A stretch of 64,000 nt of DNA from Parvularcula dongshanensis. GTDB taxonomy: Bacteria; Pseudomonadota; Alphaproteobacteria; Caulobacterales; Parvularculaceae. Position numbers and translations under genes: made by a program. Shown here one piece after another: positions 1 through 64,000 of this stretch (position 1 is its first letter; the number at the start of each line of letters is the position of its first letter). The DNA lies in assembly GCF_014199615.1 (NCBI RefSeq), contig NZ_JACHOB010000002.1, forward strand, positions 310,001 to 374,000, written 5' to 3'. A model generated the notes under the pieces. It did not search any database. It worked only from the letters and a program-made list of their open reading frames with translations, and was not told the origin of the DNA.

Positions 1-113
1 AGGGTGGCGTCGGGGCCGGCCGCCTGACGCACGGAGTGGCCGAGGCCGGTCAGGAGCCGTCCTGCGACGTCCCGCATGGCCTCTGAATCGTCCACGATCA
101 GACAATCAGCCAT
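1..113 (-). CDS. Response regulator receiver protein, truncated by the window edge
   Basis: Only the first 37 codons are present; the rest lies beyond base 1. The N-terminus reads MADCLIVDDSEAMRDVAG, with the acidic pair D8-D9 that binds Mg2+ in CheY-like receivers. The ATG at 113 has a GAGGAAA ribosome site 5-6 bases upstream. It follows chpT on the same strand, so the two may form a phosphorelay pair, though the phosphoacceptor Asp and any output domain are not visible. It could be a single-domain receiver or the start of a longer regulator. Confidence 0.8.
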   Translation of the reverse strand, partial: MADCLIVDDSEAMRDVAGRLLTGLGHSVRQAAGPDAT

Positions 114-234
114 CTGCTTTCCTCGCTGCGGCCGCCCCCGGGCGGGAGTGTTGCCGTCACGTATACCGAGCCACGTTTACGCCCAAAGCTTGAAGGCCGC
201 GTTAAGAGCGCCGCGCAAATTCGAGCGTTCCGCC

Positions 235-867
235 TTACTGCCTCGGCAGCGTGGCGGTGAATACGACCGTCTCCTCATCGGCGGCCCGAGCGTCGATGGC
301 ACCGCCGATCGCGCTCGCGATGAGCGCGGCCAGGTAGCCCGGCGACGCCTTCGCCTCGAGGTCGGCGGCATCGCAGGCCAGCGCGCGCGCCAGGTCGTCC
401 CCGAGCTTGGCCCGCGGCCCCTTCGCCGTGACGGTGAACCCGGCCTCGCTCGGCGCCGCGGTCACGGTGCTGCCGGCGCGAGGAACGCATCGTTCGGCGA
501 CGAGAAGGAGGTTCAGAAGGATGCGGGCATGCGGCTTGTCCATCGGGCCCGGCGGCATGTCCCAAGCCAGGTCCGCCTTGACGTGACGATAGTAGCCAAG
601 CGCGAGCTCCTTCGCCTCGCCGGCGTCGATGTGCCCGTTCCAAGAGCCCGAAGCGCCGAAGGCGGTGCGTGCGAAGGTCAGGAGCGCGACCGTCTTCGCC
701 GTGCTCTCCCGGATCAGGTTCATCGCATGGTCGCGCATCTCCTGGTCCTGCTCCTCGTCGAGGACCTCGAGCCCGGTGTTGAGCGCGCCGACCGGGTTGA
801 CGAGGTCGTGGCACAGACGCGAGGCCAGCAGGGAAGAGATGTGGACGACGTCGCGGGGATCGGACAT
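235..867 (-). CDS. chpT: Histidine phosphotransferase ChpT
   Basis: 210 aa. The N-terminal helix carries SRLCHDLVNPVGA, the phosphoacceptor motif of the ChpT family with H20 as the expected phosphorylated residue, followed by a degenerate kinase-like ATPase domain (about residues 85-210) lacking N, G1 and G2 boxes that I could recognise. In Caulobacter, ChpT passes phosphate from the CckA hybrid kinase to CtrA and CpdR and so controls the cell cycle. It lies downstream of an M23 peptidase and upstream of a receiver gene on the same strand. The family call is strong from the motif and the length; its role here is inferred from relatives. Confidence 0.88.
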   Translation of the reverse strand: MSDPRDVVHISSLLASRLCHDLVNPVGALNTGLEVLDEEQDQEMRDHAMNLIRESTAKTVALLTFARTAFGASGSWNGHIDAGEAKELALGYYRHVKADLAWDMPPGPMDKPHARILLNLLLVAERCVPRAGSTVTAAPSEAGFTVTAKGPRAKLGDDLARALACDAADLEAKASPGYLAALIASAIGGAIDARAADEETVVFTATLPRQ

Positions 868-964
868 GGGGCGGGCTCCGGCAAAAGGGACTGGCTAGAA
901 CGCGAGGGTTAACCCGGTGTTTACCGCCCGGCGCGCCCCGCGTCCCCTTCCCTCTTCGCCGTGC

Positions 965-2365
965 TCAGTCCGCCGCGGCCACCGCGTAGGGCGCACCGCG
1001 CAGGGCATCGGTCCGGGCTCGCTCCGCCTCGAAGGCTTCGAGACGCTCACCGTCCAGCTGCCGCCCGTTCGCGACCTCGAGCGTCATCGGGTTGAGCGCC
1101 ACCTTGTCCTTCGTCACCTCATAGTGAAGGTGCGGTCCCGTCGACCGGCCGGTCGTGCCGACATAGCCGATCACGTCGCCTTGCCGAACCCGCGCGCCCG
1201 CCCGCATGCCGGGTGCGAAGCCGCTCATATGGGCATAGGCGGTCTCGTAGCCGTTCTGGTGCCGGATGCGGACGTAGTTGCCGTAGGTGCCGAACGGCCC
1301 TGCCTGCTCCACGATGCCGTCGCCCGCCGCCATGATCGGGGTCCCGCTATGGGCGCCGAAGTCCACGCCCTTGTGCTGCTTGGTGTAGCCAGAGATGGGA
1401 TGGCGCCTCGTACCGAAGCCGGAGGTGACCCGCGCGCCCTCGATCGGCGTCTTCATCAGCATGCGGCGCGCGCTCTGCCCGTTGACGTCGAAGTAGGCGG
1501 GCTCTCCCTCAATGCTCGAAAGGTAGTAGCCCCGCGCGCGGGTCCCGCCGCGCCAGGTCATGGCGGCGAAGACGATGTCGCCCGTGCCCAGCATCGTGCC
1601 ATCGGCATCGTAGCGGACTTCGTAGACGACCTCGAAACGGTCCCCCCGGCGGATGTCGCGGGCGAAGTCGACGTCGTAGAGAAACATGTTGGCGAGCTTA
1701 GACAGCACCTCGCGCGGGACTTCTGCCCGACGGCCGGCGGCAAAGAGGCTGTCGGGAATGGTGGAGGCCGCGGCCGCGTAGCGGACCTCGACCTCGGGCA
1801 TCTCGATCGCGGCCTTCCATCCCTCCGCGTCTCGCTCGGCGGTCAGAAGGCGGCCGTCTTCGCCGTAGAAGCGCAGACGGGTGAGACGGGCGTCCGCATC
1901 ACCGGCGGAAGCGTTGGCGGGCGATGCCGCCGCGAAGGCGACATCCACGGTCGTACCCGGCGATACCTCGTCGAGCGGCGCGAGCGCACCGAGCGCCGCG
2001 ACCGCTCCCACAGCCGCTTCGGCGGACGCGCCGTCCTCGATCAGGACGTCGGTCAGGTTCGACCCCTTCGGCACTACGAGCGTGCGGTAGCCTGCCTCGA
2101 CCCGCGCTCGAGAACGAAGCGCCGCGTAGTCGGAAAGAAGGCTCGGGTCGGCCGCCCGATCGGCCCAGTCGAGGTCGAACGGGCGCTCCCCGATCGCGGC
2201 CGCGCCATAGGTGGATGCCGCATCGCGCCCCCCACCCTTCCCGTCAGGCAGGGGGTTGCTGACCACGCCGGCCTGACCGACCGAAAACAATGCCAACCCG
2301 GCCGCGGCCAGCGCCGCGCCTCTTCCTTTCAGGCTCTTCGTCCCGACCGCAAACGGTGCCGCCAA
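965..2365 (-). CDS. M23 family (LytM-type) peptidoglycan endopeptidase
   Basis: 466 aa. A hydrophobic segment at about residues 17-35 suggests membrane anchoring or export to the periplasm. The C-terminal LytM domain (about 310-430) has the zinc-binding HKGVD (H331, D335), the catalytic YAH (H379) and HLH (H412, H414), all intact, so it should be an active peptide-bridge hydrolase. The middle part resembles the linker of alphaproteobacterial M23 proteins such as DipM-like or MepM-like enzymes. No ATG lies near the start; the reading frame begins with TTG at 2365, preceded by ACGGAGA six bases upstream. It probably acts in cell-wall remodelling during growth or division. Confidence 0.85.
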   Translation of the reverse strand: MAAPFAVGTKSLKGRGAALAAAGLALFSVGQAGVVSNPLPDGKGGGRDAASTYGAAAIGERPFDLDWADRAADPSLLSDYAALRSRARVEAGYRTLVVPKGSNLTDVLIEDGASAEAAVGAVAALGALAPLDEVSPGTTVDVAFAAASPANASAGDADARLTRLRFYGEDGRLLTAERDAEGWKAAIEMPEVEVRYAAAASTIPDSLFAAGRRAEVPREVLSKLANMFLYDVDFARDIRRGDRFEVVYEVRYDADGTMLGTGDIVFAAMTWRGGTRARGYYLSSIEGEPAYFDVNGQSARRMLMKTPIEGARVTSGFGTRRHPISGYTKQHKGVDFGAHSGTPIMAAGDGIVEQAGPFGTYGNYVRIRHQNGYETAYAHMSGFAPGMRAGARVRQGDVIGYVGTTGRSTGPHLHYEVTKDKVALNPMTLEVANGRQLDGERLEAFEAERARTDALRGAPYAVAAAD

Positions 2366-2489
2366 GCTGAGTCTCCGTTAAGTGGCTCAGGGCGATCCGT
2401 TGCGAACAGCGTGCCGCACGCCCGCCATACTTGTGAAGAAAGGGTTAACGCGGGTCAAATCGGAGTGTCAGCGCGACCGAACGCCGCCT

Positions 2490-2690
2490 TCAGGCATCGC
2501 GCATCTCTGCCAGCACCTCGCGAATATAGGCATCGACGTCGTGGCCCGCGGTGTCGTGCCCTCGAAGCTGCGCCCGCACCAGGTTCGGCAACACGGACGG
2601 GTCGGGCTCGCCGGACGCGGAGACGGTGGCGCGGATCACCGCGCGGATCGCCTCGGCGGGATCTTCGGACGCATCGGTCTGCTCGGTCAT
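2490..2690 (-). CDS. Small conserved-looking protein of unknown function
   Basis: 66 aa, starting at the ATG at 2690. An AAGGAG ribosome site eight bases upstream decides this start over a longer in-frame extension to 2786. The protein is acidic at the N-terminus and then helical, with no signal peptide, membrane segment or cysteine. I do not recognise a family. It lies 124 bp upstream of the M23 gene on the same strand and diverges from the RTX gene. The good ribosome site and GC-rich codon use support it as real. Confidence 0.6.
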   Translation of the reverse strand: MTEQTDASEDPAEAIRAVIRATVSASGEPDPSVLPNLVRAQLRGHDTAGHDVDAYIREVLAEMRDA

Positions 2691-2891
2691 GAAAGCGCTC
2701 CTTGCTTCAACGCGTTGAAGCTGGGGCACGTCATCAAACGGACAAGGTTTCGTGAGGACGCTCGGCAGCACACGGGTTCGGTGCAAGCCTTGCTAGGCTC
2801 CGCGCGAACCGCGCTTGCCGGACCAAGGCAAATGCGTAACGTGACAGGAAAATGCCAGGCGACGGGACGCCCGGCAGCAGGGAGCAAGACG

Positions 2892-4748
2892 ATGGCACAG
2901 ATTTTCGGCGACGATACAAACGAAACCCTGACCGGGGGCGCTGACGACGACGTCATAGACGGGCGCGGTGGTGACGACACGCTGACTGGCGGCGGGGGAC
3001 GAGACGTATTCTTCTTCTCGCGCGGCGATGGACAGGACCGGATCACCGACTTCAGCCAAAATGACCATATCGTCGCGCTGCAGACCTACTTCGGGCAGAG
3101 CAACCTAGGAGTCGCCGCTGCGGGGGGAACGACTACCCTCACGCTACCCGACGCCGGAACCAGCGGCGAAATCGTGGTTACGCTCGATGGCACCTTCGAA
3201 GCAGGCAACTTTGTTGTTATCCCGTCGACGACGATACTGAACCTTCAGTCTGGGCAGACGATCTTTCAGGAGAACGGTACTCAAGTCTATTTCACTAACG
3301 ATAGCGGGGATACGATCGACCTTGCCGGAAACCGTCTGAGTTTCGGCACTGTCGGGCGTGACACTCTGTTTGGAACCGGCAACGACGATACCCTAGCAGG
3401 CCGCGATGGCGACGACACGCTTCACGGCGGCCTGGGCATGGACATTCTCGACGGCGGGGCCGGCGCCGATGCTATGTCGGGCGGGGGCGGCAACGACTTT
3501 CTGCTTGGGCGTGATGGAAATGACATCATTCGCGCCGGTGACGGTTTCGACTTGCTGTATGGTGACGCCGGTAACGATGATATCGCTGGCGAAGCTGGGA
3601 ATGACACCGTCTTCGGCGGCGTCGGCAACGATACGATCAGTGGCGGAGCCGATAGCGACCTCCTTCGCGGCGAAGGCGGACGGGACTATATCAGTGGCGG
3701 CAGCGGCAGTGACGGCCTCTTTGGCGGCGACGGTGCAGATACGGTCTTCGGCGATCAAGGCGAAGACAGACTCTCTGGTCAAATGGGAGATGACCTGCTG
3801 TACGGCGGAAGCGCAACTGGGACAGACATGTCAAACGATACACTAAGCGGCGACGAGGGTAATGATACCCTCTACGGCGGGGCAGGCGATGACTTCATCG
3901 ATGGTGGCGCCGATGACGATTATTTAGATGGCGGCACCGGCAACGATTCTATCCTTGGCGGTACCGGTAATGACGTCATTCTTGGCCGCGAGGGCAACGA
4001 CACGATACGAGGCGGCGAAGGCAACGACACTATCAGGGGTCTCGACGGCGTCGACCTAATCTACGGAGATGCTGGGGGCGACCTGATCTACGCTCACGAC
4101 GGCAACGACACCATTTACGGGGGAGCCGGAAATGACCGGCTCGTTGGAAACAATGACGACGACTACCTCGATGGTGGTGACGGCGCTGACCGACTCGACG
4201 GCGGCAATGGCAACGATTTTATGCTCGGTCGAGATGGGAACGATCAACTCTATGGCGGCGCTGGAAACGACACCATGCGCGGCCTCGCTGACAACGACTA
4301 CCTATACGGCATGGACGGAGACGACCTGATCTACGCTCATGACGGTCGGGACACGCTTTACGGCGGCGCCGGGAACGATCGCCTCGTCGGCAACGGCGGT
4401 AATGACGCGATGGATGGACAAGAAGGCGACGACCTTCTGGAGGGCGGCGACGGTGCCGACTATCTCCTTGGAAGAGCGGGTGTCGACGTGCTGATTGGCG
4501 GCACGGGCAACGACACCTTCGCATTTGATATTGCTTCGGACACTGATATTGTTGTCGACTTTGAGAATGACGCTGACAAGATCAGGCTACTCGGCTTTGG
4601 AAGTGCCTTTGATACCTTCGCGGAAGTCGCCGCGGCGACTACCCAGAACGGTACGGACACTACCATCAACTTCGGGGGTGACGCTCTACTTGTACTACAA
4701 GGAGTAGATGCCAGCGCGTTGGACAACAGCGATTTTATCTTCGGCTGA
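2892..4748 (+). CDS. Secreted RTX beta-roll calcium-binding protein
   Basis: 618 aa, Asp/Gly/Asn-rich and acidic. A short block of GGxGxD nonapeptides (about residues 10-40) is followed by a non-repeat beta domain (about 45-150). A long array of GGxGxDxUx repeats (about 155-540) then folds as Ca2+-loaded beta rolls in known family members. The C-terminus (about 540-618) looks like the uncleaved type I secretion signal region and ends in DFIFG. There is no Sec signal and no catalytic domain, so it is a structural or adhesive surface protein rather than an enzyme. Residues 363-443 and 444-524 are a tandem 81-residue duplication. The start at 2892 is chosen because the frame upstream is not RTX-like and GGGAG lies about 10 bases before it; a longer frame back to 2382 is unlikely. 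No HlyB/HlyD-type exporter lies in the window. Confidence 0.85.
   Translation: MAQIFGDDTNETLTGGADDDVIDGRGGDDTLTGGGGRDVFFFSRGDGQDRITDFSQNDHIVALQTYFGQSNLGVAAAGGTTTLTLPDAGTSGEIVVTLDGTFEAGNFVVIPSTTILNLQSGQTIFQENGTQVYFTNDSGDTIDLAGNRLSFGTVGRDTLFGTGNDDTLAGRDGDDTLHGGLGMDILDGGAGADAMSGGGGNDFLLGRDGNDIIRAGDGFDLLYGDAGNDDIAGEAGNDTVFGGVGNDTISGGADSDLLRGEGGRDYISGGSGSDGLFGGDGADTVFGDQGEDRLSGQMGDDLLYGGSATGTDMSNDTLSGDEGNDTLYGGAGDDFIDGGADDDYLDGGTGNDSILGGTGNDVILGREGNDTIRGGEGNDTIRGLDGVDLIYGDAGGDLIYAHDGNDTIYGGAGNDRLVGNNDDDYLDGGDGADRLDGGNGNDFMLGRDGNDQLYGGAGNDTMRGLADNDYLYGMDGDDLIYAHDGRDTLYGGAGNDRLVGNGGNDAMDGQEGDDLLEGGDGADYLLGRAGVDVLIGGTGNDTFAFDIASDTDIVVDFENDADKIRLLGFGSAFDTFAEVAAATTQNGTDTTINFGGDALLVLQGVDASALDNSDFIFG
3978..4463 (+). 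repeat. Two tandem 243-bp units inside the RTX gene
   Basis: Unit 1 is 3978-4220 and unit 2 is 4221-4463; a third copy starts at 4464 but soon diverges. Each unit encodes 81 residues, nine RTX nonapeptides, starting at LGR(E/D)GND. Both contain DLIYAHDG and GGAGNDRLVGN at the same offset. The spacing is exact in all anchor points I compared, which indicates a past in-frame duplication. Confidence 0.75.
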
Positions 4749-4761
4749 CCTTTCCCTTCAC

Positions 4762-4794
4762 GCTCGATGCGTCGTCATAAGCGACGCGTCGAGC
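4762..4794 (+). terminator. Probable hairpin terminator after the RTX gene
   Basis: A 13-bp stem (GCTCGATGCGTCG pairing with CGACGCGTCGAGC, one G-T mismatch) with a 7-base loop starts 14 bases after the RTX stop codon. No clean T run follows, so it may be an inefficient or bidirectional terminator. Confidence 0.55.
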
Positions 4795-4842
4795 CTGTTG
4801 AGTTTCGTCGAAGAAGGATCGACGTGAGCTTGGGTTGGGAAC

Positions 4843-5473
4843 TTATACGGTCCATGCGGCGGTAAGAGCGATGGCGCCGAGGTAGTTGCGAACGAGGCGA
4901 TCGTAGCGTGTAGCGATGCGTCGCCAATCTTCATTTGGCAAACCAAGCGTTCTACAATGTTCCTGCCCGCGTAGGCTCTGCAGTTGAGTCGGAACGGCGT
5001 CGTCGGAGAGTAGCTGCTTCGGAGGCGGGGACCACGTCGGCGATCCATTCGACGACGACGAAGATTTCCGAGAGGTTCCCTGGCATCACCAGGACAGCGA
5101 CCAATCGGCCTGGGCATGGATCTTCGTCGATCTGCCGCCACGACTGCGTCCGGTCGCTTCGTTCTCTCCCCGTTTTCGCTCCCGAGGCGGAACGGTGAGC
5201 CTCCGCGTAGCAGCTATCGAGACTGAACTCGTCAGCTACCGGCCTTGCTGCCGCAATCTTTGCAACGGCGCGCTACCAGATGCGGCGCCGAGACCATCGG
5301 TTGTAGCGGTTGTAGACCGTCACCGCCAGGCTGTATTCGGACGGCACCTCCCGCCAACGGTGGCCCTTCTTTGGGACGAACAGGATGCTCGAGATCACCG
5401 ACCGATCATCGACCCCCGATCCGCCAGACTTCCGGTACTGCGGGTGCCGATCGAGCGCTTCCCGCGCCCCCAT
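4843..5473 (-). pseudogene. Degenerate IS5-family (IS427-like) transposase
   Basis: Pieces of one transposase lie in order but in different frames. From 5473 the frame reads DDRSVISSILFV, WREVPSEYS and VYNRYNRWSRRRIW, and meets a stop at 5273. It continues in frame after the stop as DEFSLDSCYAEAHRSASGAK. A second frame has ATGRSRGGRSTKIHAQ near 5110-5155, and the end has NIVERLVCQMK and then, in another frame, RRIATRYDRLVRNYLGAIAL up to a TAA at 4843. These are the typical N-terminal, central and C-terminal motifs of IS5/IS427 DDE transposases. With an internal stop and at least two frame changes it cannot make an active enzyme. Terminal inverted repeats could not be identified by eye. Confidence 0.82.
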
Positions 5474-5573
5474 CGGACAACTAAAGCAGTTCAGCCATGG
5501 CGCACCGCCGCCGTCCGCACTCGTTTGGCGGCACGAAGTTCAATGCTGCTAGCAGTCTGTTTGAGTTCCCCAC

Positions 5574-6518
5574 CTAAACGGTGTCTTTCGTAGACATCAT
5601 TGCCTGCCGCACTTCGGTCGAGTGCTTGATTTCGTCCGGTGCCAGTTCGAGCTCATTCAGGATAAAGTCTCTGTACTGAGGCGGCATGTTTGTCAGGGTG
5701 TGGACCACCGACTTTATTTTCCGGTCGTTCGAAAGCTTAGCGACCTCGAAACTTATTTTTTCCGGTATGCCTTCCATTGTCGCGAACAGATCGGCGTTTC
5801 CAAGAAACTGAAACTCTTCATCATCGGTTGGGACGAGCGTTCGTCCAACGATCGTGAAGATTTCATACCCTAGTTGACTGAGAGCGCGCCGTAGATCCCG
5901 CACAGAGTAATTCCGATGCTGGCAAACTGGGCCGTTCGATTCATAGATGATGTAGGGGATGCGTCGCGAAGCGAGGAGATCTCGCGCACCTTCGAACGTC
6001 TCTAGCTCGCTTCCTTCTACGTCGATCTTCAGCAAGCGGGGCGATAAGGGGTTGTAGTGTTCGAGAAGAGTGCTCAGCGGCACCTGCTTGACCCGTATGC
6101 CTCCGCCCTCTGCAGTATTGGAGGTTTTAGCATAGGCACTCGAGCCTGCGATGAATATCTCCCCCTCCTCGCCGCCGACCGCCGCGTTGACGATCGAAAT
6201 CGATGCATCGCCGTTCCTAATAGCTGCTGCCCGGAGCAAATCGCAGTTCTCCGGCAGCGCCTCTACAAGGATACCTTCGCTGCCCGACAATTTTGCGACC
6301 GGGAAGGCGAAGGTGCCGATGTTCGCACCAGCGTCAATAAACGTATCACCCGGCCGAAGCAGCTCGGCAGCCAGAATATAATGACCTTCCATGTGCCACG
6401 AATTGCGTACGCGACTGGAGTACGGGTCAGCATAGTCTGAGAACGTTGCGAACGTAACCTCGAGCGATCCGAACCGGCTGGGCAGCAGGCCGTAGGTGGT
6501 ATAGATGATACTACTCAT
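5574..6518 (-). CDS. FkbM family SAM-dependent methyltransferase
   Basis: 314 aa. The SAM-binding motif I, FIDAGANIGTF, lies at residues 60-70, and the FkbM-typical LLKIDVEGSE at about 162-171. The family O-methylates sugars and other small groups and is common in surface-polysaccharide loci, so the likely substrate here is a glycan hydroxyl. GGAG lies seven bases before the ATG. It is the last gene of a three-gene minus-strand run (GT4, DUF115 protein, FkbM), 30 bp after the DUF115 gene, and abuts the IS remnant on its 3' side. Confidence 0.85.
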   Translation of the reverse strand: MSSIIYTTYGLLPSRFGSLEVTFATFSDYADPYSSRVRNSWHMEGHYILAAELLRPGDTFIDAGANIGTFAFPVAKLSGSEGILVEALPENCDLLRAAAIRNGDASISIVNAAVGGEEGEIFIAGSSAYAKTSNTAEGGGIRVKQVPLSTLLEHYNPLSPRLLKIDVEGSELETFEGARDLLASRRIPYIIYESNGPVCQHRNYSVRDLRRALSQLGYEIFTIVGRTLVPTDDEEFQFLGNADLFATMEGIPEKISFEVAKLSNDRKIKSVVHTLTNMPPQYRDFILNELELAPDEIKHSTEVRQAMMSTKDTV

Positions 6519-6548
6519 GATCTCGCTCCAACCTTAACCAATCACAAC

Positions 6549-7373
6549 TTAAAATAGGCTATCGAAATCCACGCGTGGGATCTGATTGAGGTTGCCGCCC
6601 ACCGTCGCGTTCAGCAACTTGCCGCCATAGAACTCAACCCCCTTGCGGCATGCAACGAACCCCCTGATCATTTCGTCCGTATTAGGATCGTGCCACTTTC
6701 GGCCTGCACCGAAGTATCGCGGATCGAAATGATTTTCGTCGTCATCCTGCGTGCTGGTCAGAAGCAGTTGCGTCCCAGTGCCAAACCGGTCTCCTCCTTC
6801 CTGAATGACGGTACTCGGCACGCGGTAGCTGACGTCGACGCCGACGAGGTATATCGGACTAAAGCCCAAGTAGAACGCTATTTGGATTGCCTGAACCAGC
6901 ACCGACCCACGTCCGGCAACGCCGTCATTCAGGATATCATGGCTGAACTGATCGGAAAACCGAGGGCCGCCGCCCCGCAACTTGAACCAGAAAGGATCGC
7001 CTAATTCATCGAAGAAACCTTTGTAGCGGGTCGGAAAAATAGGATATTCGATCCCTTCCATTGCGATGATCTCATCGCGAATATCGGGCGTGACTCTCCA
7101 GTCGATCGCTGTGTAGAAAGTCGGGCGCCACAACGTCCGATCGAACATTAGGTAAATTCGGTTCGCAGCAAAGGTATATTCGCCACGCAGCTTCTCGAAA
7201 TCGATCTTATTTAGACTAGGTCCATTTCCGACGATGAAAATCCTCTGACCAGAGAACTTCCCAGCCAAACTCGCCAATCGCTCACGATCCGTAGATGAGA
7301 GGTCAATCTCTCCTTCAGTACCGACACGCCTACGCCTACGTTGAATGAAATCGTCGTAGATGGAATTGGTCAT
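6549..7373 (-). CDS. DUF115/MptE-like (Maf-related) protein
   Basis: 274 aa. The motif VGNGPSLN (residues 48-55) starts a Rossmann-like domain shared with archaeal MptE (6-hydroxymethylpterin diphosphokinase) and with the Maf flagellin glycosyltransferases. LYLVGVDVSY-like residues (here YLVGVDVSYR, about 175-184) and KWHDPN near 230 recur in the DUF115 domain of the fusion gene at 15049-17340. In a glycan locus it is more likely to act on nucleotide-activated sugars than in pterin synthesis; this is inference. The ATGA overlap with the GT4 gene upstream points to translational coupling. It is one of three such domains in this locus. Confidence 0.75.
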   Translation of the reverse strand: MTNSIYDDFIQRRRRRVGTEGEIDLSSTDRERLASLAGKFSGQRIFIVGNGPSLNKIDFEKLRGEYTFAANRIYLMFDRTLWRPTFYTAIDWRVTPDIRDEIIAMEGIEYPIFPTRYKGFFDELGDPFWFKLRGGGPRFSDQFSHDILNDGVAGRGSVLVQAIQIAFYLGFSPIYLVGVDVSYRVPSTVIQEGGDRFGTGTQLLLTSTQDDDENHFDPRYFGAGRKWHDPNTDEMIRGFVACRKGVEFYGGKLLNATVGGNLNQIPRVDFDSLF

Positions 7374-8731
7374 CGTTTCAGGCTCATTCGATAGACTGCT
7401 TGCGCGGACCTGTAGAGCACCGGCCTACGCTCAAGAGCTTTTGCAAAGAAGTGGGCAAGCGGGCGCTCTTCAGCAGGGCTTGGCTGGGGGAGCACGGTCG
7501 TTGAGGGCGCTACGAGCGATACTGGCGCAGGCAAGTTCGAAGGTTCGGGCGCGATCGATGCCCCCCCCTTGCGAAACCGTTCCGCGACGACACGGGGCGC
7601 CCCCGCCTCATAGTAATCGTGCGGCTCATACTGATCGACAAGGTCACAGATATGGCTTCCAACGACTTCGGGACTGAACGAGCGCAGATCCGCGGGCGCG
7701 GAACCGTCTTTGCAACGCCCATAAGCGACACCGAGTGCCGCCGTCATGGTCGCATCGCGGACGTATGCTGCCTTGTGCCCGACGTAGAGCGCGACGTTCA
7801 CCGCCTCCATGGGATCAGGGAAGTCGTAATAGTCAGGTGACATCAAGACCGCGTTTTCGGTCGTCATGTACTCCAGGTTCCCGCCGAAGCCAGTCGCGAC
7901 GCAGATCTTACCCATACCGAGCGCATAGAACGATGGCAAATCCCATCCCTTCCCCCACTCGCTGCTCACGAGGACGTCGATAGTCGATAGCCATTCCCAT
8001 ACGTCCTGCCGGGTGAACCTTGCCGAGATCAGATCGACATTGTTCGATATTTCTAGAACATCGCCGTCAAGCGATGCGGTACGCAGAACTTCTTCAACCT
8101 CCTCTCGCCCACCTTCTGAAGTCTTGACGATCAAGCGCGCGTTCGACGGGATACCACCCTCCCGCCTCGCTCGTTGAAAACTTCTGACGCATTGACCTAT
8201 ACGTCGCCGCTCCGGTCGTGACGCGACGATGCCGAACTTAATCTCGTCAGCATCGATCGGACCTGCAGAAGCGAAGGAAGACAGATGCGTCGGAAGAACG
8301 TGAGGGACCTTCCGGATCATGAAGGGCGGAACGGCTGCGGAAAGATTGTCGACGTTGAAGTCCGATGCGGTCCATATCTCGTGGCAGTCCATGAGATCGT
8401 AAGCCCAGCGTGGCGAGAAGGTAGCAGTCTCGTTCACAACAAAACCGATCAGCCTAACCGCGCCGCGGAACTCAACTTTTTTAAGGAACTGCGGCGAGTC
8501 GTGACAAACGACGACGATCTTGTGTTGGGGTCTAATCGCGCTGATCGTCAGCCTACCGTCCGAAGCTACTACGCTCACCTTCCGTGAATGCGGCCCCACC
8601 ACGTCGTTCGTCAGGGTGTCGACTGCTATCGTATCGATTCCGGTCGCACGACAAGCTTCAACGTAACCATAGGCAGCATCGGCCAAGCCGCCAAAACCGG
8701 AAAAGCGGCCGAACCATACGATCGAGATCAT
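7370..8731 (-). CDS. Glycosyltransferase, GT4-like (GT-B fold)
   Basis: 453 aa. It opens with a donor-independent N-terminal Rossmann half (ISIVWFGRFSGFGGLADAA) and has a C-terminal GT4-like half with SSEWGKGWDLPSFYALGMGK (about residues 255-275) and an E in the usual nucleotide-sugar region. There is no membrane segment, so it is a cytosolic or membrane-associated sugar transferase. Donor and acceptor cannot be read from the sequence. A run of eight G (coding strand; 7561-7568) lies near the C-terminus, in codons for KGGAS. A slip there would replace the last 60 or so residues. It is the first gene of the minus-strand run and diverges from gmd. Confidence 0.75.
   Translation of the reverse strand: MISIVWFGRFSGFGGLADAAYGYVEACRATGIDTIAVDTLTNDVVGPHSRKVSVVASDGRLTISAIRPQHKIVVVCHDSPQFLKKVEFRGAVRLIGFVVNETATFSPRWAYDLMDCHEIWTASDFNVDNLSAAVPPFMIRKVPHVLPTHLSSFASAGPIDADEIKFGIVASRPERRRIGQCVRSFQRARREGGIPSNARLIVKTSEGGREEVEEVLRTASLDGDVLEISNNVDLISARFTRQDVWEWLSTIDVLVSSEWGKGWDLPSFYALGMGKICVATGFGGNLEYMTTENAVLMSPDYYDFPDPMEAVNVALYVGHKAAYVRDATMTAALGVAYGRCKDGSAPADLRSFSPEVVGSHICDLVDQYEPHDYYEAGAPRVVAERFRKGGASIAPEPSNLPAPVSLVAPSTTVLPQPSPAEERPLAHFFAKALERRPVLYRSAQAVYRMSLKR
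7561..7568 (+). repeat. C8 homopolymer tract inside the GT4 gene
   Basis: Eight consecutive C on the plus strand (G8 in the coding sense) lie inside the glycosyltransferase gene. Tracts of this kind can slip during replication and shift the frame. Confidence 0.7.
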
Positions 8732-8809
8732 GAAACAACGTCTTCTTGTGCTAACCCGTAAGCGCCGCCTAGACCGTCACCCAACAGATCACACGGACGC
8801 TCGATTTGT

Positions 8810-9847
8810 ATGAAAACTGCTTTGATCACTGGGGTAACGGGTCAGGATGGCGCCTACCTTTCGCGCCTTCTGCTGTCAAAGGGCTACACCGTCCACGGCA
8901 TCAAACGGCGGTCCTCTTCCTTCAATACAGGCAGGATCGACGACATATATCAGGATCTTCACGAGAACGAGCCACGCTTCGTCTTGCATTACGGCGATTT
9001 AACAGATGCAACCAGCATTATTCGTTTAATTCAGACGGTTGAGCCGGACGAGATATACAACCTAGGAGCGCAGAGCCATGTTCAGGTTAGTTTCGAGACG
9101 CCAGAATACACAGCGAATGCAGATGCCATTGGTGTTCTGCGGCTTCTAGAAGCAATCCGTATTCTCGGAATGACACAGAAAGTTCGCTTCTATCAAGCAT
9201 CTACCTCAGAACTCTATGGTCAGGTCCAAGAAGTTCCTCAGTCCGAGAACACGCCGTTCTATCCACGGTCTCCTTACGGCGTAGCGAAGCTCTATGGATA
9301 CTGGATCACGGTGAATTACCGGGAGAGCTATGGCATGTTCGCCGCCAATGGCATTCTCTTCAACCATGAGAGTCCCCTTCGCGGTGAGACCTTCGTTACG
9401 CGAAAGATCACCCGGGCGGTCGCCACCATCGCAGCTGGCGGACAAGACATCCTCTATCTTGGTAACCTGGACGCCCAGCGAGATTGGGGTCATGCCCGCG
9501 ATTACGTCGAAGGGATGTGGCGCGTCCTTCAGCACACTGCGCCTGAGGACTGGGTCTTCGGGACTGGGAAGACACATACCGTACGGCACTTCGTCGAACT
9601 CGCGTTCGCTGAGACGGGCCGTCGGATTGAATGGACAGGCACCGGTGTCGATGAGATCGGCCGCGATGCAGAAACGGGGGAAGTCCGCGTGCGAATCGAT
9701 CCGAGATACTTCCGCCCCGCCGAGGTTGATCTGCTGATCGCTGATCCGTCCAAGGCGCGCCGGGAACTCAATTGGCAACACTCCGTCGAACTGAAGGAAC
9801 TCGTCGCGGAGATGGTTGCAGCAGACCTTGTCGAGGCCCGCAGATGA
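8810..9847 (+). CDS. gmd: GDP-mannose 4,6-dehydratase
   Basis: 345 aa, the usual length. The NAD(P)-binding motif [10 protein letters not shown] lies at 8-17, the family's [12 protein letters not shown] at 33-44, STSELYG at 131-137, and the catalytic pair Y156/K160 in SPYGVAK. It converts GDP-D-mannose to GDP-4-keto-6-deoxymannose, the precursor of GDP-fucose, GDP-rhamnose and GDP-perosamine. The next gene overlaps its stop codon (ATGA) and encodes GDP-fucose synthase, which fixes the product as GDP-L-fucose or a close isomer. Confidence 0.96.
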
Positions 9848-10818
9848 CTATTTTCGACCTTGCAGGTAAGAAGGTCTACGTCGCTGGACACCGGGGAATG
9901 GTTGGCAAGGCGCTCGTGCGTAGGCTCGGGGCGGAGTCCTGCGAGGTTCTGACAGCGCGCCGGGACGAACTTGACCTGACGGACCAACGCCAAACTCTGG
10001 ATTGGTTTGCCTCCGCCCGTCCGGATGCAGTCTTCGTCGCAGCCGCACTGGTCGGCGGCATCTACGCCAACAGCACTTATCCCGCGAAATTTCTGTTTCA
10101 GAACCTCATGATAGCTACCAATGCGATTGAGGCCGCTCGGCTTGTGGGCGTGTCGAAACTCGTCTTCCTAGGATCAACTTGCATCTACCCAAAACACGCT
10201 TCCCAGCCAATCACGGAGGACGCACTACTAACGGGACCGCTTGAGCCCACAAACGAGTCGTACGCCATCGCCAAAATTGCAGGGGTCAAGTTGTGCCAAG
10301 CCTACCAGCGCCAGTACGGCTGCCGTTTCATCTCTGCTATGCCAACCAACCTCTACGGTCCCGGCGACAATTACCACCCAGAGAACTCGCACGTCATTGC
10401 TGGAATGTTCAACCGCGTTAGAGAGGCTCGCCGCGAGAGCAAACCATTCACCGTTTGGGGTACGGGCCGCCCTCGTAGGGAGTTTATGCACGTCGACGAT
10501 TGTGCCGACGCCCTCGTACATTTGATGGCGAATTACGAAGACGACGCTCCGATCAACGTGGGAACCGGCAAGGACATCACCATAGCCGAGCTGGCGGAAA
10601 TCATCGCTGCCGTCGCTGGTTTTGATGGTCCGATCACCTACGACCAATCCAAACCTGACGGCACACCCAGGAAGCTGACCGATGTCACTCGCCTCTTCCG
10701 CACTGGTTGGAGGCCTAAAGTCGAGCTGAGAGACGGGCTGGTAACCACATGGAATGACTATTTGGCTGAAGTTGGTGAAAGCCTATCCGGCGGACGCCGC
10801 ACTTTCGCCAGCCGCTGA
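9844..10818 (+). CDS. fcl: GDP-L-fucose synthase (epimerase/reductase)
   Basis: 324 aa from the ATG that overlaps the gmd stop. AGHRGMVG (14-21) is the NADPH-binding loop; GSTCIYP (110-116) and Y140/K144 in ESYAIAK form the SDR-type catalytic set of the family. It makes GDP-L-fucose (or the 4-epimer series) from the Gmd product by 3,5-epimerisation and 4-reduction. A longer in-frame start at 9772 would run inside gmd and is not needed. Its 3' end faces the methyltransferase gene 14 bp away. Confidence 0.95.
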
Positions 10819-10832
10819 TATATCTAGACGCC

Positions 10833-11936
10833 TTAGATTGGCACCCCCTGTGTGAAAACTAGACTGTCTACAGTAATTCCGTCGGCGACGTGAGCGCCGC
10901 CTGACGCGTCCGCTTCAAGGCGCACCCGGCGCAACATCGGCGTCATGTTCCCAGCCGCAGGAAGAAGCCGCGATGAGAAGGTGGCGAAGTCGTACCCTCG
11001 TGCGAACGGGCTGATGATCTGATGATTGAACCTGACAATAACGCCGTCCGCCATGGCTTCCTCCTCGATCGCGTCCGCAAGCGCCGCGTCGTTACTAGCT
11101 ACGAAGGCGGAGAAGGGCTGGATCGTAACGCTCGGATAAGCGCTCGCGAAGAACGGTGTGATGATAAGTTGTCCTCCAGGACGAAGAACGCGAGCCGCTT
11201 CGGTGATGGCGGCAGCGTCCGCACCGCCCATGAAGTGCTCGAATGCGTTGTGGCTGACAACGAGATCGATGCTAGCGTCTTCTAATTCGGACAAGTCCGC
11301 CGCGTCGGTGCCGTAGCGAACGATCCCCTCAGTCTTTGCATGAAGACCAGTTGGGAAGCACAAGTCGACCATGATAATCTCAGCCGTAGGCGCGCCGACC
11401 CGGGCAACGCGCGCGAACCCGTCATAGGCAGCACCGAGATCAACGACACGACGCGCAGGCAGCGAAGCCAGCGCCGTTATGCTGATATGCCACTCCAGGT
11501 ACTTGGAGTAGTAGTAGTGCTGGTCGTGCAAGTTCCGCCTCGCAAACTGTTCGGCGACTAGCGGTTCCGCCCGGATCGTTGCCTCCAGGTCGCTAACCTT
11601 GATGCGCTCATCGCGCATCGCCAAGCCCGCGCTACGCCACGCGTCTTGGAACGACAGCTTGGACCGAGGCGAAGGCTGCCCAACCCTCGCCGCGACAGAT
11701 GGCGGGACGTACGGGTTCCAATCGGCAATATCCTGGAGGAAAGCCTTGAGCCCGGCGACGTTGTGCCAGGTGCCCTCCTCAGCGCTCGCACGGAGCGCAG
11801 CGAAGATCGCCAGAAGACGATCCGGACGTGTGTCGCCTCTGGCGTTAGTCGCATTCGCTAAGAACGTGCGCATCGAGGCGACGTCTTGGGGGTTGAACGA
11901 ACTCAACGCAGACCGTCCGGCTCTACCCTGTCGCAT
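10833..11936 (-). CDS. Class I SAM-dependent methyltransferase
   Basis: 367 aa. VVDLGAAYDG (about residues 164-173) is motif I and VLRPGGQLIITPF (about 250) the post-III motif of Methyltransf_11-type enzymes. SHNAFEHF lies between them. The N-terminal 150 residues have no match that I can name and may bind the acceptor. A GTG at 11951 also opens the frame, but AGGAG sits eight bases before the ATG at 11936, which is preferred. It probably methylates a sugar of the exported glycan; substrate unknown. Confidence 0.72.
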   Translation of the reverse strand: MRQGRAGRSALSSFNPQDVASMRTFLANATNARGDTRPDRLLAIFAALRASAEEGTWHNVAGLKAFLQDIADWNPYVPPSVAARVGQPSPRSKLSFQDAWRSAGLAMRDERIKVSDLEATIRAEPLVAEQFARRNLHDQHYYYSKYLEWHISITALASLPARRVVDLGAAYDGFARVARVGAPTAEIIMVDLCFPTGLHAKTEGIVRYGTDAADLSELEDASIDLVVSHNAFEHFMGGADAAAITEAARVLRPGGQLIITPFFASAYPSVTIQPFSAFVASNDAALADAIEEEAMADGVIVRFNHQIISPFARGYDFATFSSRLLPAAGNMTPMLRRVRLEADASGGAHVADGITVDSLVFTQGVPI

Positions 11937-12061
11937 TTCTGTGCTCCTCACTGAATCTCATCCTAGCCCAGCGGACGCATCTCTGCCCGTGGGGTAGACC
12001 TACGGAACCGATCGGCTATGGGGTTGGAACCTCGCGTTTAGCATCCAACCAACAGGTCGTC

Positions 12062-12844
12062 ATGACAACGGCTAAGATGGCGGCAGCGTCGCTGCTCACC
12101 TCATGGGATCGGATCGCCTATCTGGTTTGGCAAGACTTTGTGTCGCCTTACCGCCGCACCGCCTTCTCTGCCTTTTGGGCTGTCGTCAGACCGATCCTGC
12201 CGATCTCCGCATTCATATTCCTCCGCATGATTCTTCCCAGCGGAGATGAGGGGGTGCATCCGGTCGTCTACGTGGGTATCGGTACGATCCTATGGTTCTA
12301 CCTTTCCGAACTTCTGATGTCACCTGTACAGACATTTCGAAGGAAGAGGTCGCTACTCGGGACAACTCAGTTCACGCCCATAGGAATCATCGCAACTGGA
12401 GCAGGCGGCGTTCTTCTGGATTTCGCCCTCCGAGCAACCTTCGCACTCCCCTTCGTTCTTTCCTACGGCTCGATAGAACTCGAGAATGTACCTGCGGGGT
12501 TGGCCCTAATCGTCACTTCAGGTATTGTTAGTCTTGGTATTGGGATTATTCTTCTGCCTGCTTTTCTCGTCTTTCCCGACCTCTACGAAGCGGCGACGGT
12601 TATCCTCAGATATGCAATCTTTTTCAGCCTCGCTGTCTTTCCGCTCGGCCCCGAGACGTCAGACTTGCTGATGAACACAAACCCGTTCGCGCTCATCATC
12701 GCTGAAACTCGTGCCTGCTTGTTAGGCAACGGCGTGCCGTTCACGCTTATCGTTACTCTGTGCGCCCTCTCGATTGGCACGACCTACCTCGGCTTCTGGG
12801 TGACAGGAGCTCTAGGCTCGGTCCTGAGAGAAGCGGCCTCATGA
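12062..12844 (+). CDS. ABC-2 type polysaccharide export permease (Wzm-like)
   Basis: 260 aa with about six membrane segments and the ABC2_membrane organisation of KpsM/Wzm/RfbD permeases: a cytoplasmic N-terminus with WQDFVSPYRRTAFSAFW, then paired helices. It forms the inner-membrane channel for a finished, lipid-linked glycan. The ATPase gene overlaps its stop (ATGA at 12841), and both belong to one export unit. No Wzx/Wzy flippase or polymerase is seen in the window, consistent with ABC-dependent export. Confidence 0.88.
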   Translation: MTTAKMAAASLLTSWDRIAYLVWQDFVSPYRRTAFSAFWAVVRPILPISAFIFLRMILPSGDEGVHPVVYVGIGTILWFYLSELLMSPVQTFRRKRSLLGTTQFTPIGIIATGAGGVLLDFALRATFALPFVLSYGSIELENVPAGLALIVTSGIVSLGIGIILLPAFLVFPDLYEAATVILRYAIFFSLAVFPLGPETSDLLMNTNPFALIIAETRACLLGNGVPFTLIVTLCALSIGTTYLGFWVTGALGSVLREAAS

Positions 12845-14034
12845 CCACTTTGATTGAGGTTGAGCATGTCCGAAAGCTGTTCGGATTGAGCTTGGCTGCA
12901 CAGCGTCGTCACAATGCGAGGCGCATCGTTGGCCGCCTAACCGGCAGGTCGATTGAGACCTCCTTCTACGGTTTCACTGCCCTGGATAAAGTTACCTTCA
13001 GTGTCTCCCGGGGTGAGGCAGTGGCGATTCTCGGCCGTAATGGTGCAGGTAAGTCGACTCTGCTGCGCATAATAGCCGGCCATGTCTTGCCGGATGCAGG
13101 CAGCGCTCTGACGCGCGGCAGAGTCACAGAGCTCTTCGACCTTACGACAGGCTTCGACCCCGCAAGATCGGGGCGAGACAACGTCGCGCTCGTGGGCGTC
13201 TTGCGTGGTCTAGACGTCGAAACGGTCCGCGAACGAACAGACGATATTCTATCTTTTAGCGAACTCGGTGAGCGTTTGGACGCACCGTTCGGCAGCTACA
13301 GTCAAGGAATGAAACTCCGACTTGGATTCTCCATTGCAGTCCACACTGAGCCGGACATCTTATTAATCGACGAAGTGCTCGGCGTTGGCGATCTTCAATT
13401 TAAAAATAAGTGCCTTGGTCGTCTTGAGCGAATGAAACGTCGGACCGCGACGATCTTCGTTACTCATTCGCTCAGCCAGGCCGCAAACTTCTGCGACCGT
13501 GCACTCGTGATAGACGGTGGGAAGATTGTCTACGATGGCAGTGTTGATGCGGGGATTGATTACTACGAGAGCATTCAACGCGCTGCGTCTCGTGGCGGGT
13601 CGGTGTCCGGCCCCGTGCTCCAGAACACCGAAGCGGTCACGGCAGCATCAGGACGCTGGAGTCGCGACGTATTCGGCTTCGGCAAACCGCTCAGTTTGGA
13701 TCTGGATATCACCGTCGCGAGACCGCCGGTCGCTTTGGCAGCGTCCGTCCTGTTGTACACCCAGGACGGACAGAAGGTTGCGGACTTTACCGATCCCAGC
13801 TCTGGCGCACTGGCTGCGCTCGAACCAGGTCATCCTAAAACGATACACGTAGCCGTAGCCCCCCTCCCCTTAGGCGGAGGCCAATACAAGGCCGTTCTCG
13901 CCATTCGGGACGGTGCCGAACTCGTTCACCGGACCCCTCTACCCGATCTCGAGATCGCAAAATCTGGGACCGGGTCTTGGGGCCTCCTCCATCCGAAATC
14001 GCGGTGGTCGCTAGTTGAGAACGAGACGGCATGA
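12841..14034 (+). CDS. ABC transporter ATP-binding subunit with C-terminal extension (Wzt-like)
   Basis: 397 aa. Walker A GRNGAGKST (65-73), a variant signature SYSQGMKLR (152-160), Walker B ILLIDE (173-178) and switch H209. After about residue 255 comes a beta-rich extension that resembles the Wzt carbohydrate-binding domain, which recognises the terminal modification of the glycan in Wzt proteins of E. coli O8/O9a. Here the extension contains no clear consensus and its ligand is unknown. It overlaps both neighbours by ATGA junctions, forming a permease-ATPase-GT2 operon. Confidence 0.9.
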   Translation: MTTLIEVEHVRKLFGLSLAAQRRHNARRIVGRLTGRSIETSFYGFTALDKVTFSVSRGEAVAILGRNGAGKSTLLRIIAGHVLPDAGSALTRGRVTELFDLTTGFDPARSGRDNVALVGVLRGLDVETVRERTDDILSFSELGERLDAPFGSYSQGMKLRLGFSIAVHTEPDILLIDEVLGVGDLQFKNKCLGRLERMKRRTATIFVTHSLSQAANFCDRALVIDGGKIVYDGSVDAGIDYYESIQRAASRGGSVSGPVLQNTEAVTAASGRWSRDVFGFGKPLSLDLDITVARPPVALAASVLLYTQDGQKVADFTDPSSGALAALEPGHPKTIHVAVAPLPLGGGQYKAVLAIRDGAELVHRTPLPDLEIAKSGTGSWGLLHPKSRWSLVENETA

Positions 14035-15068
14035 CATCAACGTTTGGCATCACCATTCCGCACGGGCCGCGCTTCGAGCCTCGACTTGCCCACACCTTCG
14101 CGTCGTTAGCGGCACAACCCGTTCCGGTGAAGGTTGCGCTATGTGACGCGAGTGATGACCGCAGGGTTCACGTGCTAGCCGATCGCTACGCACCGTTAAT
14201 CGCCTATAGGCGTCACGGGCCCGACGCGGGGCAGTCCGCTGCGATCAATGAAGGCTGGGAAGCTCTAGATACTGATGTTTTAGGGTGGTTGAACGCCGAC
14301 GACTGCCTGTCGCCCAACGCACTCGCTACCGTAGCAGCCGCTTTCGTTGCGGAGCCGCAGACCGATGTCTTCTACGGCCAGAGCCTCATCGCGAACGATC
14401 AAGGTCACATCATCGGTGTGCATCCTGCAATAAAACCCCCTTCCGATCGTCTTTACCGCGACGATATCATCTCGCAACCGTCCTGCTTCGTCCGGTCGGG
14501 AGCGGTTCGCTCGGTAGGTGGCGTTGGTGATAATCTACACTATGTAATGGACTGGGACCTATGGTGTCGCCTCTACGAGGCGGGCGCCCGCTTTACCATG
14601 ACCAAAGAGGTCCTATCGCTTGTCGTTTGGGCGGCAGACACGAAGACGGCGAACCTCTTTGGACGGCGTTTCTCCGAGATCGACTCGGTTCTGAAAGCTC
14701 GCGTCGGACCTGTCGCACGAGCGACGTCCCTTGCAAGCTTTACTAAGTTTCACCTCCTGCAGTACGGCCCCAGGGGCCGCAAAGACCATCAGACCTATAA
14801 AGAGCCTTGGAAGGACGTTGTGGACGGGAGCGATGTCATCCGGCTCCCAGTCTTTACTTACAAAGACGACGTCAAGAAGATTCGCGCCGTATTGTCGGAA
14901 GCCGGCCCAGTATGCCTGAGCACTCAAGACGAAACCGTCCGAGGAGACGCCCCTTTCGTTGACGCAACTTTGCTCTTGGATCCAGCTTCCGAGAGTGAGG
15001 TCGTCCTTACGGCGCCAAACGTTGCTGCTCGTCTGTCGAGTTTGATGCTCATCGACGCAACTGACTGA
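14031..15068 (+). CDS. GT2-family glycosyltransferase
   Basis: 345 aa. A GT-A fold N-terminal domain (about 1-230) has DAGQSAAINEG (65-75) and WLNADD (86-91), where the acidic pair binds the metal and nucleotide-sugar. DWDLWCRLYEAG (about 174-185) is the usual second acidic motif. The C-terminal third is not recognised. It is the last gene of the Wzm/Wzt operon, overlapping wzt by four bases. Its 3' end overlaps the oppositely directed fusion gene by 20 bases. Confidence 0.82.
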   Translation: MTSTFGITIPHGPRFEPRLAHTFASLAAQPVPVKVALCDASDDRRVHVLADRYAPLIAYRRHGPDAGQSAAINEGWEALDTDVLGWLNADDCLSPNALATVAAAFVAEPQTDVFYGQSLIANDQGHIIGVHPAIKPPSDRLYRDDIISQPSCFVRSGAVRSVGGVGDNLHYVMDWDLWCRLYEAGARFTMTKEVLSLVVWAADTKTANLFGRRFSEIDSVLKARVGPVARATSLASFTKFHLLQYGPRGRKDHQTYKEPWKDVVDGSDVIRLPVFTYKDDVKKIRAVLSEAGPVCLSTQDETVRGDAPFVDATLLLDPASESEVVLTAPNVAARLSSLMLIDATD

Positions 15069-17340
15069 CCCAATTTCCGACGACCGCGAATGTAAAACCT
15101 ATGGCCAAGGCGGGTCCGAACTGCGCACCGGGGATGCCCTGCAGTCCAGGCAGAGCAGGAAGCATCGCCAGACTCACCGCAAATGTTGGTGCGATGATGC
15201 GGCGCCCGGCGTAGAAGGTCACCAACCTACGAACAGGAACAGGAACGGAAACAGGACCTTCAGCTAGCGCGGCCAGATCCCCACCGGCGCCGCGTGGCGG
15301 CGACGAGGCTGCGTCCTGCAAGATCACTTCGAAGCGCGCGCGCCGCAAGGCAATGTCATAGGCATCGAGGGCGAACTCTTTCGACGCTTCTCCTTGCTTC
15401 TCACGGGCAGCTGGGTTTCGCACCAGCTCTTGCAGCTTGGCTGATACGTCCTTCGGGCTCGTCGCCACCGTTGTACCGGGAGCCGCGAGTAGAGCCCTGA
15501 TCGTGGCAAAATCGGAAGGTCCGACGCCTAGCACCGCTGCCCCCGATGCGAGACATTCCGGAAGCTTATTCGCCAGCGAGTGCCGTACGTAGGATCGCGC
15601 CGGCTCGCCGAAATCGTAAGCGATGACGACGATATCAGCCGTAGCGAGCCACGCCCGGTACGCCGAGGCCGACATGTCCGCCCGGACGACCTTCGTGTAG
15701 CGGTAGCGATCGAACGCAGCGCCCTGCTCTCGCAGCCAGTGTTCGCGGGTCCTTATTTCGAAGGTAACGTCTAAGTCGCCTCCTAGCTCTTCGACGGCGT
15801 CAGCTATCGTCAGCAACGTTCCGAGCGTCATGTCGGGAGCGAGCCCGCCCGCGTAACGAATGACACAAGCAGCCCGTGACGGACGTTCTTCCCGAACGAA
15901 GTCGGCCCAGTCCGACGGAACAATACCGTTGGCTAAAGGCGAGAACTCTCGACCGTACCGTGCTGCGAAATCATCTGCCATTTCCTGGCTGATCACCAGG
16001 TTGCGGCTCGCATTGGCAAACAGGACACGCAGCTCTCGATCAACTTTTCGGCCTGCAACGGCATCGGTTCGTTCGAGGCGATCCTGCCAAGTGTCAACGA
16101 TCCAGGTCACCAAGGGCGCCTTCGTGGCGGCAAGTATGGCGCTGGCGGTTCGGGCGAACGTCGGCTTGTCGGGAACCGGACGGTAGAGAACGACGTCCGG
16201 CGAGAACCTTCGAACCGCGCGTAGGACATCGTTCTTGCCCGACGCGATCCTGGTGTCGCCGTCTTGGCTGATGGCGACATCGTTCTGCCCCTCGGCCGAC
16301 AGCGCTAGAAGGCGATCGGATGGCCAGTCCTCGAACAAGGACGCCTTGAGTTCCCCCGTCGCGGTCCCCTGACCGAACGGAACGGCGTCAAGCACAAGCA
16401 CACGCGGCGCCGTTTGTTGAGTGCCGCGCCGCTGCCTCTCGGGCATAGTCACCAGCACGTCGTCGTAATTGACCCTCTCGAACACTTCGAGCTTGCCGCC
16501 GACCGTTGCGTTTCGGATCGGCCTGCCTGCTGCGTCTGCGACCCGCTTCGCCTCTGCATATGCTTCCAGCATCTTACCGACTTGCGGATCGTGCCAGCGG
16601 TATCCCTTTCCGAAATAGTCAGGGTGAAAGTGGTTCGGGTCATCCGACACCATGTCGAGGACGCCGGTCCCATATGCGTCGGATTTCTTCGCGTCGCCAG
16701 GAATAGCGTAGCTCGCATCTACACCCACGAGGTAAAGCTCACGAAAACCCAACCAGTGAGCGATCTGCAGGCAGGTGAACGTCACCGTACAGCCGGTGTA
16801 GGTTACTCTGTCTGCCTGCGTCGAGAAATCGAAGCCGTCGGGAAAGCTCGGCCGCGGGCGATGATCGAAGAAGATTGTGTCCGGTCCCTCATCCAGACAG
16901 TATCGCAAAGAGGCAGGGAATAGCTTGATCGAACCTGTCAGGGCGTTGATTTCTTCGGCCCTATCCTCTGCCACCAGGTGGTCCTCCACGACGTAGAACG
17001 TCGGGGTCCAGTCGAGTTCGAGCGCCTTAAGGAAGAAGCCGTTGACGCAGAAGGTCACCTCTCCAGCCAGCTTCGACAGATCGGTCTGATTGAGGCTCGG
17101 TCCATTTCCAATAATGAAAGCGCGGGGGCAGCCTTCATACCGGCGCTTGAGCAAGCGAAGCGAGTCGCGATGCTGTTGCAGGCCGGACCGGTATAGGTCC
17201 CGAACCCTTCTGAGGCCGTTGATCTGCTCATCCAGAGGCAGCTTGTCCGTCGGCAGGTATATCGGGTCTTGCAGCGGCAACTCCGCCTTAAGTGCTTCGT
17301 AGGTCGCGAGTTCTGAGCGCAGCTTGGTTTCCTTGGTCAT
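15049..17340 (-). CDS. DUF115/MptE-like domain fused to a GT-B glycosyltransferase with C-terminal membrane segments
   Basis: 763 aa in three parts. Residues about 1-70 are a charged helical lead. Residues 75-300 are a DUF115 domain with IIGNGPSLN (76-84), LYLVGVDASY and RWHDPQVG, close to the stand-alone protein at 6549-7373. Residues about 315-650 look like a GT4-type GT-B glycosyltransferase (LVLDAVPFGQG at the start; SLANKLPECLASGAAVLGVG in the nucleotide-binding half). The tail has two hydrophobic stretches (about 705-755) that may anchor it in the membrane. A Maf-like sugar transferase joined to a second glycosyltransferase would build two linkages with one protein; this role is inferred. 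It lies 15 bp after the DUF115 gene at 17356-18642 and is probably co-transcribed with it. Confidence 0.75.
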   Translation of the reverse strand: MTKETKLRSELATYEALKAELPLQDPIYLPTDKLPLDEQINGLRRVRDLYRSGLQQHRDSLRLLKRRYEGCPRAFIIGNGPSLNQTDLSKLAGEVTFCVNGFFLKALELDWTPTFYVVEDHLVAEDRAEEINALTGSIKLFPASLRYCLDEGPDTIFFDHRPRPSFPDGFDFSTQADRVTYTGCTVTFTCLQIAHWLGFRELYLVGVDASYAIPGDAKKSDAYGTGVLDMVSDDPNHFHPDYFGKGYRWHDPQVGKMLEAYAEAKRVADAAGRPIRNATVGGKLEVFERVNYDDVLVTMPERQRRGTQQTAPRVLVLDAVPFGQGTATGELKASLFEDWPSDRLLALSAEGQNDVAISQDGDTRIASGKNDVLRAVRRFSPDVVLYRPVPDKPTFARTASAILAATKAPLVTWIVDTWQDRLERTDAVAGRKVDRELRVLFANASRNLVISQEMADDFAARYGREFSPLANGIVPSDWADFVREERPSRAACVIRYAGGLAPDMTLGTLLTIADAVEELGGDLDVTFEIRTREHWLREQGAAFDRYRYTKVVRADMSASAYRAWLATADIVVIAYDFGEPARSYVRHSLANKLPECLASGAAVLGVGPSDFATIRALLAAPGTTVATSPKDVSAKLQELVRNPAAREKQGEASKEFALDAYDIALRRARFEVILQDAASSPPRGAGGDLAALAEGPVSVPVPVRRLVTFYAGRRIIAPTFAVSLAMLPALPGLQGIPGAQFGPALAIGFTFAVVGNWVSQLRR

Positions 17341-17355
17341 GTTGGGACGACTAAC

Positions 17356-18642
17356 CTAGGACCTGTCCGCTGCGAAGACGTGGACCAGCGATCGGACTCT
17401 TTGCGCCGCGCGGCTCCGCCACGACCGGAAGCGTCGAAATGCTGCGGCACGGCGGTGTGGTGGACGCGCGGCGACTTCGAGAGCGGACGCGTACGAAGGC
17501 ATCGGCGGCCACCGCTCGCGTAGGGCCACCAGCACGTCCTGCGGCGCCAAAGGGGAACCGTCCGGTGCCCCAAGGCGGACGCGCGCTCCTTGCCGCCTCA
17601 GGACGGCGACTAAATCCCACTTCTGATCGAGTTGCTGGGCTAAACTCGCAGCATTGGCCCCGCCGCCGCGAACGACGACCCCCCCAAAATCTTCGTTGGG
17701 GTCATCGGGGTCTGCGGCCTCCAGGACATCCCATCGCAAGGCATCCGAAGAACTCGGCAACTGTTCGAGCACCCGCCAGCCGAACCGTTGCGCGAGCCGG
17801 CGGCTCGCGATGCCGCGCGGATCCCAAAGGCGGCCGTACCAAGCAGGAGCGAGAGCGCTCAACACCGTTTCGGCGGTTACCCGGTCATGCGGATCCGACC
17901 TTTCGGCTGGCGGCTCGCCCGGCGGCATGCAACCTAACCTCGCTACGTCCAGCCGCCCCTCGACGAGCGTAACCTTGGCGGTCTCGAAACGGTCGATAGC
18001 CGATGCTTTCGAGCCGTTCAGTACCGTCACGCCGCGCTGATCAAGCGCGCGCGCGGCGCGGCGCCACGCGATCGCATGTGTCCCCCCACCCGGGTTGGGC
18101 ACGCAGTAGCGATCTCCAACCTGCTGATATTCATCAAAGTAGTAGTTCGGATTCGCCGCCTGACGTTGGATCCGGAGTTCTATCCCCTCTTCGCGCTTAG
18201 CTTGCGGAAGCATTTCGACGTAACGGCCGTCGATTCCGAGAAGCACAACCTCTTCGTAGCCCAACTCGGCACCCCACAAGGCAGCATGACTACCAGTCGT
18301 CACCGGCCGGCAGCGGGCCAGAATGCCACTTTTTGGAAGATCATCGTAGCACAGCACCTTGTCCGAACGGCGGATCGAAGGCGCAGCGTCGAGCAGGTTT
18401 CGACGGAGAAGAAATTGCTCAATGCCCAGCGACCCAGCCTGCTCGACCATATCGGTGATGGCCGACGCGTGGGACAAACCGACGACAAGGTCCAGGCAAG
18501 CGTAGTAAGTCGGCCACGACTGTTCCTGTGACCACGCCCGGTAGGCTGCGTTCATGCCGATCCAGCGCTCGCACAGAAGCCCCTCTCGCGGGACGTGGCG
18601 CAAGGACGGTCCGTTTCCGACGACGAATACCCGACGTGTCAT
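17356..18642 (-). CDS. DUF115/MptE-like protein, divergent third copy
   Basis: 428 aa. The motif VVGNGPSLR sits at the very N-terminus (7-15), with VVLLGIDGRY (about 132-141) in place of the YLVGVD seen in the other two copies, so this is the most distant of the three. After about residue 240 the sequence turns Arg/Ala/Pro-rich and I recognise nothing; it ends in a strongly basic tail. Upstream of the fusion gene on the same strand, it diverges from a GT2 gene. A sugar-transfer role is likely only by analogy. Confidence 0.65.
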   Translation of the reverse strand: MTRRVFVVGNGPSLRHVPREGLLCERWIGMNAAYRAWSQEQSWPTYYACLDLVVGLSHASAITDMVEQAGSLGIEQFLLRRNLLDAAPSIRRSDKVLCYDDLPKSGILARCRPVTTGSHAALWGAELGYEEVVLLGIDGRYVEMLPQAKREEGIELRIQRQAANPNYYFDEYQQVGDRYCVPNPGGGTHAIAWRRAARALDQRGVTVLNGSKASAIDRFETAKVTLVEGRLDVARLGCMPPGEPPAERSDPHDRVTAETVLSALAPAWYGRLWDPRGIASRRLAQRFGWRVLEQLPSSSDALRWDVLEAADPDDPNEDFGGVVVRGGGANAASLAQQLDQKWDLVAVLRRQGARVRLGAPDGSPLAPQDVLVALRERWPPMPSYASALEVAARPPHRRAAAFRRFRSWRSRAAQRVRSLVHVFAADRS

Positions 18643-18773
18643 TTCCGCTTCCTGCCACCCTGCATCCTACAACCAATTTAGTTTTCTACGGTTCAATCCG
18701 CTCAGGCCCGCGTTGCCTCGGCAAACCGCCTCGCATAGTGTCCGCGACGGTCCGACCATGAAGGGCAATCCAC

Positions 18774-19742
18774 ATGACGAGCGCCAGCGAGCCGGTTGAC
18801 GTATCGATTATCTTTCGGTCTCTCAACGAGGAGCGTTGGCTCGGCGCCGCGCTTGATGCATGCCGACGTCAAAAGACGGATGGCCTTATTGTCGAAACCA
18901 TTTTGGTGGACAGTGGCTCGATTGATCGAACGGTCGATATCGCCGAGGCGAATGGCGTGGAGGTCGTGACCATCCCGCAGCATCGCTTTACTTTTGGGCG
19001 CAGTCTGAATTGGGGGTGCGAAGCGGCTCGAGGTCGGATCTTCGTCTTCATCTCAAGCCACTGCATCCCGACACATGACCGCTGGCTAGCGAATCTGATT
19101 GCGCCGCTGCGCGAAGGACATGCGGCTTACGTGTATGGTCGGCAGGTCGGACACGACACGACGAAGTTTTCCGAGAAGCAGATCTTCGCGAAGTACTTTC
19201 CGGAACAAAGCCAGGTTCCGCAGGATGGCTTCTTCTGCAACAACGCGAATGCGGCGATCCTGAAAGAAATATGGGAGAATCATCGGTTTGACGAGCAGTG
19301 CACGGGGTTAGAGGACATGGTGCTCGCGAAGCATCTGACCACCATTGGCTACGAGGTCGGCTACGTCGCTGAAGCCCCTGTCTACCACATTCATGACGAG
19401 ACGCTTCGTCAGACCAGAAATCGGTACTACCGCGAAGCGCTTACCTTACGTGACATCATGCCGAACATCCATGTGGGGCGACGTGACAGCCTTAGGTACT
19501 TCGCCGCTGGCGTCTGGCACGACTGGATCGAAGCTCGTCGAGAAAAGCGGCTGCTGAACGAACTACTCAGTACGGTGAAATTCCGCGCTGCGCAGTTCTG
19601 GGGCACCTACAAGGGCCACAATGAGAACCGGCGCTTGTCGCGCGCCGAACAGGAGGCCTACTACTATCCACGTGTTGCGACTGGCGAACGCGCCGCCAGT
19701 ACAGCACAGCTTGATGCTGGTCGCATCGAGGTGCAATCATGA
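18774..19742 (+). CDS. GT2-family glycosyltransferase (rhamnosyltransferase-like)
   Basis: 322 aa. The GT-A domain starts VDVSIIFRSLNEERWL (8-23), with VDSGSIDRTVDIA (about 44-56) and FISSHCIP (about 92-99). TGLEDMVLAKHL (about 183) is the late acidic motif. This pattern fits rhamnosyltransferase-type GT2 enzymes, though the donor cannot be fixed. It begins a plus-strand operon; the next gene overlaps its stop (ATGA at 19739). Confidence 0.82.
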   Translation: MTSASEPVDVSIIFRSLNEERWLGAALDACRRQKTDGLIVETILVDSGSIDRTVDIAEANGVEVVTIPQHRFTFGRSLNWGCEAARGRIFVFISSHCIPTHDRWLANLIAPLREGHAAYVYGRQVGHDTTKFSEKQIFAKYFPEQSQVPQDGFFCNNANAAILKEIWENHRFDEQCTGLEDMVLAKHLTTIGYEVGYVAEAPVYHIHDETLRQTRNRYYREALTLRDIMPNIHVGRRDSLRYFAAGVWHDWIEARREKRLLNELLSTVKFRAAQFWGTYKGHNENRRLSRAEQEAYYYPRVATGERAASTAQLDAGRIEVQS

Positions 19743-20443
19743 GCCTCGACGTGACAGCCCTCCTACCAATGAAGGCTAACAGCGAGCGGGTTCGCGGTAA
19801 GAACTTCCGTCCGATTGCTGGCAAACCGCTCTTCCGTTGGATCCTAGATGCTCTGCTTGAAGAGCCTCGCATCAGCCGGGTCGTGATCAACACCGATGCG
19901 TTGTCCGAGCTTGCGGCGGCCGGTTTGGAAGGCGGTTCAGACGAACGCATCGTTCTACGCGAACGGCGGCCTGATCTTCGTGGCGACTTCGTATCGATGA
20001 ACTTGGTTCTTCAGGACGATGTACACGCTATTGGCGGCGACGCCTACTTCATGACCCACACCACCAATCCCCTTCTTTCGGCCGCCACGATCGGTGACAT
20101 GATCGATCAGTACGAAGAGGCGCTGGCCACTAAAAGGGCCGATAGTTTGTTCTCGGTCAACCGCTTACAAACACGATTCTATACTGGTGCTGGTACACCG
20201 ATCAATCACGACCCGAACGATTTGATCCGGACCCAGGACCTCGAACCCTACTTTGAGGAGAACTCCGTTGCCTACCTCTTCAGCCGCGAGAGCTTCGCCA
20301 AGACCGGAGCACGCATTGGACTGAAGCCTCTCTTGTACCGTACTCCTCCGTTGGAGTCGGTCGACATTGACGAAAGGTCAGACTGGTACTTAGCGGAAAG
20401 CCTTCTACTGCGTGGTCCCGCCCCATCGGAGGCGTTGCTATGA
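19739..20443 (+). CDS. Acylneuraminate cytidylyltransferase-family protein (CMP-sugar synthetase)
   Basis: 234 aa. LLPMKANSERVRGKN (8-22) is the CTP-binding P-loop-like motif of NeuA/KdsB enzymes, in the variant MKxNSERVxGKN form. SVDIDERSDWYLAE near the C-terminus is the family's end motif. Such enzymes transfer CMP to 2-keto-3-deoxy sugar acids (sialic, legionaminic, pseudaminic acid, Kdo). No NeuB-type synthase or sugar-acid isomerase lies in the window, so the sugar is unknown. The ATGA overlap on both sides puts it in one operon with a GT2 and a hydroxyacid dehydrogenase. Confidence 0.85.
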   Translation: MSLDVTALLPMKANSERVRGKNFRPIAGKPLFRWILDALLEEPRISRVVINTDALSELAAAGLEGGSDERIVLRERRPDLRGDFVSMNLVLQDDVHAIGGDAYFMTHTTNPLLSAATIGDMIDQYEEALATKRADSLFSVNRLQTRFYTGAGTPINHDPNDLIRTQDLEPYFEENSVAYLFSRESFAKTGARIGLKPLLYRTPPLESVDIDERSDWYLAESLLLRGPAPSEALL

Positions 20444-21369
20444 AGCCGCGTGTGCTAGTCACATGTCCGCCCATGCTTCGACTGTTTGAGGAGTTCGGCG
20501 ATGACTTCGACGCCGCAGGGCTCGAAGGTTGCCCAGGCGACGTGACCCAGGTCCTAAGCGAAGATGAGTTGATCGATCTCCTGCCCGGCTATGACGGCTG
20601 GATCATCGGAGACGATCCTGCATCCGAACGCGTCCTAGACGCAGGAGGCAGTCGGCTACGAGCGGCGGTGAAGTGGGGCGTTGGCGTTGATAACGTCGAC
20701 TTCGCAGCCTTCGAACGTAGAGGCATTCCAATCACGAACACGCCGGGGGTGTTCGGTCGCGAAGTCGCGGACGTCGCGGCAGGTTACGTCCTTGGTCTCG
20801 CTCGGTCTCTATACCGGATCGACCGAGAGGTGCGAGCGGGTGGGTGGCCGAAACCTGCTGGCGTGTCTCTATGGAACAAGCGCTGTGGTATCGTCGGATT
20901 TGGCGATATCGGGCGCGAGACGGCTCGTCGCTGCTTGGCGTTCGGAATGGAGGTCATTGCTTATGACCCAGCTTTCGTGGCCGTCCCCGACCTCGAAGTA
21001 CGAGCGGCTGTGTGGCCAGAAGCGATCGAGACGCTCGACTTCTTGATCTTTACTTGCCCTCTGAACGTGCATACGGCCGGCATGTTCAACGATAAAATCG
21101 TCGACCGCGTAAAACGGGGACTTTTTGTCGTGAACGTCGCTCGTGGTCCTATTATTCGGGAGCAGGCGCTCCACAGGGGTTTGCAGTCGGGTGCAATCGC
21201 AGCAGCGGCTCTAGATGTCTTCGAAACGGAGCCCCTGCCTACTGAGAGTCCGCTACGTACCTACGGCGATTGTATCTTCGGCTCACACAATGGATCAAAC
21301 ACGGTAGACGCCGTTCGGCGCGTAAGCCGAACCGCGATCAAGCATATGGCCGAGTTCCTCAAGAATTGA
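20440..21369 (+). CDS. D-isomer-specific 2-hydroxyacid dehydrogenase
   Basis: 309 aa. VGFGDIG (152-158) binds NAD; the catalytic R in NVARGPI (about 231-237), E in DVFETEPLP and H in GSHNGSNT are all present, as in phosphoglycerate dehydrogenase. It lacks the C-terminal ACT or ASB domains of SerA, so a role in serine synthesis is not indicated. Its overlap with the CMP-sugar synthetase gene suggests a sugar-acid step, such as reduction or oxidation of a 2-keto group. Its end overlaps the convergent lactonase gene by 11 bases. Confidence 0.82.
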   Translation: MKPRVLVTCPPMLRLFEEFGDDFDAAGLEGCPGDVTQVLSEDELIDLLPGYDGWIIGDDPASERVLDAGGSRLRAAVKWGVGVDNVDFAAFERRGIPITNTPGVFGREVADVAAGYVLGLARSLYRIDREVRAGGWPKPAGVSLWNKRCGIVGFGDIGRETARRCLAFGMEVIAYDPAFVAVPDLEVRAAVWPEAIETLDFLIFTCPLNVHTAGMFNDKIVDRVKRGLFVVNVARGPIIREQALHRGLQSGAIAAAALDVFETEPLPTESPLRTYGDCIFGSHNGSNTVDAVRRVSRTAIKHMAEFLKN

Positions 21370-22255
21370 GTAAGAGTGCCGCGCGGTCGCTCGGCATGCC
21401 GATCGTATCGGTTTCGTAGACGAACACGCTTCCGGAGAGAGGCCAACTTTCTAACTGGGCGGCCGATAGATCGCGTCGTGCGCTCGTTACGAAGAGGTGC
21501 CTGAAGCCTGGGCCTCCGAATACGGGACAAGTCACATGCGGCGCAGGGACAGCGAGTTCGCATAGATGCTCCCCACCCGGCGAGTAGCAAGCCACGGCCC
21601 CCTTCCCCCACAATGCGACCCAAAGACGCCCAAAGCTGTCCGTTACCGCACCGTCGGGCGAGCCGTCCTCGACTTCTACAAAGATTTCCCAGTCGGGTGG
21701 GCGATCCGATGACGGATCGAAATGGGCTTGTACGATCGTACCTGTCCCAGAGTCCGCATGATAGACCGTCTTCCCGTCCGGCGACCAGCAAAGACCGTTC
21801 GAGATCGCGAGACCTCGACGCATGGTAACGATCGTCCCGTTCCCGTTCAGGCGATAGAGTTTTCCCGACGGGTTGCCCGCAAACGACCCTTCGTGCATGG
21901 AACCGGCCCAGAACTGACCGCTCGGATCGACACGCCCGTCGTTCAGCCGGAGGCCGGCTCCTATGTCCGTTGGCCGCGAGATCCAAGCCACGCTCTCTTC
22001 TTCGAGGTCCCAAATGCCGAAGCCCTCGTCGAACGCGCACAGAAGGCGATCCTCGGTGCCGTCCAAGAACGCGAATGCGCAGAGGCGATACGGCGTTGAG
22101 TAACGTTTGATCCGAAGGTCTGGCCAAGAAGCTCTGCACAGCCGCCTACCGATGATGTCGGCCCACCACACCGTGTTGTCCGTATCGCGCCACAACACGC
22201 CTTCCCCCAGCGTATCGCCACTTTCGATCGTGTACACTAGCCGTACGTCAAACAA
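21359..22255 (-). CDS. SMP-30/gluconolactonase-like sugar lactonase
   Basis: 298 aa, a six-bladed propeller by family. GEGVLWRD (17-24) supplies the metal-binding Glu; RLNDGRVDPSG (about 102-112), ISNGLCWSPDG (about 151-161) and the SPDGAVTD region (about 199) carry the other ligands. The family hydrolyses sugar lactones such as gluconolactone or arabinolactone. The start is a TTG at 22255, with a run of ten G on the coding strand ending nine bases upstream, in the place of a ribosome site. A later GTG at 22237 is possible. With the SDR enzyme encoded divergently, it could form a sugar to lactone to aldonate route. Confidence 0.82.
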   Translation of the reverse strand: MFDVRLVYTIESGDTLGEGVLWRDTDNTVWWADIIGRRLCRASWPDLRIKRYSTPYRLCAFAFLDGTEDRLLCAFDEGFGIWDLEEESVAWISRPTDIGAGLRLNDGRVDPSGQFWAGSMHEGSFAGNPSGKLYRLNGNGTIVTMRRGLAISNGLCWSPDGKTVYHADSGTGTIVQAHFDPSSDRPPDWEIFVEVEDGSPDGAVTDSFGRLWVALWGKGAVACYSPGGEHLCELAVPAPHVTCPVFGGPGFRHLFVTSARRDLSAAQLESWPLSGSVFVYETDTIGMPSDRAALLLNS

Positions 22256-22263
22256 TTACTAGT

Positions 22264-22273
22264 CCCCCCCCCC
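22264..22273 (+). repeat. C10 homopolymer tract upstream of the lactonase gene
   Basis: Ten consecutive C on the plus strand lie in the divergent gap between the lactonase (start 22255) and SDR (start 22392) genes. In the lactonase sense this is G10, ending nine bases before the TTG start. Confidence 0.75.
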
Positions 22274-22391
22274 GCGCTGGTGCGGCACGCAGTCGAATGT
22301 ATATCAACCGGTTCGATGCTTCTCGCTAGGGTTTTCAGCCGCGTGCGCATGTGGTCTATCGACTGTCTCTGGAGGGCAGCGGGACGATGGA

Positions 22392-23165
22392 ATGACGAAA
22401 TCTCTAACGGCCCACTATCCGAGCCTAGCTGCCAAACGGGTCTTCGTCACCGGTGGCGCGACGGGAGTTGGCGGTTCGGCCGTTGAGGCGTTCGCGAGCC
22501 AAGGGGCGCTGGTCGGCTTTGTCGACAAGAATGTGCGCGCCGGGGAGGCGTTGTGCGGTCGGGTTCAAGCGGCGACTGGGAACGAACCGTGGTTCGCGCC
22601 GGTCGACGTGACAGTCGAGGGCGCCCTAGCGGAGGCGATCCGTACCTTCGCGGAGGATCGCAACGGCCTTGACGTTCTCGTAAACAACGTTGCCAACGAT
22701 GCCCGGCATGACCCAATGGACGTCACGTTGGAACGGTGGCGCGAGAACTTCAGCGTCAACGTCGATGCTGCGTTCTTCGGCGCACAGGCGGCGTTGAAGC
22801 TTATGATACCTGCCGGTGGTGGGGCGATCATCAACATCTCTTCCATCAATGCGCTGCTAGGGTTCCCGAACATGCCGGGATACATTACGGCCAAGTCAGC
22901 ACTCTTGGGAATGACAAAGGCGCTGGCGAACGAGTACGGGCCTGCAGGAATCCGCGTGAACGCCGTCCTACCAGGTTGGGTGGCCACTGAACGTCAACTC
23001 GAGACCTGGCTCACGCCCGAAGCAGAAGCAGAATGGTCAACACGCGTCGCTCTGAAGGGTCGGATAGAACCCAGCGACGTCGCAAACCTAATCCTGTTCC
23101 TGAGTTCGAACGACAGTCGGATGATCACAAGCCAGTTCTTTATAATCGATGCAGGACGAACTTGA
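22392..23165 (+). CDS. Short-chain dehydrogenase/reductase
   Basis: 257 aa, classical SDR. TGGATGVGG (20-28) binds NAD(P), NNVAN (98-102) is the structural motif, and S151/Y164/K168 in ISS and YITAK form the active site. D45 after the second strand (VGFVDKN) suggests NAD preference. The substrate is unknown; the neighbouring sugar lactonase suggests an aldose dehydrogenase. It overlaps the downstream GT2 gene by 17 bases. Confidence 0.87.
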   Translation: MTKSLTAHYPSLAAKRVFVTGGATGVGGSAVEAFASQGALVGFVDKNVRAGEALCGRVQAATGNEPWFAPVDVTVEGALAEAIRTFAEDRNGLDVLVNNVANDARHDPMDVTLERWRENFSVNVDAAFFGAQAALKLMIPAGGGAIINISSINALLGFPNMPGYITAKSALLGMTKALANEYGPAGIRVNAVLPGWVATERQLETWLTPEAEAEWSTRVALKGRIEPSDVANLILFLSSNDSRMITSQFFIIDAGRT

Positions 23166-24201
23166 CCGCCAACAGGTACGAGGCGCCATCTCGTGCTCGT
23201 CTCTCAGCATAATTATCATTAATTATAATGCAGGGTGTCGCCTGAAACGATGTCTTGCAGCATTGGCGCGGCAAAGCGATCCGCACTTCGAGGTCATCGT
23301 TGTAGACAATGCCTCTTCTGATGACTCTCAAGAAGTTGTCAAATCGCCCTTCCGTCTCGTTCGATCGGACGACAATTTGGGCTTTGCGGCAGGATGCAAC
23401 CTCGGCGTACGGCACGCAGCTAGCGAATGGATAGCTTTCTTGAACCCGGATGCTTACCCGGATGCACGGTGGGTCGCGGAGTTGAGATCGGGAATGGAAC
23501 GCTTTCCCGGTGTCGATGCGTTTGGTTCGACTCAGCTGACAGCGGGCGTGGAGGACCAGATCGATGGTCTGGGAGACGCCTATTTCGTGGCAGGGCAGCC
23601 GTTCCGTGGCGGGTTCGGCCAACGGCGCGTGGGATCTTTTCCGGAAGGAGAGGTCTTTGCGCCTTGCGCCGCTGCAGCTCTATGGCGTCGCAAGACATTC
23701 GTTGACTTAGGCGGTTTCGAAGAACGCTTCTTCTGTTACGGCGAGGACGTCGACCTCGGGTACCGACACCGGCTAGCAGGTGGTCGGTGCGTTCAACTCA
23801 GGGATGCAATCGTCGCACATGAGGGCTCCGGAATTAGCGGTCGGCACTCAGCGTTCACAGTGTACCACGGTCATCGAAACCGTATTTGGGTATTCCTACG
23901 CAATACTCCTCTCCCAATTCTGCTGGTTGCCTTCCCAGCACACATTCTGCTCAACTTGCTACTCGTCTTTCAAACCGCACGTCACGGTCAGGGAAACGCC
24001 TACCTGCGTGCCGTCCGCGACGCAGTTCGCGGCGCTGATCCCTTCCTCTCGGAGCGTAGAACGCTTCATGCAGATGCAGTACCGTGGTGGCGAGTTGCAC
24101 GCGCACTTACGTGGTCGCCTCTAGCCGTCCTACGACGCTCTCCCAAGGTCTGGAACAACGCAAGCGTGCAGTTCGAGCAGCGTACGCCAGCACGAAGTTA
24201 G
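23149..24201 (+). CDS. GT2-family glycosyltransferase
   Basis: 350 aa. The GT-A domain starts SLSIIIINYNAG (18-29), with VVDNASSDDS (about 45-54), FLNPDA (about 96-101) and GEDVDLGYRHRLAGG (about 198-212). A hydrophobic stretch at about 255-278 may be a membrane association helix. The pattern resembles WbbL-type rhamnosyltransferases, without proving the donor. It is the last gene of the glycan locus, ending 10 bases before the tRNA gene. Confidence 0.85.
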   Translation: MQDELDRQQVRGAISCSSLSIIIINYNAGCRLKRCLAALARQSDPHFEVIVVDNASSDDSQEVVKSPFRLVRSDDNLGFAAGCNLGVRHAASEWIAFLNPDAYPDARWVAELRSGMERFPGVDAFGSTQLTAGVEDQIDGLGDAYFVAGQPFRGGFGQRRVGSFPEGEVFAPCAAAALWRRKTFVDLGGFEERFFCYGEDVDLGYRHRLAGGRCVQLRDAIVAHEGSGISGRHSAFTVYHGHRNRIWVFLRNTPLPILLVAFPAHILLNLLLVFQTARHGQGNAYLRAVRDAVRGADPFLSERRTLHADAVPWWRVARALTWSPLAVLRRSPKVWNNASVQFEQRTPARS

Positions 24202-24210
24202 ACGTCGTTT

Positions 24211-24297
24211 TGGTACGGGTGGTCGGGTTCGAACCGACACTCTGTCACCAGAACCGGATTTTGAGTCCGGCGCGTCTACCAATTCCGCCACACCCGC
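24211..24297 (-). tRNA. tRNA-Leu(CAA)
   Basis: The minus-strand sequence folds as a long-variable-arm (class II) tRNA: acceptor GCGGGTG with CACCCGT (a G-T pair at the end), anticodon stem CCGGA/TCCGG with loop CTCAAAA (anticodon CAA), T arm GTCGG-TTCGAAC-CCGAC. The CCA end is encoded (24211-24213). It marks the right edge of the glycan locus, with its 3' end facing the locus. Confidence 0.95.
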
Positions 24298-24382
24298 GAG
24301 GCGATCATCGTTTAACCGAACGTCACGCCTTGTCGATAGGGGTGTTGTAGGCAGATCGCTGCGGCGCCGCTAAGGCGGGCCG

Positions 24383-25105
24383 GTGACAAGGAACGATGAC
24401 GACATGCTCTCGACCGACGCGGCGCGATCTGACGAAGACGAGGCGCCCGCCGGGGCAGGTGAGCCTGAGGACGTCACCGCCCTGATCCTTCTGACGCTCG
24501 ACAAGGCGGCCGCCGTCGAGGGGAAGGCCGACGTCTCGCTCGGCCGCGTGCTCGACAGCCTCGACGAACGCGGCTTCGGCCTCCTCCTTCTGGTCCTGGC
24601 CCTACCCTGCTGCATTCCCTTCCTCTGGGGCATTCCGCAGGTCGTCTCGCTGCCCATGCTCGCGGTCGCCTTCCAAATCGCGCGCGGCGCCCATAGGCCC
24701 TGGCTGCCCGCTTCGCTGCGGGCACGCCGCTTCTCGGTCGAGCGGATGAAAGCGTCCGTTACCCGCGTTCACCGCTACATCGGGTGGATCGAGCGCCTCG
24801 CGAGACCCCGGCTTTCCGCCGTGGTCGAGGGCGCCGGGCTCAGGATCGTCGGCGCGCTGCTTCTGGTCCCCACGATCTCAATCCTCATGCCGTTTCCGGG
24901 GTCGAACACGGCCCCCGGCATCGGGGTCGCGATCGTCTCGGTCGGCCTTCTCGAGAAGGACGGCCTTTTGACCCTCGCCGGGCTCGTCTTCGGCCTCGCC
25001 TGGGTCGTCTTCCTGGTCACGATCTTCGTCCTCCTCGGGGCGGAGGCGACTTCCATCGTCAAGGAGTTCACGCGTGGCCTCGTCTCGGGCACCTTCGGGG
25101 GATGA
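24383..25105 (+). CDS. exoD: ExoD family membrane protein
   Basis: 240 aa. The N-terminal 30 residues are acidic and variable; the rest has three or four membrane segments with ALPCCIPFLWGIPQ (about 73-86) and MPFPGSNTAPG (about 168-178), which are typical of ExoD. Rhizobium ExoD affects exopolysaccharide production and alkali resistance; its biochemical role is unknown. The frame opens with GTG at 24383; an in-frame ATG at 24404 is an alternative. It overlaps the DsbB-like gene by ATGA and is back in GC-rich core DNA. Confidence 0.85.
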   Translation: MTRNDDDMLSTDAARSDEDEAPAGAGEPEDVTALILLTLDKAAAVEGKADVSLGRVLDSLDERGFGLLLLVLALPCCIPFLWGIPQVVSLPMLAVAFQIARGAHRPWLPASLRARRFSVERMKASVTRVHRYIGWIERLARPRLSAVVEGAGLRIVGALLLVPTISILMPFPGSNTAPGIGVAIVSVGLLEKDGLLTLAGLVFGLAWVVFLVTIFVLLGAEATSIVKEFTRGLVSGTFGG

Positions 25106-25713
25106 GGGTGACGAGCGGCCGCGCGACGCTTGGGCACCTTTCGCGCGAGGAGCGCGCTCGGCAGCGTGCCGCCATGGCCGCCTCGACGCCCCTGACCCCG
25201 ATGCGTGCTCTCGGCATCGCCACCCTCGCCAGCGGGGCGCTCCTCGCCGGCGCGCACGCCTTCGAGCGCTTCGGCGGCCTTGCCCCTTGCGCGCTTTGCC
25301 TTGAGCAGCGCGAGGTCCACTGGGCTGCTCTCACCGTCGCAGGCGTCATGCTGTTCTTCGCGAGGGCGGGGGCGGCCAAGGTCGTCGCTGCCGGGCTCGG
25401 CGCGCTCTGCGTGGTCTACCTCTTCTCCACCGGGCTCGCAGCCTACCACGCTGGGGTCGAGTGGGGATTCTGGAAAGGGCCTTCCGGTTGCGCCGCGACG
25501 GGTTTGGGGGACGGACCGAGCGTTGGGGATCTTCTCTCCGGGCTTGATGCGCCGGGCCCGAGAGGCCCCGCTTGCTCCGAAGCGGCCTGGCGCCTCGGTG
25601 GCGTGTCGATGGCGGGCTACAACGTGCTCGCCTCGGCCTCGCTCGCGGCGGTGTGCCTGCTCGCCTGCGTCGCGTTTGCGCGGCGCCTTTACGCACGCCC
25701 CCTCGCCGCCTAG
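25102..25713 (+). CDS. DsbB-family disulfide bond formation protein
   Basis: 203 aa, four membrane segments. C63 and C66 in CALCLEQRE are the first redox pair; C129 and C157 in the periplasmic loop are the second. GVSMAGYN near 166 is typical of the alphaproteobacterial type. It would reoxidise DsbA with quinone as acceptor. The ATG at 25102 overlaps the exoD stop and is preferred, but a later ATG near 25174 would remove an unusually long N-terminal tail. Confidence 0.85.
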   Translation: MRVTSGRATLGHLSREERARQRAAMAASTPLTPMRALGIATLASGALLAGAHAFERFGGLAPCALCLEQREVHWAALTVAGVMLFFARAGAAKVVAAGLGALCVVYLFSTGLAAYHAGVEWGFWKGPSGCAATGLGDGPSVGDLLSGLDAPGPRGPACSEAAWRLGGVSMAGYNVLASASLAAVCLLACVAFARRLYARPLAA

Positions 25714-25722
25714 CTCTTCGCC

Positions 25723-26250
25723 ATGTTGCTACGTCGCCGCACCGCCGAGATGCTCCGCGTCGACCACGCCGGAGAGTACGGTGCGGTCGCGATCTATCAG
25801 GGCCAAAGAGCCGTCTTCGAACGCCTGCCGCACAAGGCGCGGATGACTGCCCTTCTGCAGGAGATGGAAGAAGGCGAGCAGCATCACCTCGCTGCCTTTG
25901 ACGGCCTTTTGAACGAGCGCCGGGTCCGCCCCACCCTCCTCGCCCCCTTGTGGAACGCCGCCGGCTTCGCGCTCGGCGCGGGCACCGCGCTCCTGGGCGA
26001 GAAGGCTGCCATGGCCTGCACCAGCGCGGTCGAAAGCGTGATCGAGGGCCACTACAAAGAGCAGGCGGACGAGCTCGGCGACCAGGAGCCCGAGCTGCGC
26101 GGCACCTTCCTTCAGTTCCGCGAGGACGAGCTCGGCCACCACGATACGGCGATCGCCGAGGGTGCAGAGCAGGCGCCGGGCTACCGGCTCCTGAGCGCCG
26201 CTATCAAGGCGGGATGCCGAGCGGCGATCCGGGTGACGACGAAGGTCTAG
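25723..26250 (+). CDS. coq7: COQ7-type 2-polyprenyl-3-methyl-6-methoxy-1,4-benzoquinol hydroxylase
   Basis: 175 aa, the di-iron carboxylate COQ7 family. RVDHAGEYGA (12-21), EMEEGEQHH (47-55), ESVIEGHY (about 103-110) and EDELGHHD (about 133-140) supply the Glu/His iron ligands. It catalyses the late C6 hydroxylation in ubiquinone synthesis at the inner membrane. COQ7 is found in alphaproteobacteria where UbiF is absent. It starts nine bases after the dsbB-like gene. Confidence 0.95.
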   Translation: MLLRRRTAEMLRVDHAGEYGAVAIYQGQRAVFERLPHKARMTALLQEMEEGEQHHLAAFDGLLNERRVRPTLLAPLWNAAGFALGAGTALLGEKAAMACTSAVESVIEGHYKEQADELGDQEPELRGTFLQFREDELGHHDTAIAEGAEQAPGYRLLSAAIKAGCRAAIRVTTKV

Positions 26251-26278
26251 GCCTTTAGCGCGGCGGGACTTGAAACCC

Positions 26279-26313
26279 GCGGGCTTCGCCGCTATCGCCC
26301 GCGCTCATTTTTT
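26279..26313 (+). terminator. Possible intrinsic terminator after coq7
   Basis: A GCGGGC/GCCCGC stem with a 12-base loop is followed by GCTCATTTTTT. The T run supports a terminator, but the stem is short and five bases separate it from the T run. Confidence 0.5.
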
Positions 26314-26364
26314 GTCACGAGGCTGGCCGCGTGTTCCGCGGCGCCCGAACCTGCCGAGGCTGTC

Positions 26365-27024
26365 ATGGCGACCGAAGCCACCGTTTTCGACTGTGAACTG
26401 CGCAAGCGCGCCGGGACCGGCGGCAGCCGTGCCGTGCGCCGTGACGGCTGGGTGCCGGCCGTCCTCTACGGCGGCGGCGAGGGCCCGGCCAACATCAAGC
26501 TGCGCTACAACCAGGTCCTGAAGGCCTATCAGACCGGCCGCCTGATCGACGTGCTCTCCAAGATCAGCGTCGACGGCAAGGAGCAGCAGGTCATCGGCAA
26601 GGAGATCCAGGTCGATCCGGTCAAGGACCTGCCGATGCATGTCGACATGATGCGTGTCGACGCCCGGACCCGCGTGACGGTCGCGGTTCCCGTCCACTTC
26701 GTCGGCGACGAGACTTCGCCCGGCCTCAAGTCGGGCGGTACGCTCAACGTCGTCCGCCACGAGATCGAGGTCGAGGCGCCCGCGACCGAGATCCCCGAGT
26801 TCTTCGAAGTGGACCTCGCCGCCGCCGAGATCGGCGACGTCATCCACGTCTCGACCGTCAGCCTGCCCAAGGGCGTCGAGCTGACGATCACCGATCGCGA
26901 CTTCACCATCGCGACGATCATCGCGCCGCGCGCCGTCACGGCCGCCGACGACGAGGACGAGACGCCGGACACGCAAGTGACCGAAGGCCCTGCAGGCGCC
27001 GAGATTGAAGGCGACGAAGAGTAA
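26365..27024 (+). CDS. rplY: 50S ribosomal protein L25/general stress protein Ctc
   Basis: 219 aa, the long two-domain L25/TL5/Ctc form. The N-terminal 5S rRNA-binding domain (about 1-95) has GTGGSRAVRRDGWVPAVLYGG (17-37 region) and the C-terminal beta domain (about 100-190) ends in an acidic tail. It binds 5S rRNA in the large subunit. In many alphaproteobacteria the pth gene follows; here a strong terminator follows instead. Confidence 0.95.
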   Translation: MATEATVFDCELRKRAGTGGSRAVRRDGWVPAVLYGGGEGPANIKLRYNQVLKAYQTGRLIDVLSKISVDGKEQQVIGKEIQVDPVKDLPMHVDMMRVDARTRVTVAVPVHFVGDETSPGLKSGGTLNVVRHEIEVEAPATEIPEFFEVDLAAAEIGDVIHVSTVSLPKGVELTITDRDFTIATIIAPRAVTAADDEDETPDTQVTEGPAGAEIEGDEE

Positions 27025-27048
27025 GCCTCTCCTTCTCGCCTTTCTTTC

Positions 27049-27081
27049 AAGCGCCCCGCGAGCCGCCCTCGCGGGGCGCTT
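27049..27081 (+). terminator. Strong hairpin terminator after rplY
   Basis: A perfect 14-bp stem (AAGCGCCCCGCGAG with CTCGCGGGGCGCTT) and a 5-base loop lie 24 bases after the stop codon. The downstream T run is weak (CGCGTTTC). Confidence 0.78.
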
Positions 27082-27166
27082 CGCGTTTCAGGCCTTGCGA
27101 CCGTTTCCCCCACGCGGCGAACCACCTCGAAGGCAGCCTGTTCGCTCGCCTGGAAAGGAAACGAGC

Positions 27167-27385
27167 ATGTCCAAGACCTACAACAAGGGGACCAAGGTGT
27201 CCTGGAGCTGGGGCAACGGCACGGCGACCGGCAAGGTCGAGAAGAGCAACACCGAGAAGGTGACCCGCAAGATCGACGGCAAGGATATCACCCGCAATGC
27301 CGACGAGGACAACCCAGCCTACTACGTGAAGCAGGACGACGGGGGCGCGGCGCTCAAGAGCCACTCCGAGCTGAACAAGGCCTGA
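27167..27385 (+). CDS. DUF2945 (TUDOR-like) small protein
   Basis: 72 aa, basic, with the DUF2945 pattern KGTKVSWSWGNGTATGKV (7-24), ending KSHSELNKA. The start is chosen from AAGGAAA a few bases upstream; a longer frame from 27005 passes through the terminator and is rejected. The family is also called 'hypervirulence associated protein, TUDOR domain'; no activity is known. Confidence 0.88.
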   Translation: MSKTYNKGTKVSWSWGNGTATGKVEKSNTEKVTRKIDGKDITRNADEDNPAYYVKQDDGGAALKSHSELNKA

Positions 27386-27450
27386 CCGTCATCCGGTTGT
27401 CAGCGGCGGGAGCGCGGCGCACAAAGGGCCCCCGTCACGCCTGAGGTTCT

Positions 27451-28581
27451 ATGTCCGCGCCCTCCTCGCGCCGAACGCTCGCCCGCATCCTCGCCACCGG
27501 CCTTCACACGCCGGAGGCGCGGGTCACCAATGAGGAGCTGGTCGGAGCCTACAATGCCTGGGTCCAGCGGTGGAACGCCGCGCATCCCGACGATCCGCGC
27601 GAGGAGAGCTCGGCGGCCTTCATTGAGAAGGCATCGGGCATCAAAGCGCGGCACGTCCTCGACCGGCAGGGCATGCTCGACCCCGAGCGGATGCGGCCCG
27701 TCTTGCCAGTCCGCCGCGATGACGAGCTTTCGATCATGGCCGAACTCGGCGTCCTCGCGGCGAAGGACGCGATGGCGCGGAGCGGAATCGAGCCGTCGTC
27801 CATCGACGCGGTGATCTGCGCCGCCTCGAACATGCAGCGGCCCTACCCCGCCCTCGCCGTCGAGATCCAGGACGCGTTGGGGATCGAGGGCTTCGCCTTC
27901 GACATGAACGTCGCCTGCGCGTCGGCCGCCTTCGGCATCCAGACGGCGATCGGGCTTCTTTCGACCGGGGCGCGGCGGGTCCTGATGGTGAACCCCGAGA
28001 TCTGCACCGCGCACATCAACTTCCGCGACCGGGACGGCCACTTCATCTTCGGCGACGTCGCGACCGCGGTTATCGTCGGCGGGCCGCCGGACGAGAGCGA
28101 AGCGCCCCTCTTCGACGTGCTCGACACCCGGCTGAAGACCGTGTTCTCGAACAACATCCGCAACAATATGGGCTTCCTCGACCCCGCCACGGACAGCGTG
28201 ATCGACTGGCAGGATCCCGGCACGGACAAGCTCTTCAAGCAGCGCGGGCGGTCGGTGTTCAAAGAGGTCGTGCCCATGGTCGGCGCGATGATCTCCGAGC
28301 ACCTCGCCGACAACGGCGTCGAGGCGTCCGAGGTCTCGCGGCTCTGGCTGCACCAGGCGAACCTCTCGATGAACCAGCTGATCGCGAAGAAGGTGCTCGG
28401 CCACGAGGCGAGCGAGGAGGAGGCGCCAGTGGTGCTCGACGAGTACGCGAACACGTCGTCTGCCGGCTCGATCATCGCCTTCCACCTGCACCATGCGGAC
28501 CTTTCGCCCGGTGAGATCGGCGTGATCTCGGGCTTCGGCGCGGGGTACTCCGCCGGCTCCGTCATCGTTCGGGCGGTCTGA
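27451..28581 (+). CDS. Beta-ketoacyl-ACP synthase III family protein (FabH-like)
   Basis: 376 aa, longer than E. coli FabH (317) and close to the PA3286-type KAS III of about 370. Catalytic C156 (MNVACASAA), H301 (LWLHQAN) and N334 (YANTSSAG) are intact. It should condense an acyl-CoA with malonyl-ACP. The longer form in Pseudomonas shunts octanoyl-CoA from beta-oxidation into fatty acid synthesis; that role here is possible but unproven. The next gene starts two bases after the stop. Confidence 0.88.
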   Translation: MSAPSSRRTLARILATGLHTPEARVTNEELVGAYNAWVQRWNAAHPDDPREESSAAFIEKASGIKARHVLDRQGMLDPERMRPVLPVRRDDELSIMAELGVLAAKDAMARSGIEPSSIDAVICAASNMQRPYPALAVEIQDALGIEGFAFDMNVACASAAFGIQTAIGLLSTGARRVLMVNPEICTAHINFRDRDGHFIFGDVATAVIVGGPPDESEAPLFDVLDTRLKTVFSNNIRNNMGFLDPATDSVIDWQDPGTDKLFKQRGRSVFKEVVPMVGAMISEHLADNGVEASEVSRLWLHQANLSMNQLIAKKVLGHEASEEEAPVVLDEYANTSSAGSIIAFHLHHADLSPGEIGVISGFGAGYSAGSVIVRAV

Positions 28582-28583
28582 GC

Positions 28584-29222
28584 GTGGCCGGACCGGACGC
28601 GCATACCTACGAGCCGAAGAACGGGCATGGGCTTCGGCACGATCCCTTCAACTCGATCGTCGCGCCGCGCCCCATCGGCTGGGTCTCGACCTGCGACGGC
28701 GAGGGCCGGGCGAACCTCGCGCCCTACAGCTTCTTCAATGCCCTCGCCTACACGCCGCCGACGATCGGCTTTTCGAGCTCTGGCCGGAAGGACAGCCTGG
28801 AGAACGCCGAGGCGACGGGGCAGTTCGTTTGGAACCTCGCGACGCGCGCTCTCGGTGCGGCGATGAACGCGACCGCTGCCGCCGTCGCCCAAGGCGCCAG
28901 CGAGTTCGAGCTCGCAGGGCTGACGCCCGCGAAGAGCCGCCTCGTCGCGGCGCCGCGCGTCCTCGAAAGCCCCGTCAACTTCGAGTGCGTCGTCACGGAC
29001 ATCGTCCGGCTTCGGACCAAGGAGGGCGAAGACATGCCCAACTGGTTCGTCATCGGCGAGGTCGTCATGGTCCATATCGACCCGGCACTCGTTGCGACAG
29101 GCGTCTTCGAGACCGAGAAGGCGGACCCCATCATGCGCGGCGGCGGGCCGACGGCCTACTTCGCGCTCGGCGACCGGATCGACATGGCTCGGCCCGAAAC
29201 GCCTGACGGCCTCCGCCGCTAG
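28584..29222 (+). CDS. Flavin reductase-like (FMN-binding split barrel) protein
   Basis: 212 aa, starting with GTG. RPIGWVSTCDGEGRANLAPYS (residues about 29-49) is the FMN-binding signature of the flavin reductase-like family, with a C-terminal portion shared with the YoaI/DIM6-type subfamily. It uses FMN as cofactor; the reaction is unknown. Two bases after the FabH-like gene, it is probably co-translated. Confidence 0.85.
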   Translation: MAGPDAHTYEPKNGHGLRHDPFNSIVAPRPIGWVSTCDGEGRANLAPYSFFNALAYTPPTIGFSSSGRKDSLENAEATGQFVWNLATRALGAAMNATAAAVAQGASEFELAGLTPAKSRLVAAPRVLESPVNFECVVTDIVRLRTKEGEDMPNWFVIGEVVMVHIDPALVATGVFETEKADPIMRGGGPTAYFALGDRIDMARPETPDGLRR

Positions 29223-29232
29223 AGCTTCGCCC

Positions 29233-29817
29233 ATGTCCCAGACACCGCCGCCGCGCGCCTGGCAGCGCATGCTCTCAGGAAGAAGGCTCGACATCCTCGA
29301 CCCCTCGCCGCTCGACGTCGAGATCGAGGACATCGCCCACGGCCTCGCCCGCGTCGCCCGCTGGAACGGGCAGACGACGGGCCCCCTGCCCTTCAACGTC
29401 GCTCATCACTCGGTCATCGTCACCGACCTCTGCGCGGCGCGAAACCCGAATTGGCCGAAGGAGCACCTCCTCGCCGCCCTCCTCCACGACGCGCCCGAAT
29501 ACGTCATCGGCGACATGATCAGCCCGTTCAAAGCAGCGCTCGGGGCGAGGTACCGCGAGGTCGAGCACGGCCTTCAGCGAGCGGTGCACCTGCGCTTCGG
29601 CCTGCCGCCCGAGCTGCCCGAGAAGGTCGGCAAGCAGATCAAGCGCGCCGACCGCATCTGCGCCTACTTCGAGGCGGTCCAGATCGCAGGCTTCGGCGTC
29701 TCGGAGAGCCGCAAGCTCTTCGGCGATCCGCGGCCCCACGCGCTGACGATCGAGGCTTTGGACGCGGAGGCGAGCCAGGCGCTGTACCTCGAGCGGTTCG
29801 AGAGCTTGGCTGGGTGA
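29233..29817 (+). CDS. HD-domain hydrolase, YfbR-like (5'-nucleotidase type)
   Basis: 194 aa. NVAHHSV (55-61), LLHDAPEYVIGD (84-95) and KRADRICAYFEA (about 139) supply the H...HD...D metal ligands. Family members such as E. coli YfbR dephosphorylate deoxynucleoside monophosphates. The start at 29233 is the ATG after the flavin reductase stop; the longer frame overlaps that gene. Confidence 0.82.
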   Translation: MSQTPPPRAWQRMLSGRRLDILDPSPLDVEIEDIAHGLARVARWNGQTTGPLPFNVAHHSVIVTDLCAARNPNWPKEHLLAALLHDAPEYVIGDMISPFKAALGARYREVEHGLQRAVHLRFGLPPELPEKVGKQIKRADRICAYFEAVQIAGFGVSESRKLFGDPRPHALTIEALDAEASQALYLERFESLAG

Positions 29818-30340
29818 CGCGCAAGCGCCGTCGTCCGCTAAGCGGCGATACGATGGTCCGGGGTGTCCCGCGCGCGGCCCGCCGCAGCGAAGGGTTGAGT
29901 AAGGTTTGCTGCGGCGTGAAGGGTCCCACACCGTAGCCTGACGCGCGGCACGGGACCCTCCACGCCCCTCGGCGCGATCCGCCGGGGCCGTTCTTCAGCT
30001 CGCCCGGCGCGTGTCTGGCCCGATACGGCGGGATGCATTCCATCACCCAGGCCGACCGGCACGTGGTCCCGCAGCGGCAGGCAGAGCAGGCGTCAGCTGT
30101 CCGCCCCGCCCCGGCCCTGCCGCGACGAGACAAGAGTGCCATAGGCTAAGAACACGGGGACAAGTTCGCCGCTGGGATCACCTCTCCCGCTTGCGGGAGA
30201 GGTCGAAGGCCGCGTCAGCGGGCTTCGGGTGAGGGCCAGCGGCGGTGACGCCTGGCACGACCCTCGCTTCCCCTCACCCCAAATCAAAGATTTGGACCTC
30301 TCCCAGAGGGAGAGGTGGCGGCACGCTTCCGCGAGCCGCC
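29818..30340. other. Long non-coding interval with stacked hairpins
   Basis: No convincing gene is present. Three strong inverted repeats follow each other: 29881-29915 (8-bp GCCGCAGC/GCTGCGGC), 29913-29966 (14 bp with one mismatch, GGCGTGAAGGGTCCC side) and about 29965-29987 (CCCC..GGCG/CGCC GGGG). The first two share three bases, so they could be alternative structures. Another short hairpin is at about 30030-30049. The stretch ends in the palindromic repeat at 30180-30316. It may be a structured RNA, but I could not match it to rnpB, tmRNA, SRP RNA or 6S RNA. Confidence 0.5.
30180..30316. repeat. Composite palindromic (REP-like) intergenic repeat
   Basis: A nested set of inverted repeats: an 11-bp perfect palindrome ACCTCTCCCGC-tt-GCGGGAGAGGT (30180-30203), GGGTGAGGG (30227-30235) with CCCTCACCC (30271-30279), CAAATC-aaa-GATTTG (30280-30294) and CCTCTCCC-aga-GGGAGAGG (30297-30315). 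Elements of this CTCTCCC/GGGTGAGGG type are known as dispersed intergenic repeats in proteobacteria. Confidence 0.75.
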
Positions 30341-31285
30341 CTACGCCGAGACGCCTAGCTGCTTCTCGATGGCTTCGCGGTAGCCGCGTCCGACGGGGAC
30401 GTCCTGGCCGTCCGTCAGCACGGCGCGGAGGCCGCCGTTCCCGTCAGGATGCAGGGCGGTGACGGCATAGCTCGGCACGAGCCAGGAACGGTGGACGCGC
30501 AGCATGGGCTGGCCTGCGCCTTCGAGGGTCTTCGCGAGCGCGGCGAGCGTGGAGCGCACGAGGATCGGTGGGCCGCCCGTGCTGACCTCGACGTAGTTGC
30601 CCGCGGCGCGCGCCCAGGCGACGTCGAGCGGCTCGACCAGCACCGTCGTCGCGCCGCAGCGCAGGGCGACCTTCGTGGCGGGGCGAGGCGGCGGCGCTTC
30701 GGGATCGCGCCGCGCCTCGCTGCCTCTGAGCACCGCCGTCATGACGTAGGCCAGGATCAGGTAGCCGACGGCGTCCTTCCTGTACTCGTAGAGAAGCTCG
30801 GTGACCGGATCGCCGAAGAAGCGGTAGCGATGGCCGAGGAGGCTCGGGGCGAGCAGCGTCCGCAAGAGGACCATGCCCGCGACGTGCGCGAGCGAGTAGG
30901 GAACCGTCGCGAGCGCGTGGACGGCGAGGCTGCGTCGCCAGCCGGGGCCTAAGAGCGGCCACCGCCTGATGAGCGCGAAGAGGACGGGCAGGAGCGCGAT
31001 CACCACGACCGCGCTCGTCCCTTCCCAAAGCCAGGGAGCAAGCCCCGCGACCTCGCCGCGCCGCATCGCCTCGGTCTGGACGCTGAGGGCGTTCACGACG
31101 CCCGCGACGCAGGCGATCAGGCTGCAGACGAGGAACGCGCTGGCCTCGGCGGAGAGGCGCGGGCGTCCGTCCCCGGGCGCCGCGTTTCGTCCCGCCGCCG
31201 TCCCTTCGGCCCGCGTCCCGTCACTTCGCGCTTCTGGCGCGAGGCGGTCCGGCGCAGGCCGGCGACGTGATCTGGAGAGCACCAT
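30341..31285 (-). CDS. Membrane-bound LytTR-family transcription regulator
   Basis: 314 aa. About four membrane segments (roughly residues 45-200) precede a C-terminal LytTR DNA-binding domain (about 210-314) with VEPLDVAWARAAGNYVEV and MLRVHRSWLVP. There is no receiver domain, so this is a one-component membrane-anchored regulator. The start is uncertain; the ATG at 31285 shares the CATG at 31283-31286 with the divergent acyltransferase start. It may control that gene. Confidence 0.75.
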   Translation of the reverse strand: MVLSRSRRRPAPDRLAPEARSDGTRAEGTAAGRNAAPGDGRPRLSAEASAFLVCSLIACVAGVVNALSVQTEAMRRGEVAGLAPWLWEGTSAVVVIALLPVLFALIRRWPLLGPGWRRSLAVHALATVPYSLAHVAGMVLLRTLLAPSLLGHRYRFFGDPVTELLYEYRKDAVGYLILAYVMTAVLRGSEARRDPEAPPPRPATKVALRCGATTVLVEPLDVAWARAAGNYVEVSTGGPPILVRSTLAALAKTLEGAGQPMLRVHRSWLVPSYAVTALHPDGNGGLRAVLTDGQDVPVGRGYREAIEKQLGVSA

Positions 31286-32510
31286 GTCCCTGACCGTCCC
31301 CTCCGCCCGTCCTTCGCGCGCCGCTGCGGCGCCTCCGGGCCGCCGATACGACCTCGACGCGGTGCGGGTCGGCGCGTTCGGCCTCCTCATCCTCTACCAC
31401 GTCGGCATGTTCTACGTGACCTGGGACTGGCACGTGAAGAGCCCTTACGCCTCGGCCGCGGCCGAGCCCCTCATGCGGCTCGTCAACCCGTGGCGCCTGG
31501 CGATCCTGTTCTTCGTCTCGGGTGTGGCGGTCCGCTTCGCGACCGACAAGGCGTCCTCGCGGGGACGGTTCGCCGCCAGCCGCCTCTTGCGCCTCGGCCT
31601 GCCGATCCTGGTCGGCATGCTGGTGACGGTGGCGCCGCAGACCTACTTCGAGCTGCGCCAGGACGGGGCGATCCCGCCGGACTTCGGCGCGTTCTACGCG
31701 CGCTACCTGTCGGGCGACCTGCCGCTTCTGACGCCGACCTGGAACCACCTTTGGTACCTTGTCTACCTCTTGGTCTACGTCCTCCTCCTGCTGCCGGTCC
31801 TGCCCCTCCTTCGGCGGCTCGCGGCGCGCGAGGCGCTCGGCCGTCTGCTCGGCGGCCCCTGGCGCCTTCTCCTCCTCGTGCCGCTGCCCTTCATCCTCTT
31901 CGAGCTGACGCTCTCGGAACGCTTCCCGACGACGCATGCGCTCGTCGACGACTGGGGGAACCACGCGCACCGGCTGACGATCTTCCTCCTCGGCGTCCTC
32001 GCCGCGAAGGACGAGCGGTTCTGGGGAAGCGTCGACCGCGCCCTGCCCGCCGCGGCCGCGATCGCGATTCTCCTCGTGCCGGCCCGGCTCTTCGCGCAGC
32101 CGCTCTACGACGCGCTGACGAGCCATGACCTCGGCGACGGCGCGTGGACGGTCGGCTACGTCCTCTACGCCTGGTCGGTCATCGTCGCGCTTCTGGGCTT
32201 TGCACGCCGGGCGGTGCGCGGACCGTCCGCCGCCCTCGCCTACGCGAACGGCGCGGTCTTCTGCTGGTACGTCCTGCACCAGACGATCATCGTCGCCGTC
32301 GGCTACGCGCTCGCGCCGATGCGCCTGGGGGCCTGGCCCGAGGCGATCCTCGTGATCCTTGCCACCGTGATCGGATGCCTTGCAGGCTACGAGCTGCTGC
32401 GGCGCGTCCCCGGCGTGCGGATCGCCTTCGGAATCAAAGAGGGGCGCCGACGATCCTCCTCGCAGGCCGCCCCGCAGGGCTCGGGACGCACCGCGCCGAC
32501 GCCGCGTTGA
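31284..32510 (+). CDS. Acyltransferase-3 family membrane protein
   Basis: 408 aa with about ten membrane segments. RYDLDAVRVGAFGLLILYHVG (about residues 21-41) carries the catalytic-type R/H pair of acyltransferase-3 (OafA/OpgC-like) proteins. WNHLWYLVYL lies near 150. The family moves acyl groups, often acetyl or succinyl, onto sugars at the inner membrane. A GGAGAG site precedes the start. The Ala/Ser/Arg-rich tail after about 385 is cytoplasmic and unique. Confidence 0.8.
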   Translation: MSLTVPSARPSRAAAAPPGRRYDLDAVRVGAFGLLILYHVGMFYVTWDWHVKSPYASAAAEPLMRLVNPWRLAILFFVSGVAVRFATDKASSRGRFAASRLLRLGLPILVGMLVTVAPQTYFELRQDGAIPPDFGAFYARYLSGDLPLLTPTWNHLWYLVYLLVYVLLLLPVLPLLRRLAAREALGRLLGGPWRLLLLVPLPFILFELTLSERFPTTHALVDDWGNHAHRLTIFLLGVLAAKDERFWGSVDRALPAAAAIAILLVPARLFAQPLYDALTSHDLGDGAWTVGYVLYAWSVIVALLGFARRAVRGPSAALAYANGAVFCWYVLHQTIIVAVGYALAPMRLGAWPEAILVILATVIGCLAGYELLRRVPGVRIAFGIKEGRRRSSSQAAPQGSGRTAPTPR

Positions 32511-32576
32511 CGCGTCGAGGCTTAGGACAGGCCGGCCGGTTGATGCGGGGCGTCCCAACGCCGACATTGCGCCTCC

Positions 32577-33509
32577 ATGCAGCACCGCGTCGTCATCGGC
32601 CTCAACGCCGTCGTCACCGCCCTGATGGGCGGGGAGCCCCACGTCCTCTGCGTCCGGCGCGAGGACGGCTGGGGCCTGCCCTACGGCGCCTTCGATCCCG
32701 TGCGGCACCGCACCTTCGAGATCGGCATGCGGGACTTCGTCAGCCGTCAGACCGCGCTGACGCTGGGCTACGCCGAGCAGCTCTACACCTTCGGGGACGA
32801 GGGGCGGGAGGCGCCGCTGGCGAGCCTTTCGGGCGGCGAGGCGTCGGACCGGATCGTCTCGGTCGGCTACCTCGCGCTGTCGCCCGAGGCCGGGTCCACG
32901 GGCCGCCGGGAGGTCGCCTGGCGCAGCTGGTACGACCACTTCCCCTGGGAGGACCGGCGGCGCGGCGACGAGGCGCTGGGGCCGATCTTGGACGCGCTCA
33001 TGGCCTGGGCCGCAGGCGAGGCGAGCCGCCAGGCCCGAATCGCCCTCGCCTTCGGCCAGGCCGAGGAAGGTTGGCAGGAAGAGCGGGCGCTCGACCGCTA
33101 CGAACTGATGTACGAGGCGGGCCTCGTGCCCGAGGCCGAGCGGGACGGCCACGCCGGCGGGCGCAGGATGGCGGATGACGGCGCGATGACCTCGGACCAC
33201 CGCCGCATCCTCGCGACCGCGATCGGCCGCCTGCGCGGCAAGCTGCGCTACCGTCCGGTGATCTTCGAGCTGGTGCCGGACCCCTTCACCCTCTCGGACC
33301 TGCAAGAAGCCGTCGAAGGCGTGCTCGGCTTCTGCGTGCACAAGCAGAACTTCCGCCGGGCGGTCGAGGCGACGGGCCTCGTGCGCAAGACGGGCGAGAC
33401 GGCGCAAGGGACCGGCGGACGGCCCGCCGCGCTCTACGCCCGGGCGCGGGTGCCGGTGACGGCGGGGCTCGGCCTCACCCTCCCCCGCCTGCGCGCCGAG
33501 TGCGCCTGA
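32577..33509 (+). CDS. nrtR: NrtR-type NAD biosynthesis regulator
   Basis: 310 aa, an N-terminal Nudix-like domain (about 1-150) with a degenerate Nudix box joined to a C-terminal winged helix (about 215-300; [22 protein letters not shown]). NrtR proteins bind ADP-ribose or related ligands in the Nudix domain and repress NAD genes. Here it is followed 106 bp downstream by nadA with a palindromic operator between them, which fits that role closely. Nudix catalysis is probably lost. Confidence 0.88.
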
Positions 33510-33578
33510 GCCACACATCCGTGAGACCGCGCAGGCCGCTTGCGCCCCCGCCTTGCCGCGACTAGGGTCCGCCCCTAC

Positions 33579-33600
33579 TTATGCTCTAGTTGAGCAAATA
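33579..33600 (+). promoter_or_regulatory. Candidate NrtR operator before nadA
   Basis: TTATGCTC-tagtt-GAGCAAATA is an interrupted palindrome (arms TATGCTC and GAGCAAA pair at six of seven positions) 16 bases before the nadA start and just upstream of its ribosome site GGGAGG. Its position fits repression of nadA by the adjacent nrtR product. Confidence 0.7.
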
Positions 33601-33615
33601 TCCGGGAGGCGGTTC

Positions 33616-34713
33616 ATGCCCTTCGACGCCCTGAACGAGACGTCTGCGCTCGCCTACACGGACGAGGTGCGGGCGAAGACCGACCACCTCTACGCCCTCG
33701 TCGAGGCGAAGATCCCGCGCATCGAGTGGGAGGCGATCGCGCCCGTCATCGCGCGCATCAACGACCTCAAGCGGCAGAAGAACGCGATCATCCTCGCGCA
33801 CAACTACATGACGCCGGAGATCTTCGCCTGCGTCGGCGACTTCCGCGGCGACAGCCTCGCGCTGGCGCGCGAAGCCGCGCGGACGGAGGCGGACCTGATC
33901 GTGCAGGCGGGCGTCCACTTCATGGCGGAGACGTCGAAGATCCTCGCGCCCGGCAAGACCGTGCTGATCCCCTCGATGGAGGCGGGGTGCTCGCTCGCCT
34001 CCTCGATCACGGGCGCGGACGTGCGGCTCCTGAAGGAGCGCTATCCGGGCGTGCCCGTCGTCACCTATGTGAACACGACCGCCGAGGTGAAGGCGGAGAC
34101 CGACATCTGCTGCACCTCCTCCAACGCGGTCCAGGTCTGCGAGCACGCCGCGCGCGAGGCGGGCACGGACACGGTGATCTGCATCCCCGACCAGTTCCTC
34201 GCGCGCAACGTCGCGGCGATGACGGACCTCAAGATCGTCACCTGGGCCGGGGCCTGCGAGGTGCATGAGCGCTTCACCGCCGAGGACATCCGCGAGATCA
34301 AGGAAGGCCATCCGGGCGTCCAGATCCTCGCCCACCCCGAATGCCCGCCCGAGGTCCTGGCCGAGGCGGACTTCGCAGGGTCCACGGGCGCGATGAACGC
34401 CTACGTCCGGGACAAGCAGCCGCGCAACGTGGTGCTGATCACCGAGTGCTCGATGTCCGACAACGTCGCGCTCGAGAACCCGGGCGTCGACTTCGTGCGG
34501 CCCTGCAACCTCTGCCCGCACATGAAGCGGATCACGCTGGAGGGCATCCTGAACAGCCTCGAGAACGGCGTGCACGAAGTGACGGTCGACCCGGTGATCG
34601 CGGCGCGGGCGCGCGAGGCCGTGGAGCGGATGATCGCGCTTCCGGACCCTGCGGTGCCCGCGCGCTTCGACGGCCGGACGGGGCGCGACGTGATCTCGGT
34701 GGAGACGCGGTAG
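33616..34713 (+). CDS. nadA: Quinolinate synthase
   Basis: 365 aa from the ATG at 33616, chosen by GGGAGG about seven bases upstream; the longer frame runs through the operator. LAHNYM (60-65), the cysteine C125 in [17 protein letters not shown] and [13 protein letters not shown] (about 300-312) give the 4Fe-4S ligands and active site. It condenses iminoaspartate with dihydroxyacetone phosphate to quinolinate in de novo NAD synthesis. It is followed by nadB after one base. Confidence 0.95.
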
Positions 34714-34714
34714 G

Positions 34715-36235
34715 ATGAAGGCCGCTCCCGCCCAAGGGGGCGTCCTCATCGTCGGCGCGGGGATCGCCGGGCTCTACACCGCGCTCAAGCTCGCCCCCCG
34801 GCCCGTCACCATCGTCACCGCCGGGCGCTTGGGCGAGGGCGGCAGTTCCGAGTGGGCGCAGGGCGGGCTCGCCGCTGCCGTCGGCGAAGGGGACACGCCC
34901 GAGCAGCACCTCGCCGACACGATCGCGGCCGGGGCGGGCCTCGTCGACGAGGCGGCGGCGCGCATCCTCTGCGAGGACGGGCCTGCGCGCATCCATGACC
35001 TCCTCTCGCTCGGCGTGCCCTTCGACACGGACGAGGCCGGGAACCTCAAGGTCGGGCGCGAGGCCGCGCATGGGCGCGACCGGATCGTGCATGTCGGCGG
35101 GGACGAGGCGGGCGCGACGATCATGCGGGTGCTGACGGAGCGGGCCCGGGCCGCTTCGCACATCGAGGTCCGCGAGCGCCACGTCGCCGAGCGCCTGATC
35201 GTCAAGGACGGGCGCGTCGCGGGCGCGGTCTGCTGGGACATCGAGGCGGGCGAACCCGTCTCGGTCCCGTCTTGCGAGACGATCCTCGCCACGGGCGGCG
35301 CGGGCGGGCTCTTCGCGGTCACCACGAACCCGCTCCACGCGCAGGGCCACGGCCTCGTCCTCGCCTACGAGGCGGGTGCCAGCTTGCGCGACCTCGAGTT
35401 CGTCCAGTTCCACCCCACCGGCATCGACATCGGACGCGACCCGGCGCCGCTGGCGACCGAAGCCCTGCGCGGAGACGGCGCGACGCTGCACGACGCGCAC
35501 GGACGGCGCTTCATGCGAGGCTTGCACGAGGACGCGGAGCTCGCGCCGCGCGACGTCGTCGCGCGCGGCGTCGCGGGCGCCATCAAGGAGACCGGCGCGG
35601 CGTTCCTAGACGCCCGGGCGGCGATCGGCGCGGCCTTCCCCGCCCGCTTCCCCACCGTCTTCGAGGCCTGCATGGCGGGCGGCGTCGATCCGCGCGTCAA
35701 GCCGATCCCCGTCGCGCCCGCCGCGCACTACCACATGGGCGGCGTGCTGACGGACCTCGATGGCCGAGCCGACGTGCCGGGTCTCTGGGCGGTCGGCGAG
35801 GTCGCCTCGACGGGCGTCCACGGCGCGAACCGCCTGGCGTCCAACAGCCTCCTCGAAGCCCTCGTCTTCGGCGCCCGCGCGGCGCGTGCGATGCCTGAGA
35901 CGGTCCGGTGCGGCGCGCCTGCCGACCCGCCCGGCTTCACCCGGCCTTCCAAGCCGGCGACCGACATGGCGGAGCTACGGCGCGCCATGTCGCGCGACTG
36001 CGGCCTCCTGCGGGAGGCGGGCAGCCTCGGTGCCCTGCTCGCCGGGATCGATCCGGAGGCCGCGCAGACCGTCGGCGGACGCCTCGCCCGCGGCGCAGCG
36101 AAGCTGATCGTGGAAGCCGCCCTCTCCCGCGAGGAGAGCCGCGGCGCCCATCAGCGGACGGACTTTCCCGAGGTGGCTCCGCCTCGTCATAGCCTCGCCC
36201 GGCGAGGGGGGACGATGGGTGATGGGGCCGTTTGA
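34715..36235 (+). CDS. nadB: L-aspartate oxidase
   Basis: 506 aa, near the normal length. GAGIAGLYTAL (15-25) binds FAD; SSEWAQGGLAAA (about 44-55), EFVQFHPTG (about 229-237), the AAHYHMGGV (about 338-346) and GANRLASNSLLEALVFG (about 370-386) are the hallmarks of the succinate dehydrogenase/aspartate oxidase family. It makes iminoaspartate for NadA. The C-terminal 20 residues are unusual and basic. Confidence 0.94.
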   Translation: MKAAPAQGGVLIVGAGIAGLYTALKLAPRPVTIVTAGRLGEGGSSEWAQGGLAAAVGEGDTPEQHLADTIAAGAGLVDEAAARILCEDGPARIHDLLSLGVPFDTDEAGNLKVGREAAHGRDRIVHVGGDEAGATIMRVLTERARAASHIEVRERHVAERLIVKDGRVAGAVCWDIEAGEPVSVPSCETILATGGAGGLFAVTTNPLHAQGHGLVLAYEAGASLRDLEFVQFHPTGIDIGRDPAPLATEALRGDGATLHDAHGRRFMRGLHEDAELAPRDVVARGVAGAIKETGAAFLDARAAIGAAFPARFPTVFEACMAGGVDPRVKPIPVAPAAHYHMGGVLTDLDGRADVPGLWAVGEVASTGVHGANRLASNSLLEALVFGARAARAMPETVRCGAPADPPGFTRPSKPATDMAELRRAMSRDCGLLREAGSLGALLAGIDPEAAQTVGGRLARGAAKLIVEAALSREESRGAHQRTDFPEVAPPRHSLARRGGTMGDGAV

Positions 36236-36346
36236 CGCCTCAAGGCTGCCCTTCACCGGCGCCTGAAGGCAGGCTTTACGTGACGGGCCCGCCCAAAACG
36301 TCCAGGATGGCCGCCAAGGGCAACCGGCGGTTCTAGAGGGCAAATC

Positions 36347-38443
36347 ATGACGAACGATGCCGGGCCGACCCCCGCCAGCGGCGGCGAGATGGGCGAGCGG
36401 ATCCGCCGGTTCGATTGGGAGAACCATCCGCTTGGCAGTCCGCGGCACTGGCCGCCGACCCTGCATACCGCGCTCGGCATCTGCCTGAACTCGAGCTTGC
36501 CCACGGCGATCTACTGGGGGCCGGAGCTGTGGCTTCTCTACAACGACGCCTGGTCCGCCGTGCCGCGCGACCGGCACCCCGCCGCGCTCGGACAGCGTGC
36601 GGCGGAGTTGTGGACGGACATCTGGGACGTCGTCGGGCCGCAGTTCGAGGAGGTCATCGAACGCGGCGGCAGCGTCGCGAGCTACGACCAGCTTCTCAAG
36701 ATCGAGCGCGACGGGCGTGCCGAGGAGACCTACTGGAACTACAGCCTGTCGCCGATCATCGGTCCGGACGGCAGCGTCGTCGGCGTCTTCAATCAGGGGC
36801 ACGAGACCACCGACAACGTTCTGGCCGCGCGCTCGCGCGAGGCGGAGACCGATCGCTTGCGCGAGCTCTTCGCTCAGGCGCCGGGGGCGGTGGCGATCCT
36901 ACGAGGGCCCAACCACGTCTTCGAGCTGGCCAACGACGCGTATCGCCGCCTCATCGGCCGCGACGACGACATCATCGGGCAGCCCGTCGCGGAGGCTCTC
37001 CCCGAAGTCATCGAGCAGGGCTTCATCGCCCTCCTCAACCGCGTCTACGAGACGGGCGAGGCGTTCCGCGGCACCGCGGTGCCTGTCGACCTTGTCCGCG
37101 AGGGGCAGCGCGAGGAGCGCAAGCTCGACTTCATCTATCAGCCGATCCGCGAGGGTGCGGACGTCCGGGGCATCTTCGTAGAGGCCTGGGACGTGACAGA
37201 GACCGAACGGCTCTTCACCGAACTCAAGGAACTCAACACGACGCTGGAGTTGCGCGTACAGGGCGAGGTCGAGGAGCGGCTCAGGACCGAAGGCCAGCTC
37301 CGCCAGGCGCAGAAGATGGAGGCGGTCGGGCAGCTGACGGGCGGCATCGCGCACGACTTCAACAACATGCTGACGACCATACTGGGCGGGCTGGAGGTGG
37401 CCAGGCGGCACCTCTCCGACCCGCGCGATCCGAAGGTCGACCGCTACCTCGACGCGGCCCACAGCTCCGCGCAACGGGCGGCGGCGCTGACCCAGCGTCT
37501 TCTCGCCTTCTCCCGCCGCCAGTCGCTCGAGATCGAGCGGCTGGACGCAGCGGCCCTGGTGCGGGGGCTCGCCGACCTCTTCGGAAGCACGGTCGGCGAT
37601 CAGGCGACCCTCGTTCTGAACGTCGACGCGCAGGCCTGGCCCGTCGCGACCGACGTCAGCCAGCTCGAGAACGCGGTGTTGAACCTCGTGATCAACGCCC
37701 GCGACGCCATGGCCGAGGGCGGGCAGCTGACGATCACGGTCAAGAACGTCCGGCTCGAGGGCGGCCGCGCGCAGGACGACGAGGAGATCGAGCCCGGCGA
37801 CTACGTCGCGATCTCGGTGTCGGATACGGGCAGCGGCATGTCCGAAGAGGTACGCGGCCGCGCCTTCGAACCCTTCTTCACGACCAAGCCGATCGGCCAG
37901 GGTACGGGCCTCGGACTCTCCATGATCTACGGCTTCGTGCGGCAGTCGAATGGCTACGCCAGCATCGCCTCCATCGAGGGCGAAGGAACGACGGTCACGC
38001 TGCACCTGCCGCGAGCCGAGGGGGCGGCCGAGGCCGCCGCCAGTCCCGCGCCGTCCGTCCCGGGCCCCGGCCCGCTGCGGCGGGCCCGCGTCCTGGTGGT
38101 CGAGGACGAGCCGCTCGTCCGTATGCTCATCGTCGATACGCTCGAGGACCTCGGCCTGGAGGTCACCGAAGCGGGCGACGGCCGCAGAGCGGTCGAGATC
38201 CTAGAAGCGGACCGGCGCTTCGACCTCCTCGTCACCGATGTCGGCCTGCCAGGCCTCAACGGACGGCAGGTCGCCGAGGCCGCGCGAAAGGTGCAGACGG
38301 ACCTCAAGGTCCTCTTCGCCACGGGCTATGCCGAGAAGGCTGCGGTGAGGGGAGACTTCCTGGAAGAAGGCATGGAGATGATCGGCAAGCCCTTCGACGT
38401 CGAGGACCTGGCCCGGCGGGTCGGCCAGATGCTCGACAGCTAG
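36347..38443 (+). CDS. PAS-containing hybrid histidine kinase
   Basis: 698 aa. Two PAS-like sensor domains (about 35-160 and 175-290) and a short coiled coil lead to HisKA with phosphoacceptor H336 in GGIAHDFNNM, a HATPase domain (about 430-560; NLVINARDAM, DTGSGM, GTGLGLSM) and a C-terminal receiver (579-698) with phosphoacceptor D631 in VTDVGLPG. No membrane segment is seen, so it is cytosolic. It sits between nadB and nadC on the same strand, 111 bp after nadB, which is unusual. The stimulus is unknown. Confidence 0.9.
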   Translation: MTNDAGPTPASGGEMGERIRRFDWENHPLGSPRHWPPTLHTALGICLNSSLPTAIYWGPELWLLYNDAWSAVPRDRHPAALGQRAAELWTDIWDVVGPQFEEVIERGGSVASYDQLLKIERDGRAEETYWNYSLSPIIGPDGSVVGVFNQGHETTDNVLAARSREAETDRLRELFAQAPGAVAILRGPNHVFELANDAYRRLIGRDDDIIGQPVAEALPEVIEQGFIALLNRVYETGEAFRGTAVPVDLVREGQREERKLDFIYQPIREGADVRGIFVEAWDVTETERLFTELKELNTTLELRVQGEVEERLRTEGQLRQAQKMEAVGQLTGGIAHDFNNMLTTILGGLEVARRHLSDPRDPKVDRYLDAAHSSAQRAAALTQRLLAFSRRQSLEIERLDAAALVRGLADLFGSTVGDQATLVLNVDAQAWPVATDVSQLENAVLNLVINARDAMAEGGQLTITVKNVRLEGGRAQDDEEIEPGDYVAISVSDTGSGMSEEVRGRAFEPFFTTKPIGQGTGLGLSMIYGFVRQSNGYASIASIEGEGTTVTLHLPRAEGAAEAAASPAPSVPGPGPLRRARVLVVEDEPLVRMLIVDTLEDLGLEVTEAGDGRRAVEILEADRRFDLLVTDVGLPGLNGRQVAEAARKVQTDLKVLFATGYAEKAAVRGDFLEEGMEMIGKPFDVEDLARRVGQMLDS

Positions 38444-38534
38444 GCTTCGTTCGAAGCGCCCCTTCAACCCCGGCTCGCCATGACTTCGCCTCCGCGGAGA
38501 GGACAGGCGGCCCGCGGCCCTTTAAGGTCGGACG

Positions 38535-39386
38535 ATGATCCCCTTTCCCCTGCCCCCCGCCCTGACCGAGCCCTTGATCCGCAGGGCGCTCGAAGAGGAT
38601 CTCGGCGACGCCGGTGACGTCACGACGCTCGCGACGGTGCCGGCGGACCGGCAGGCGGTGGCCGAGATCAACGCGCGGAAGGCGGGGCACGTGGCGGGGG
38701 TGGAGCTCGCGCGGCGCGTCTTCCGCCTCGTCGACACCACCTTGGAGGTCTCGGTCGAAGCCGAAGACGGGGCCCGGCTCGCGGCCGGCGGACGCGTGAT
38801 GACCGTGAAGGGCGCCGCGCGGTCGCTCCTCACGGCGGAGCGCGTCGCGCTGAACCTGCTCGGCCACCTCTCGGGCGTCGCGACGGCCACGGCAGCGTTG
38901 GTGCGTGCGGTCGAGGGCACGGGGGCGCGGATCGTCTGCACGCGCAAGACGCTGCCGGGCCTCAGAGCCGCGCAGAAGCACGCCGTGCTCTGCGGCGGGG
39001 GCCACAACCACCGTTTCGGCCTGCACGACGCGGCGATGATCAAGGACAACCACATCGTCGCGGCGGGCGGGCTGACGCCCGCGCTCCGGGCCGCCCGCGC
39101 CGCGCTGGGCCACATGGTCAAGATCGAGGTCGAGGTGGACAGGCTCGATCAGCTCGAAGAGGCGCTCATGGGCGGGGCGGACGTCGTCCTCCTCGACAAC
39201 ATGACGCCCGAGGCGCTGCGCGAGGCCGTGCGGTTGACGGCCGGGCGGGCGGTGCTGGAGGCTTCGGGCAACGTGACGATCGACACCGTGCGCGGGGTCG
39301 CGGAGACGGGGGTGGACGTGATCTCCTCGGGGTGGATCACGCACTCGGCGCCGAACCTCGACATCGGGCTCGACCTGACGCTCTGA
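38535..39386 (+). CDS. nadC: Nicotinate-nucleotide pyrophosphorylase (carboxylating)
   Basis: 283 aa, the usual size. EDLGDAGDVTT (about 17-27), TRKTLPGLRAAQKHAV (about 136-151), HNHRFGLHDAAMIKDNH (about 157-173) and ASGNVTIDTV (about 240) are family motifs. It converts quinolinate and PRPP to nicotinate mononucleotide, the third step of the nadABC route. It follows the hybrid kinase gene by 91 bp. Confidence 0.95.
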   Translation: MIPFPLPPALTEPLIRRALEEDLGDAGDVTTLATVPADRQAVAEINARKAGHVAGVELARRVFRLVDTTLEVSVEAEDGARLAAGGRVMTVKGAARSLLTAERVALNLLGHLSGVATATAALVRAVEGTGARIVCTRKTLPGLRAAQKHAVLCGGGHNHRFGLHDAAMIKDNHIVAAGGLTPALRAARAALGHMVKIEVEVDRLDQLEEALMGGADVVLLDNMTPEALREAVRLTAGRAVLEASGNVTIDTVRGVAETGVDVISSGWITHSAPNLDIGLDLTL

Positions 39387-39429
39387 GACGGACTCGCCCT
39401 GAGGGCCGCGCGCAGGTTAGAAGCCCGCC

Positions 39430-40194
39430 ATGCTGATCCTGATTTCGCCCGCCAAGAACCTCGACTTCGCCGAGGCGCCCGCCCCGCCTGCGACGACCCC
39501 GCGCTTTCCCGAGGAGACCGCCGCGCTCGCGAAGAGCCTGAAGGCGAAGTCGGCCGCCGACATCGCCGGCCTCATGTCGCTCTCGGACAAGCTCGCGGCG
39601 CTCAACCGCGCCCGCTACCGCGCCTTCGGCGAGCAGTCGAAGAAGGCGGCGATCCTCGCCTTCGCGGGCGACGTCTACCGCGGCCTCGATGCCGGGACGA
39701 TGTCGCACGAAGACCTCTCCGCCGCGCAGGACCGGGTGCGCATCCTCTCGGGCCTCTACGGCCTCCTGCGGCCCCTCGACGCGATCGAACCCTACCGCCT
39801 GGAGATGGGCACGAAGCTGCGCACCAAGAAGGCGGCGGACCTCTACGGCTTCTGGGGCGGGAAGATCGCGCAGGCGATCGAGGACGATCTTGCGGGCCAT
39901 GAGGACCAGACGGTCGTGAACCTCGCCTCGAACGAGTACTTCAAAGCGGCCAAGGACCTCGACGCGCCGGTGATCACGCCGGTCTTCAAGGAGGAGAAGG
40001 ACGGGCAGGCCCGCACGCTCGCCCTCTTCGCCAAACTCGCGCGGGGGATGATGGCGCGCTTCGCGGTGGACGAGCGGCTCGACCGGGCGGACGGCCTCAA
40101 GGACTTCCGCGGTGGGGGATACAAGTTCCAGAAGGCGTTGTCGGACGACCGGACCTTCGTCTTTACCCGGCCGCAGCCGCCGAAGAAGAGCTAG
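39430..40194 (+). CDS. yaaA: Peroxide stress protein YaaA
   Basis: 254 aa, the full DUF328/YaaA length. MLILISPAKNLDF at the N-terminus, LFSGDVYRGL-like FAGDVYRGLDA (about 77-87), ILSGLYGLLRPLD (about 108-120) and VNLASNEYFKA (about 163) are characteristic. E. coli YaaA binds DNA and limits iron-dependent damage during H2O2 stress. It starts 43 bp after nadC and converges with the AI-2E transporter gene. Confidence 0.94.
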   Translation: MLILISPAKNLDFAEAPAPPATTPRFPEETAALAKSLKAKSAADIAGLMSLSDKLAALNRARYRAFGEQSKKAAILAFAGDVYRGLDAGTMSHEDLSAAQDRVRILSGLYGLLRPLDAIEPYRLEMGTKLRTKKAADLYGFWGGKIAQAIEDDLAGHEDQTVVNLASNEYFKAAKDLDAPVITPVFKEEKDGQARTLALFAKLARGMMARFAVDERLDRADGLKDFRGGGYKFQKALSDDRTFVFTRPQPPKKS

Positions 40195-40208
40195 AAGCCT
40201 TCGCAGGC

Positions 40209-41390
40209 TCAGTCCGGCGCGACGCTCTCGTCGAGGCCGTCATAGGTCGTGTTGCCGCTGAGCAGCAGGGCGACGGGGCGGAGCGGGTCGATATGCGCGA
40301 GGACGATGACGATGAGCACCGTCATCGGCACCGCGATCAGCGCGCCCGGTATGCCCCAGATGAAGCTCCACAGGAGGAGCGAGAAGAGGATGACCAGGGG
40401 CGAGAGGGAGAGCTCGCGGCCTTGCATCTTGGGATCCACGTAGCTGCCCATCACCTGCTCGATGACGAACAGGCCCGCGCCGATGATCAGCGCCGTGCCG
40501 GTGTCCCTCGTCGCAAGGGCGAAGAGGAAGGGCAGAAGGCCCGATATCAGGGAGCCGAGGGTGGGCACGAAGCCCAAGAGGAAGGTCAAGATCCCGAAGA
40601 CGAGGACGAAGTCGAGCCCGAACGCCCATAGCCAGCCTGCGTAGAGAAGCGCCGTGGCGAGGCCGAGGACGGTGCGGACGAAGAGGTACCACCGGAACCG
40701 CTGCCCCGCCGCCTCGGCGACTTCGAACCAGTCGTGCTCGAGCGGGTCGCCCGAGACGGCGTCGATCTTCGCGCGCCAGTCCTGTGCCTCGGTCAGCATG
40801 ATGAGGGCGAAGAAGAAGACGAGCGTCGTCAGGGACAGCGTCATGCCGAGCGACTGGAGAACCCGCTCGGCGAAGGACCGCAACAGGTTGACGAGGGTCG
40901 AGGCGCTCTCGCCCGTCGCCGAGGAGAAGAGCTCCGCCGCGCGGCCGGCCATGCCGTCGCCGTCCTGCGTCATCTCGTGGAAACGCGCCTGGATCGCCCT
41001 CGCCTGGTCGGGGATCGCGTCGGCAAGCGAAGCGGCGACGAAGTAGAGCGCCGCCGTGAAGAAGACGATGACCGCGAGGATGGCCCCCATCGCCGCGAGG
41101 TGCCCGAGCCAGCGAAACCCTTTGGGCGCGTGCTTCCGGACGAAGCCGTCGATCGGCCAGACGACGAGCGCGACGAAGAAGGCGAGCGCGAGGGGAAGCG
41201 TGATGGTCGCCGTCGCCTTAAGCGCCGCGCCGACGAGCACGACCGTGATGACGCCGATCAGCCAGGAGCGCGGCGAGGGCCCGGTGCGGCGCACGGGCCC
41301 TTCATGCCCGACGCCCTGCGCTTGCCCTTCGTCCTCTCCGGGCGTGGCGCTCCCGCCTGCCTCGTCCTCGATCACGCAGTGCTCCCGCAT
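40209..41390 (-). CDS. AI-2E family transporter (TqsA/PerM type)
   Basis: 393 aa. The first 40 residues are polar; seven or eight membrane segments follow, with VPTLGSLISGLLPFLFAL (about 285-302) and GIPGALIAVPMTVL (about 355-368) typical of the family. Despite the family name, some members are Na+/H+ antiporters or other exporters, so the substrate is open. The start has only a weak upstream GGGAACG; a start further in is possible. Confidence 0.85.
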   Translation of the reverse strand: MREHCVIEDEAGGSATPGEDEGQAQGVGHEGPVRRTGPSPRSWLIGVITVVLVGAALKATATITLPLALAFFVALVVWPIDGFVRKHAPKGFRWLGHLAAMGAILAVIVFFTAALYFVAASLADAIPDQARAIQARFHEMTQDGDGMAGRAAELFSSATGESASTLVNLLRSFAERVLQSLGMTLSLTTLVFFFALIMLTEAQDWRAKIDAVSGDPLEHDWFEVAEAAGQRFRWYLFVRTVLGLATALLYAGWLWAFGLDFVLVFGILTFLLGFVPTLGSLISGLLPFLFALATRDTGTALIIGAGLFVIEQVMGSYVDPKMQGRELSLSPLVILFSLLLWSFIWGIPGALIAVPMTVLIVIVLAHIDPLRPVALLLSGNTTYDGLDESVAPD

Positions 41391-41443
41391 CGTTCCCGAC
41401 GAGCGAACAGCCGCAGAAGCGAAGCGTCACTGCACGCGAACGA

Positions 41444-42025
41444 TCAGGCGGCGGGCGCCTCTTCGGGCTCGGGCGATTTCTGCTTCTCTTGAGGCGCGTC
41501 CTCCGACGACGCCTCGGCGTCCTCGCCCCGGCGGGAACGGCGCCGGCGCGTGCGGCGGGGGCGGGCGCTCCCCTCCTCGTCGGTGCCGTCGGCAGCCTCC
41601 GCGCGGGCGGCGGTCTCGGCCGTATCCTTCTCGACCGCGTCGCGATCGGAGGGCTGATCGGCTTGGGCCGCTTTGGGCGCCTCTTCCTTCACTTCGGGCT
41701 GATTCTGCTGGGTCTCGGCGCGGGCGTCCTGAGACTGGTCCTCGCCGGCGTCCTGCTTCTGCTCGTCCGTCGCGAACTTCTCGGGCTGCATGGCGCGGAG
41801 CATGCGGTAGTAGTGCTCGGCGTGCTGCTGCAGGCTCTCGCCGCGCACCCGGTCTCCGGAGGAGAAGGCGTCCCGCGCGAGGGCCGTGTACTTGTCGTAG
41901 ATCTGCTGGGCCGTGCCGCGAATCTTCACCTCGGGGCCCTGGCTGTCCATCGACCGGTTGGGGTTGTTCCCACCGCCGCCTTGCCGACGGCGACCGGACC
42001 GGCCGCGTTTGGAGTTCTGCGCCAT
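41444..42025 (-). CDS. DUF4167 protein
   Basis: 193 aa from the ATG at 42025. The basic, Gly/Arg-rich lead (MAQNSKRGRSGRRR) and the conserved YDKYTALARDAFSSGDRV-SLQQHAEHYYRM region (about 43-80) mark DUF4167, nearly restricted to alphaproteobacteria. The rest is a low-complexity acidic stretch followed by a basic RPRRTRRRRSRRG block. It may bind RNA or DNA through the basic parts; no function is established. Confidence 0.88.
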   Translation of the reverse strand: MAQNSKRGRSGRRRQGGGGNNPNRSMDSQGPEVKIRGTAQQIYDKYTALARDAFSSGDRVRGESLQQHAEHYYRMLRAMQPEKFATDEQKQDAGEDQSQDARAETQQNQPEVKEEAPKAAQADQPSDRDAVEKDTAETAARAEAADGTDEEGSARPRRTRRRRSRRGEDAEASSEDAPQEKQKSPEPEEAPAA

Positions 42026-42347
42026 AAAACGTGCGACATCCTGTTCAGGCCGGGGCGGGTTCCCTTCGGAACCCGTCAGGTCGAAACCATCTGTTCCCCG
42101 GCGGTCATCGGCCCGGCACCCGCCGGACCCGTCCTCTAGACGAAGCGTCCTCCGCGCCCCCTTGTTCGGTCCGAACCCGCACGACGACATGCGGCGGGCA
42201 AGATCGATAAGAGGAAGCCGAGCGAGGAACCCCCTGGGTTCGCCTTCGCCATACCTGACGTAGCGTGCCCCGGCCCGGTTTCCAACCCCTCAAGTTGAGA
42301 AGGAGAGTTTTAGGGATCTCGCCGTCTGCGTCGGCGCGTCCCGAGAC
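42026..42347. other. Non-coding interval upstream of the DUF4167 gene
   Basis: No gene with a plausible start or family is seen. It holds an 8-bp hairpin with a CTTC loop at 42056-42075 (CGGGTTCC/GGAACCCG), in the leader of the DUF4167 gene, and a short palindrome GTTCGGTCCGAAC near 42164-42176. It presumably contains the DUF4167 promoter. Confidence 0.5.
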
Positions 42348-43517
42348 TTACGTCCAGTAGAGGACCGAAGCGCGAGGCAGGCGTGCCCTCACCGCCTCGC
42401 CGAACCAGCCCTTCATCTCGTCCATCAGCGCCTTCGGGTAGACGTACTTCACGCCGCCGAACTTGTTGCGCTTCTGGGCGCGGACGCCCGGGTCCATCTC
42501 GAGCTTGGTCGCCGGGTACCAACCCATCAGGACTTCGCGGCTGCCGGGGGTGAAGCGGTGGGTGATGAGTTCGACCGTCAGGTCCGCGCCCTCGGGCAGG
42601 ACGGCCGCGGTCCGGGACAGAAGCGCGTCGTAGGCGTCCTGCCAGCCTTCCACCGGCATGATCGGGGCGACCGTGAGGCCGACGGGGTAGCCCGCCGCCG
42701 CCATCCGCCCCATCGCCGCGAGCCGGGCGCCGAGCGGCGCGGTGCCGCCCTCGAAGAGGCGGGTGACGATCTCGGCGTTGACCGAGAAGCGGGCGCGGGT
42801 CCGCCCGCCATGCTGGAGCGTCAGGAGCGGGGCGACCGCGTCGTACTTGGTGGTGAAGCGCAGGCCGATCTCGGCGCCTTCTTGGTGCATTCCCGCGACG
42901 TGCTCGATCGCGGCCGAGAGGCTTCCGGTCAGATGCTCGATGCCCAAGGGGTCCGTGTAGCAGGACGCCTCGAAGGTCGTCCCCTCGTGCCCCCTCGCCT
43001 GCGTCCCGCTCGTGATTCGGCCCTGGCCGAGGTAGTCCGGCAGCACGGCGAAGATCTCACCGAGGTTGGCGTAGGCCCGCGTCACCGGCGGGCCGGACAG
43101 AGACCCTGCGAGGTAGCAGTACTGGCAGTGCGCGGGGCAGCCGACGGCGAGGTCGAGGCGGAAGTCGGCGCTGGGCGGGATCGGCTGGAGCTTCAGCGCC
43201 GAGGGCGGCGCTTGAACGATCGCGAGCGTCGACTTCGCCCGCCGGTAGGTCTCCGCCTCGCTCTCGCCCTTGAGGCCCCGGACGGTGTTGCCGGAGAGGT
43301 GCACGACCTCCGCCCCGAGTTCGGCGCCGACCCGCGCCGCCTGCGCAGCGACGGCGGTGCCCGCCGCGGCCTTGGCGATGACGATGCGCTTCGGCCGCCA
43401 AAGCCTGGTCTTGCCCTCCGGCAGGTGCGCGGCGAGCTCGTCGGGGGCCCGGCGCGGCGCGGGCGCATGGGTCGGCGCGATGTGGGGCGGCGCAGCTTCG
43501 GCCGGCGATCTGGTCAT
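42348..43517 (-). CDS. SPL-family radical SAM protein (spore photoproduct lyase-like)
   Basis: 389 aa. C127-x3-C131-x2-C134 in GCPAHCQYCYL is the radical SAM 4Fe-4S motif, in the form used by spore photoproduct lyase. SPL-like flanking motifs include SCYTDPLGIEHLTG (about 195) and KYVYPKALMDEMKGWF near the C-terminus. SPL repairs spore-specific thymine dimers, but this organism should not form endospores, so the substrate is probably another lesion or product. It is monocistronic or leads a short minus-strand run. Confidence 0.82.
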   Translation of the reverse strand: MTRSPAEAAPPHIAPTHAPAPRRAPDELAAHLPEGKTRLWRPKRIVIAKAAAGTAVAAQAARVGAELGAEVVHLSGNTVRGLKGESEAETYRRAKSTLAIVQAPPSALKLQPIPPSADFRLDLAVGCPAHCQYCYLAGSLSGPPVTRAYANLGEIFAVLPDYLGQGRITSGTQARGHEGTTFEASCYTDPLGIEHLTGSLSAAIEHVAGMHQEGAEIGLRFTTKYDAVAPLLTLQHGGRTRARFSVNAEIVTRLFEGGTAPLGARLAAMGRMAAAGYPVGLTVAPIMPVEGWQDAYDALLSRTAAVLPEGADLTVELITHRFTPGSREVLMGWYPATKLEMDPGVRAQKRNKFGGVKYVYPKALMDEMKGWFGEAVRARLPRASVLYWT

Positions 43518-43562
43518 GCGGCCCGAACAGCGCCGAAGGGGGTTGGTTGCTTCCCCGCCCCG

Positions 43563-44297
43563 CTACTCGATCGCGAAGGTGAGACGCACGGTCGCCTCCT
43601 CGCGCACGACGGTCGGGTCGAGCGCGATCGGTGTCCTGGGACTGACCCGATCGCGGCCGCCAGCGCGCGTCCCGGTCACGACGATCACGTCCCCTCCCGT
43701 CCCCCGGTCGTCGAGCGGCTGCGCGTCGATCAGCCTGCCGAGGGCGTCGCCCGACGCCTCCGCGATCAGCGCCGCCCGCGTCCGGCCCGACGCCATCGCG
43801 CTGCGGAGCGCCTCCTGCTCGAGGGCGGTCCGGTCGGACAGCTCGTAGCCCGAAAGCGCGACGTCGCCCGAGACGAGCTCGGAGAGGAGGGAGACCATGT
43901 CGCCCGCCAGCGCCGCCGGCCGCCCGCGCAGCGTCAGCGCGCTCCGCGTCCGGTACTCGCTCGGGGCACAAAGCCTTTCCCAGTCGTACTCGTAGGCGGC
44001 GACGCAGGTGGCTGCGGGGACGCCTTCGATCGACAGGTCGGCCGCCTCCACCGTGAGGGCGGAGAGACCCTCGAGGCGGGCCGCGTCGCGCCTGACGGCG
44101 GCGATCTGCGCGGCGAGGCGTTCGATCGCCTCGTCACGGCGACGCGAGCCCGCCATCGCCGCCGCGTTCACGACGAAGGTGTCCGCCGTCGCCTCCGCCG
44201 TCGCCGAGGCGCGGATCGTGATCGACCGCGCCTCGTCCGGCGCGCCGCAGCCGAAGAGCATCAGACCGAAGAGCCAGAGCGAGACGACACGGAGCAT
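43563..44297 (-). CDS. SIMPL (DUF541) domain lipoprotein
   Basis: 244 aa. The N-terminus MLRVVSLWLFGLMLFGCG has a lipobox ending at C17, so it should be lipidated and periplasmic. The SIMPL fold follows: ITIRASATAEATADTFVV (about 26-43), with VEAADLSIEG in the middle. Members such as E. coli YggE act in oxidative stress resistance, without a known activity. The tail VREEATVRLTFAIE is the last strand of the domain. Confidence 0.8.
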   Translation of the reverse strand: MLRVVSLWLFGLMLFGCGAPDEARSITIRASATAEATADTFVVNAAAMAGSRRRDEAIERLAAQIAAVRRDAARLEGLSALTVEAADLSIEGVPAATCVAAYEYDWERLCAPSEYRTRSALTLRGRPAALAGDMVSLLSELVSGDVALSGYELSDRTALEQEALRSAMASGRTRAALIAEASGDALGRLIDAQPLDDRGTGGDVIVVTGTRAGGRDRVSPRTPIALDPTVVREEATVRLTFAIE

Positions 44298-44343
44298 TCG
44301 GAACGACCCTCAGGGCAGATCAGAACCTTGATGCGATTCGCTC

Positions 44344-44802
44344 CTACACGAACACGGCCTCGACCAACGCTTCGAGGCCCGCCCGGTCGGCGTCGCCGTA
44401 CATCCCGGCGTCCGGACCATCGATGTCGAGGACGGCGAAGAGACGGCCCTCCGCATCGCGGACGGGCACGACGATCTCGCTGACGGAGCGGCTGTCGCAG
44501 GCGATGTGACCGTCGAAGGCGTGGACGTCCGCCACCACCTGGGTCTCGCCCGTGCGCGCCGCCGCGCCGCAGACCCCTCTAGCGAAGGGAATGCGCAGGC
44601 AGCCGAGCGTGCCCTGGTAGGGGCCGACGACGAGCTCTTCGTCCTTGTCCTCGTCGACGACGTAGAAGCCGGTCCAGATGTTCTCGGGGAAGGCGTGGGC
44701 GAGGAGGCAGGCCACCGTCGCCATGCGGGCGGTCACGTTCGCCTCGCCCTCGAGCACGGAGAGGGCCTCGCGGCGCAGCTGGCGGTAGATGTCGTCCTTC
44801 AT
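44344..44802 (-). CDS. msrC: GAF-domain free methionine-(R)-sulfoxide reductase
   Basis: 152 aa, one GAF domain. The three conserved cysteines of fRMsr are in LGCLRIPF, RGVCGAA and HIACDS; WTGFYVVDE and VLDIDGPDAGMY are also typical. It reduces free Met-R-sulfoxide. The ATG at 44802 overlaps the stop of the GNAT gene (ATGA). Confidence 0.9.
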   Translation of the reverse strand: MKDDIYRQLRREALSVLEGEANVTARMATVACLLAHAFPENIWTGFYVVDEDKDEELVVGPYQGTLGCLRIPFARGVCGAAARTGETQVVADVHAFDGHIACDSRSVSEIVVPVRDAEGRLFAVLDIDGPDAGMYGDADRAGLEALVEAVFV

Positions 44803-45329
44803 GGGCGGGTGAGCTCCTCGGGCGGGGTCGCCCCGCCGGGGCCTAGGCTCCGCTGCATGAGAAGCAAGTCCCGCCACGCGCCGAGCTTCCAACCGAAGTC
44901 CTTGATCCGTCCGGCTTCGGTGAAGCCGCAGGCGGCGTGGAGCTTGCGGCTGCCTCCTTCCGCCTCGCCCAGGACGGCGAGCATCTGACGGAAGCCGCGC
45001 GCCTCGCACCGCTCGACGAGCGCGCCGAGGAGCGCGGTGCCGACGCCCCGCCCCCGCGCGTCCTTCGCGACGTAGATCGAGTCCTCGACCGACCAGTCAT
45101 AGGCCGCGCGCAGGCGGAAGGGTCCGGCATAGGCGAAGCCCAGGACCGCCTCCCCCTCCGCCGCGACGAGGTAGGGGTAGCCCCCCGCCGTGATCTGACC
45201 GAGGCGCCTTCCCATCTCCGCCTCGTCGGGCGGCAGGGTCTCCCAGGAGGCGGTCTCCGCCTCGACCGAGGCGCCGTAGATGGCGGTGATGGCGGCGAGG
45301 TCGCTCGGCTTCGCGTCGCGGAGCGTCAT
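44799..45329 (-). CDS. GNAT-family N-acetyltransferase
   Basis: 176 aa. LRDAKPSDLAAITAIYGASV at the start, IYVAKDARGRGVGTALL (about 87-103, acetyl-CoA-binding loop RGRGVG) and SRKLHAACGFTEAGR match the phosphinothricin/methionine sulfoximine acetyltransferase branch (PAT/MddA). Such enzymes acetylate methionine analogues, which fits the neighbouring Met-sulfoxide reductase. Its ATG is near the end of the FAH gene, and the three genes are tightly coupled. Confidence 0.87.
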   Translation of the reverse strand: MTLRDAKPSDLAAITAIYGASVEAETASWETLPPDEAEMGRRLGQITAGGYPYLVAAEGEAVLGFAYAGPFRLRAAYDWSVEDSIYVAKDARGRGVGTALLGALVERCEARGFRQMLAVLGEAEGGSRKLHAACGFTEAGRIKDFGWKLGAWRDLLLMQRSLGPGGATPPEELTRP

Positions 45330-45994
45330 CGCGGCACGACCCCGAAGGCGCAGGGCGCACAGCCCTCGATCTCGACCGTGACGGCGTCGCCCGGTCCGAT
45401 CGCGCCGACGCCCTCGGGCGTGCCGGTGAAGACGAGGTCGCCCGCCTTGAGTTCGAAGTACTCCGACAGCTTGGCGATCAGCGCGGGGACCGGCCAGATC
45501 ATGTCCTCGAGCCGGCCGTCCTGTCGCAGCTCGCCGTTGACGCGCGTGCGGAGGAAGCCTTCGGCGGGCGCTTCGTCCACCGGTGCGATGGGCCCTAGCA
45601 CAGCGCCGTCGTCGAGCGCCTTGGCCGTGTCCCAGGGCCCGCCCGCCTTCTTCGCCGCCGCCTGGAGGTCGCGCCGCGTGAGGTCGCAGCCAGCAGCGAT
45701 GCCGAAGAGGCAGGTGCGGGCCTCGTCCTCGGAGAGACGCTCGCCGCCGGCCTTCAGCGCGACGACGAGTTCGCCTTCGAAGTGCAGGTTCTCGGTGGCG
45801 AGCGGGTAGCGGATCTCCGGCGCGGCGGAGACGGCGTCCGCAGGCTTGGTGAAGAAGACGGGCGGCGTGTCCTGCGGGTCGCCGCCCATCTCGCGCACGT
45901 GGTCCGCGTAGTTCTTGCCGACGCAGAAGATGCGGCGAACGGGAAACGCGCCGCCGTTCAGGATCGGCACGGTGGGGATCGGAACGTCGAACAT
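45326..45994 (-). CDS. Fumarylacetoacetate hydrolase-family protein
   Basis: 222 aa from the ATG at 45994, chosen because AAGGAG lies five bases upstream; two earlier ATG codons lack this. FCVGKNYADHVREMG (about 23-37), HFEGELVVAL (about 71-80), CDLTRRDLQ (about 103) and VFTGTPEGVGAI (about 191-202) are the metal and substrate-binding motifs. The family includes acylpyruvases and oxaloacetate tautomerases. It overlaps both the fusion gene upstream (TGATG) and the GNAT gene downstream. Confidence 0.92.
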   Translation of the reverse strand: MFDVPIPTVPILNGGAFPVRRIFCVGKNYADHVREMGGDPQDTPPVFFTKPADAVSAAPEIRYPLATENLHFEGELVVALKAGGERLSEDEARTCLFGIAAGCDLTRRDLQAAAKKAGGPWDTAKALDDGAVLGPIAPVDEAPAEGFLRTRVNGELRQDGRLEDMIWPVPALIAKLSEYFELKAGDLVFTGTPEGVGAIGPGDAVTVEIEGCAPCAFGVVPR

Positions 45995-46977
45995 CAGGTC
46001 TCCTTCGCGCATATGTAGAGCCACGCCTCGGCGCCGGACGCCAGCGCCGTCCGCACCCGCGCGTACTCCGCCCCCTCATAGGCGTCGGCGAGCGCGAGCT
46101 CCTCGTTTGTGAGGGACAACACGACGCCGCCCACCTTGTCGCTCGGCGCGCCGGTCGGGGTGACCATGGGGTAGCTCTCGCCCTCCTGCGCGAGGAGGCC
46201 GCGGGCGTAGCCGGCGATCCCGTCCGGCGTTCCCTCGACGCATCGTCCGAGCACCCTGCGTTGCACGTCCGGATCGCGCAGCGTGCCGTAGACGAAGAGC
46301 GCCTGGTCCGCCGGCACGGCGGTCAGGCCGTCGCGGCCGGGGCCAAGGTCGTCGGTGAAGACGCCGGAAACGCCCCTCGCCGCAAGGCCGGCCAGCGCGT
46401 CCGGCGCGTTCACCGTGTAGACCCAGCGGGCCGCTCCCCGAAGGCGGGAGAGGCGGCGCGCCTCGCCCTGCGCCGCCGCGACGGCGACGGGGCGCGCGGC
46501 GTCCACGAAGGCCCGAAGAGCCCGGCTTGTGCCCTGGTAGCGGTAGAGGATGATCGAGCGGCGAGGGAAGCCGAGCGCGGCGACGGGTTCGTCCTCCTGG
46601 GGATCGAAGAGCTGCACCACCGTCCGCCCGGGCGGCACGCCCGCCGCGAGGAGGTCGCGAAGCACGGGCAGCTGGTCGTCCTCCTTCACGTCCGTCACCA
46701 GCACGGCGTCCGGGTGCGCCGCCATCCAGGCCGATAGGCTCGTCGCGCAAAGGGGGGTGTAGACGCCGGCGAAGCGCTGCTTCAGCGCCTCGAGGCTCGG
46801 CGCGCGGCCCGAGAAGTCCTTCCAGTCGTGGCGGCACCCGATCGCGCCGTCCGAGCAGCGCTTGAAGTCGAGTTCGAACCACCGGAACCCGCGCGCGTAA
46901 GAGGCGTCCAACGCCTCGAGGCTGTTGGTGTAAGGACGCCCGTTCAGGGCCCCGCCGGCATGCGCGATCGCGAGCAT
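45994..46977 (-). CDS. Glycerophosphodiester phosphodiesterase fused to a GGCT/AIG2-like domain
   Basis: 327 aa. Residues about 1-225 are a GDPD barrel: IAHAGG (4-9), FELDFKRCSDGAIGCRHDWKDF (about 33-55) with the E-x-D...H metal and acid/base residues. Residues about 232-327 are a gamma-glutamylcyclotransferase-like domain beginning FVYGTLRDPDVQ. The start at 46977 has AGGAGG just upstream. The two domains have no obvious common pathway: one cleaves glycerophosphodiesters, the other gamma-glutamyl groups. No frameshift or stop separates them. Confidence 0.85.
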   Translation of the reverse strand: MLAIAHAGGALNGRPYTNSLEALDASYARGFRWFELDFKRCSDGAIGCRHDWKDFSGRAPSLEALKQRFAGVYTPLCATSLSAWMAAHPDAVLVTDVKEDDQLPVLRDLLAAGVPPGRTVVQLFDPQEDEPVAALGFPRRSIILYRYQGTSRALRAFVDAARPVAVAAAQGEARRLSRLRGAARWVYTVNAPDALAGLAARGVSGVFTDDLGPGRDGLTAVPADQALFVYGTLRDPDVQRRVLGRCVEGTPDGIAGYARGLLAQEGESYPMVTPTGAPSDKVGGVVLSLTNEELALADAYEGAEYARVRTALASGAEAWLYICAKET

Positions 46978-47088
46978 GATGCCTCCTGCCCTCGGGTCCT
47001 CACATAGCGCGTTCCGCTCGCTCGAACATGCGAGGCGCCGTCGCTTCGGACCGCCGCGAGGCGCACGTCGCGCTTGACGCCTCGGCTG

Positions 47089-47103
47089 GAACAACCCTAG
47101 AAC
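47089..47103 (-). promoter_or_regulatory. SOS box (LexA site) upstream of lexA
   Basis: GAAC-AACCCTA-GAAC on the plus strand is GTTC-N7-GTTC on the other strand, the direct-repeat LexA box of alphaproteobacteria. It lies 53 bases before the lexA start and implies autoregulation. Confidence 0.88.
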
Positions 47104-47155
47104 GGTCCTGATTTGTTCACACCACCGGCGCGGTCATAGCGCGGAAGGATCTTCG

Positions 47156-47857
47156 ATGCTCACGGCGAAGCAGCGCGCTCTCCTCCTCTTCATCCACGAG
47201 CGGATCCAGGCGGACGGCGTCTCGCCTTCCTTCGAGGAGATGAAGGCCGCGCTCGACCTCAAGTCGAAGTCGGGCATCCACCGCCTGATCACCGCGCTCG
47301 AGGAGCGGGGCTTCCTACGCCGCCTGCCCCACAAGGCGCGGGCGCTCGAGGTGCTGCGCCTGCCAGAGACCGCGACGCCGGTCGCCGCCGCGGCGGGCCG
47401 CATGGGCGGCTTCACGCCTTCGGTCATCGAAGGAGCGCGCGGCCCGCAGGCGCCGATGCCGATCGCGCCGTCGGGGACCGAGGAGATCGCCGTGCTCGGC
47501 AAGATTGCGGCCGGGACGCCGATCAGCGCCATCCAACACGAGCAGGACCGGATCCAGGTGCCGCTCTCCATGATGCGCGGCGGCGAGCACTTCGCCCTCA
47601 AGGTGCAGGGCGACTCGATGATCGAGGCGGGCATTCACGACGGCGACACGGTCGTCATCCAGCGCTGCGACGACGCGCCCAACGGCGACATCGTCGTCGC
47701 GCTGATCGAGGACGAGGAAGCGACCCTCAAGCGCATCCGCAAGCGCGGCGGCTCGATCGCGCTCGAGGCGGCGAACCCCGCCTACGAGACGCGTATCTTC
47801 GGTCCGAACCAGGTCCGCGTTCAGGGCCGTCTGACGGGCCTCATCCGAGAGTACTGA
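47156..47857 (+). CDS. lexA: LexA repressor
   Basis: 233 aa, the alphaproteobacterial length. The N-terminal winged helix (about 1-65) has [22 protein letters not shown]; the cleavage site is A119-G120 (KIAAGTP); S154 in QGDSMIEAG and K192 in TLKRIRK form the self-cleavage dyad. A long linker (about 70-108) is normal for the class. It represses DNA-damage genes. Confidence 0.96.
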
Positions 47858-47867
47858 GCGATACGGA

Positions 47868-48326
47868 TCAGCGTCCGCCGAAGCGCCAGCTGTAGCTGAG
47901 GGTGAGGAGGCCGTCGCTGCCGCCGCCGCCCGCGTCGAACTTCGTCCAGTCGATCCTGACCGCGTTGCGCGCGCTTAGCGCCGCCTCCGCGCCCAGGCCG
48001 TAGGCGAAGGCGTCGTCATCGATGTCGAACTCGCCATTGCGCACGAAGCCGTAGCCGAGACGGCCATGCAGGGTGATGCGCGGCGTGACCGGGACGCGGC
48101 CCTTCACGAAGCCCGCGATCGTGCCGACCTCCGGCCCGAAGAGGTAGGTCGCGTCGGCCTCGATCGAGGCGACCGAGTTGAGGTCGTGGCCGATGCGGCC
48201 CGTGGCCCCGAGGTCCGTGACGCCATCGTCGAAGGTGACGCCGAGCGCGCCGTAAGTGGACTGGGCCGCGGCCGGCGTCGCGACCATCGCGACGGCAAGT
48301 GCCGTCGCTGCGAGAACTCTCTTCAT
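47868..48326 (-). CDS. Small outer-membrane beta-barrel protein
   Basis: 152 aa with a signal peptide (MKRVLAATALAVAMVATPAAA, cleavage near 22). Alternating hydrophobic strands such as YGALGVTF, ITLHGRLGYGF and LLTLSYSWRFGG end in a near-terminal aromatic, as in small OmpA/OmpX-like barrels. GGAAG lies before the start. No specific family function can be named. It converges with lexA, ending 10 bases after the lexA stop. Confidence 0.72.
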   Translation of the reverse strand: MKRVLAATALAVAMVATPAAAQSTYGALGVTFDDGVTDLGATGRIGHDLNSVASIEADATYLFGPEVGTIAGFVKGRVPVTPRITLHGRLGYGFVRNGEFDIDDDAFAYGLGAEAALSARNAVRIDWTKFDAGGGGSDGLLTLSYSWRFGGR

Positions 48327-48415
48327 CTTGTCTTCCCTACCCGCAAGGCCCCGCCGCCCGGCCGGTCTTCCTGCCCCATCACGGTAAACAGTCGGTGCAG
48401 GCGTCTCGCGGACCC

Positions 48416-50478
<2,063 letters not shown>

Positions 50479-50600
50479 TTAAGCACGGACTAGCCCCCGG
50501 GGGAACCGCTCAGAAGGCGGCGCCGCACAGCCCAGGCGGTGTTGCCTCTCAAGCCCCGCCCCGGCAAAGCGGGTCCTGGGCAATCTTTCGAGGAACCGAC

Positions 50601-51764
50601 ATGCAGGACGAGCCTGTGCAGGTCGAGAACGTATTGGACGAAGCCAGCGCCGCCGTCGACGCGACCGCGGGCACGGTCGGTCGGATCACGGAGTGGATCG
50701 CGGCGAACGGCGTCCAGTGGGCGATCGCGATCGGCGTGATCGTCGGCGTCTACCTCCTCCTCGCCCTCCTGCGCACGACGCTGACCAAGATCGTCGGGCA
50801 TTCGGACAAGCCGGACTGGTCCGTCCGCAACGTCATCGCGGGCCTCGTGAAGGCGACGAACTCGCTGTTCCTGATCGTCCTGTCGGTCGTCATCGTCGTG
50901 CCCTTCTTCGTCGTCCTGCGCGAATGGCAGGTCGAGGCGCTCCAGACCGCCTTCATGATCGTCGGCACGCTTCAGGTCGCGTTCTGGGCGCGGGTCGTCG
51001 TCAAGGCGCTCCTCGCGCGGGTCTCCGACAAGCAGTCGGCCGACGAGTCGACGCTGGCGAACGCGATGTCGCTGATCATCGTCTTCGTGAACGTCATCGT
51101 CTTCGCGGTCGCCATCGTCGTCATCCTGTCGAACCTCGGCATGGACGTCACCGGCCTCGTCGCGGGTCTCGGCGTCGGCGGCATCGCCATCGGCCTCGCC
51201 GCGCAGAGCCTCTTCGAGGACCTCTTCGCCGGGCTCTCGATCATCCTCGACAAGCCCTTCGTGCGCGGCGACTTCATCATCTTCGGGGACAAGATGGGCT
51301 CGGTCGAGCGCGTCGGGCTCAAGTCGACGCGGATCCGCACGCTCTCCGGCCAGCAGCTGACGGTGAACAACTCGAACCTCCTCGGCAACGAGATCAACAA
51401 CTACCGCCGCATGGCGGAGCGGCGGATCGTGTCGTCGGTCGGCGTCACCTACTCGACGCCGCACGAGAAGCTGGAGCGGCTCGCCGCGCAGATCCGGGAG
51501 ATCGTGGAGGCGACGCCCGACGTCCGCTTCGACCGCAGCCACCTCGCCGCGTTCGCGGACTTCTCGATCAACTTCGAGTTCGTCTACTACGTCCTCTCCA
51601 AGGAGTACGGCGTCTACATGGACGCCCAGCAGAAGATCTTCCTCGCGATCCACGCCCTCTTCGAGCGCGAAGGCATCGAGTTCGCCTTCCCGACGCAGAC
51701 GCTGCACATCGACAGCGTCCCGCGGACGATCGAGCAGGGCTTCGCGAAGGCGGCGGCGGAGTAG
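50601..51764 (+). CDS. MscS-family mechanosensitive channel
   Basis: 387 aa. Four or five membrane segments (about 36-58, 85-108, 115-135, 150-175) lead to the pore helix GLGVGGIAIGLAAQSLFEDLFAGL (about 192-215), followed by the beta and alpha/beta cytoplasmic domain typical of MscS-type proteins. It is longer than E. coli MscS (286) and near the YnaI/YbdG size. The ATG at 50601 follows GAGGA. It opens on membrane tension. Confidence 0.9.
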   Translation: MQDEPVQVENVLDEASAAVDATAGTVGRITEWIAANGVQWAIAIGVIVGVYLLLALLRTTLTKIVGHSDKPDWSVRNVIAGLVKATNSLFLIVLSVVIVVPFFVVLREWQVEALQTAFMIVGTLQVAFWARVVVKALLARVSDKQSADESTLANAMSLIIVFVNVIVFAVAIVVILSNLGMDVTGLVAGLGVGGIAIGLAAQSLFEDLFAGLSIILDKPFVRGDFIIFGDKMGSVERVGLKSTRIRTLSGQQLTVNNSNLLGNEINNYRRMAERRIVSSVGVTYSTPHEKLERLAAQIREIVEATPDVRFDRSHLAAFADFSINFEFVYYVLSKEYGVYMDAQQKIFLAIHALFEREGIEFAFPTQTLHIDSVPRTIEQGFAKAAAE

Positions 51765-51816
51765 CATCGACAGCTCGGCTTCTTGACCGGGCTCGCACCG
51801 ACGCCACAAGCGTCCG

Positions 51817-52734
51817 ATGAGTCCCCTCGTCTCCGGTCTGATCCCCATCGCGGGAAGCATCGCCTTCGGCTGGCTCCTGCGGCGGTCGGGCCTCGTCAGG
51901 GCGGAGCTTTGGCCTGCCATCACCCGGCTCGCCTACCAGGCGCTCCTGCCGGCCGTCCTCTACGTGACGCTCGCGAGCACCGACTATGCGGGCGTGCCGG
52001 TCGGCTCCTTCCTGGGCGCGATGACGCTCGGCTTCCTCGCCATGGCGGCGATCTCGCTCGGCGCGGGGCTCGCCTTGCCGATGGGCGGGCCGACGCTGAC
52101 GAGCGTCTTCCAGGGGGGTCTGCGCATCAACGGCTTCGTCGTGCTGGCGCTCGCCGAGGCGGCGTTCCCGCCCGAGGGCGTCGTCCTCGTCGCGATCATG
52201 TTCTCCGTCATGGTGCCGCTCGTGAACGTCCTCGCCGTGGCCGTCCTGACCATCTTCTGCCGGCAGGACCGGGCGCCCAGCGTCTCACGGGTCCTATCGC
52301 GGATCGCGACCAACCCGCTCATCCTCGGCTGCCTCGCGGGTCTCGCCGCCGCCGCCTTCCCGGTGCTCCGCCCCGCGGCGGTGGTCGAGACGGCGAGCCT
52401 CGTCGGCCGGGCGGCCCTGCCGCTCATCCTCCTGACGGTCGGCGCCTCGCTCGACTTCGCGGCGCTGCGCGCGGCGCCGGCGCTCCTCGCGCTGTCGGTG
52501 ACGCTGAAGCTGATCGTGGCCCCCCTCGTCTTCTGGGGCCTCGGCGCGGTCTTCGGCGTGACCGGCGCCGCCCTCGCCGCGCTGATGGCGATCGGCGCCG
52601 CGCCCTGCGCCGCCTCGGCCTACGTGCTGGCGCGGGAGCTCGGCGGGAACGCCGAGCTGATGGCGGGGCACGTGACAGCCACCACCATCCTCGCCTTCGC
52701 GGCTCTGCCCTTCTGGCTTCACCTCGCCGCGTGA
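51817..52734 (+). CDS. AEC (auxin efflux carrier) family transporter
   Basis: 305 aa with about ten membrane segments in two five-helix halves, for example MTLGFLAMAAISLGAGLALP and IGAAPCAASAYVLARELGGN (near 265-284), a conserved AEC stretch. Members export or import organic acids such as malate. The substrate cannot be read from the sequence. It begins 52 bp after the MscS gene. Confidence 0.85.
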   Translation: MSPLVSGLIPIAGSIAFGWLLRRSGLVRAELWPAITRLAYQALLPAVLYVTLASTDYAGVPVGSFLGAMTLGFLAMAAISLGAGLALPMGGPTLTSVFQGGLRINGFVVLALAEAAFPPEGVVLVAIMFSVMVPLVNVLAVAVLTIFCRQDRAPSVSRVLSRIATNPLILGCLAGLAAAAFPVLRPAAVVETASLVGRAALPLILLTVGASLDFAALRAAPALLALSVTLKLIVAPLVFWGLGAVFGVTGAALAALMAIGAAPCAASAYVLARELGGNAELMAGHVTATTILAFAALPFWLHLAA

Positions 52735-52786
52735 CGCGCTGCAGCGAGGGGCTTTCGGTTCGCTAGCAAGGCTCTAGGCTTACGCC

Positions 52787-54160
52787 ATGCGATTCCTCCT
52801 CCCCGCGGCGCTCCTAGCGCTCCCCGCCCTCGCCTTCGCCCAGGACACCGGGGTCACCGCCCCGCCCTCGGAGGTCATGGCGCTCTACAGCGTTCAGGAC
52901 GAGGTCTCCGCGGACCGGATCATGTCGGACGTCGAGACCCTGGTCGGGTTCGGCACCCGCCACACCCTCTCTGAGACCGAGAGCGACACGCGCGGCATCG
53001 GCGCCGCAAGACGCTGGGTCCGGGATCAGTTCGAGGCGATCTCCGAAGAGTGCGGGGGCTGCCTGGAGGTGCGCATGATCGGCGACACGATCGCGAACGA
53101 GGAGCGCATTCCGAAGCCGACCGAAGTGATCTCCGTCGTCGCGATCCAGCGCGGCACGCTGGACCCGAACCGCATGGTGATGATGTCGGGCGACATCGAC
53201 AGCCGCGTCTCCGACGCCCTCGACGGCACGTCGGACAGCCCGGGCGCCAACGACAACGCCTCGGGCATGGCGGGCGTGATCGAGGCGGCGCGCGTCCTCT
53301 CCAAGCGGAAGTTCGCCGGCACCATCGTCTATGCGGGCCTCTCGGGCGAGGAACAGGGCCTCTTCGGCGGCAAGATCGTCGCCGCGGTCGCGACCGAGGA
53401 GGGCTGGGACATCAAGGGCGTCCTCAACAACGACATGATCTCGAACGTCTCGGGCGTGGACGGCGTGACCGACAACGCCGTCGCCCGCGTCTTCTCCGAG
53501 GGCACGCGCGTGACCGAGACGCCCGAGGAGGCGCGGATGCGCCGCTTCACCGGCGGCGAGGTCGACAGCCCCTCGCGCAACCTCGCCCGCTACATCGACC
53601 GCATGGCGGACCAGTACCTGACCAACCTCGACGTGATGATGATCTACCGCCTCGACCGCTACGGCCGGGGCGGCCACCACCGGCCCTTCAACGAGGCGGG
53701 CTTCCCGGGCGTGCGGATCATGGAGACGCATGAGGACTACACGCGCCAGCACCAGGACCTGCGCACCGAGGACGGCATCGTCTACGGCGACACGATCGAA
53801 GGGGTGGATGCGGACTACGCCGCGAAGCTGACCGCGCTCAACGCGGTCACCCTCGCAGGGATCGCGGGCGCCCCGCCCTTCCCGGCAGAAGTCGAGGCGA
53901 CGGGCGCGGTCGAGCCCTCCGCCAAGCTCACCTGGCAGCACGGCGGCGAGGGCGAGGCGGGCGCGAACCTCGCGGGCTACCGCGTCTGGTGGCGCGACAC
54001 GACGGCGCCGCAGTGGACCAACAGCCGCTTCGTCGGCGACGTGACCGAGTACACGTTCGAGAACCTCGTCATCGACAACTACTTCTTCGGCGTCTCGGCG
54101 GTGGCTGAGGACGGCTCCGAAACGCCCGTCGTCTTCCCGGGCCCGGCGGGCCGGTTCTAA
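52787..54160 (+). CDS. M28-family zinc aminopeptidase-like protein with C-terminal Fn3-like domain
   Basis: 457 aa with a signal peptide (cleavage near AFAQD, 18-20). The M28 core has GANDNASGMAGVIEAARVL (153-171) with D155, GLSGEEQGLFG (184-194) with E188/E189, and HEDYTRQHQD near 320. The first His ligand of the family (normally in GHxDS) is replaced: the sequence reads SGDIDSR (134-140). The C-terminal 90 residues (about 370-457) are a fibronectin-III-like domain (AGYRVWWRDT). It is exported, and its activity is uncertain because of the changed ligand. Confidence 0.85.
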   Translation: MRFLLPAALLALPALAFAQDTGVTAPPSEVMALYSVQDEVSADRIMSDVETLVGFGTRHTLSETESDTRGIGAARRWVRDQFEAISEECGGCLEVRMIGDTIANEERIPKPTEVISVVAIQRGTLDPNRMVMMSGDIDSRVSDALDGTSDSPGANDNASGMAGVIEAARVLSKRKFAGTIVYAGLSGEEQGLFGGKIVAAVATEEGWDIKGVLNNDMISNVSGVDGVTDNAVARVFSEGTRVTETPEEARMRRFTGGEVDSPSRNLARYIDRMADQYLTNLDVMMIYRLDRYGRGGHHRPFNEAGFPGVRIMETHEDYTRQHQDLRTEDGIVYGDTIEGVDADYAAKLTALNAVTLAGIAGAPPFPAEVEATGAVEPSAKLTWQHGGEGEAGANLAGYRVWWRDTTAPQWTNSRFVGDVTEYTFENLVIDNYFFGVSAVAEDGSETPVVFPGPAGRF

Positions 54161-54876
54161 AGGCTACGGCCGACGAACAGGCGAAGCGTCGCGTCGGGCG
54201 TTGCATCCGACGTGCCGATCAGCACGCTGCCGAACGCGGACCACCCGCCGCCGAGAGGTGCGTTCACGTAGGGACCGGTCTGGTGCCCCCGGTCGGACCA
54301 TCGGCCGAGATCGTCATAGGGACCGAACGTATCGTAGCTTTCGATCCCGATCGTAGAGCCGCCCTCGGTCCTGTAGCCGAGGCTGGAGCGCAGCTGCAGG
54401 GAAAGGTCGCCGCTTCCGCCGTTTCCGACCTGCAAGCTGTTGAACGCAGCGACCCTAGCGGTCCAACGCTCGGACACGGCGAACTGGTTCGTCCAGTTGA
54501 CCCGGATCTGGCCCGGCCGCCCGTCGCTTCGCACCCGGCCGTCGAAGCGCAAGCCGGTCTGCCATCCGGGGCGGACCTCGCCCAACTCGTAGAAGACCTG
54601 AAGCTCGGCGAAGTCGAAGTCCGTACCGTCGCCCTCGGTCGAGAGGGTCTGTCCGACGAGGCGCCAGCGCAGGTCGTCCGTAGCGGCGACGTCGAACTGG
54701 AACCGCGTCGCGAGCTGGTCGTCGCCCTCGGGGACCCAGGCAAGCCGAAGCTCCGCCGTCCGTTCGCCCGGGTTGACCGCAGGGCCGGGCACACCGCCCG
54801 TGTTCTGCGCGGCGGCGACTGTGCCTAGGAGAGGCGCGGCGGCGAGAACGCCGCCGGTGAGGCGCGAAATCTTCAT
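54157..54876 (-). CDS. Exported protein of unknown function, beta-strand rich
   Basis: 239 aa with a signal peptide (cleavage near VAAAQ, about 23). Alternating strands such as WQTGLRFDGRVRSDG and RWTARVAAFNSLQVG and a C-terminal ATLRLFVGRSL suggest an outer-membrane beta-barrel. I do not recognise the family. It converges with the M28 gene, the two stop codons overlapping by four bases. DNA composition matches its neighbours. Confidence 0.7.
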   Translation of the reverse strand: MKISRLTGGVLAAAPLLGTVAAAQNTGGVPGPAVNPGERTAELRLAWVPEGDDQLATRFQFDVAATDDLRWRLVGQTLSTEGDGTDFDFAELQVFYELGEVRPGWQTGLRFDGRVRSDGRPGQIRVNWTNQFAVSERWTARVAAFNSLQVGNGGSGDLSLQLRSSLGYRTEGGSTIGIESYDTFGPYDDLGRWSDRGHQTGPYVNAPLGGGWSAFGSVLIGTSDATPDATLRLFVGRSL

Positions 54877-54947
54877 CGGAATGTTCCCCTCGAAGCGAAC
54901 GAAGACCGCGAGTTAACCGCGAGTTCGCCAGCGGACCACTGCGCTGC

Positions 54948-55760
54948 TTAGCCGATCCGCCGCTTCATCAGGTCCCAGTAGCGCACCGGCATCAGGCGCT
55001 GGATCAGCGCGCCCACGCGCGCATCGGCCCCTACGAGAACGCGGTCCCGGCCCTGCCCGACGGCCTCTAGAATGATCTCCGCGGCCTGGGCGGGCGGCAG
55101 GGAAAGGTGCTTGTTGAAGGCGGCCCTGCGGCGCTCGACCTCCTCGGTCGGGCGCGCCACGTTGATGCGCGCGTCGTTGGCGATGTTGGTCGCGACGCCG
55201 CCGGGGTGGACGATCGTGACGCCGACGGACGAGCCTTCGAGCTCGTGCCGCAGCGCCTCCGAGAAGCCGCGCACGGCGAACTTGGACGCGGCGTAGGCGG
55301 TCTGCCCCGCAGGCGCGACGATGCCGAAGATCGAGGAGAGGTTGACGATCCGCGCCCGCGGCGCCCGGCGGAGGACGGGCAGGAAGGCGCGGGTCATGTC
55401 CACGACCGCGCCGAAGTTGATGCTTATCAGCCAGTCGAAGTCTTCGGCCGAGACCTCCTCGAAGTCGCCGCCGATCGCGACGGCGGCATTGTTGAAGAGG
55501 AGGCTGACGGCCTCGTGCTCCGCGCGCACAGCTTCCGGCAGGGCGGCGACCCCGGCGCGGTCGGTGAGGTCGAGGACGTGGACGGAGGCGTGGTGATCGG
55601 GCCCCTCGATCGCGTCGCGCACCTCACGAAGGCGGTCTTCCCGGCGATCGACGAGCGCCAGGTTCACGCCGCGCTCGGCGAGCCTGAGCGCGAGGGCGCG
55701 GCCGATGCCGCTTCCCGCCCCGGTGATGACCGCCGCGCCGTGATAGGGCCAAAGGCTCAT
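54948..55760 (-). CDS. Short-chain dehydrogenase/reductase
   Basis: 270 aa. TGAGSGIGRALA (13-24) binds the cofactor, LVDRRED (about 36-42) with an Asp suggests NAD, NNAAV (about 90-94) and S142/Y156/K160 in LSSIFG and AYAASKF are the active-site region. Its ATG overlaps the stop of the flavin monooxygenase gene, so the two enzymes probably work in one pathway, such as alcohol to ketone oxidation ahead of Baeyer-Villiger oxygenation. Confidence 0.87.
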   Translation of the reverse strand: MSLWPYHGAAVITGAGSGIGRALALRLAERGVNLALVDRREDRLREVRDAIEGPDHHASVHVLDLTDRAGVAALPEAVRAEHEAVSLLFNNAAVAIGGDFEEVSAEDFDWLISINFGAVVDMTRAFLPVLRRAPRARIVNLSSIFGIVAPAGQTAYAASKFAVRGFSEALRHELEGSSVGVTIVHPGGVATNIANDARINVARPTEEVERRRAAFNKHLSLPPAQAAEIILEAVGQGRDRVLVGADARVGALIQRLMPVRYWDLMKRRIG

Positions 55761-57229
55761 GCCGCGCTCTCCTCTGTCTTGCGTGCCCGCTCGAAGCGCA
55801 TGACGCCGTCATCGATCCGGCCGAGGCCGATGTCGAGCGCGTCCGCCACGTAGTTCTGATGGTTCCGCCACGGCCGCTGCGGCCCCTGGCGTGGGAAGCG
55901 GTGGATGTCGCGCTGCACGTAGCCCGAGGCGAAGTCGAGGAGCGGCTGCGGCGCGGGCGGCTCGCCGTCGAAGCGCGGCACGAAGCTGTCCGCCCCGCGC
56001 CGCATCGCAGCTCGGATCAGGCGGCAGAAGGCGCGCGCCGTGAGGTCGATCTTCAAGGTCCAGCTTGCATTGGTGTAGCCGAAGCAGGCCGCGAAGTTGG
56101 GCACGCCCGAGAACATCATGCCCTTGTAGTTGTAGGTCGAAGCGAGGTCCAAAGGCGCGCCGTCGAGCACGATCTCGATCCCGCCGAAGGGCAGGAGCTT
56201 CAGCCCCGTCGCCGAGACGACGAGGTCGGCGTCCAGGTGCTGGCCGCTCTCGAGCAGAATGCCCGCCTCGTCGAACCGCTCGATCTGGTCCGTGACGATC
56301 GAGGCGCTGCCCCCGCGCAAGGCTTCGAAGAGGTCGTCGTCGGGCACGAGGCAGAGCCGCTGGTCCCATGGATCGTAGGGCGGCGCGAAGTGCGGGTCGG
56401 CCTGAACCTCGTCGCCGAGCCGCTTCTGCGCCTCGTCGATCAGGTAGCGCCGCAGCTTCTGCGGCTTCTTGCGCGAGAGCTGGTAGATGTAGATCGACAT
56501 CAGGACGTTCTTCGCGCGCAGCACGCCGTGCGCGAGCGGGCCCGGCAGGAACCGGCGGGCGATTGCCGACAGCTCGTCCTTCGCGGGCCGCGAGGCGACG
56601 TAGGTCGGCGTCCTTTGCAGCATGGTGACGTGCGCGGCGGTCTGCGTCAGCGCGGGCACGAGCGTCACTGCCGTCGCGCCCGAGCCGATGACGACAATCC
56701 TCTTGCCCTCGGTCTCGACCCCATCGTGCCAGTCCTGAGGGTGGACGATCTCGCCGCCGAAGTCCTCCGCCCCCGGAAAGTCCGGCGTGTAGCCGCCCTC
56801 GTAGTCGTAGTAGCCGCAGCAGGAGAGGAGGTAGCGGCAGGTGAGCGTGACCGGCCCTCCGGGCGTGTCCGCCTCGACCGTCCAGAGCGCATCTCCCGAC
56901 GACCAGGACACCCGCCGCACCCGCGTCTCGTAGCGGATCTTCTCGTCGATCCCGTAGGCCTTCGCCGTCTCCTCGATGTAGGCGAGGATCGAGGCGCCCG
57001 ACGTGATCGCCTCGTCCCCCATCCAGGGGCGGAAGGGGTAGCCGAGCGTGTACATGTCGCTGTCCGAGCGCACGCCGGGATAGCGGAAGAGGTCCCAGGT
57101 CCCGCCCATCCGCTCTCGCCCTTCGAGGATCGCGTAGGTGAGGCCCGGCAGCTTGTCCTGCACGTGGTAGGCGGCGCCGATGCCCGAGAGGCCGGCGCCG
57201 ATGATCAGGACGTCGAAGTGCTCGCTCAT
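55757..57229 (-). CDS. Flavin-containing (Baeyer-Villiger-type) monooxygenase
   Basis: 490 aa. GAGLSGIGAA (11-20) binds FAD, VIGSGATAVTL (about 184-194) binds NADPH, and FGGEIVHPQDWHDG (about 162-175) is the FxGxxxHxxxW fingerprint of class B flavoprotein monooxygenases. ATGLKLLPFGG (about 340) is the late FMO motif. The start is the ATG at 57229; the longer frame to 57316 adds a tail without family similarity. The substrate is unknown; the SDR partner points to an alcohol or ketone. Confidence 0.9.
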   Translation of the reverse strand: MSEHFDVLIIGAGLSGIGAAYHVQDKLPGLTYAILEGRERMGGTWDLFRYPGVRSDSDMYTLGYPFRPWMGDEAITSGASILAYIEETAKAYGIDEKIRYETRVRRVSWSSGDALWTVEADTPGGPVTLTCRYLLSCCGYYDYEGGYTPDFPGAEDFGGEIVHPQDWHDGVETEGKRIVVIGSGATAVTLVPALTQTAAHVTMLQRTPTYVASRPAKDELSAIARRFLPGPLAHGVLRAKNVLMSIYIYQLSRKKPQKLRRYLIDEAQKRLGDEVQADPHFAPPYDPWDQRLCLVPDDDLFEALRGGSASIVTDQIERFDEAGILLESGQHLDADLVVSATGLKLLPFGGIEIVLDGAPLDLASTYNYKGMMFSGVPNFAACFGYTNASWTLKIDLTARAFCRLIRAAMRRGADSFVPRFDGEPPAPQPLLDFASGYVQRDIHRFPRQGPQRPWRNHQNYVADALDIGLGRIDDGVMRFERARKTEESAA

Positions 57230-57299
57230 GGCGCGAGCCTGCCCGACCCCCGCCCGCCCCGCCAGTGGCGCGTCGCGATCCCCAGCATAAGTCCCGCGC

Positions 57300-57806
57300 A
57301 TGGCGAGCCCGATCATCCTGACCCTTCAGCTCGACGCGAAGTCGCAGGACTTCTTCCAGGACGAGCGCAAGCGCTGGTTCGTGCCCCGTCTCGATCAGGT
57401 GCCCGCGCACCTGACCTTGTTCCACAAGCTGCCCGGCGAGGAGCGCGAGGCGGTGATGGAGGCGCTGGGGGAGGCCTGCGCCGCGCGCGAGCCCTTCGAA
57501 GTCGTGGTGGCGGAGGTCCTGAGCCTCGGCGCGGGCGTCGCCTACCGCTTGCGGTCGGAAGCGCTCGAACGCCTGCGCCAGGACCTCGCCCACGCCTTCT
57601 TCCCCTGGCTGACAGGACAGGACCGCCAAGGATTCCGTGCCCATGTCACCGTGCAGAACAAGGTGACGAAGGCGACGGCCGAAGCCTGCCGCGCGGTGAT
57701 CGAGGCCGAGTTCGAGCCGTTCACCGCGACCGCGGAGGGCGTGCAGCTCTGGTCCTACGAAGGCGGCCCCTGGGGCACGATCGGGGCGGTCTCTTTCGGC
57801 CACTGA
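57300..57806 (+). CDS. 2'-5' RNA ligase/2H phosphoesterase family protein
   Basis: 168 aa. The two HxT/S motifs of 2H enzymes are AHLTLF (36-41) and AHVTVQ (114-119). The family opens cyclic phosphodiesters or 2'-5' linkages in RNA or nucleotides. It is divergent from the FMO gene (70 bp apart) and precedes the DUF4129 operon by 31 bp. Confidence 0.88.
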   Translation: MASPIILTLQLDAKSQDFFQDERKRWFVPRLDQVPAHLTLFHKLPGEEREAVMEALGEACAAREPFEVVVAEVLSLGAGVAYRLRSEALERLRQDLAHAFFPWLTGQDRQGFRAHVTVQNKVTKATAEACRAVIEAEFEPFTATAEGVQLWSYEGGPWGTIGAVSFGH

Positions 57807-57837
57807 CGGGTAAGGTTTTCCGCGCTACGCTTTTCCC

Positions 57838-58494
57838 GTGCAGGCGGGGCAGAGCAATGGGGCGACGGGCGCCGAGGGGGCGGGCGTGCCGGACGGCGCG
57901 GCCTACGACGCCGTGCGCGCCGATCCGCGCTATCAGTTCGAGGCCGAGGGCCTGAACCTCGAGCCGAGAGAGCCAAGCTGGCTTCAACGCCTCCTCGAGA
58001 GCCCTGCGGTCCAGACCTTCCTCGAGTTCCTCGGCAAGGCGCTGGAGGTCCTCTTCTGGGTCGGCCTCGCCGCCATCGCCCTCGCCGTCCTCTGGTTCGC
58101 GGGCCGCGCGGGCTGGCAGGCTTGGCAGGCGCGCCGGGGCGAAGAGGAGGCGGGGCCCGCCCCCTACCGCCCGGCGGCGGGGACGGTCCGCGTGCTTCTC
58201 GAGGACGCGGACAGGCTCGCCTCCGAGGGCCGCTACGCGGAGGCCGTGCGCCTCCTTCTTCACCGGTCCATCGCCGACGTCGAGCGCCAGCGTCCCGGCG
58301 CCGTGCGCGACGCCATGACGAGCCGCGAGATCGCGCGCCTACCGGTCCTGACCGCCCTCGCTGCCGAGGCCTTCGCGGGCATCGCCGGGCTCGTCGAACG
58401 CGCGCACTTCGCGGGCCGCGAGCTGACGCGGGCGAGCTACGACGAGGCGCGCGAGACCTATGCCCGCCTCGCGGCGAGGGAGGCCTGGTCGTGA
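57838..58494 (+). CDS. DUF4129-domain membrane protein
   Basis: 218 aa from a GTG. One membrane segment (about 66-88) splits a cytoplasmic N-terminus from the DUF4129 domain, with LLEDADRLASEGRYAEAVRLL (about 118-138) and SREIARLP (about 162). DUF4129 proteins sit next to transglutaminase-like or MoxR/DUF58 genes; their function is unknown. It opens the six-gene unit and overlaps the DUF4350 gene by GTGA. Confidence 0.8.
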   Translation: MQAGQSNGATGAEGAGVPDGAAYDAVRADPRYQFEAEGLNLEPREPSWLQRLLESPAVQTFLEFLGKALEVLFWVGLAAIALAVLWFAGRAGWQAWQARRGEEEAGPAPYRPAAGTVRVLLEDADRLASEGRYAEAVRLLLHRSIADVERQRPGAVRDAMTSREIARLPVLTALAAEAFAGIAGLVERAHFAGRELTRASYDEARETYARLAAREAWS

Positions 58495-59815
58495 GCGCCG
58501 AGGCGGGAAACCCCTTCGGCCGGGTCGCCGTCGCGGTGATGATCGCCGTCGGCGTCTTCGCCTTCGCGGCCTTCTTCGTCCTCTCCGCCTACGCGCCCGC
58601 GCTTCGCAGCGGCAAGGACGGCGGCACGCACGCCCTGTCGACCGGCGCCACGGGCTTCGCCGCGCTCGCCGACCTCGCCGAGCGGTCGGGGCACAGGGTC
58701 CTTCGCAGCCGCTCGCCGCTCGACGCGCGGGACGAAGGCCTGCTCGTCCTCACCCCTCGCGGCCTCTACGGCACGCAGGAGGTGCCGGGCGGCGGGCCTG
58801 TCCTCGTCGTGCTGCCGAAGTGGTCGACCTTTCCTCATGCCGAGCATCCGGGCTGGGTCGGCCTCGTCCGGCCCTATCGGCGCGGCACGCTGACCCTGAG
58901 CGTGCACGGCCACGAGTTGAAGCTGACCGTCGGCGAGGAAGCCGAAGAAGAGAGGGCCGCCGATGCGGAAGAGGCGGCGCCTGCCGAAGACGGCGAGCCG
59001 GAAGAGGAGGCCCATAAGGGCTTCGGCCTGACGCTTCCCGAGCGCTCGGATGCCCCCCTCCTCGCAGGCAGCGCCCCCGGCCCCGCGCCGCCCGCGCGCC
59101 TATCCCGCGTGCGAAGCCTTCAGACCGTCTCGGGCTTCTACCTCTCGCCGGTCTGGACCGACGAGGACGGCGCGATCGTCCTCGGCCGCGTGAGCTTCCC
59201 GGGCGATCATGGCGTCCGGCTGCCGAGCCGCGAGGCGCTCGAGGACGGCACCCTCCTCTCCGACGTCTACGTCCTGTCGGACCCCGACCTTCTCAACACG
59301 CAAGGCCTCGCGAGCCGCCCGAACGCGCTCGCCGCGCTCTCCCTCCTCGGCGCGCTCGCGGGCGAGGACGCGATCCTCTTCGACCTGACGCTGCACGGCT
59401 TCGGCCGGCCGAGGAACCTCCTCACCCTCGCGCTGGAGCCGCCCTTCCTCGGCGCGACGCTGGCCGGGCTCGTCGTCGCGGCGCTGGCCGGATGGCAGGC
59501 GGCGATCCGCTTCGGCCCGCCGCTCGTCCGGGGGCGCAGCTTCGCGCTCGGCAAGACCGCGCTCGTCGATAGCGCCGCCACCCTCCTCGCCTCGTCGGGC
59601 AAGGACCTGACGCTCGGCCCCCGCTACGCCGCCCTCGCCCGCCGCCGCATCGCCCGGCGCCTCGGCGCGAGCGAGGACCGCGTCGACGAGGCCGCCGCGC
59701 GCGCGACAGGCCGGACCGACCTGCCAAACATCAGCGCCGCCGCGCACGATGCGCGCGACGCCCCCACCCTCCTTCGCGCCGCGAGGCGCCTCTTCGCCTT
59801 CGAGAAGGACCTGAC

Positions 59816-59819
<4 letters not shown>
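58491..59819 (+). CDS. DUF4350-domain membrane protein
   Basis: 442 aa from a GTG overlapping the upstream stop. A membrane segment at about 12-33 precedes a globular domain, with [11 protein letters not shown] and VLVVLPKW typical of DUF4350, an acidic low-complexity insert (about 145-175) and a second membrane segment (about 321-343). The C-terminal part is Ala/Arg-rich and faces the cytoplasm. The next gene begins in its stop codon. No enzymatic motif is visible. Confidence 0.78.
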
Positions 59820-60781
<962 letters not shown>

Positions 60782-60789
60782 CCCCCTCC

Positions 60790-62076
60790 ATGCCGACCCC
60801 CACCCCCCGCGCCGTGGTCCTCGCGGCCCTCGGCCTGCCGGCCGCGCTGCTCGTCGGCGCGCTCGCGCCGGGGGCGTGGGTGTGGGGCCTCCTCTTCGAG
60901 GTCGCGGTCCTCGCGCTGATCGGAGCCGACGCGCTCTTGGCGCGCTGGCCGGGGCGAGTGGCGCTCACTTACGCCCTGCCCGGCGGGATGGAGGTCGGAC
61001 GCGCCGCCCCCGCCCGCATCGAGGCGCGCGGCCTGCCTTTGAGGGCCGAGGCGCGGCTCGAGGTCTCGGACCCGCTCGCCGTCTCGGGCGGGGCGCGCGA
61101 GGGCGAGGCGGTGAGCTTCGACGTGACGCCGCTGCGCCGCGGCACCGGGCGCTTCGACGCGCTCTGGCTCCGTTGGCCCGGCCCGATGGGGCTCGTCCGC
61201 TGGCAGAAGCGCGCACGGCTCGGCCAAGAGGTCCGCATCACCCCCGACATCGGCACGGTGCGCGAGGAGGCGCTGCGCATCTTCTCCCGCATGGCGCTCG
61301 GCGAGACGGTGCAGCGCCAGCGCGGCCAGGGCTCGGAGTTCGAGGCGTTGCGCGAGTACCAGACCGGCATGGACCCCCGCGCCATCGACTGGAAGCACAC
61401 CGCGAGGCACCGCACCCTCCTCGCGCGGGAGTACCGGACCGAGCAGAACCAGAACGTCGTCCTGGCCCTCGATGCGGGCCGCCTGATGTCGGAGCCGATC
61501 GCGCCCGGCCGCCTCTCCCGCCTCGATGTCGGGGTCACCGCCGCGCTGCTTTGCGCCTATGTCGCCCTCAAGCGCGGCGACCGGGCCGCCCTCTTCGCCT
61601 ACGACGCGCAGCCGCAGGTCTCGACCGGCCTCGTCTCCGGCGCCCGCGGCTTCCCCGCGCTTCAGAACGCCGCGTCCGGCATCGCCTACTCGTCGCGCGA
61701 GACCAACCACACGCTCGGGCTCTCGGCCCTGGCGGGCAAGCTCGACCGGCGCAGCCTCGTCGTCGTGATGACCGAGTTCGCAGACCCCACCATGGCCGAG
61801 CTGATGATCGAGACGGTCGGAAGACTGACCCGCGACCACCTCGTCCTCTTCGTCGCCTTCCGCGACGAGGAGCTCGAAGCGATCGCCGCCGCCGAGCCGC
61901 AGGAGGTCGAGGACGTGAGCCGCGCGGTCGTCGCGAGCGACCTTCTGCGCGAGCGCGAGCTGGTGCTGACCCGCCTGCGCCGCTTGGGCGCGGAGGTGCT
62001 CGAAGCCGATGCCGAGACCTTCGGCCCGGCGGTCGCGTCGCGCGTCGTCGCCATCCGCGAAAGGGGCCTTCTGTGA
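60790..62076 (+). CDS. DUF58-domain protein
   Basis: 428 aa. Two membrane segments near the N-terminus (about 8-45) precede the DUF58 domain; [20 protein letters not shown] (about 194-213) is the family motif, and a VWA-like fold (ALDAGRLM) follows. DUF58 proteins are the usual partners of MoxR ATPases. The start has only a weak ribosome site. It overlaps the SpoIIM-like gene by GTGA. Confidence 0.9.
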
Positions 62077-63077
62077 GCCAGACCCTGACACTGCGCAGCG
62101 CCCGCTTTCGAAGCGAGCGCGAGGCGGACTGGCAGACCCTCGAAGCGCTCCTGACGCGGATCGAGCGCGGCGGCGCGCGCTCCCTCTCCGCGGACGAGAT
62201 GATCGCCCTGCCCCGCGCCTACCGCGCGGCGCTCTCCGCGCTCTCGGTCGCGCGGGAGACCTCGCTCGACAAGGGGACGACGGACTATTTGGAGGCGCTC
62301 TGCACCCGCGCCTACTTCGCCGTCTACGGCAACAAGGAGAAGCTCTCCTCGCGCCTCTACGGCTTCTTCGCCGAGGGCTGGCCTTCGGCCGTCCGCGCTC
62401 TCTGGCGCGAGACGCTGGTCAGCCTCGTCCTCAGCCTGCTCGGCGTGGCCGTGGCCTACCTCCTCGTCTCGTCGGACGCCGACTGGTACTACAGCTTCAT
62501 GCCCGGCGAACTCGCAGGCGGACGGAGCCCGGCGAGTTCGACCGAGAGCCTGCGCGAAGGGCTCTACCACGATGGCGGCGCCTCGGGCCTGTCGGTCTTC
62601 GCCGCCTTCCTCTTGTCGAACAACGCGCGCGTCGCGATCTTCGCCTTCGCGCTCGGCTTCGCCTTCTGCGTGCCGACGGTCGCGCTCCTCATCTACAACG
62701 GATGCGCGCTCGGCGCCTTCTACGCGCTCTACGTGGAGCGGGGCTTAGGGGTCGAGCTGACGGGCTGGCTCTTCATCCACGGGGTGACCGAGCTCTTCGC
62801 GATCGTCCTCGCAGGGGCGGCGGGCCTCAAGATCGGCACGGCGCTCGCCTTCCCCGGCGCCTGCTCCCGCCTCGACGCGGCGGCCGAAGCCGGACGCCAG
62901 GCGGCAGGCGTGATCGCGGGCGTCGTCGTCATGCTCGCCATCGCCGCCCTCCTCGAAGGCTTCGGGCGGCAGCTCGTCACCTCGGACCTCGCGCGGTTCG
63001 CGATCGCGGGCGTGACGGCGGTCCTGTGGGGCACCTACTTCTACGCGCCGCGCCCGGCGGCCGAGGAGCCCGCATGA
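62073..63077 (+). CDS. SpoIIM-family (stage II sporulation protein M-like) membrane protein
   Basis: 334 aa from a GTG. A soluble N-terminal part (about 1-100) with SLDKGTTDYLEALCTRAYF leads to five or six membrane segments; FIHGVTELFAIVLAGAAG (about 232-249) is the hallmark SpoIIM stretch. In Bacilli, SpoIIM acts in engulfment, but the family is widespread in non-sporulating bacteria next to RDD, DUF58 and MoxR genes, as here. It overlaps its neighbours at both ends. Confidence 0.9.
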   Translation: MSQTLTLRSARFRSEREADWQTLEALLTRIERGGARSLSADEMIALPRAYRAALSALSVARETSLDKGTTDYLEALCTRAYFAVYGNKEKLSSRLYGFFAEGWPSAVRALWRETLVSLVLSLLGVAVAYLLVSSDADWYYSFMPGELAGGRSPASSTESLREGLYHDGGASGLSVFAAFLLSNNARVAIFAFALGFAFCVPTVALLIYNGCALGAFYALYVERGLGVELTGWLFIHGVTELFAIVLAGAAGLKIGTALAFPGACSRLDAAAEAGRQAAGVIAGVVVMLAIAALLEGFGRQLVTSDLARFAIAGVTAVLWGTYFYAPRPAAEEPA

Positions 63078-63937
63078 GCGCCGGCGTGAAGACTCGCGAG
63101 CGTAGCCTGATCACGCCCGAAGGCGTCGACCTGCGCCTGAAGCTCGGCGAGGCGGGCGCGCGGGCCGGGGCCTTCCTCCTCGACCTGACCTTCATGCTGA
63201 TCGCGCTGATCGTCGTGACGGTGCTGTTGATCGTCGCGTTCAGCCAGCTCGGCGCCGCGCCCGGCGCCAGCGGGCGGGCAGACGCCTTCGCCGTCGTCTG
63301 GATCCTGTTCTTCTTCGTCCTGCGCAGCTTCTACTTCACCGGCTTCGAGATCGGCCCGCGCGCCGCCACGCCGGGAAAGCGCCTTCTGGGCCTTCGCGTC
63401 GCCGCGCGCGACGGCGGCAGGCTGTCGCCGCTCGGCGTGCTCGCCCGCAACGCGATGCGGGAGGTCGAGCTGTTCTTGCCGCTGTCCTTCCTCCTGTCGG
63501 ACGCGGTCGGCGTCGATGCGCTGATCTCGATAGTGGCGCTCGTCTGGTGCGGGATCTTCGTCCTCTTTCCGCTGTTCAACCGCGACCGGTTGCGCGCGGG
63601 CGACCTCATCGGCGGGACCTGGGTCATCGAGGCGCCGCGGCGGAAGCTCCTGCCCGACCTGTCGGCGGCGGCGGCGTCCGATGCCTACGCCTTCACGACG
63701 GCGGCGCTCGACGCCTACGGCATCAAGGAGCTGCACGTGCTCGAGGACGTGCTGCGCGCTAAGGACGACGCGACGCTGAAGGCCGTCGCCGAACGCATCC
63801 GCGCGAAGATCGGCCGCCCCGCCAAGCCCGGCGAGGCCGACGCCGCCTTCCTCGAAGCCTACTACCAGGCGCTGAGGGGCCGTCTGGAAGGCCGCCTCCT
63901 CTTCGGCCAGCGCCGCGCCGACAAGCACGCGCGCTGA
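63074..63937 (+). CDS. RDD-family membrane protein
   Basis: 287 aa. The RDD domain spans about 25-190: R and D residues in GARAGAFLLDLTFM, ATPGKRLLGLRVAARDGG (about 98-115) and NRDRLRAGDLIGGTWVI (about 169-185) are typical. The C-terminal 95 residues are soluble and charged. The RDD family has been linked to ion transport, without firm proof. It ends the six-gene unit, starting in the SpoIIM stop codon. Confidence 0.92.
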   Translation: MSAGVKTRERSLITPEGVDLRLKLGEAGARAGAFLLDLTFMLIALIVVTVLLIVAFSQLGAAPGASGRADAFAVVWILFFFVLRSFYFTGFEIGPRAATPGKRLLGLRVAARDGGRLSPLGVLARNAMREVELFLPLSFLLSDAVGVDALISIVALVWCGIFVLFPLFNRDRLRAGDLIGGTWVIEAPRRKLLPDLSAAAASDAYAFTTAALDAYGIKELHVLEDVLRAKDDATLKAVAERIRAKIGRPAKPGEADAAFLEAYYQALRGRLEGRLLFGQRRADKHAR

Positions 63938-63941
63938 GGCG

Positions 63942-64000
63942 TCAGGCGAAGACGCTGGCGAGCTCGTCGGCCATCACCCCTTCGCGCTGCTCGCGCAGCT
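63942..64000 (-). CDS. C-terminal fragment of an unidentified gene
   Basis: The minus strand ends in the frame LREQREGVMADELASVFA followed by TGA at 63942-63944. Only the last 18 codons or so are inside the window, so no product can be named. It converges with the RDD gene four bases away. Confidence 0.5.
   Translation of the reverse strand, partial: LREQREGVMADELASVFA

Follow-up and report, generated by a model that had tools for sequence, protein, structure and literature searches.

A candidate NeuB-free route to a CMP-activated acidic sugar in a surface-glycan locus of Parvularcula dongshanensis

How could a bacterium supply a surface glycan with a CMP-activated acidic sugar in the absence of a NeuB-type synthase, and which protein would transfer it? 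Sugars activated with CMP, e.g. sialic acid, legionaminic acid and Kdo, are made by phosphoenolpyruvate-condensing synthases. The question is raised by a locus of Parvularcula dongshanensis (assembly GCF_014199615.1, contig NZ_JACHOB010000002.1, positions 310,001-374,000 of the forward strand), in which a sequence-only reading had noticed three GNGPSL-motif (DUF115/MptE-like) proteins beside an acylneuraminate cytidylyltransferase-like gene. All coordinates are positions within the window, i.e. the whole 64,000-nt stretch of DNA that was analysed.

Gene content of the locus

The part described (2382..24201) is best read as a surface-glycan gene cluster with an ABC exporter and contains:

2382..4748, +, RTX calcium-binding repeat protein (PF00353, 16 stretches; start uncertain)
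5574..6518, -, FkbM-family methyltransferase (PF05050, 79.3 bits; TIGR01444, 82.2 bits)
6549..7373, -, GNGPSL protein 1, MptE-like with GT42-like fold (PF01973, 42.9 bits; 274 aa)
7370..8731, -, GT4-like glycosyltransferase (PF13692, 21.6 bits, under the cut-off of 27)
8810..9847, +, GDP-mannose 4,6-dehydratase, gmd (PF16363, 518.5 bits)
9844..10818, +, GDP-L-fucose synthase-like protein, fcl (PF01370, 217 bits)
10833..11951, -, SAM methyltransferase (PF08241, 41.4 bits)
12062..12844, +, ABC exporter permease, Wzm-like (by position and tblastn, see below)
12841..14034, +, ABC exporter ATPase, Wzt-like (PF00005, 70 bits)
14031..15068, +, GT2 glycosyltransferase a (PF00535, 43.3 bits)
15049..17340, -, GNGPSL protein 2, MptE-like with GT4-like part (PF01973, 43.8 bits; 763 aa)
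17356..18642, -, GNGPSL protein 3 (type B), GT42-like domain (by profile and fold; 428 aa)
18774..19742, +, GT2 glycosyltransferase b (GT2b), first cassette gene (PF00535, 76.5 bits)
19739..20443, +, cytidylyltransferase, CMP-ulosonate synthetase-like, core gene (PF02348, 55.5 bits; 234 aa)
20440..21369, +, D-2-hydroxyacid dehydrogenase (PF02826, 157.5 bits)
21359..22255, -, SMP-30/gluconolactonase family protein, SGL (PF08450, 226.6 bits)
22392..23165, +, SDR (PF13561, 181.3 bits)
23149..24201, +, GT2 glycosyltransferase c (PF00535, 85.5 bits)

The Pfam scan gave no match for the permease, which was recognised from its position before the ATPase and from related loci in which its tblastn matches are neighbours of Wzt-like genes. 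The ATPase (scanned from 12838) has a weak C-terminal domain (PF14524, 21.6 bits against a cut-off of 30.4) and stayed below the cut-off of the Wzt/RfbE model (NF050108, 167 against 400 bits). The fcl gene was scanned as its longest ORF (start 9772) and comes after gmd in related loci too.

The cytidylyltransferase and its oxidative neighbours

The acylneuraminate cytidylyltransferase-like ORF (19739-20443, +) was confirmed as a member of CTP_transf_3 (cut-off 22.6 bits), its residues D209, D211, R17, K21 and N22 are invariant among 12 aligned sequences, and very probably it acts on a 2-keto acid sugar. Such an enzyme is also found in the NeuB-NeuA and PseI-PseF systems, and PseF was its best NCBIfam match, yet the score remained below the cut-off (52.7 against 205.7 bits) and its partners here are a dehydrogenase, a lactonase and an SDR, without NeuB. 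The absence of NeuB, claimed for the window, was found to extend to the whole genome (99.98% complete; 0 matches to PF03102), and NeuB was not found by profile search in 19 of the 21 genomes carrying the cassette described below.

The next three genes after the cytidylyltransferase, missed in the sequence-only reading, encode the dehydrogenase, the SMP-30 protein and the SDR, a combination that suggests a source of the acidic sugar. The dehydrogenase contains GFGDIG, the three glycines of which are invariant among 13 aligned sequences, as are R235, E264, H283 and D176. The nucleotide-binding motif and the Arg-Glu-His triad, the mark of D-2-hydroxyacid dehydrogenases, are thus both present, and we propose from the sequence that the enzyme is an aldonate 2-dehydrogenase; SerA and PdxB, two enzymes of this class, set a precedent by oxidising phospho-aldonates at C2. 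The SMP-30 protein, with motifs GEGVLW, LNDG, SNGL and DGA, is a proposed aldonolactonase, and the SDR, with TGGATGVG and YITAK, a putative aldose 1-dehydrogenase that scored 250 bits on the D-xylose 1-dehydrogenase model NF053674 (under the cut-off of 400). Weimberg-type aldose oxidation uses xylose dehydrogenase XylB and xylonolactonase XylC, and the pairing of an SDR resembling the D-xylose 1-dehydrogenase model with an SMP-30 protein is similar to it; however, the SDR is under the model cut-off, the next step here looks like C2 oxidation instead of dehydration, and the setting is a glycan locus.

The GNGPSL proteins and their linkage to the cytidylyltransferase

The three GNGPSL ORFs (6549-7373, 15049-17340 and 17356-18642, all on the minus strand) exist as claimed, and the motif is present in each. 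The proposed search against PF01973 (MptE-like; named MAF_flag10 in PMC11339370) succeeded for proteins 1 and 2 (cut-off 34.6 bits), whereas protein 3 failed it and had no Pfam match at E ≤ 0.1. In profile-profile comparison the family of protein 3 (A4) matched that of protein 1 (A3) over 220 columns (probability 99.7, E 2e-26). Because of this match and the PF01973 scores, the likeness is regarded as homology and not as chance motifs: the proteins do not belong to unrelated families, and protein 3 is, judged by its profile, a distant relative of protein 1. Protein 2 has its MptE-like domain at residues 60-212 and, behind it, a GT4-like part that matched weakly (~370-670; PF13524/PF13439 under cut-off), and protein 3 carries a GT42-like domain in its first ~230 residues, its C-terminal half being poorly predicted.

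The models of proteins 1 and 3 rest on alignments of 19 and 12 sequences, respectively. CstII was the top Foldseek match of the AlphaFold model of protein 1 (pLDDT 86; E 2.3e-4), and ranks 1-14 for protein 3 were all CstI/CstII (E from 3.7e-6). CstI/CstII were also the best profile match for both families, with the GNGPSL motif aligned (E 9e-7 for the family of protein 3 against the Cst sialyltransferases). A CstII-like fold is the best match predicted for proteins 1 and 3, and the match is moderate (TM ~0.5 relative to the length of the target and ~0.3 relative to that of the whole of protein 3, with an rmsd of ~5-8 Å). Yet PF06002 (CST-I) stayed below its cut-off in protein 1 (14.1 against 25 bits) and gave nothing at E ≤ 0.1 in proteins 2 and 3, and the genome is without a sialic acid synthase. 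Both families have an invariant histidine (H215 in A3, H189 in A4), of which the sequence alignment does not settle the match to the CstII base. Just behind CstII in the ranking for protein 1 came the archaeal HPPK MptE (8sd5, 8sbu), which gives the Pfam family its name; its role is pterin synthesis, whereas the context here is a glycan. Protein 1 is, on the basis of its model, a candidate CMP-ulosonate transferase.

The neighbourhood comparison confirmed the association of PF01973 with the cytidylyltransferase at two levels. Within the order (150 genomes), PF01973 occurred in 15 of the 22 genomes with the cytidylyltransferase versus 3 of the 128 without (p 7e-13), in those 15 on one contig with it and 1.4-13.9 kb apart. 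Within the class, the counts were 6/7 versus 45/378 (p 2.6e-5), and since those 45 genomes have PF01973 without the cytidylyltransferase, the domain is not specific to the cassette. The link suggested between DUF115/MptE-like proteins and a CMP-sugar is thus supported by linkage and by the CstII-like fold; the transferase, the acceptor and the sugar we infer.

Conservation of the cassette and the competing readings

The cassette consists of GT2b, the cytidylyltransferase, the D-2-hydroxyacid dehydrogenase, the SDR and the SMP-30 lactonase. Its core recurs in Proteobacteria, Cyanobacteria, Planctomycetes, Verrucomicrobia and Nitrospira (cytidylyltransferase identity 57-68%), and Rhodobacterales plasmids carry it as well. 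The best 80 of 224 cytidylyltransferase loci (stretches ≤ about 19 kb) contained the dehydrogenase in 74, GT2b in 71, the SDR in 50, the SGL in 31 and GNGPSL proteins in 55 cases. Among the 62 of these loci that come from genomes not used in building the profiles, the respective counts were 57, 57, 40, 22 and 40, and the dehydrogenase started -197 to +100 bp from the cytidylyltransferase end in 54 of the 57.

Of the 64 loci with sufficient flanking sequence, 19 lacked both the SDR and the SGL, and 16 of 44 SDR loci with room had neither lactonase type. Nine order genomes were checked further: the SGL was on the same contig in four (G099, G078, G140 and G080), and in the remaining five it lies in the genome but not on that contig; G078, which had been scored without the three enzymes, has a dehydrogenase-SDR-SGL block ~20 kb away. 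In a few loci other folds appear, by sequence, to act as replacements: MBL-fold proteins with a weak likeness to L-ascorbate 6-phosphate lactonase lie 1-2 genes upstream in four loci without SGL, and a HpaI/GarL-kind pyruvate aldolase lies directly upstream in two Opitutales loci, in one of which (L104) no dehydrogenase was found within 9 kb downstream, while the contig of the other (L128) ends such that its presence is not readable there. The SDR, MBL and aldolase matches were all under the NCBIfam cut-offs. The product of an HpaI-type aldolase is a 3-deoxy acid and that of the oxidative route would be a 3-hydroxy acid, and therefore either not all loci share one substrate or one of the steps has been misread.

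As a whole, the best explanation, to which we give a probability of roughly 0.46, is a NeuB-free CMP-2-ulosonate that is transferred by the GNGPSL proteins to an ABC-exported glycan. C1 of a free aldose would be oxidised by the SDR, giving a lactone that the SMP-30 enzyme would open to an aldonic acid; the dehydrogenase would then oxidise C2 to give a 2-keto-aldonate, which would close to a ring with C2 as anomeric carbon. The cytidylyltransferase would put CMP on this C2 without a NeuB step, the GT42-like GNGPSL proteins would pass the sugar from the CMP donor to the growing glycan, and the Wzm/Wzt-like transporter would export the latter. Taken by themselves, the oxidative origin of the acidic sugar is probable, and its transfer by the GNGPSL proteins is favoured to the same degree.

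The main rival accepts the CMP-ulosonate and takes GT2b as the true transferase, with the GNGPSL proteins using other donors or performing phosphotransfer like MptE. We consider this rather unlikely, although in 62 of the best 80 of 224 loci GT2b is the gene immediately before the cytidylyltransferase, and although, among the 64 loci with room, all 12 in which no GNGPSL protein was found do have GT2b. Against it, GT2b is missing from 7 of these 64, every one of which encodes a GNGPSL protein, even if two of the genomes scored without GT2b (G070 and G105) carry such a gene 20-27 kb away on the same contig; we know of no GT2 enzyme that uses CMP-sugars; and it is the GNGPSL proteins that resemble a CMP-sugar transferase, the gene of one, in locus L141, overlapping the cytidylyltransferase gene by one base.

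A good deal less likely is that the substrate of the cytidylyltransferase is Kdo, or a derivative of it, supplied by the genome's KdsA, while the other enzymes make an unrelated acidic substituent, e.g. glyceric acid. The KdsA-KdsB pathway also yields a CMP-bound 2-ulosonic acid, as the route proposed here would, KdsA and a KdsB match occur in 21 of 21 cassette genomes (KdsB over the cut-off in 14), and plasmid pAge77 of Thalassovita gelatinovora has kdsA and kdsB in the same locus, but this kdsB is present besides the cytidylyltransferase. The concern that the enzyme of the window might itself be KdsB was dispelled by its score on the KdsB model (NF003952, 20.6 bits against a cut-off of 193). 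Moreover, the source genome (G000) has its own KdsB over the cut-off, which lies, separately like KdsA, elsewhere and apart from the cluster, and in most loci, from different phyla, the dehydrogenase gene adjoins or overlaps that of the cytidylyltransferase.

Slightly less probable still is Maf-like O-glycosylation of a surface protein with an acidic sugar, e.g. of the RTX protein (2382-4748), a possible surface partner of the system; in 4 of 22 related loci tblastn placed RTX matches close to the cytidylyltransferase. The Maf flagellin glycosyltransferases (PF01973, 5mu5) share the GNGPSL/MptE-like domain and the CMP-sugar context, and 5mu5 was a structural match of protein 3 (rank 15); they use CMP-sugars including Kdo according to PMC11339370, which also describes them as three-domain proteins. 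The GNGPSL proteins are, by contrast, smaller or differently fused: one domain was found in the 274 aa of protein 1, and protein 2 has its GT4-like part. Nor was 5mu5 among the best 50 Foldseek matches listed for protein 1. A standard flagellin pathway is unlikely, as had been suggested, with the two flagellin genes on other contigs (C4 and C8) and without NeuB; a Wzm/Wzt-type exporter with several glycosyltransferases would better fit a polysaccharide. That this is an ordinary glycan locus with catabolic-type sugar-oxidising enzymes present by chance is very improbable: both the SDR and the SMP-30 family are large and promiscuous, but the genes keep their order and adjacency in several phyla. 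For a rough comparison, nine whole genomes together have 11 SGL-like genes (E ≤ 1e-20), whereas 31 of the 80 short stretches contain an SGL.

Returning to the oxidative reading, the cassette may, tentatively, represent an undescribed and widespread class of CMP-ulosonic acids, made by aldose oxidation or an aldolase without NeuB-type synthase, and with dedicated MptE-like/GT42-like transferases. If true, the oxidative supply of a 2-keto acid would be a second logic for the making of CMP-sugars, in several phyla and on Rhodobacterales plasmids; confirmed at the bench, it would be an unreported way of building CMP-activated acidic sugars without the usual sialic-acid synthase. It would also provide a donor, and therefore a testable activity, for many MptE-like proteins that are now named after a pterin enzyme, as well as an enzyme source for new acidic glycans.

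GNGPSL proteins and their matches of known structure

The three proteins with a GNGPSL motif and the cytidylyltransferase lie where the sequence-only reading of the window had placed them. Its assignment of all three proteins to the DUF115/MptE-like domain shared with Maf (PF01973) held for two, the third being without any Pfam match. The family profile of that third protein and 11 relatives (type B) could be aligned with the profile of the first protein and 18 relatives (type A) with a probability of 99.7 and an E-value of 2e-26; therefore the first and third GNGPSL proteins belong together, and the same alignment rules out a chance occurrence of the motif. A search of the whole genome (G000; 3.13 Mb, 99.98% complete) with PF01973 at E ≤ 0.001 gave the two matches in this locus and no others. 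The features concerned are:

6549-7373, minus strand: GNGPSL protein 1 (type A)
15049-17340, minus strand: GNGPSL protein 2
17356-18642, minus strand: GNGPSL protein 3 (type B)
18774-19742: GT2 protein (GT2b), directly before the cytidylyltransferase
19739-20443: cytidylyltransferase; the ORF shares 4-base overlaps with both neighbours, the GT2 gene before and the dehydrogenase gene after
20440-21369: D-2-hydroxyacid dehydrogenase, directly after the cytidylyltransferase; GFGDIG, R235, E264 and H283 intact
21359-22255, opposite strand: SMP-30 protein (lactonase-like, SGL); GEGVLW, LNDG, SNGL and DGA intact
22392-23165: SDR; TGGATGVG and YITAK intact

The dehydrogenase, SMP-30 and SDR neighbours of the cytidylyltransferase had been missed by the sequence-only reading. 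A long RTX repeat protein (2382-4748) adjoins the locus, and in 4 of 22 relatives the cytidylyltransferase has RTX matches nearby.

Searched against the PDB, the type B profile retrieved eight CstI/CstII sequences (two proteins, each in several variants) together with an additional lipooligosaccharide sialyltransferase, all at E-values from 9e-7 to 2e-5; the remaining match was one unrelated chain (E 2.5). With the type A profile no match reached E 0.001; CstII ranked first (0.003), followed by an uncharacterised protein (0.052), Maf (5mu5, 0.069) and MptE (8sd5, 0.18). The AlphaFold models were made from alignments of 19 sequences for protein 1 (pLDDT 86) and 12 sequences for protein 3 (pLDDT 68.6, the first 230 residues being good), and Foldseek ranked CstII first for both predicted models (E 2.3e-4 and 3.7e-6, respectively). 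For protein 1 the next match was an archaeal HPPK (1e-3), Maf not being among the 50 matches listed; for protein 3 Maf came next (1.6e-4) and HPPK after it. In PMC11339370 the Maf_flag10 domain (pfam01973) is stated to resemble CstII in structure, and a Maf enzyme to accept CMP-Neu5Ac and Kdo. The CstII likeness of the pfam01973 family is thus already known, and what is new is the tie of this CstII-like family to the cassette.

Very large frames (about 1,200-2,300 aa) with one or two GNGPSL domains were seen in several loci around relatives of the cytidylyltransferase (L036:15333-19991, L041:528-4757, L050:16261-19989 and others), and some of these also carry GT2-like stretches, as though several assembly enzymes had been fused.

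The cassette in the order and the class

At a score of at least 150 bits, strong homologues of the cytidylyltransferase were found in 22 of the 150 genomes of the order, among them G109, of the same genus as G000; the match in G025 (105 bits, 35% identity) is below 150 bits and thus outside this group. Because the genomes are related, the p-values for linkage overstate independence: PF01973 occurs in 15 of the 22 order genomes with the cytidylyltransferase versus 3 of the 128 without (Fisher p 7e-13), and in the class set (385 genomes, cytidylyltransferase at E ≤ 1e-25) in 6 of 7 versus 45 of 378 (p 2.6e-5), or 5 of 6 when the window's genome is left out (p 1.7e-4). In those 15 order genomes PF01973 lies on the contig of the cytidylyltransferase, at 1.4 to 13.9 kb. 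The 45 class genomes with PF01973 and no cytidylyltransferase imply that the family has other roles.

We compared 22 stretches, from 20 other genomes (60-67% identity), G147 (43%) and G025, two of the contigs being shorter than 5 kb. Clustering recovered GT2b in 17, the dehydrogenase in 19, the SDR in 12 and SGL in 9 of them, and the order GT2b-cytidylyltransferase-dehydrogenase-SDR-SGL in 7; tblastn found a gmd/fcl pair (at least 55% identity) in 12, a Wzt-like gene in 14 and a GNGPSL-domain match in 17. G078, first scored as lacking three enzymes, has a dehydrogenase-SDR-SGL block ~20 kb away (532, 329 and 362 bits), and the contig that carries the cytidylyltransferase also has an SGL in G140 and G080, at about 16 and 18 kb. 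The SGL-like genes of G020, G070, G089, G105 and G125 are on other contigs.

Six class loci (L140-L145) were compared. Two contain the whole cassette and MptE-like genes (L142, L144), and in L143 GNGPSL genes lie to either side of GT2b, cytidylyltransferase and dehydrogenase. In L141 an MptE-like gene and the cytidylyltransferase gene share one base, and the dehydrogenase, a weaker match, is 2.5 kb distant. Of the other cassette genes L140 has just a dehydrogenase, again weaker and at 3.3 kb, and its PF01973 match is about 20 kb away, and the 9.5 kb contig of L145 has neither dehydrogenase nor MptE-like gene.

The cassette across phyla

A scan of one genome per species (84,980 species) gave 224 relatives of the cytidylyltransferase, of which the best 80 (57-68% identical) were kept. 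These come from Alpha- and Gammaproteobacteria, other Proteobacteria, Cyanobacteria, Planctomycetes, Verrucomicrobia and Nitrospira, and include Parvularcula maris. Counted over all ORFs, the 80 loci contain the dehydrogenase in 74, GT2b in 71, the SDR in 50, SGL in 31 and a GNGPSL protein in 55; 18 of the loci appear to come from genomes that also supplied profile sequences, and the 62 others give 57, 57, 40, 22 and 40, respectively. The dehydrogenase is therefore nearly constant, the SDR common and SGL present in about a third of the loci. Clustering of plus-strand neighbours (73 of the 80 loci) and a scan of 20 chosen neighbour proteins revealed no further general family beside the cassette that might identify the sugar.

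Four loci without SGL (L085, L099, L102, L121) have an MBL-fold (metallo-beta-lactamase) protein one or two genes upstream; the three of these proteins that were compared with NCBIfam weakly resemble L-ascorbate 6-phosphate lactonase (39-63 bits versus a cut-off of 306). In the Opitutales loci L104 and L128 an HpaI/GarL-type pyruvate aldolase (about 160 bits versus a cut-off of 369) is directly upstream of the cytidylyltransferase; such aldolases act on 2-keto-3-deoxy acids. L104 has no dehydrogenase within 9 kb downstream of the cytidylyltransferase, and the L128 contig stops 289 bases after it, so that absence cannot be read there. Neither the dehydrogenase nor SDR or SGL occurs in the stretches compared for L130 and L075, where the scan for other enzymes covered some neighbours, and SDR and SGL are both missing from 19 of the 64 loci with enough flank.

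Several neighbours are of separate interest. On Rhodobacterales plasmids (L134, L135, L136; Thalassovita, Sulfitobacter, Gemmobacter) the cytidylyltransferase and dehydrogenase occur together, with galE after the dehydrogenase in L134 and L135. In a Schlesneria genome a cytidylate kinase (L081:7803-8534) directly precedes the cytidylyltransferase, which would fit CMP recycling. In a Nitrospira locus the gene after the SDR (L099:6685-8010) encodes a weakly ATP-grasp-like protein (28 bits versus a cut-off of 29.1), and further modification of the acidic sugar may take place there. DUF2793 proteins are encoded directly after the dehydrogenase in L035, L039, L044 and L047, and beside the cassette in L036 (6373-7299); scans covered the copies of L039 and L036, and the other three cluster with that of L039. 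Nothing marks them as enzymes, and the idea that they stand in for SDR and SGL in four loci was rejected; the DUF2793 protein could be a glycosylated surface protein or a chance neighbour.

A possible oxidative route to a CMP-activated acidic sugar

Flagellin glycosylation was considered for the GNGPSL locus and rejected. A NeuB-dependent pathway was rejected for want of NeuB in G000; NeuB is absent from 19 of the 21 cassette genomes, G000 included, and in the other two (G069, G138) adjoins a different, weaker cytidylyltransferase match. The window's cytidylyltransferase was likewise rejected as KdsB, since the genome has its own KdsB over cut-off: all 21 cassette genomes have KdsA over cut-off and a KdsB match, the latter passing its cut-off in 14 of them, among these G000. 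Plasmid pAge77 of Thalassovita gelatinovora carries kdsB, kdsA, SDR, SGL, MptE-like genes, cytidylyltransferase and dehydrogenase in one locus, and the presence of kdsA and kdsB beside the cytidylyltransferase suggests that Kdo and a second CMP-sugar are distinct products there. A phosphoglycerate cytidylyltransferase, CpgD, is reported from Caulobacter. No paper on this cassette was found among those listed by an open-access library.

From the gene content we propose the following pathway, to which we give a probability somewhat under one half (about 0.46). The SDR, of the aldose-dehydrogenase type, and the lactonase would yield an aldonic acid; oxidation at C2 would turn this into a 2-keto acid able to cyclise; the CTP_transf_3 enzyme would load CMP onto the cyclised form; and the GNGPSL proteins would transfer the sugar to an ABC-exported glycan. 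The best model for the SDR is D-xylose dehydrogenase, below cut-off. In the dehydrogenase an aspartate, Asp176, is retained after the second strand, which we take to point to NAD and hence to oxidation; SerA and PdxB, of the same family, oxidise aldonates and are precedents.

The exceptions fall on both sides of this oxidative reading. The MBL-fold and aldolase loci, G078, G140 and G080 support it; L130, L075, the loci without SDR and SGL and the five genomes with SGL-like genes on other contigs do not. For the transfer step the main rival to the GNGPSL proteins is GT2b: in the 64 loci with room one or the other is always present, both in 45, GT2b alone in 12 and a GNGPSL protein alone in 7.

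The finding holds, and is more interesting than could be seen in the sequence-only reading; the proposed NeuB-free oxidative pathway gives sharp biochemical predictions.
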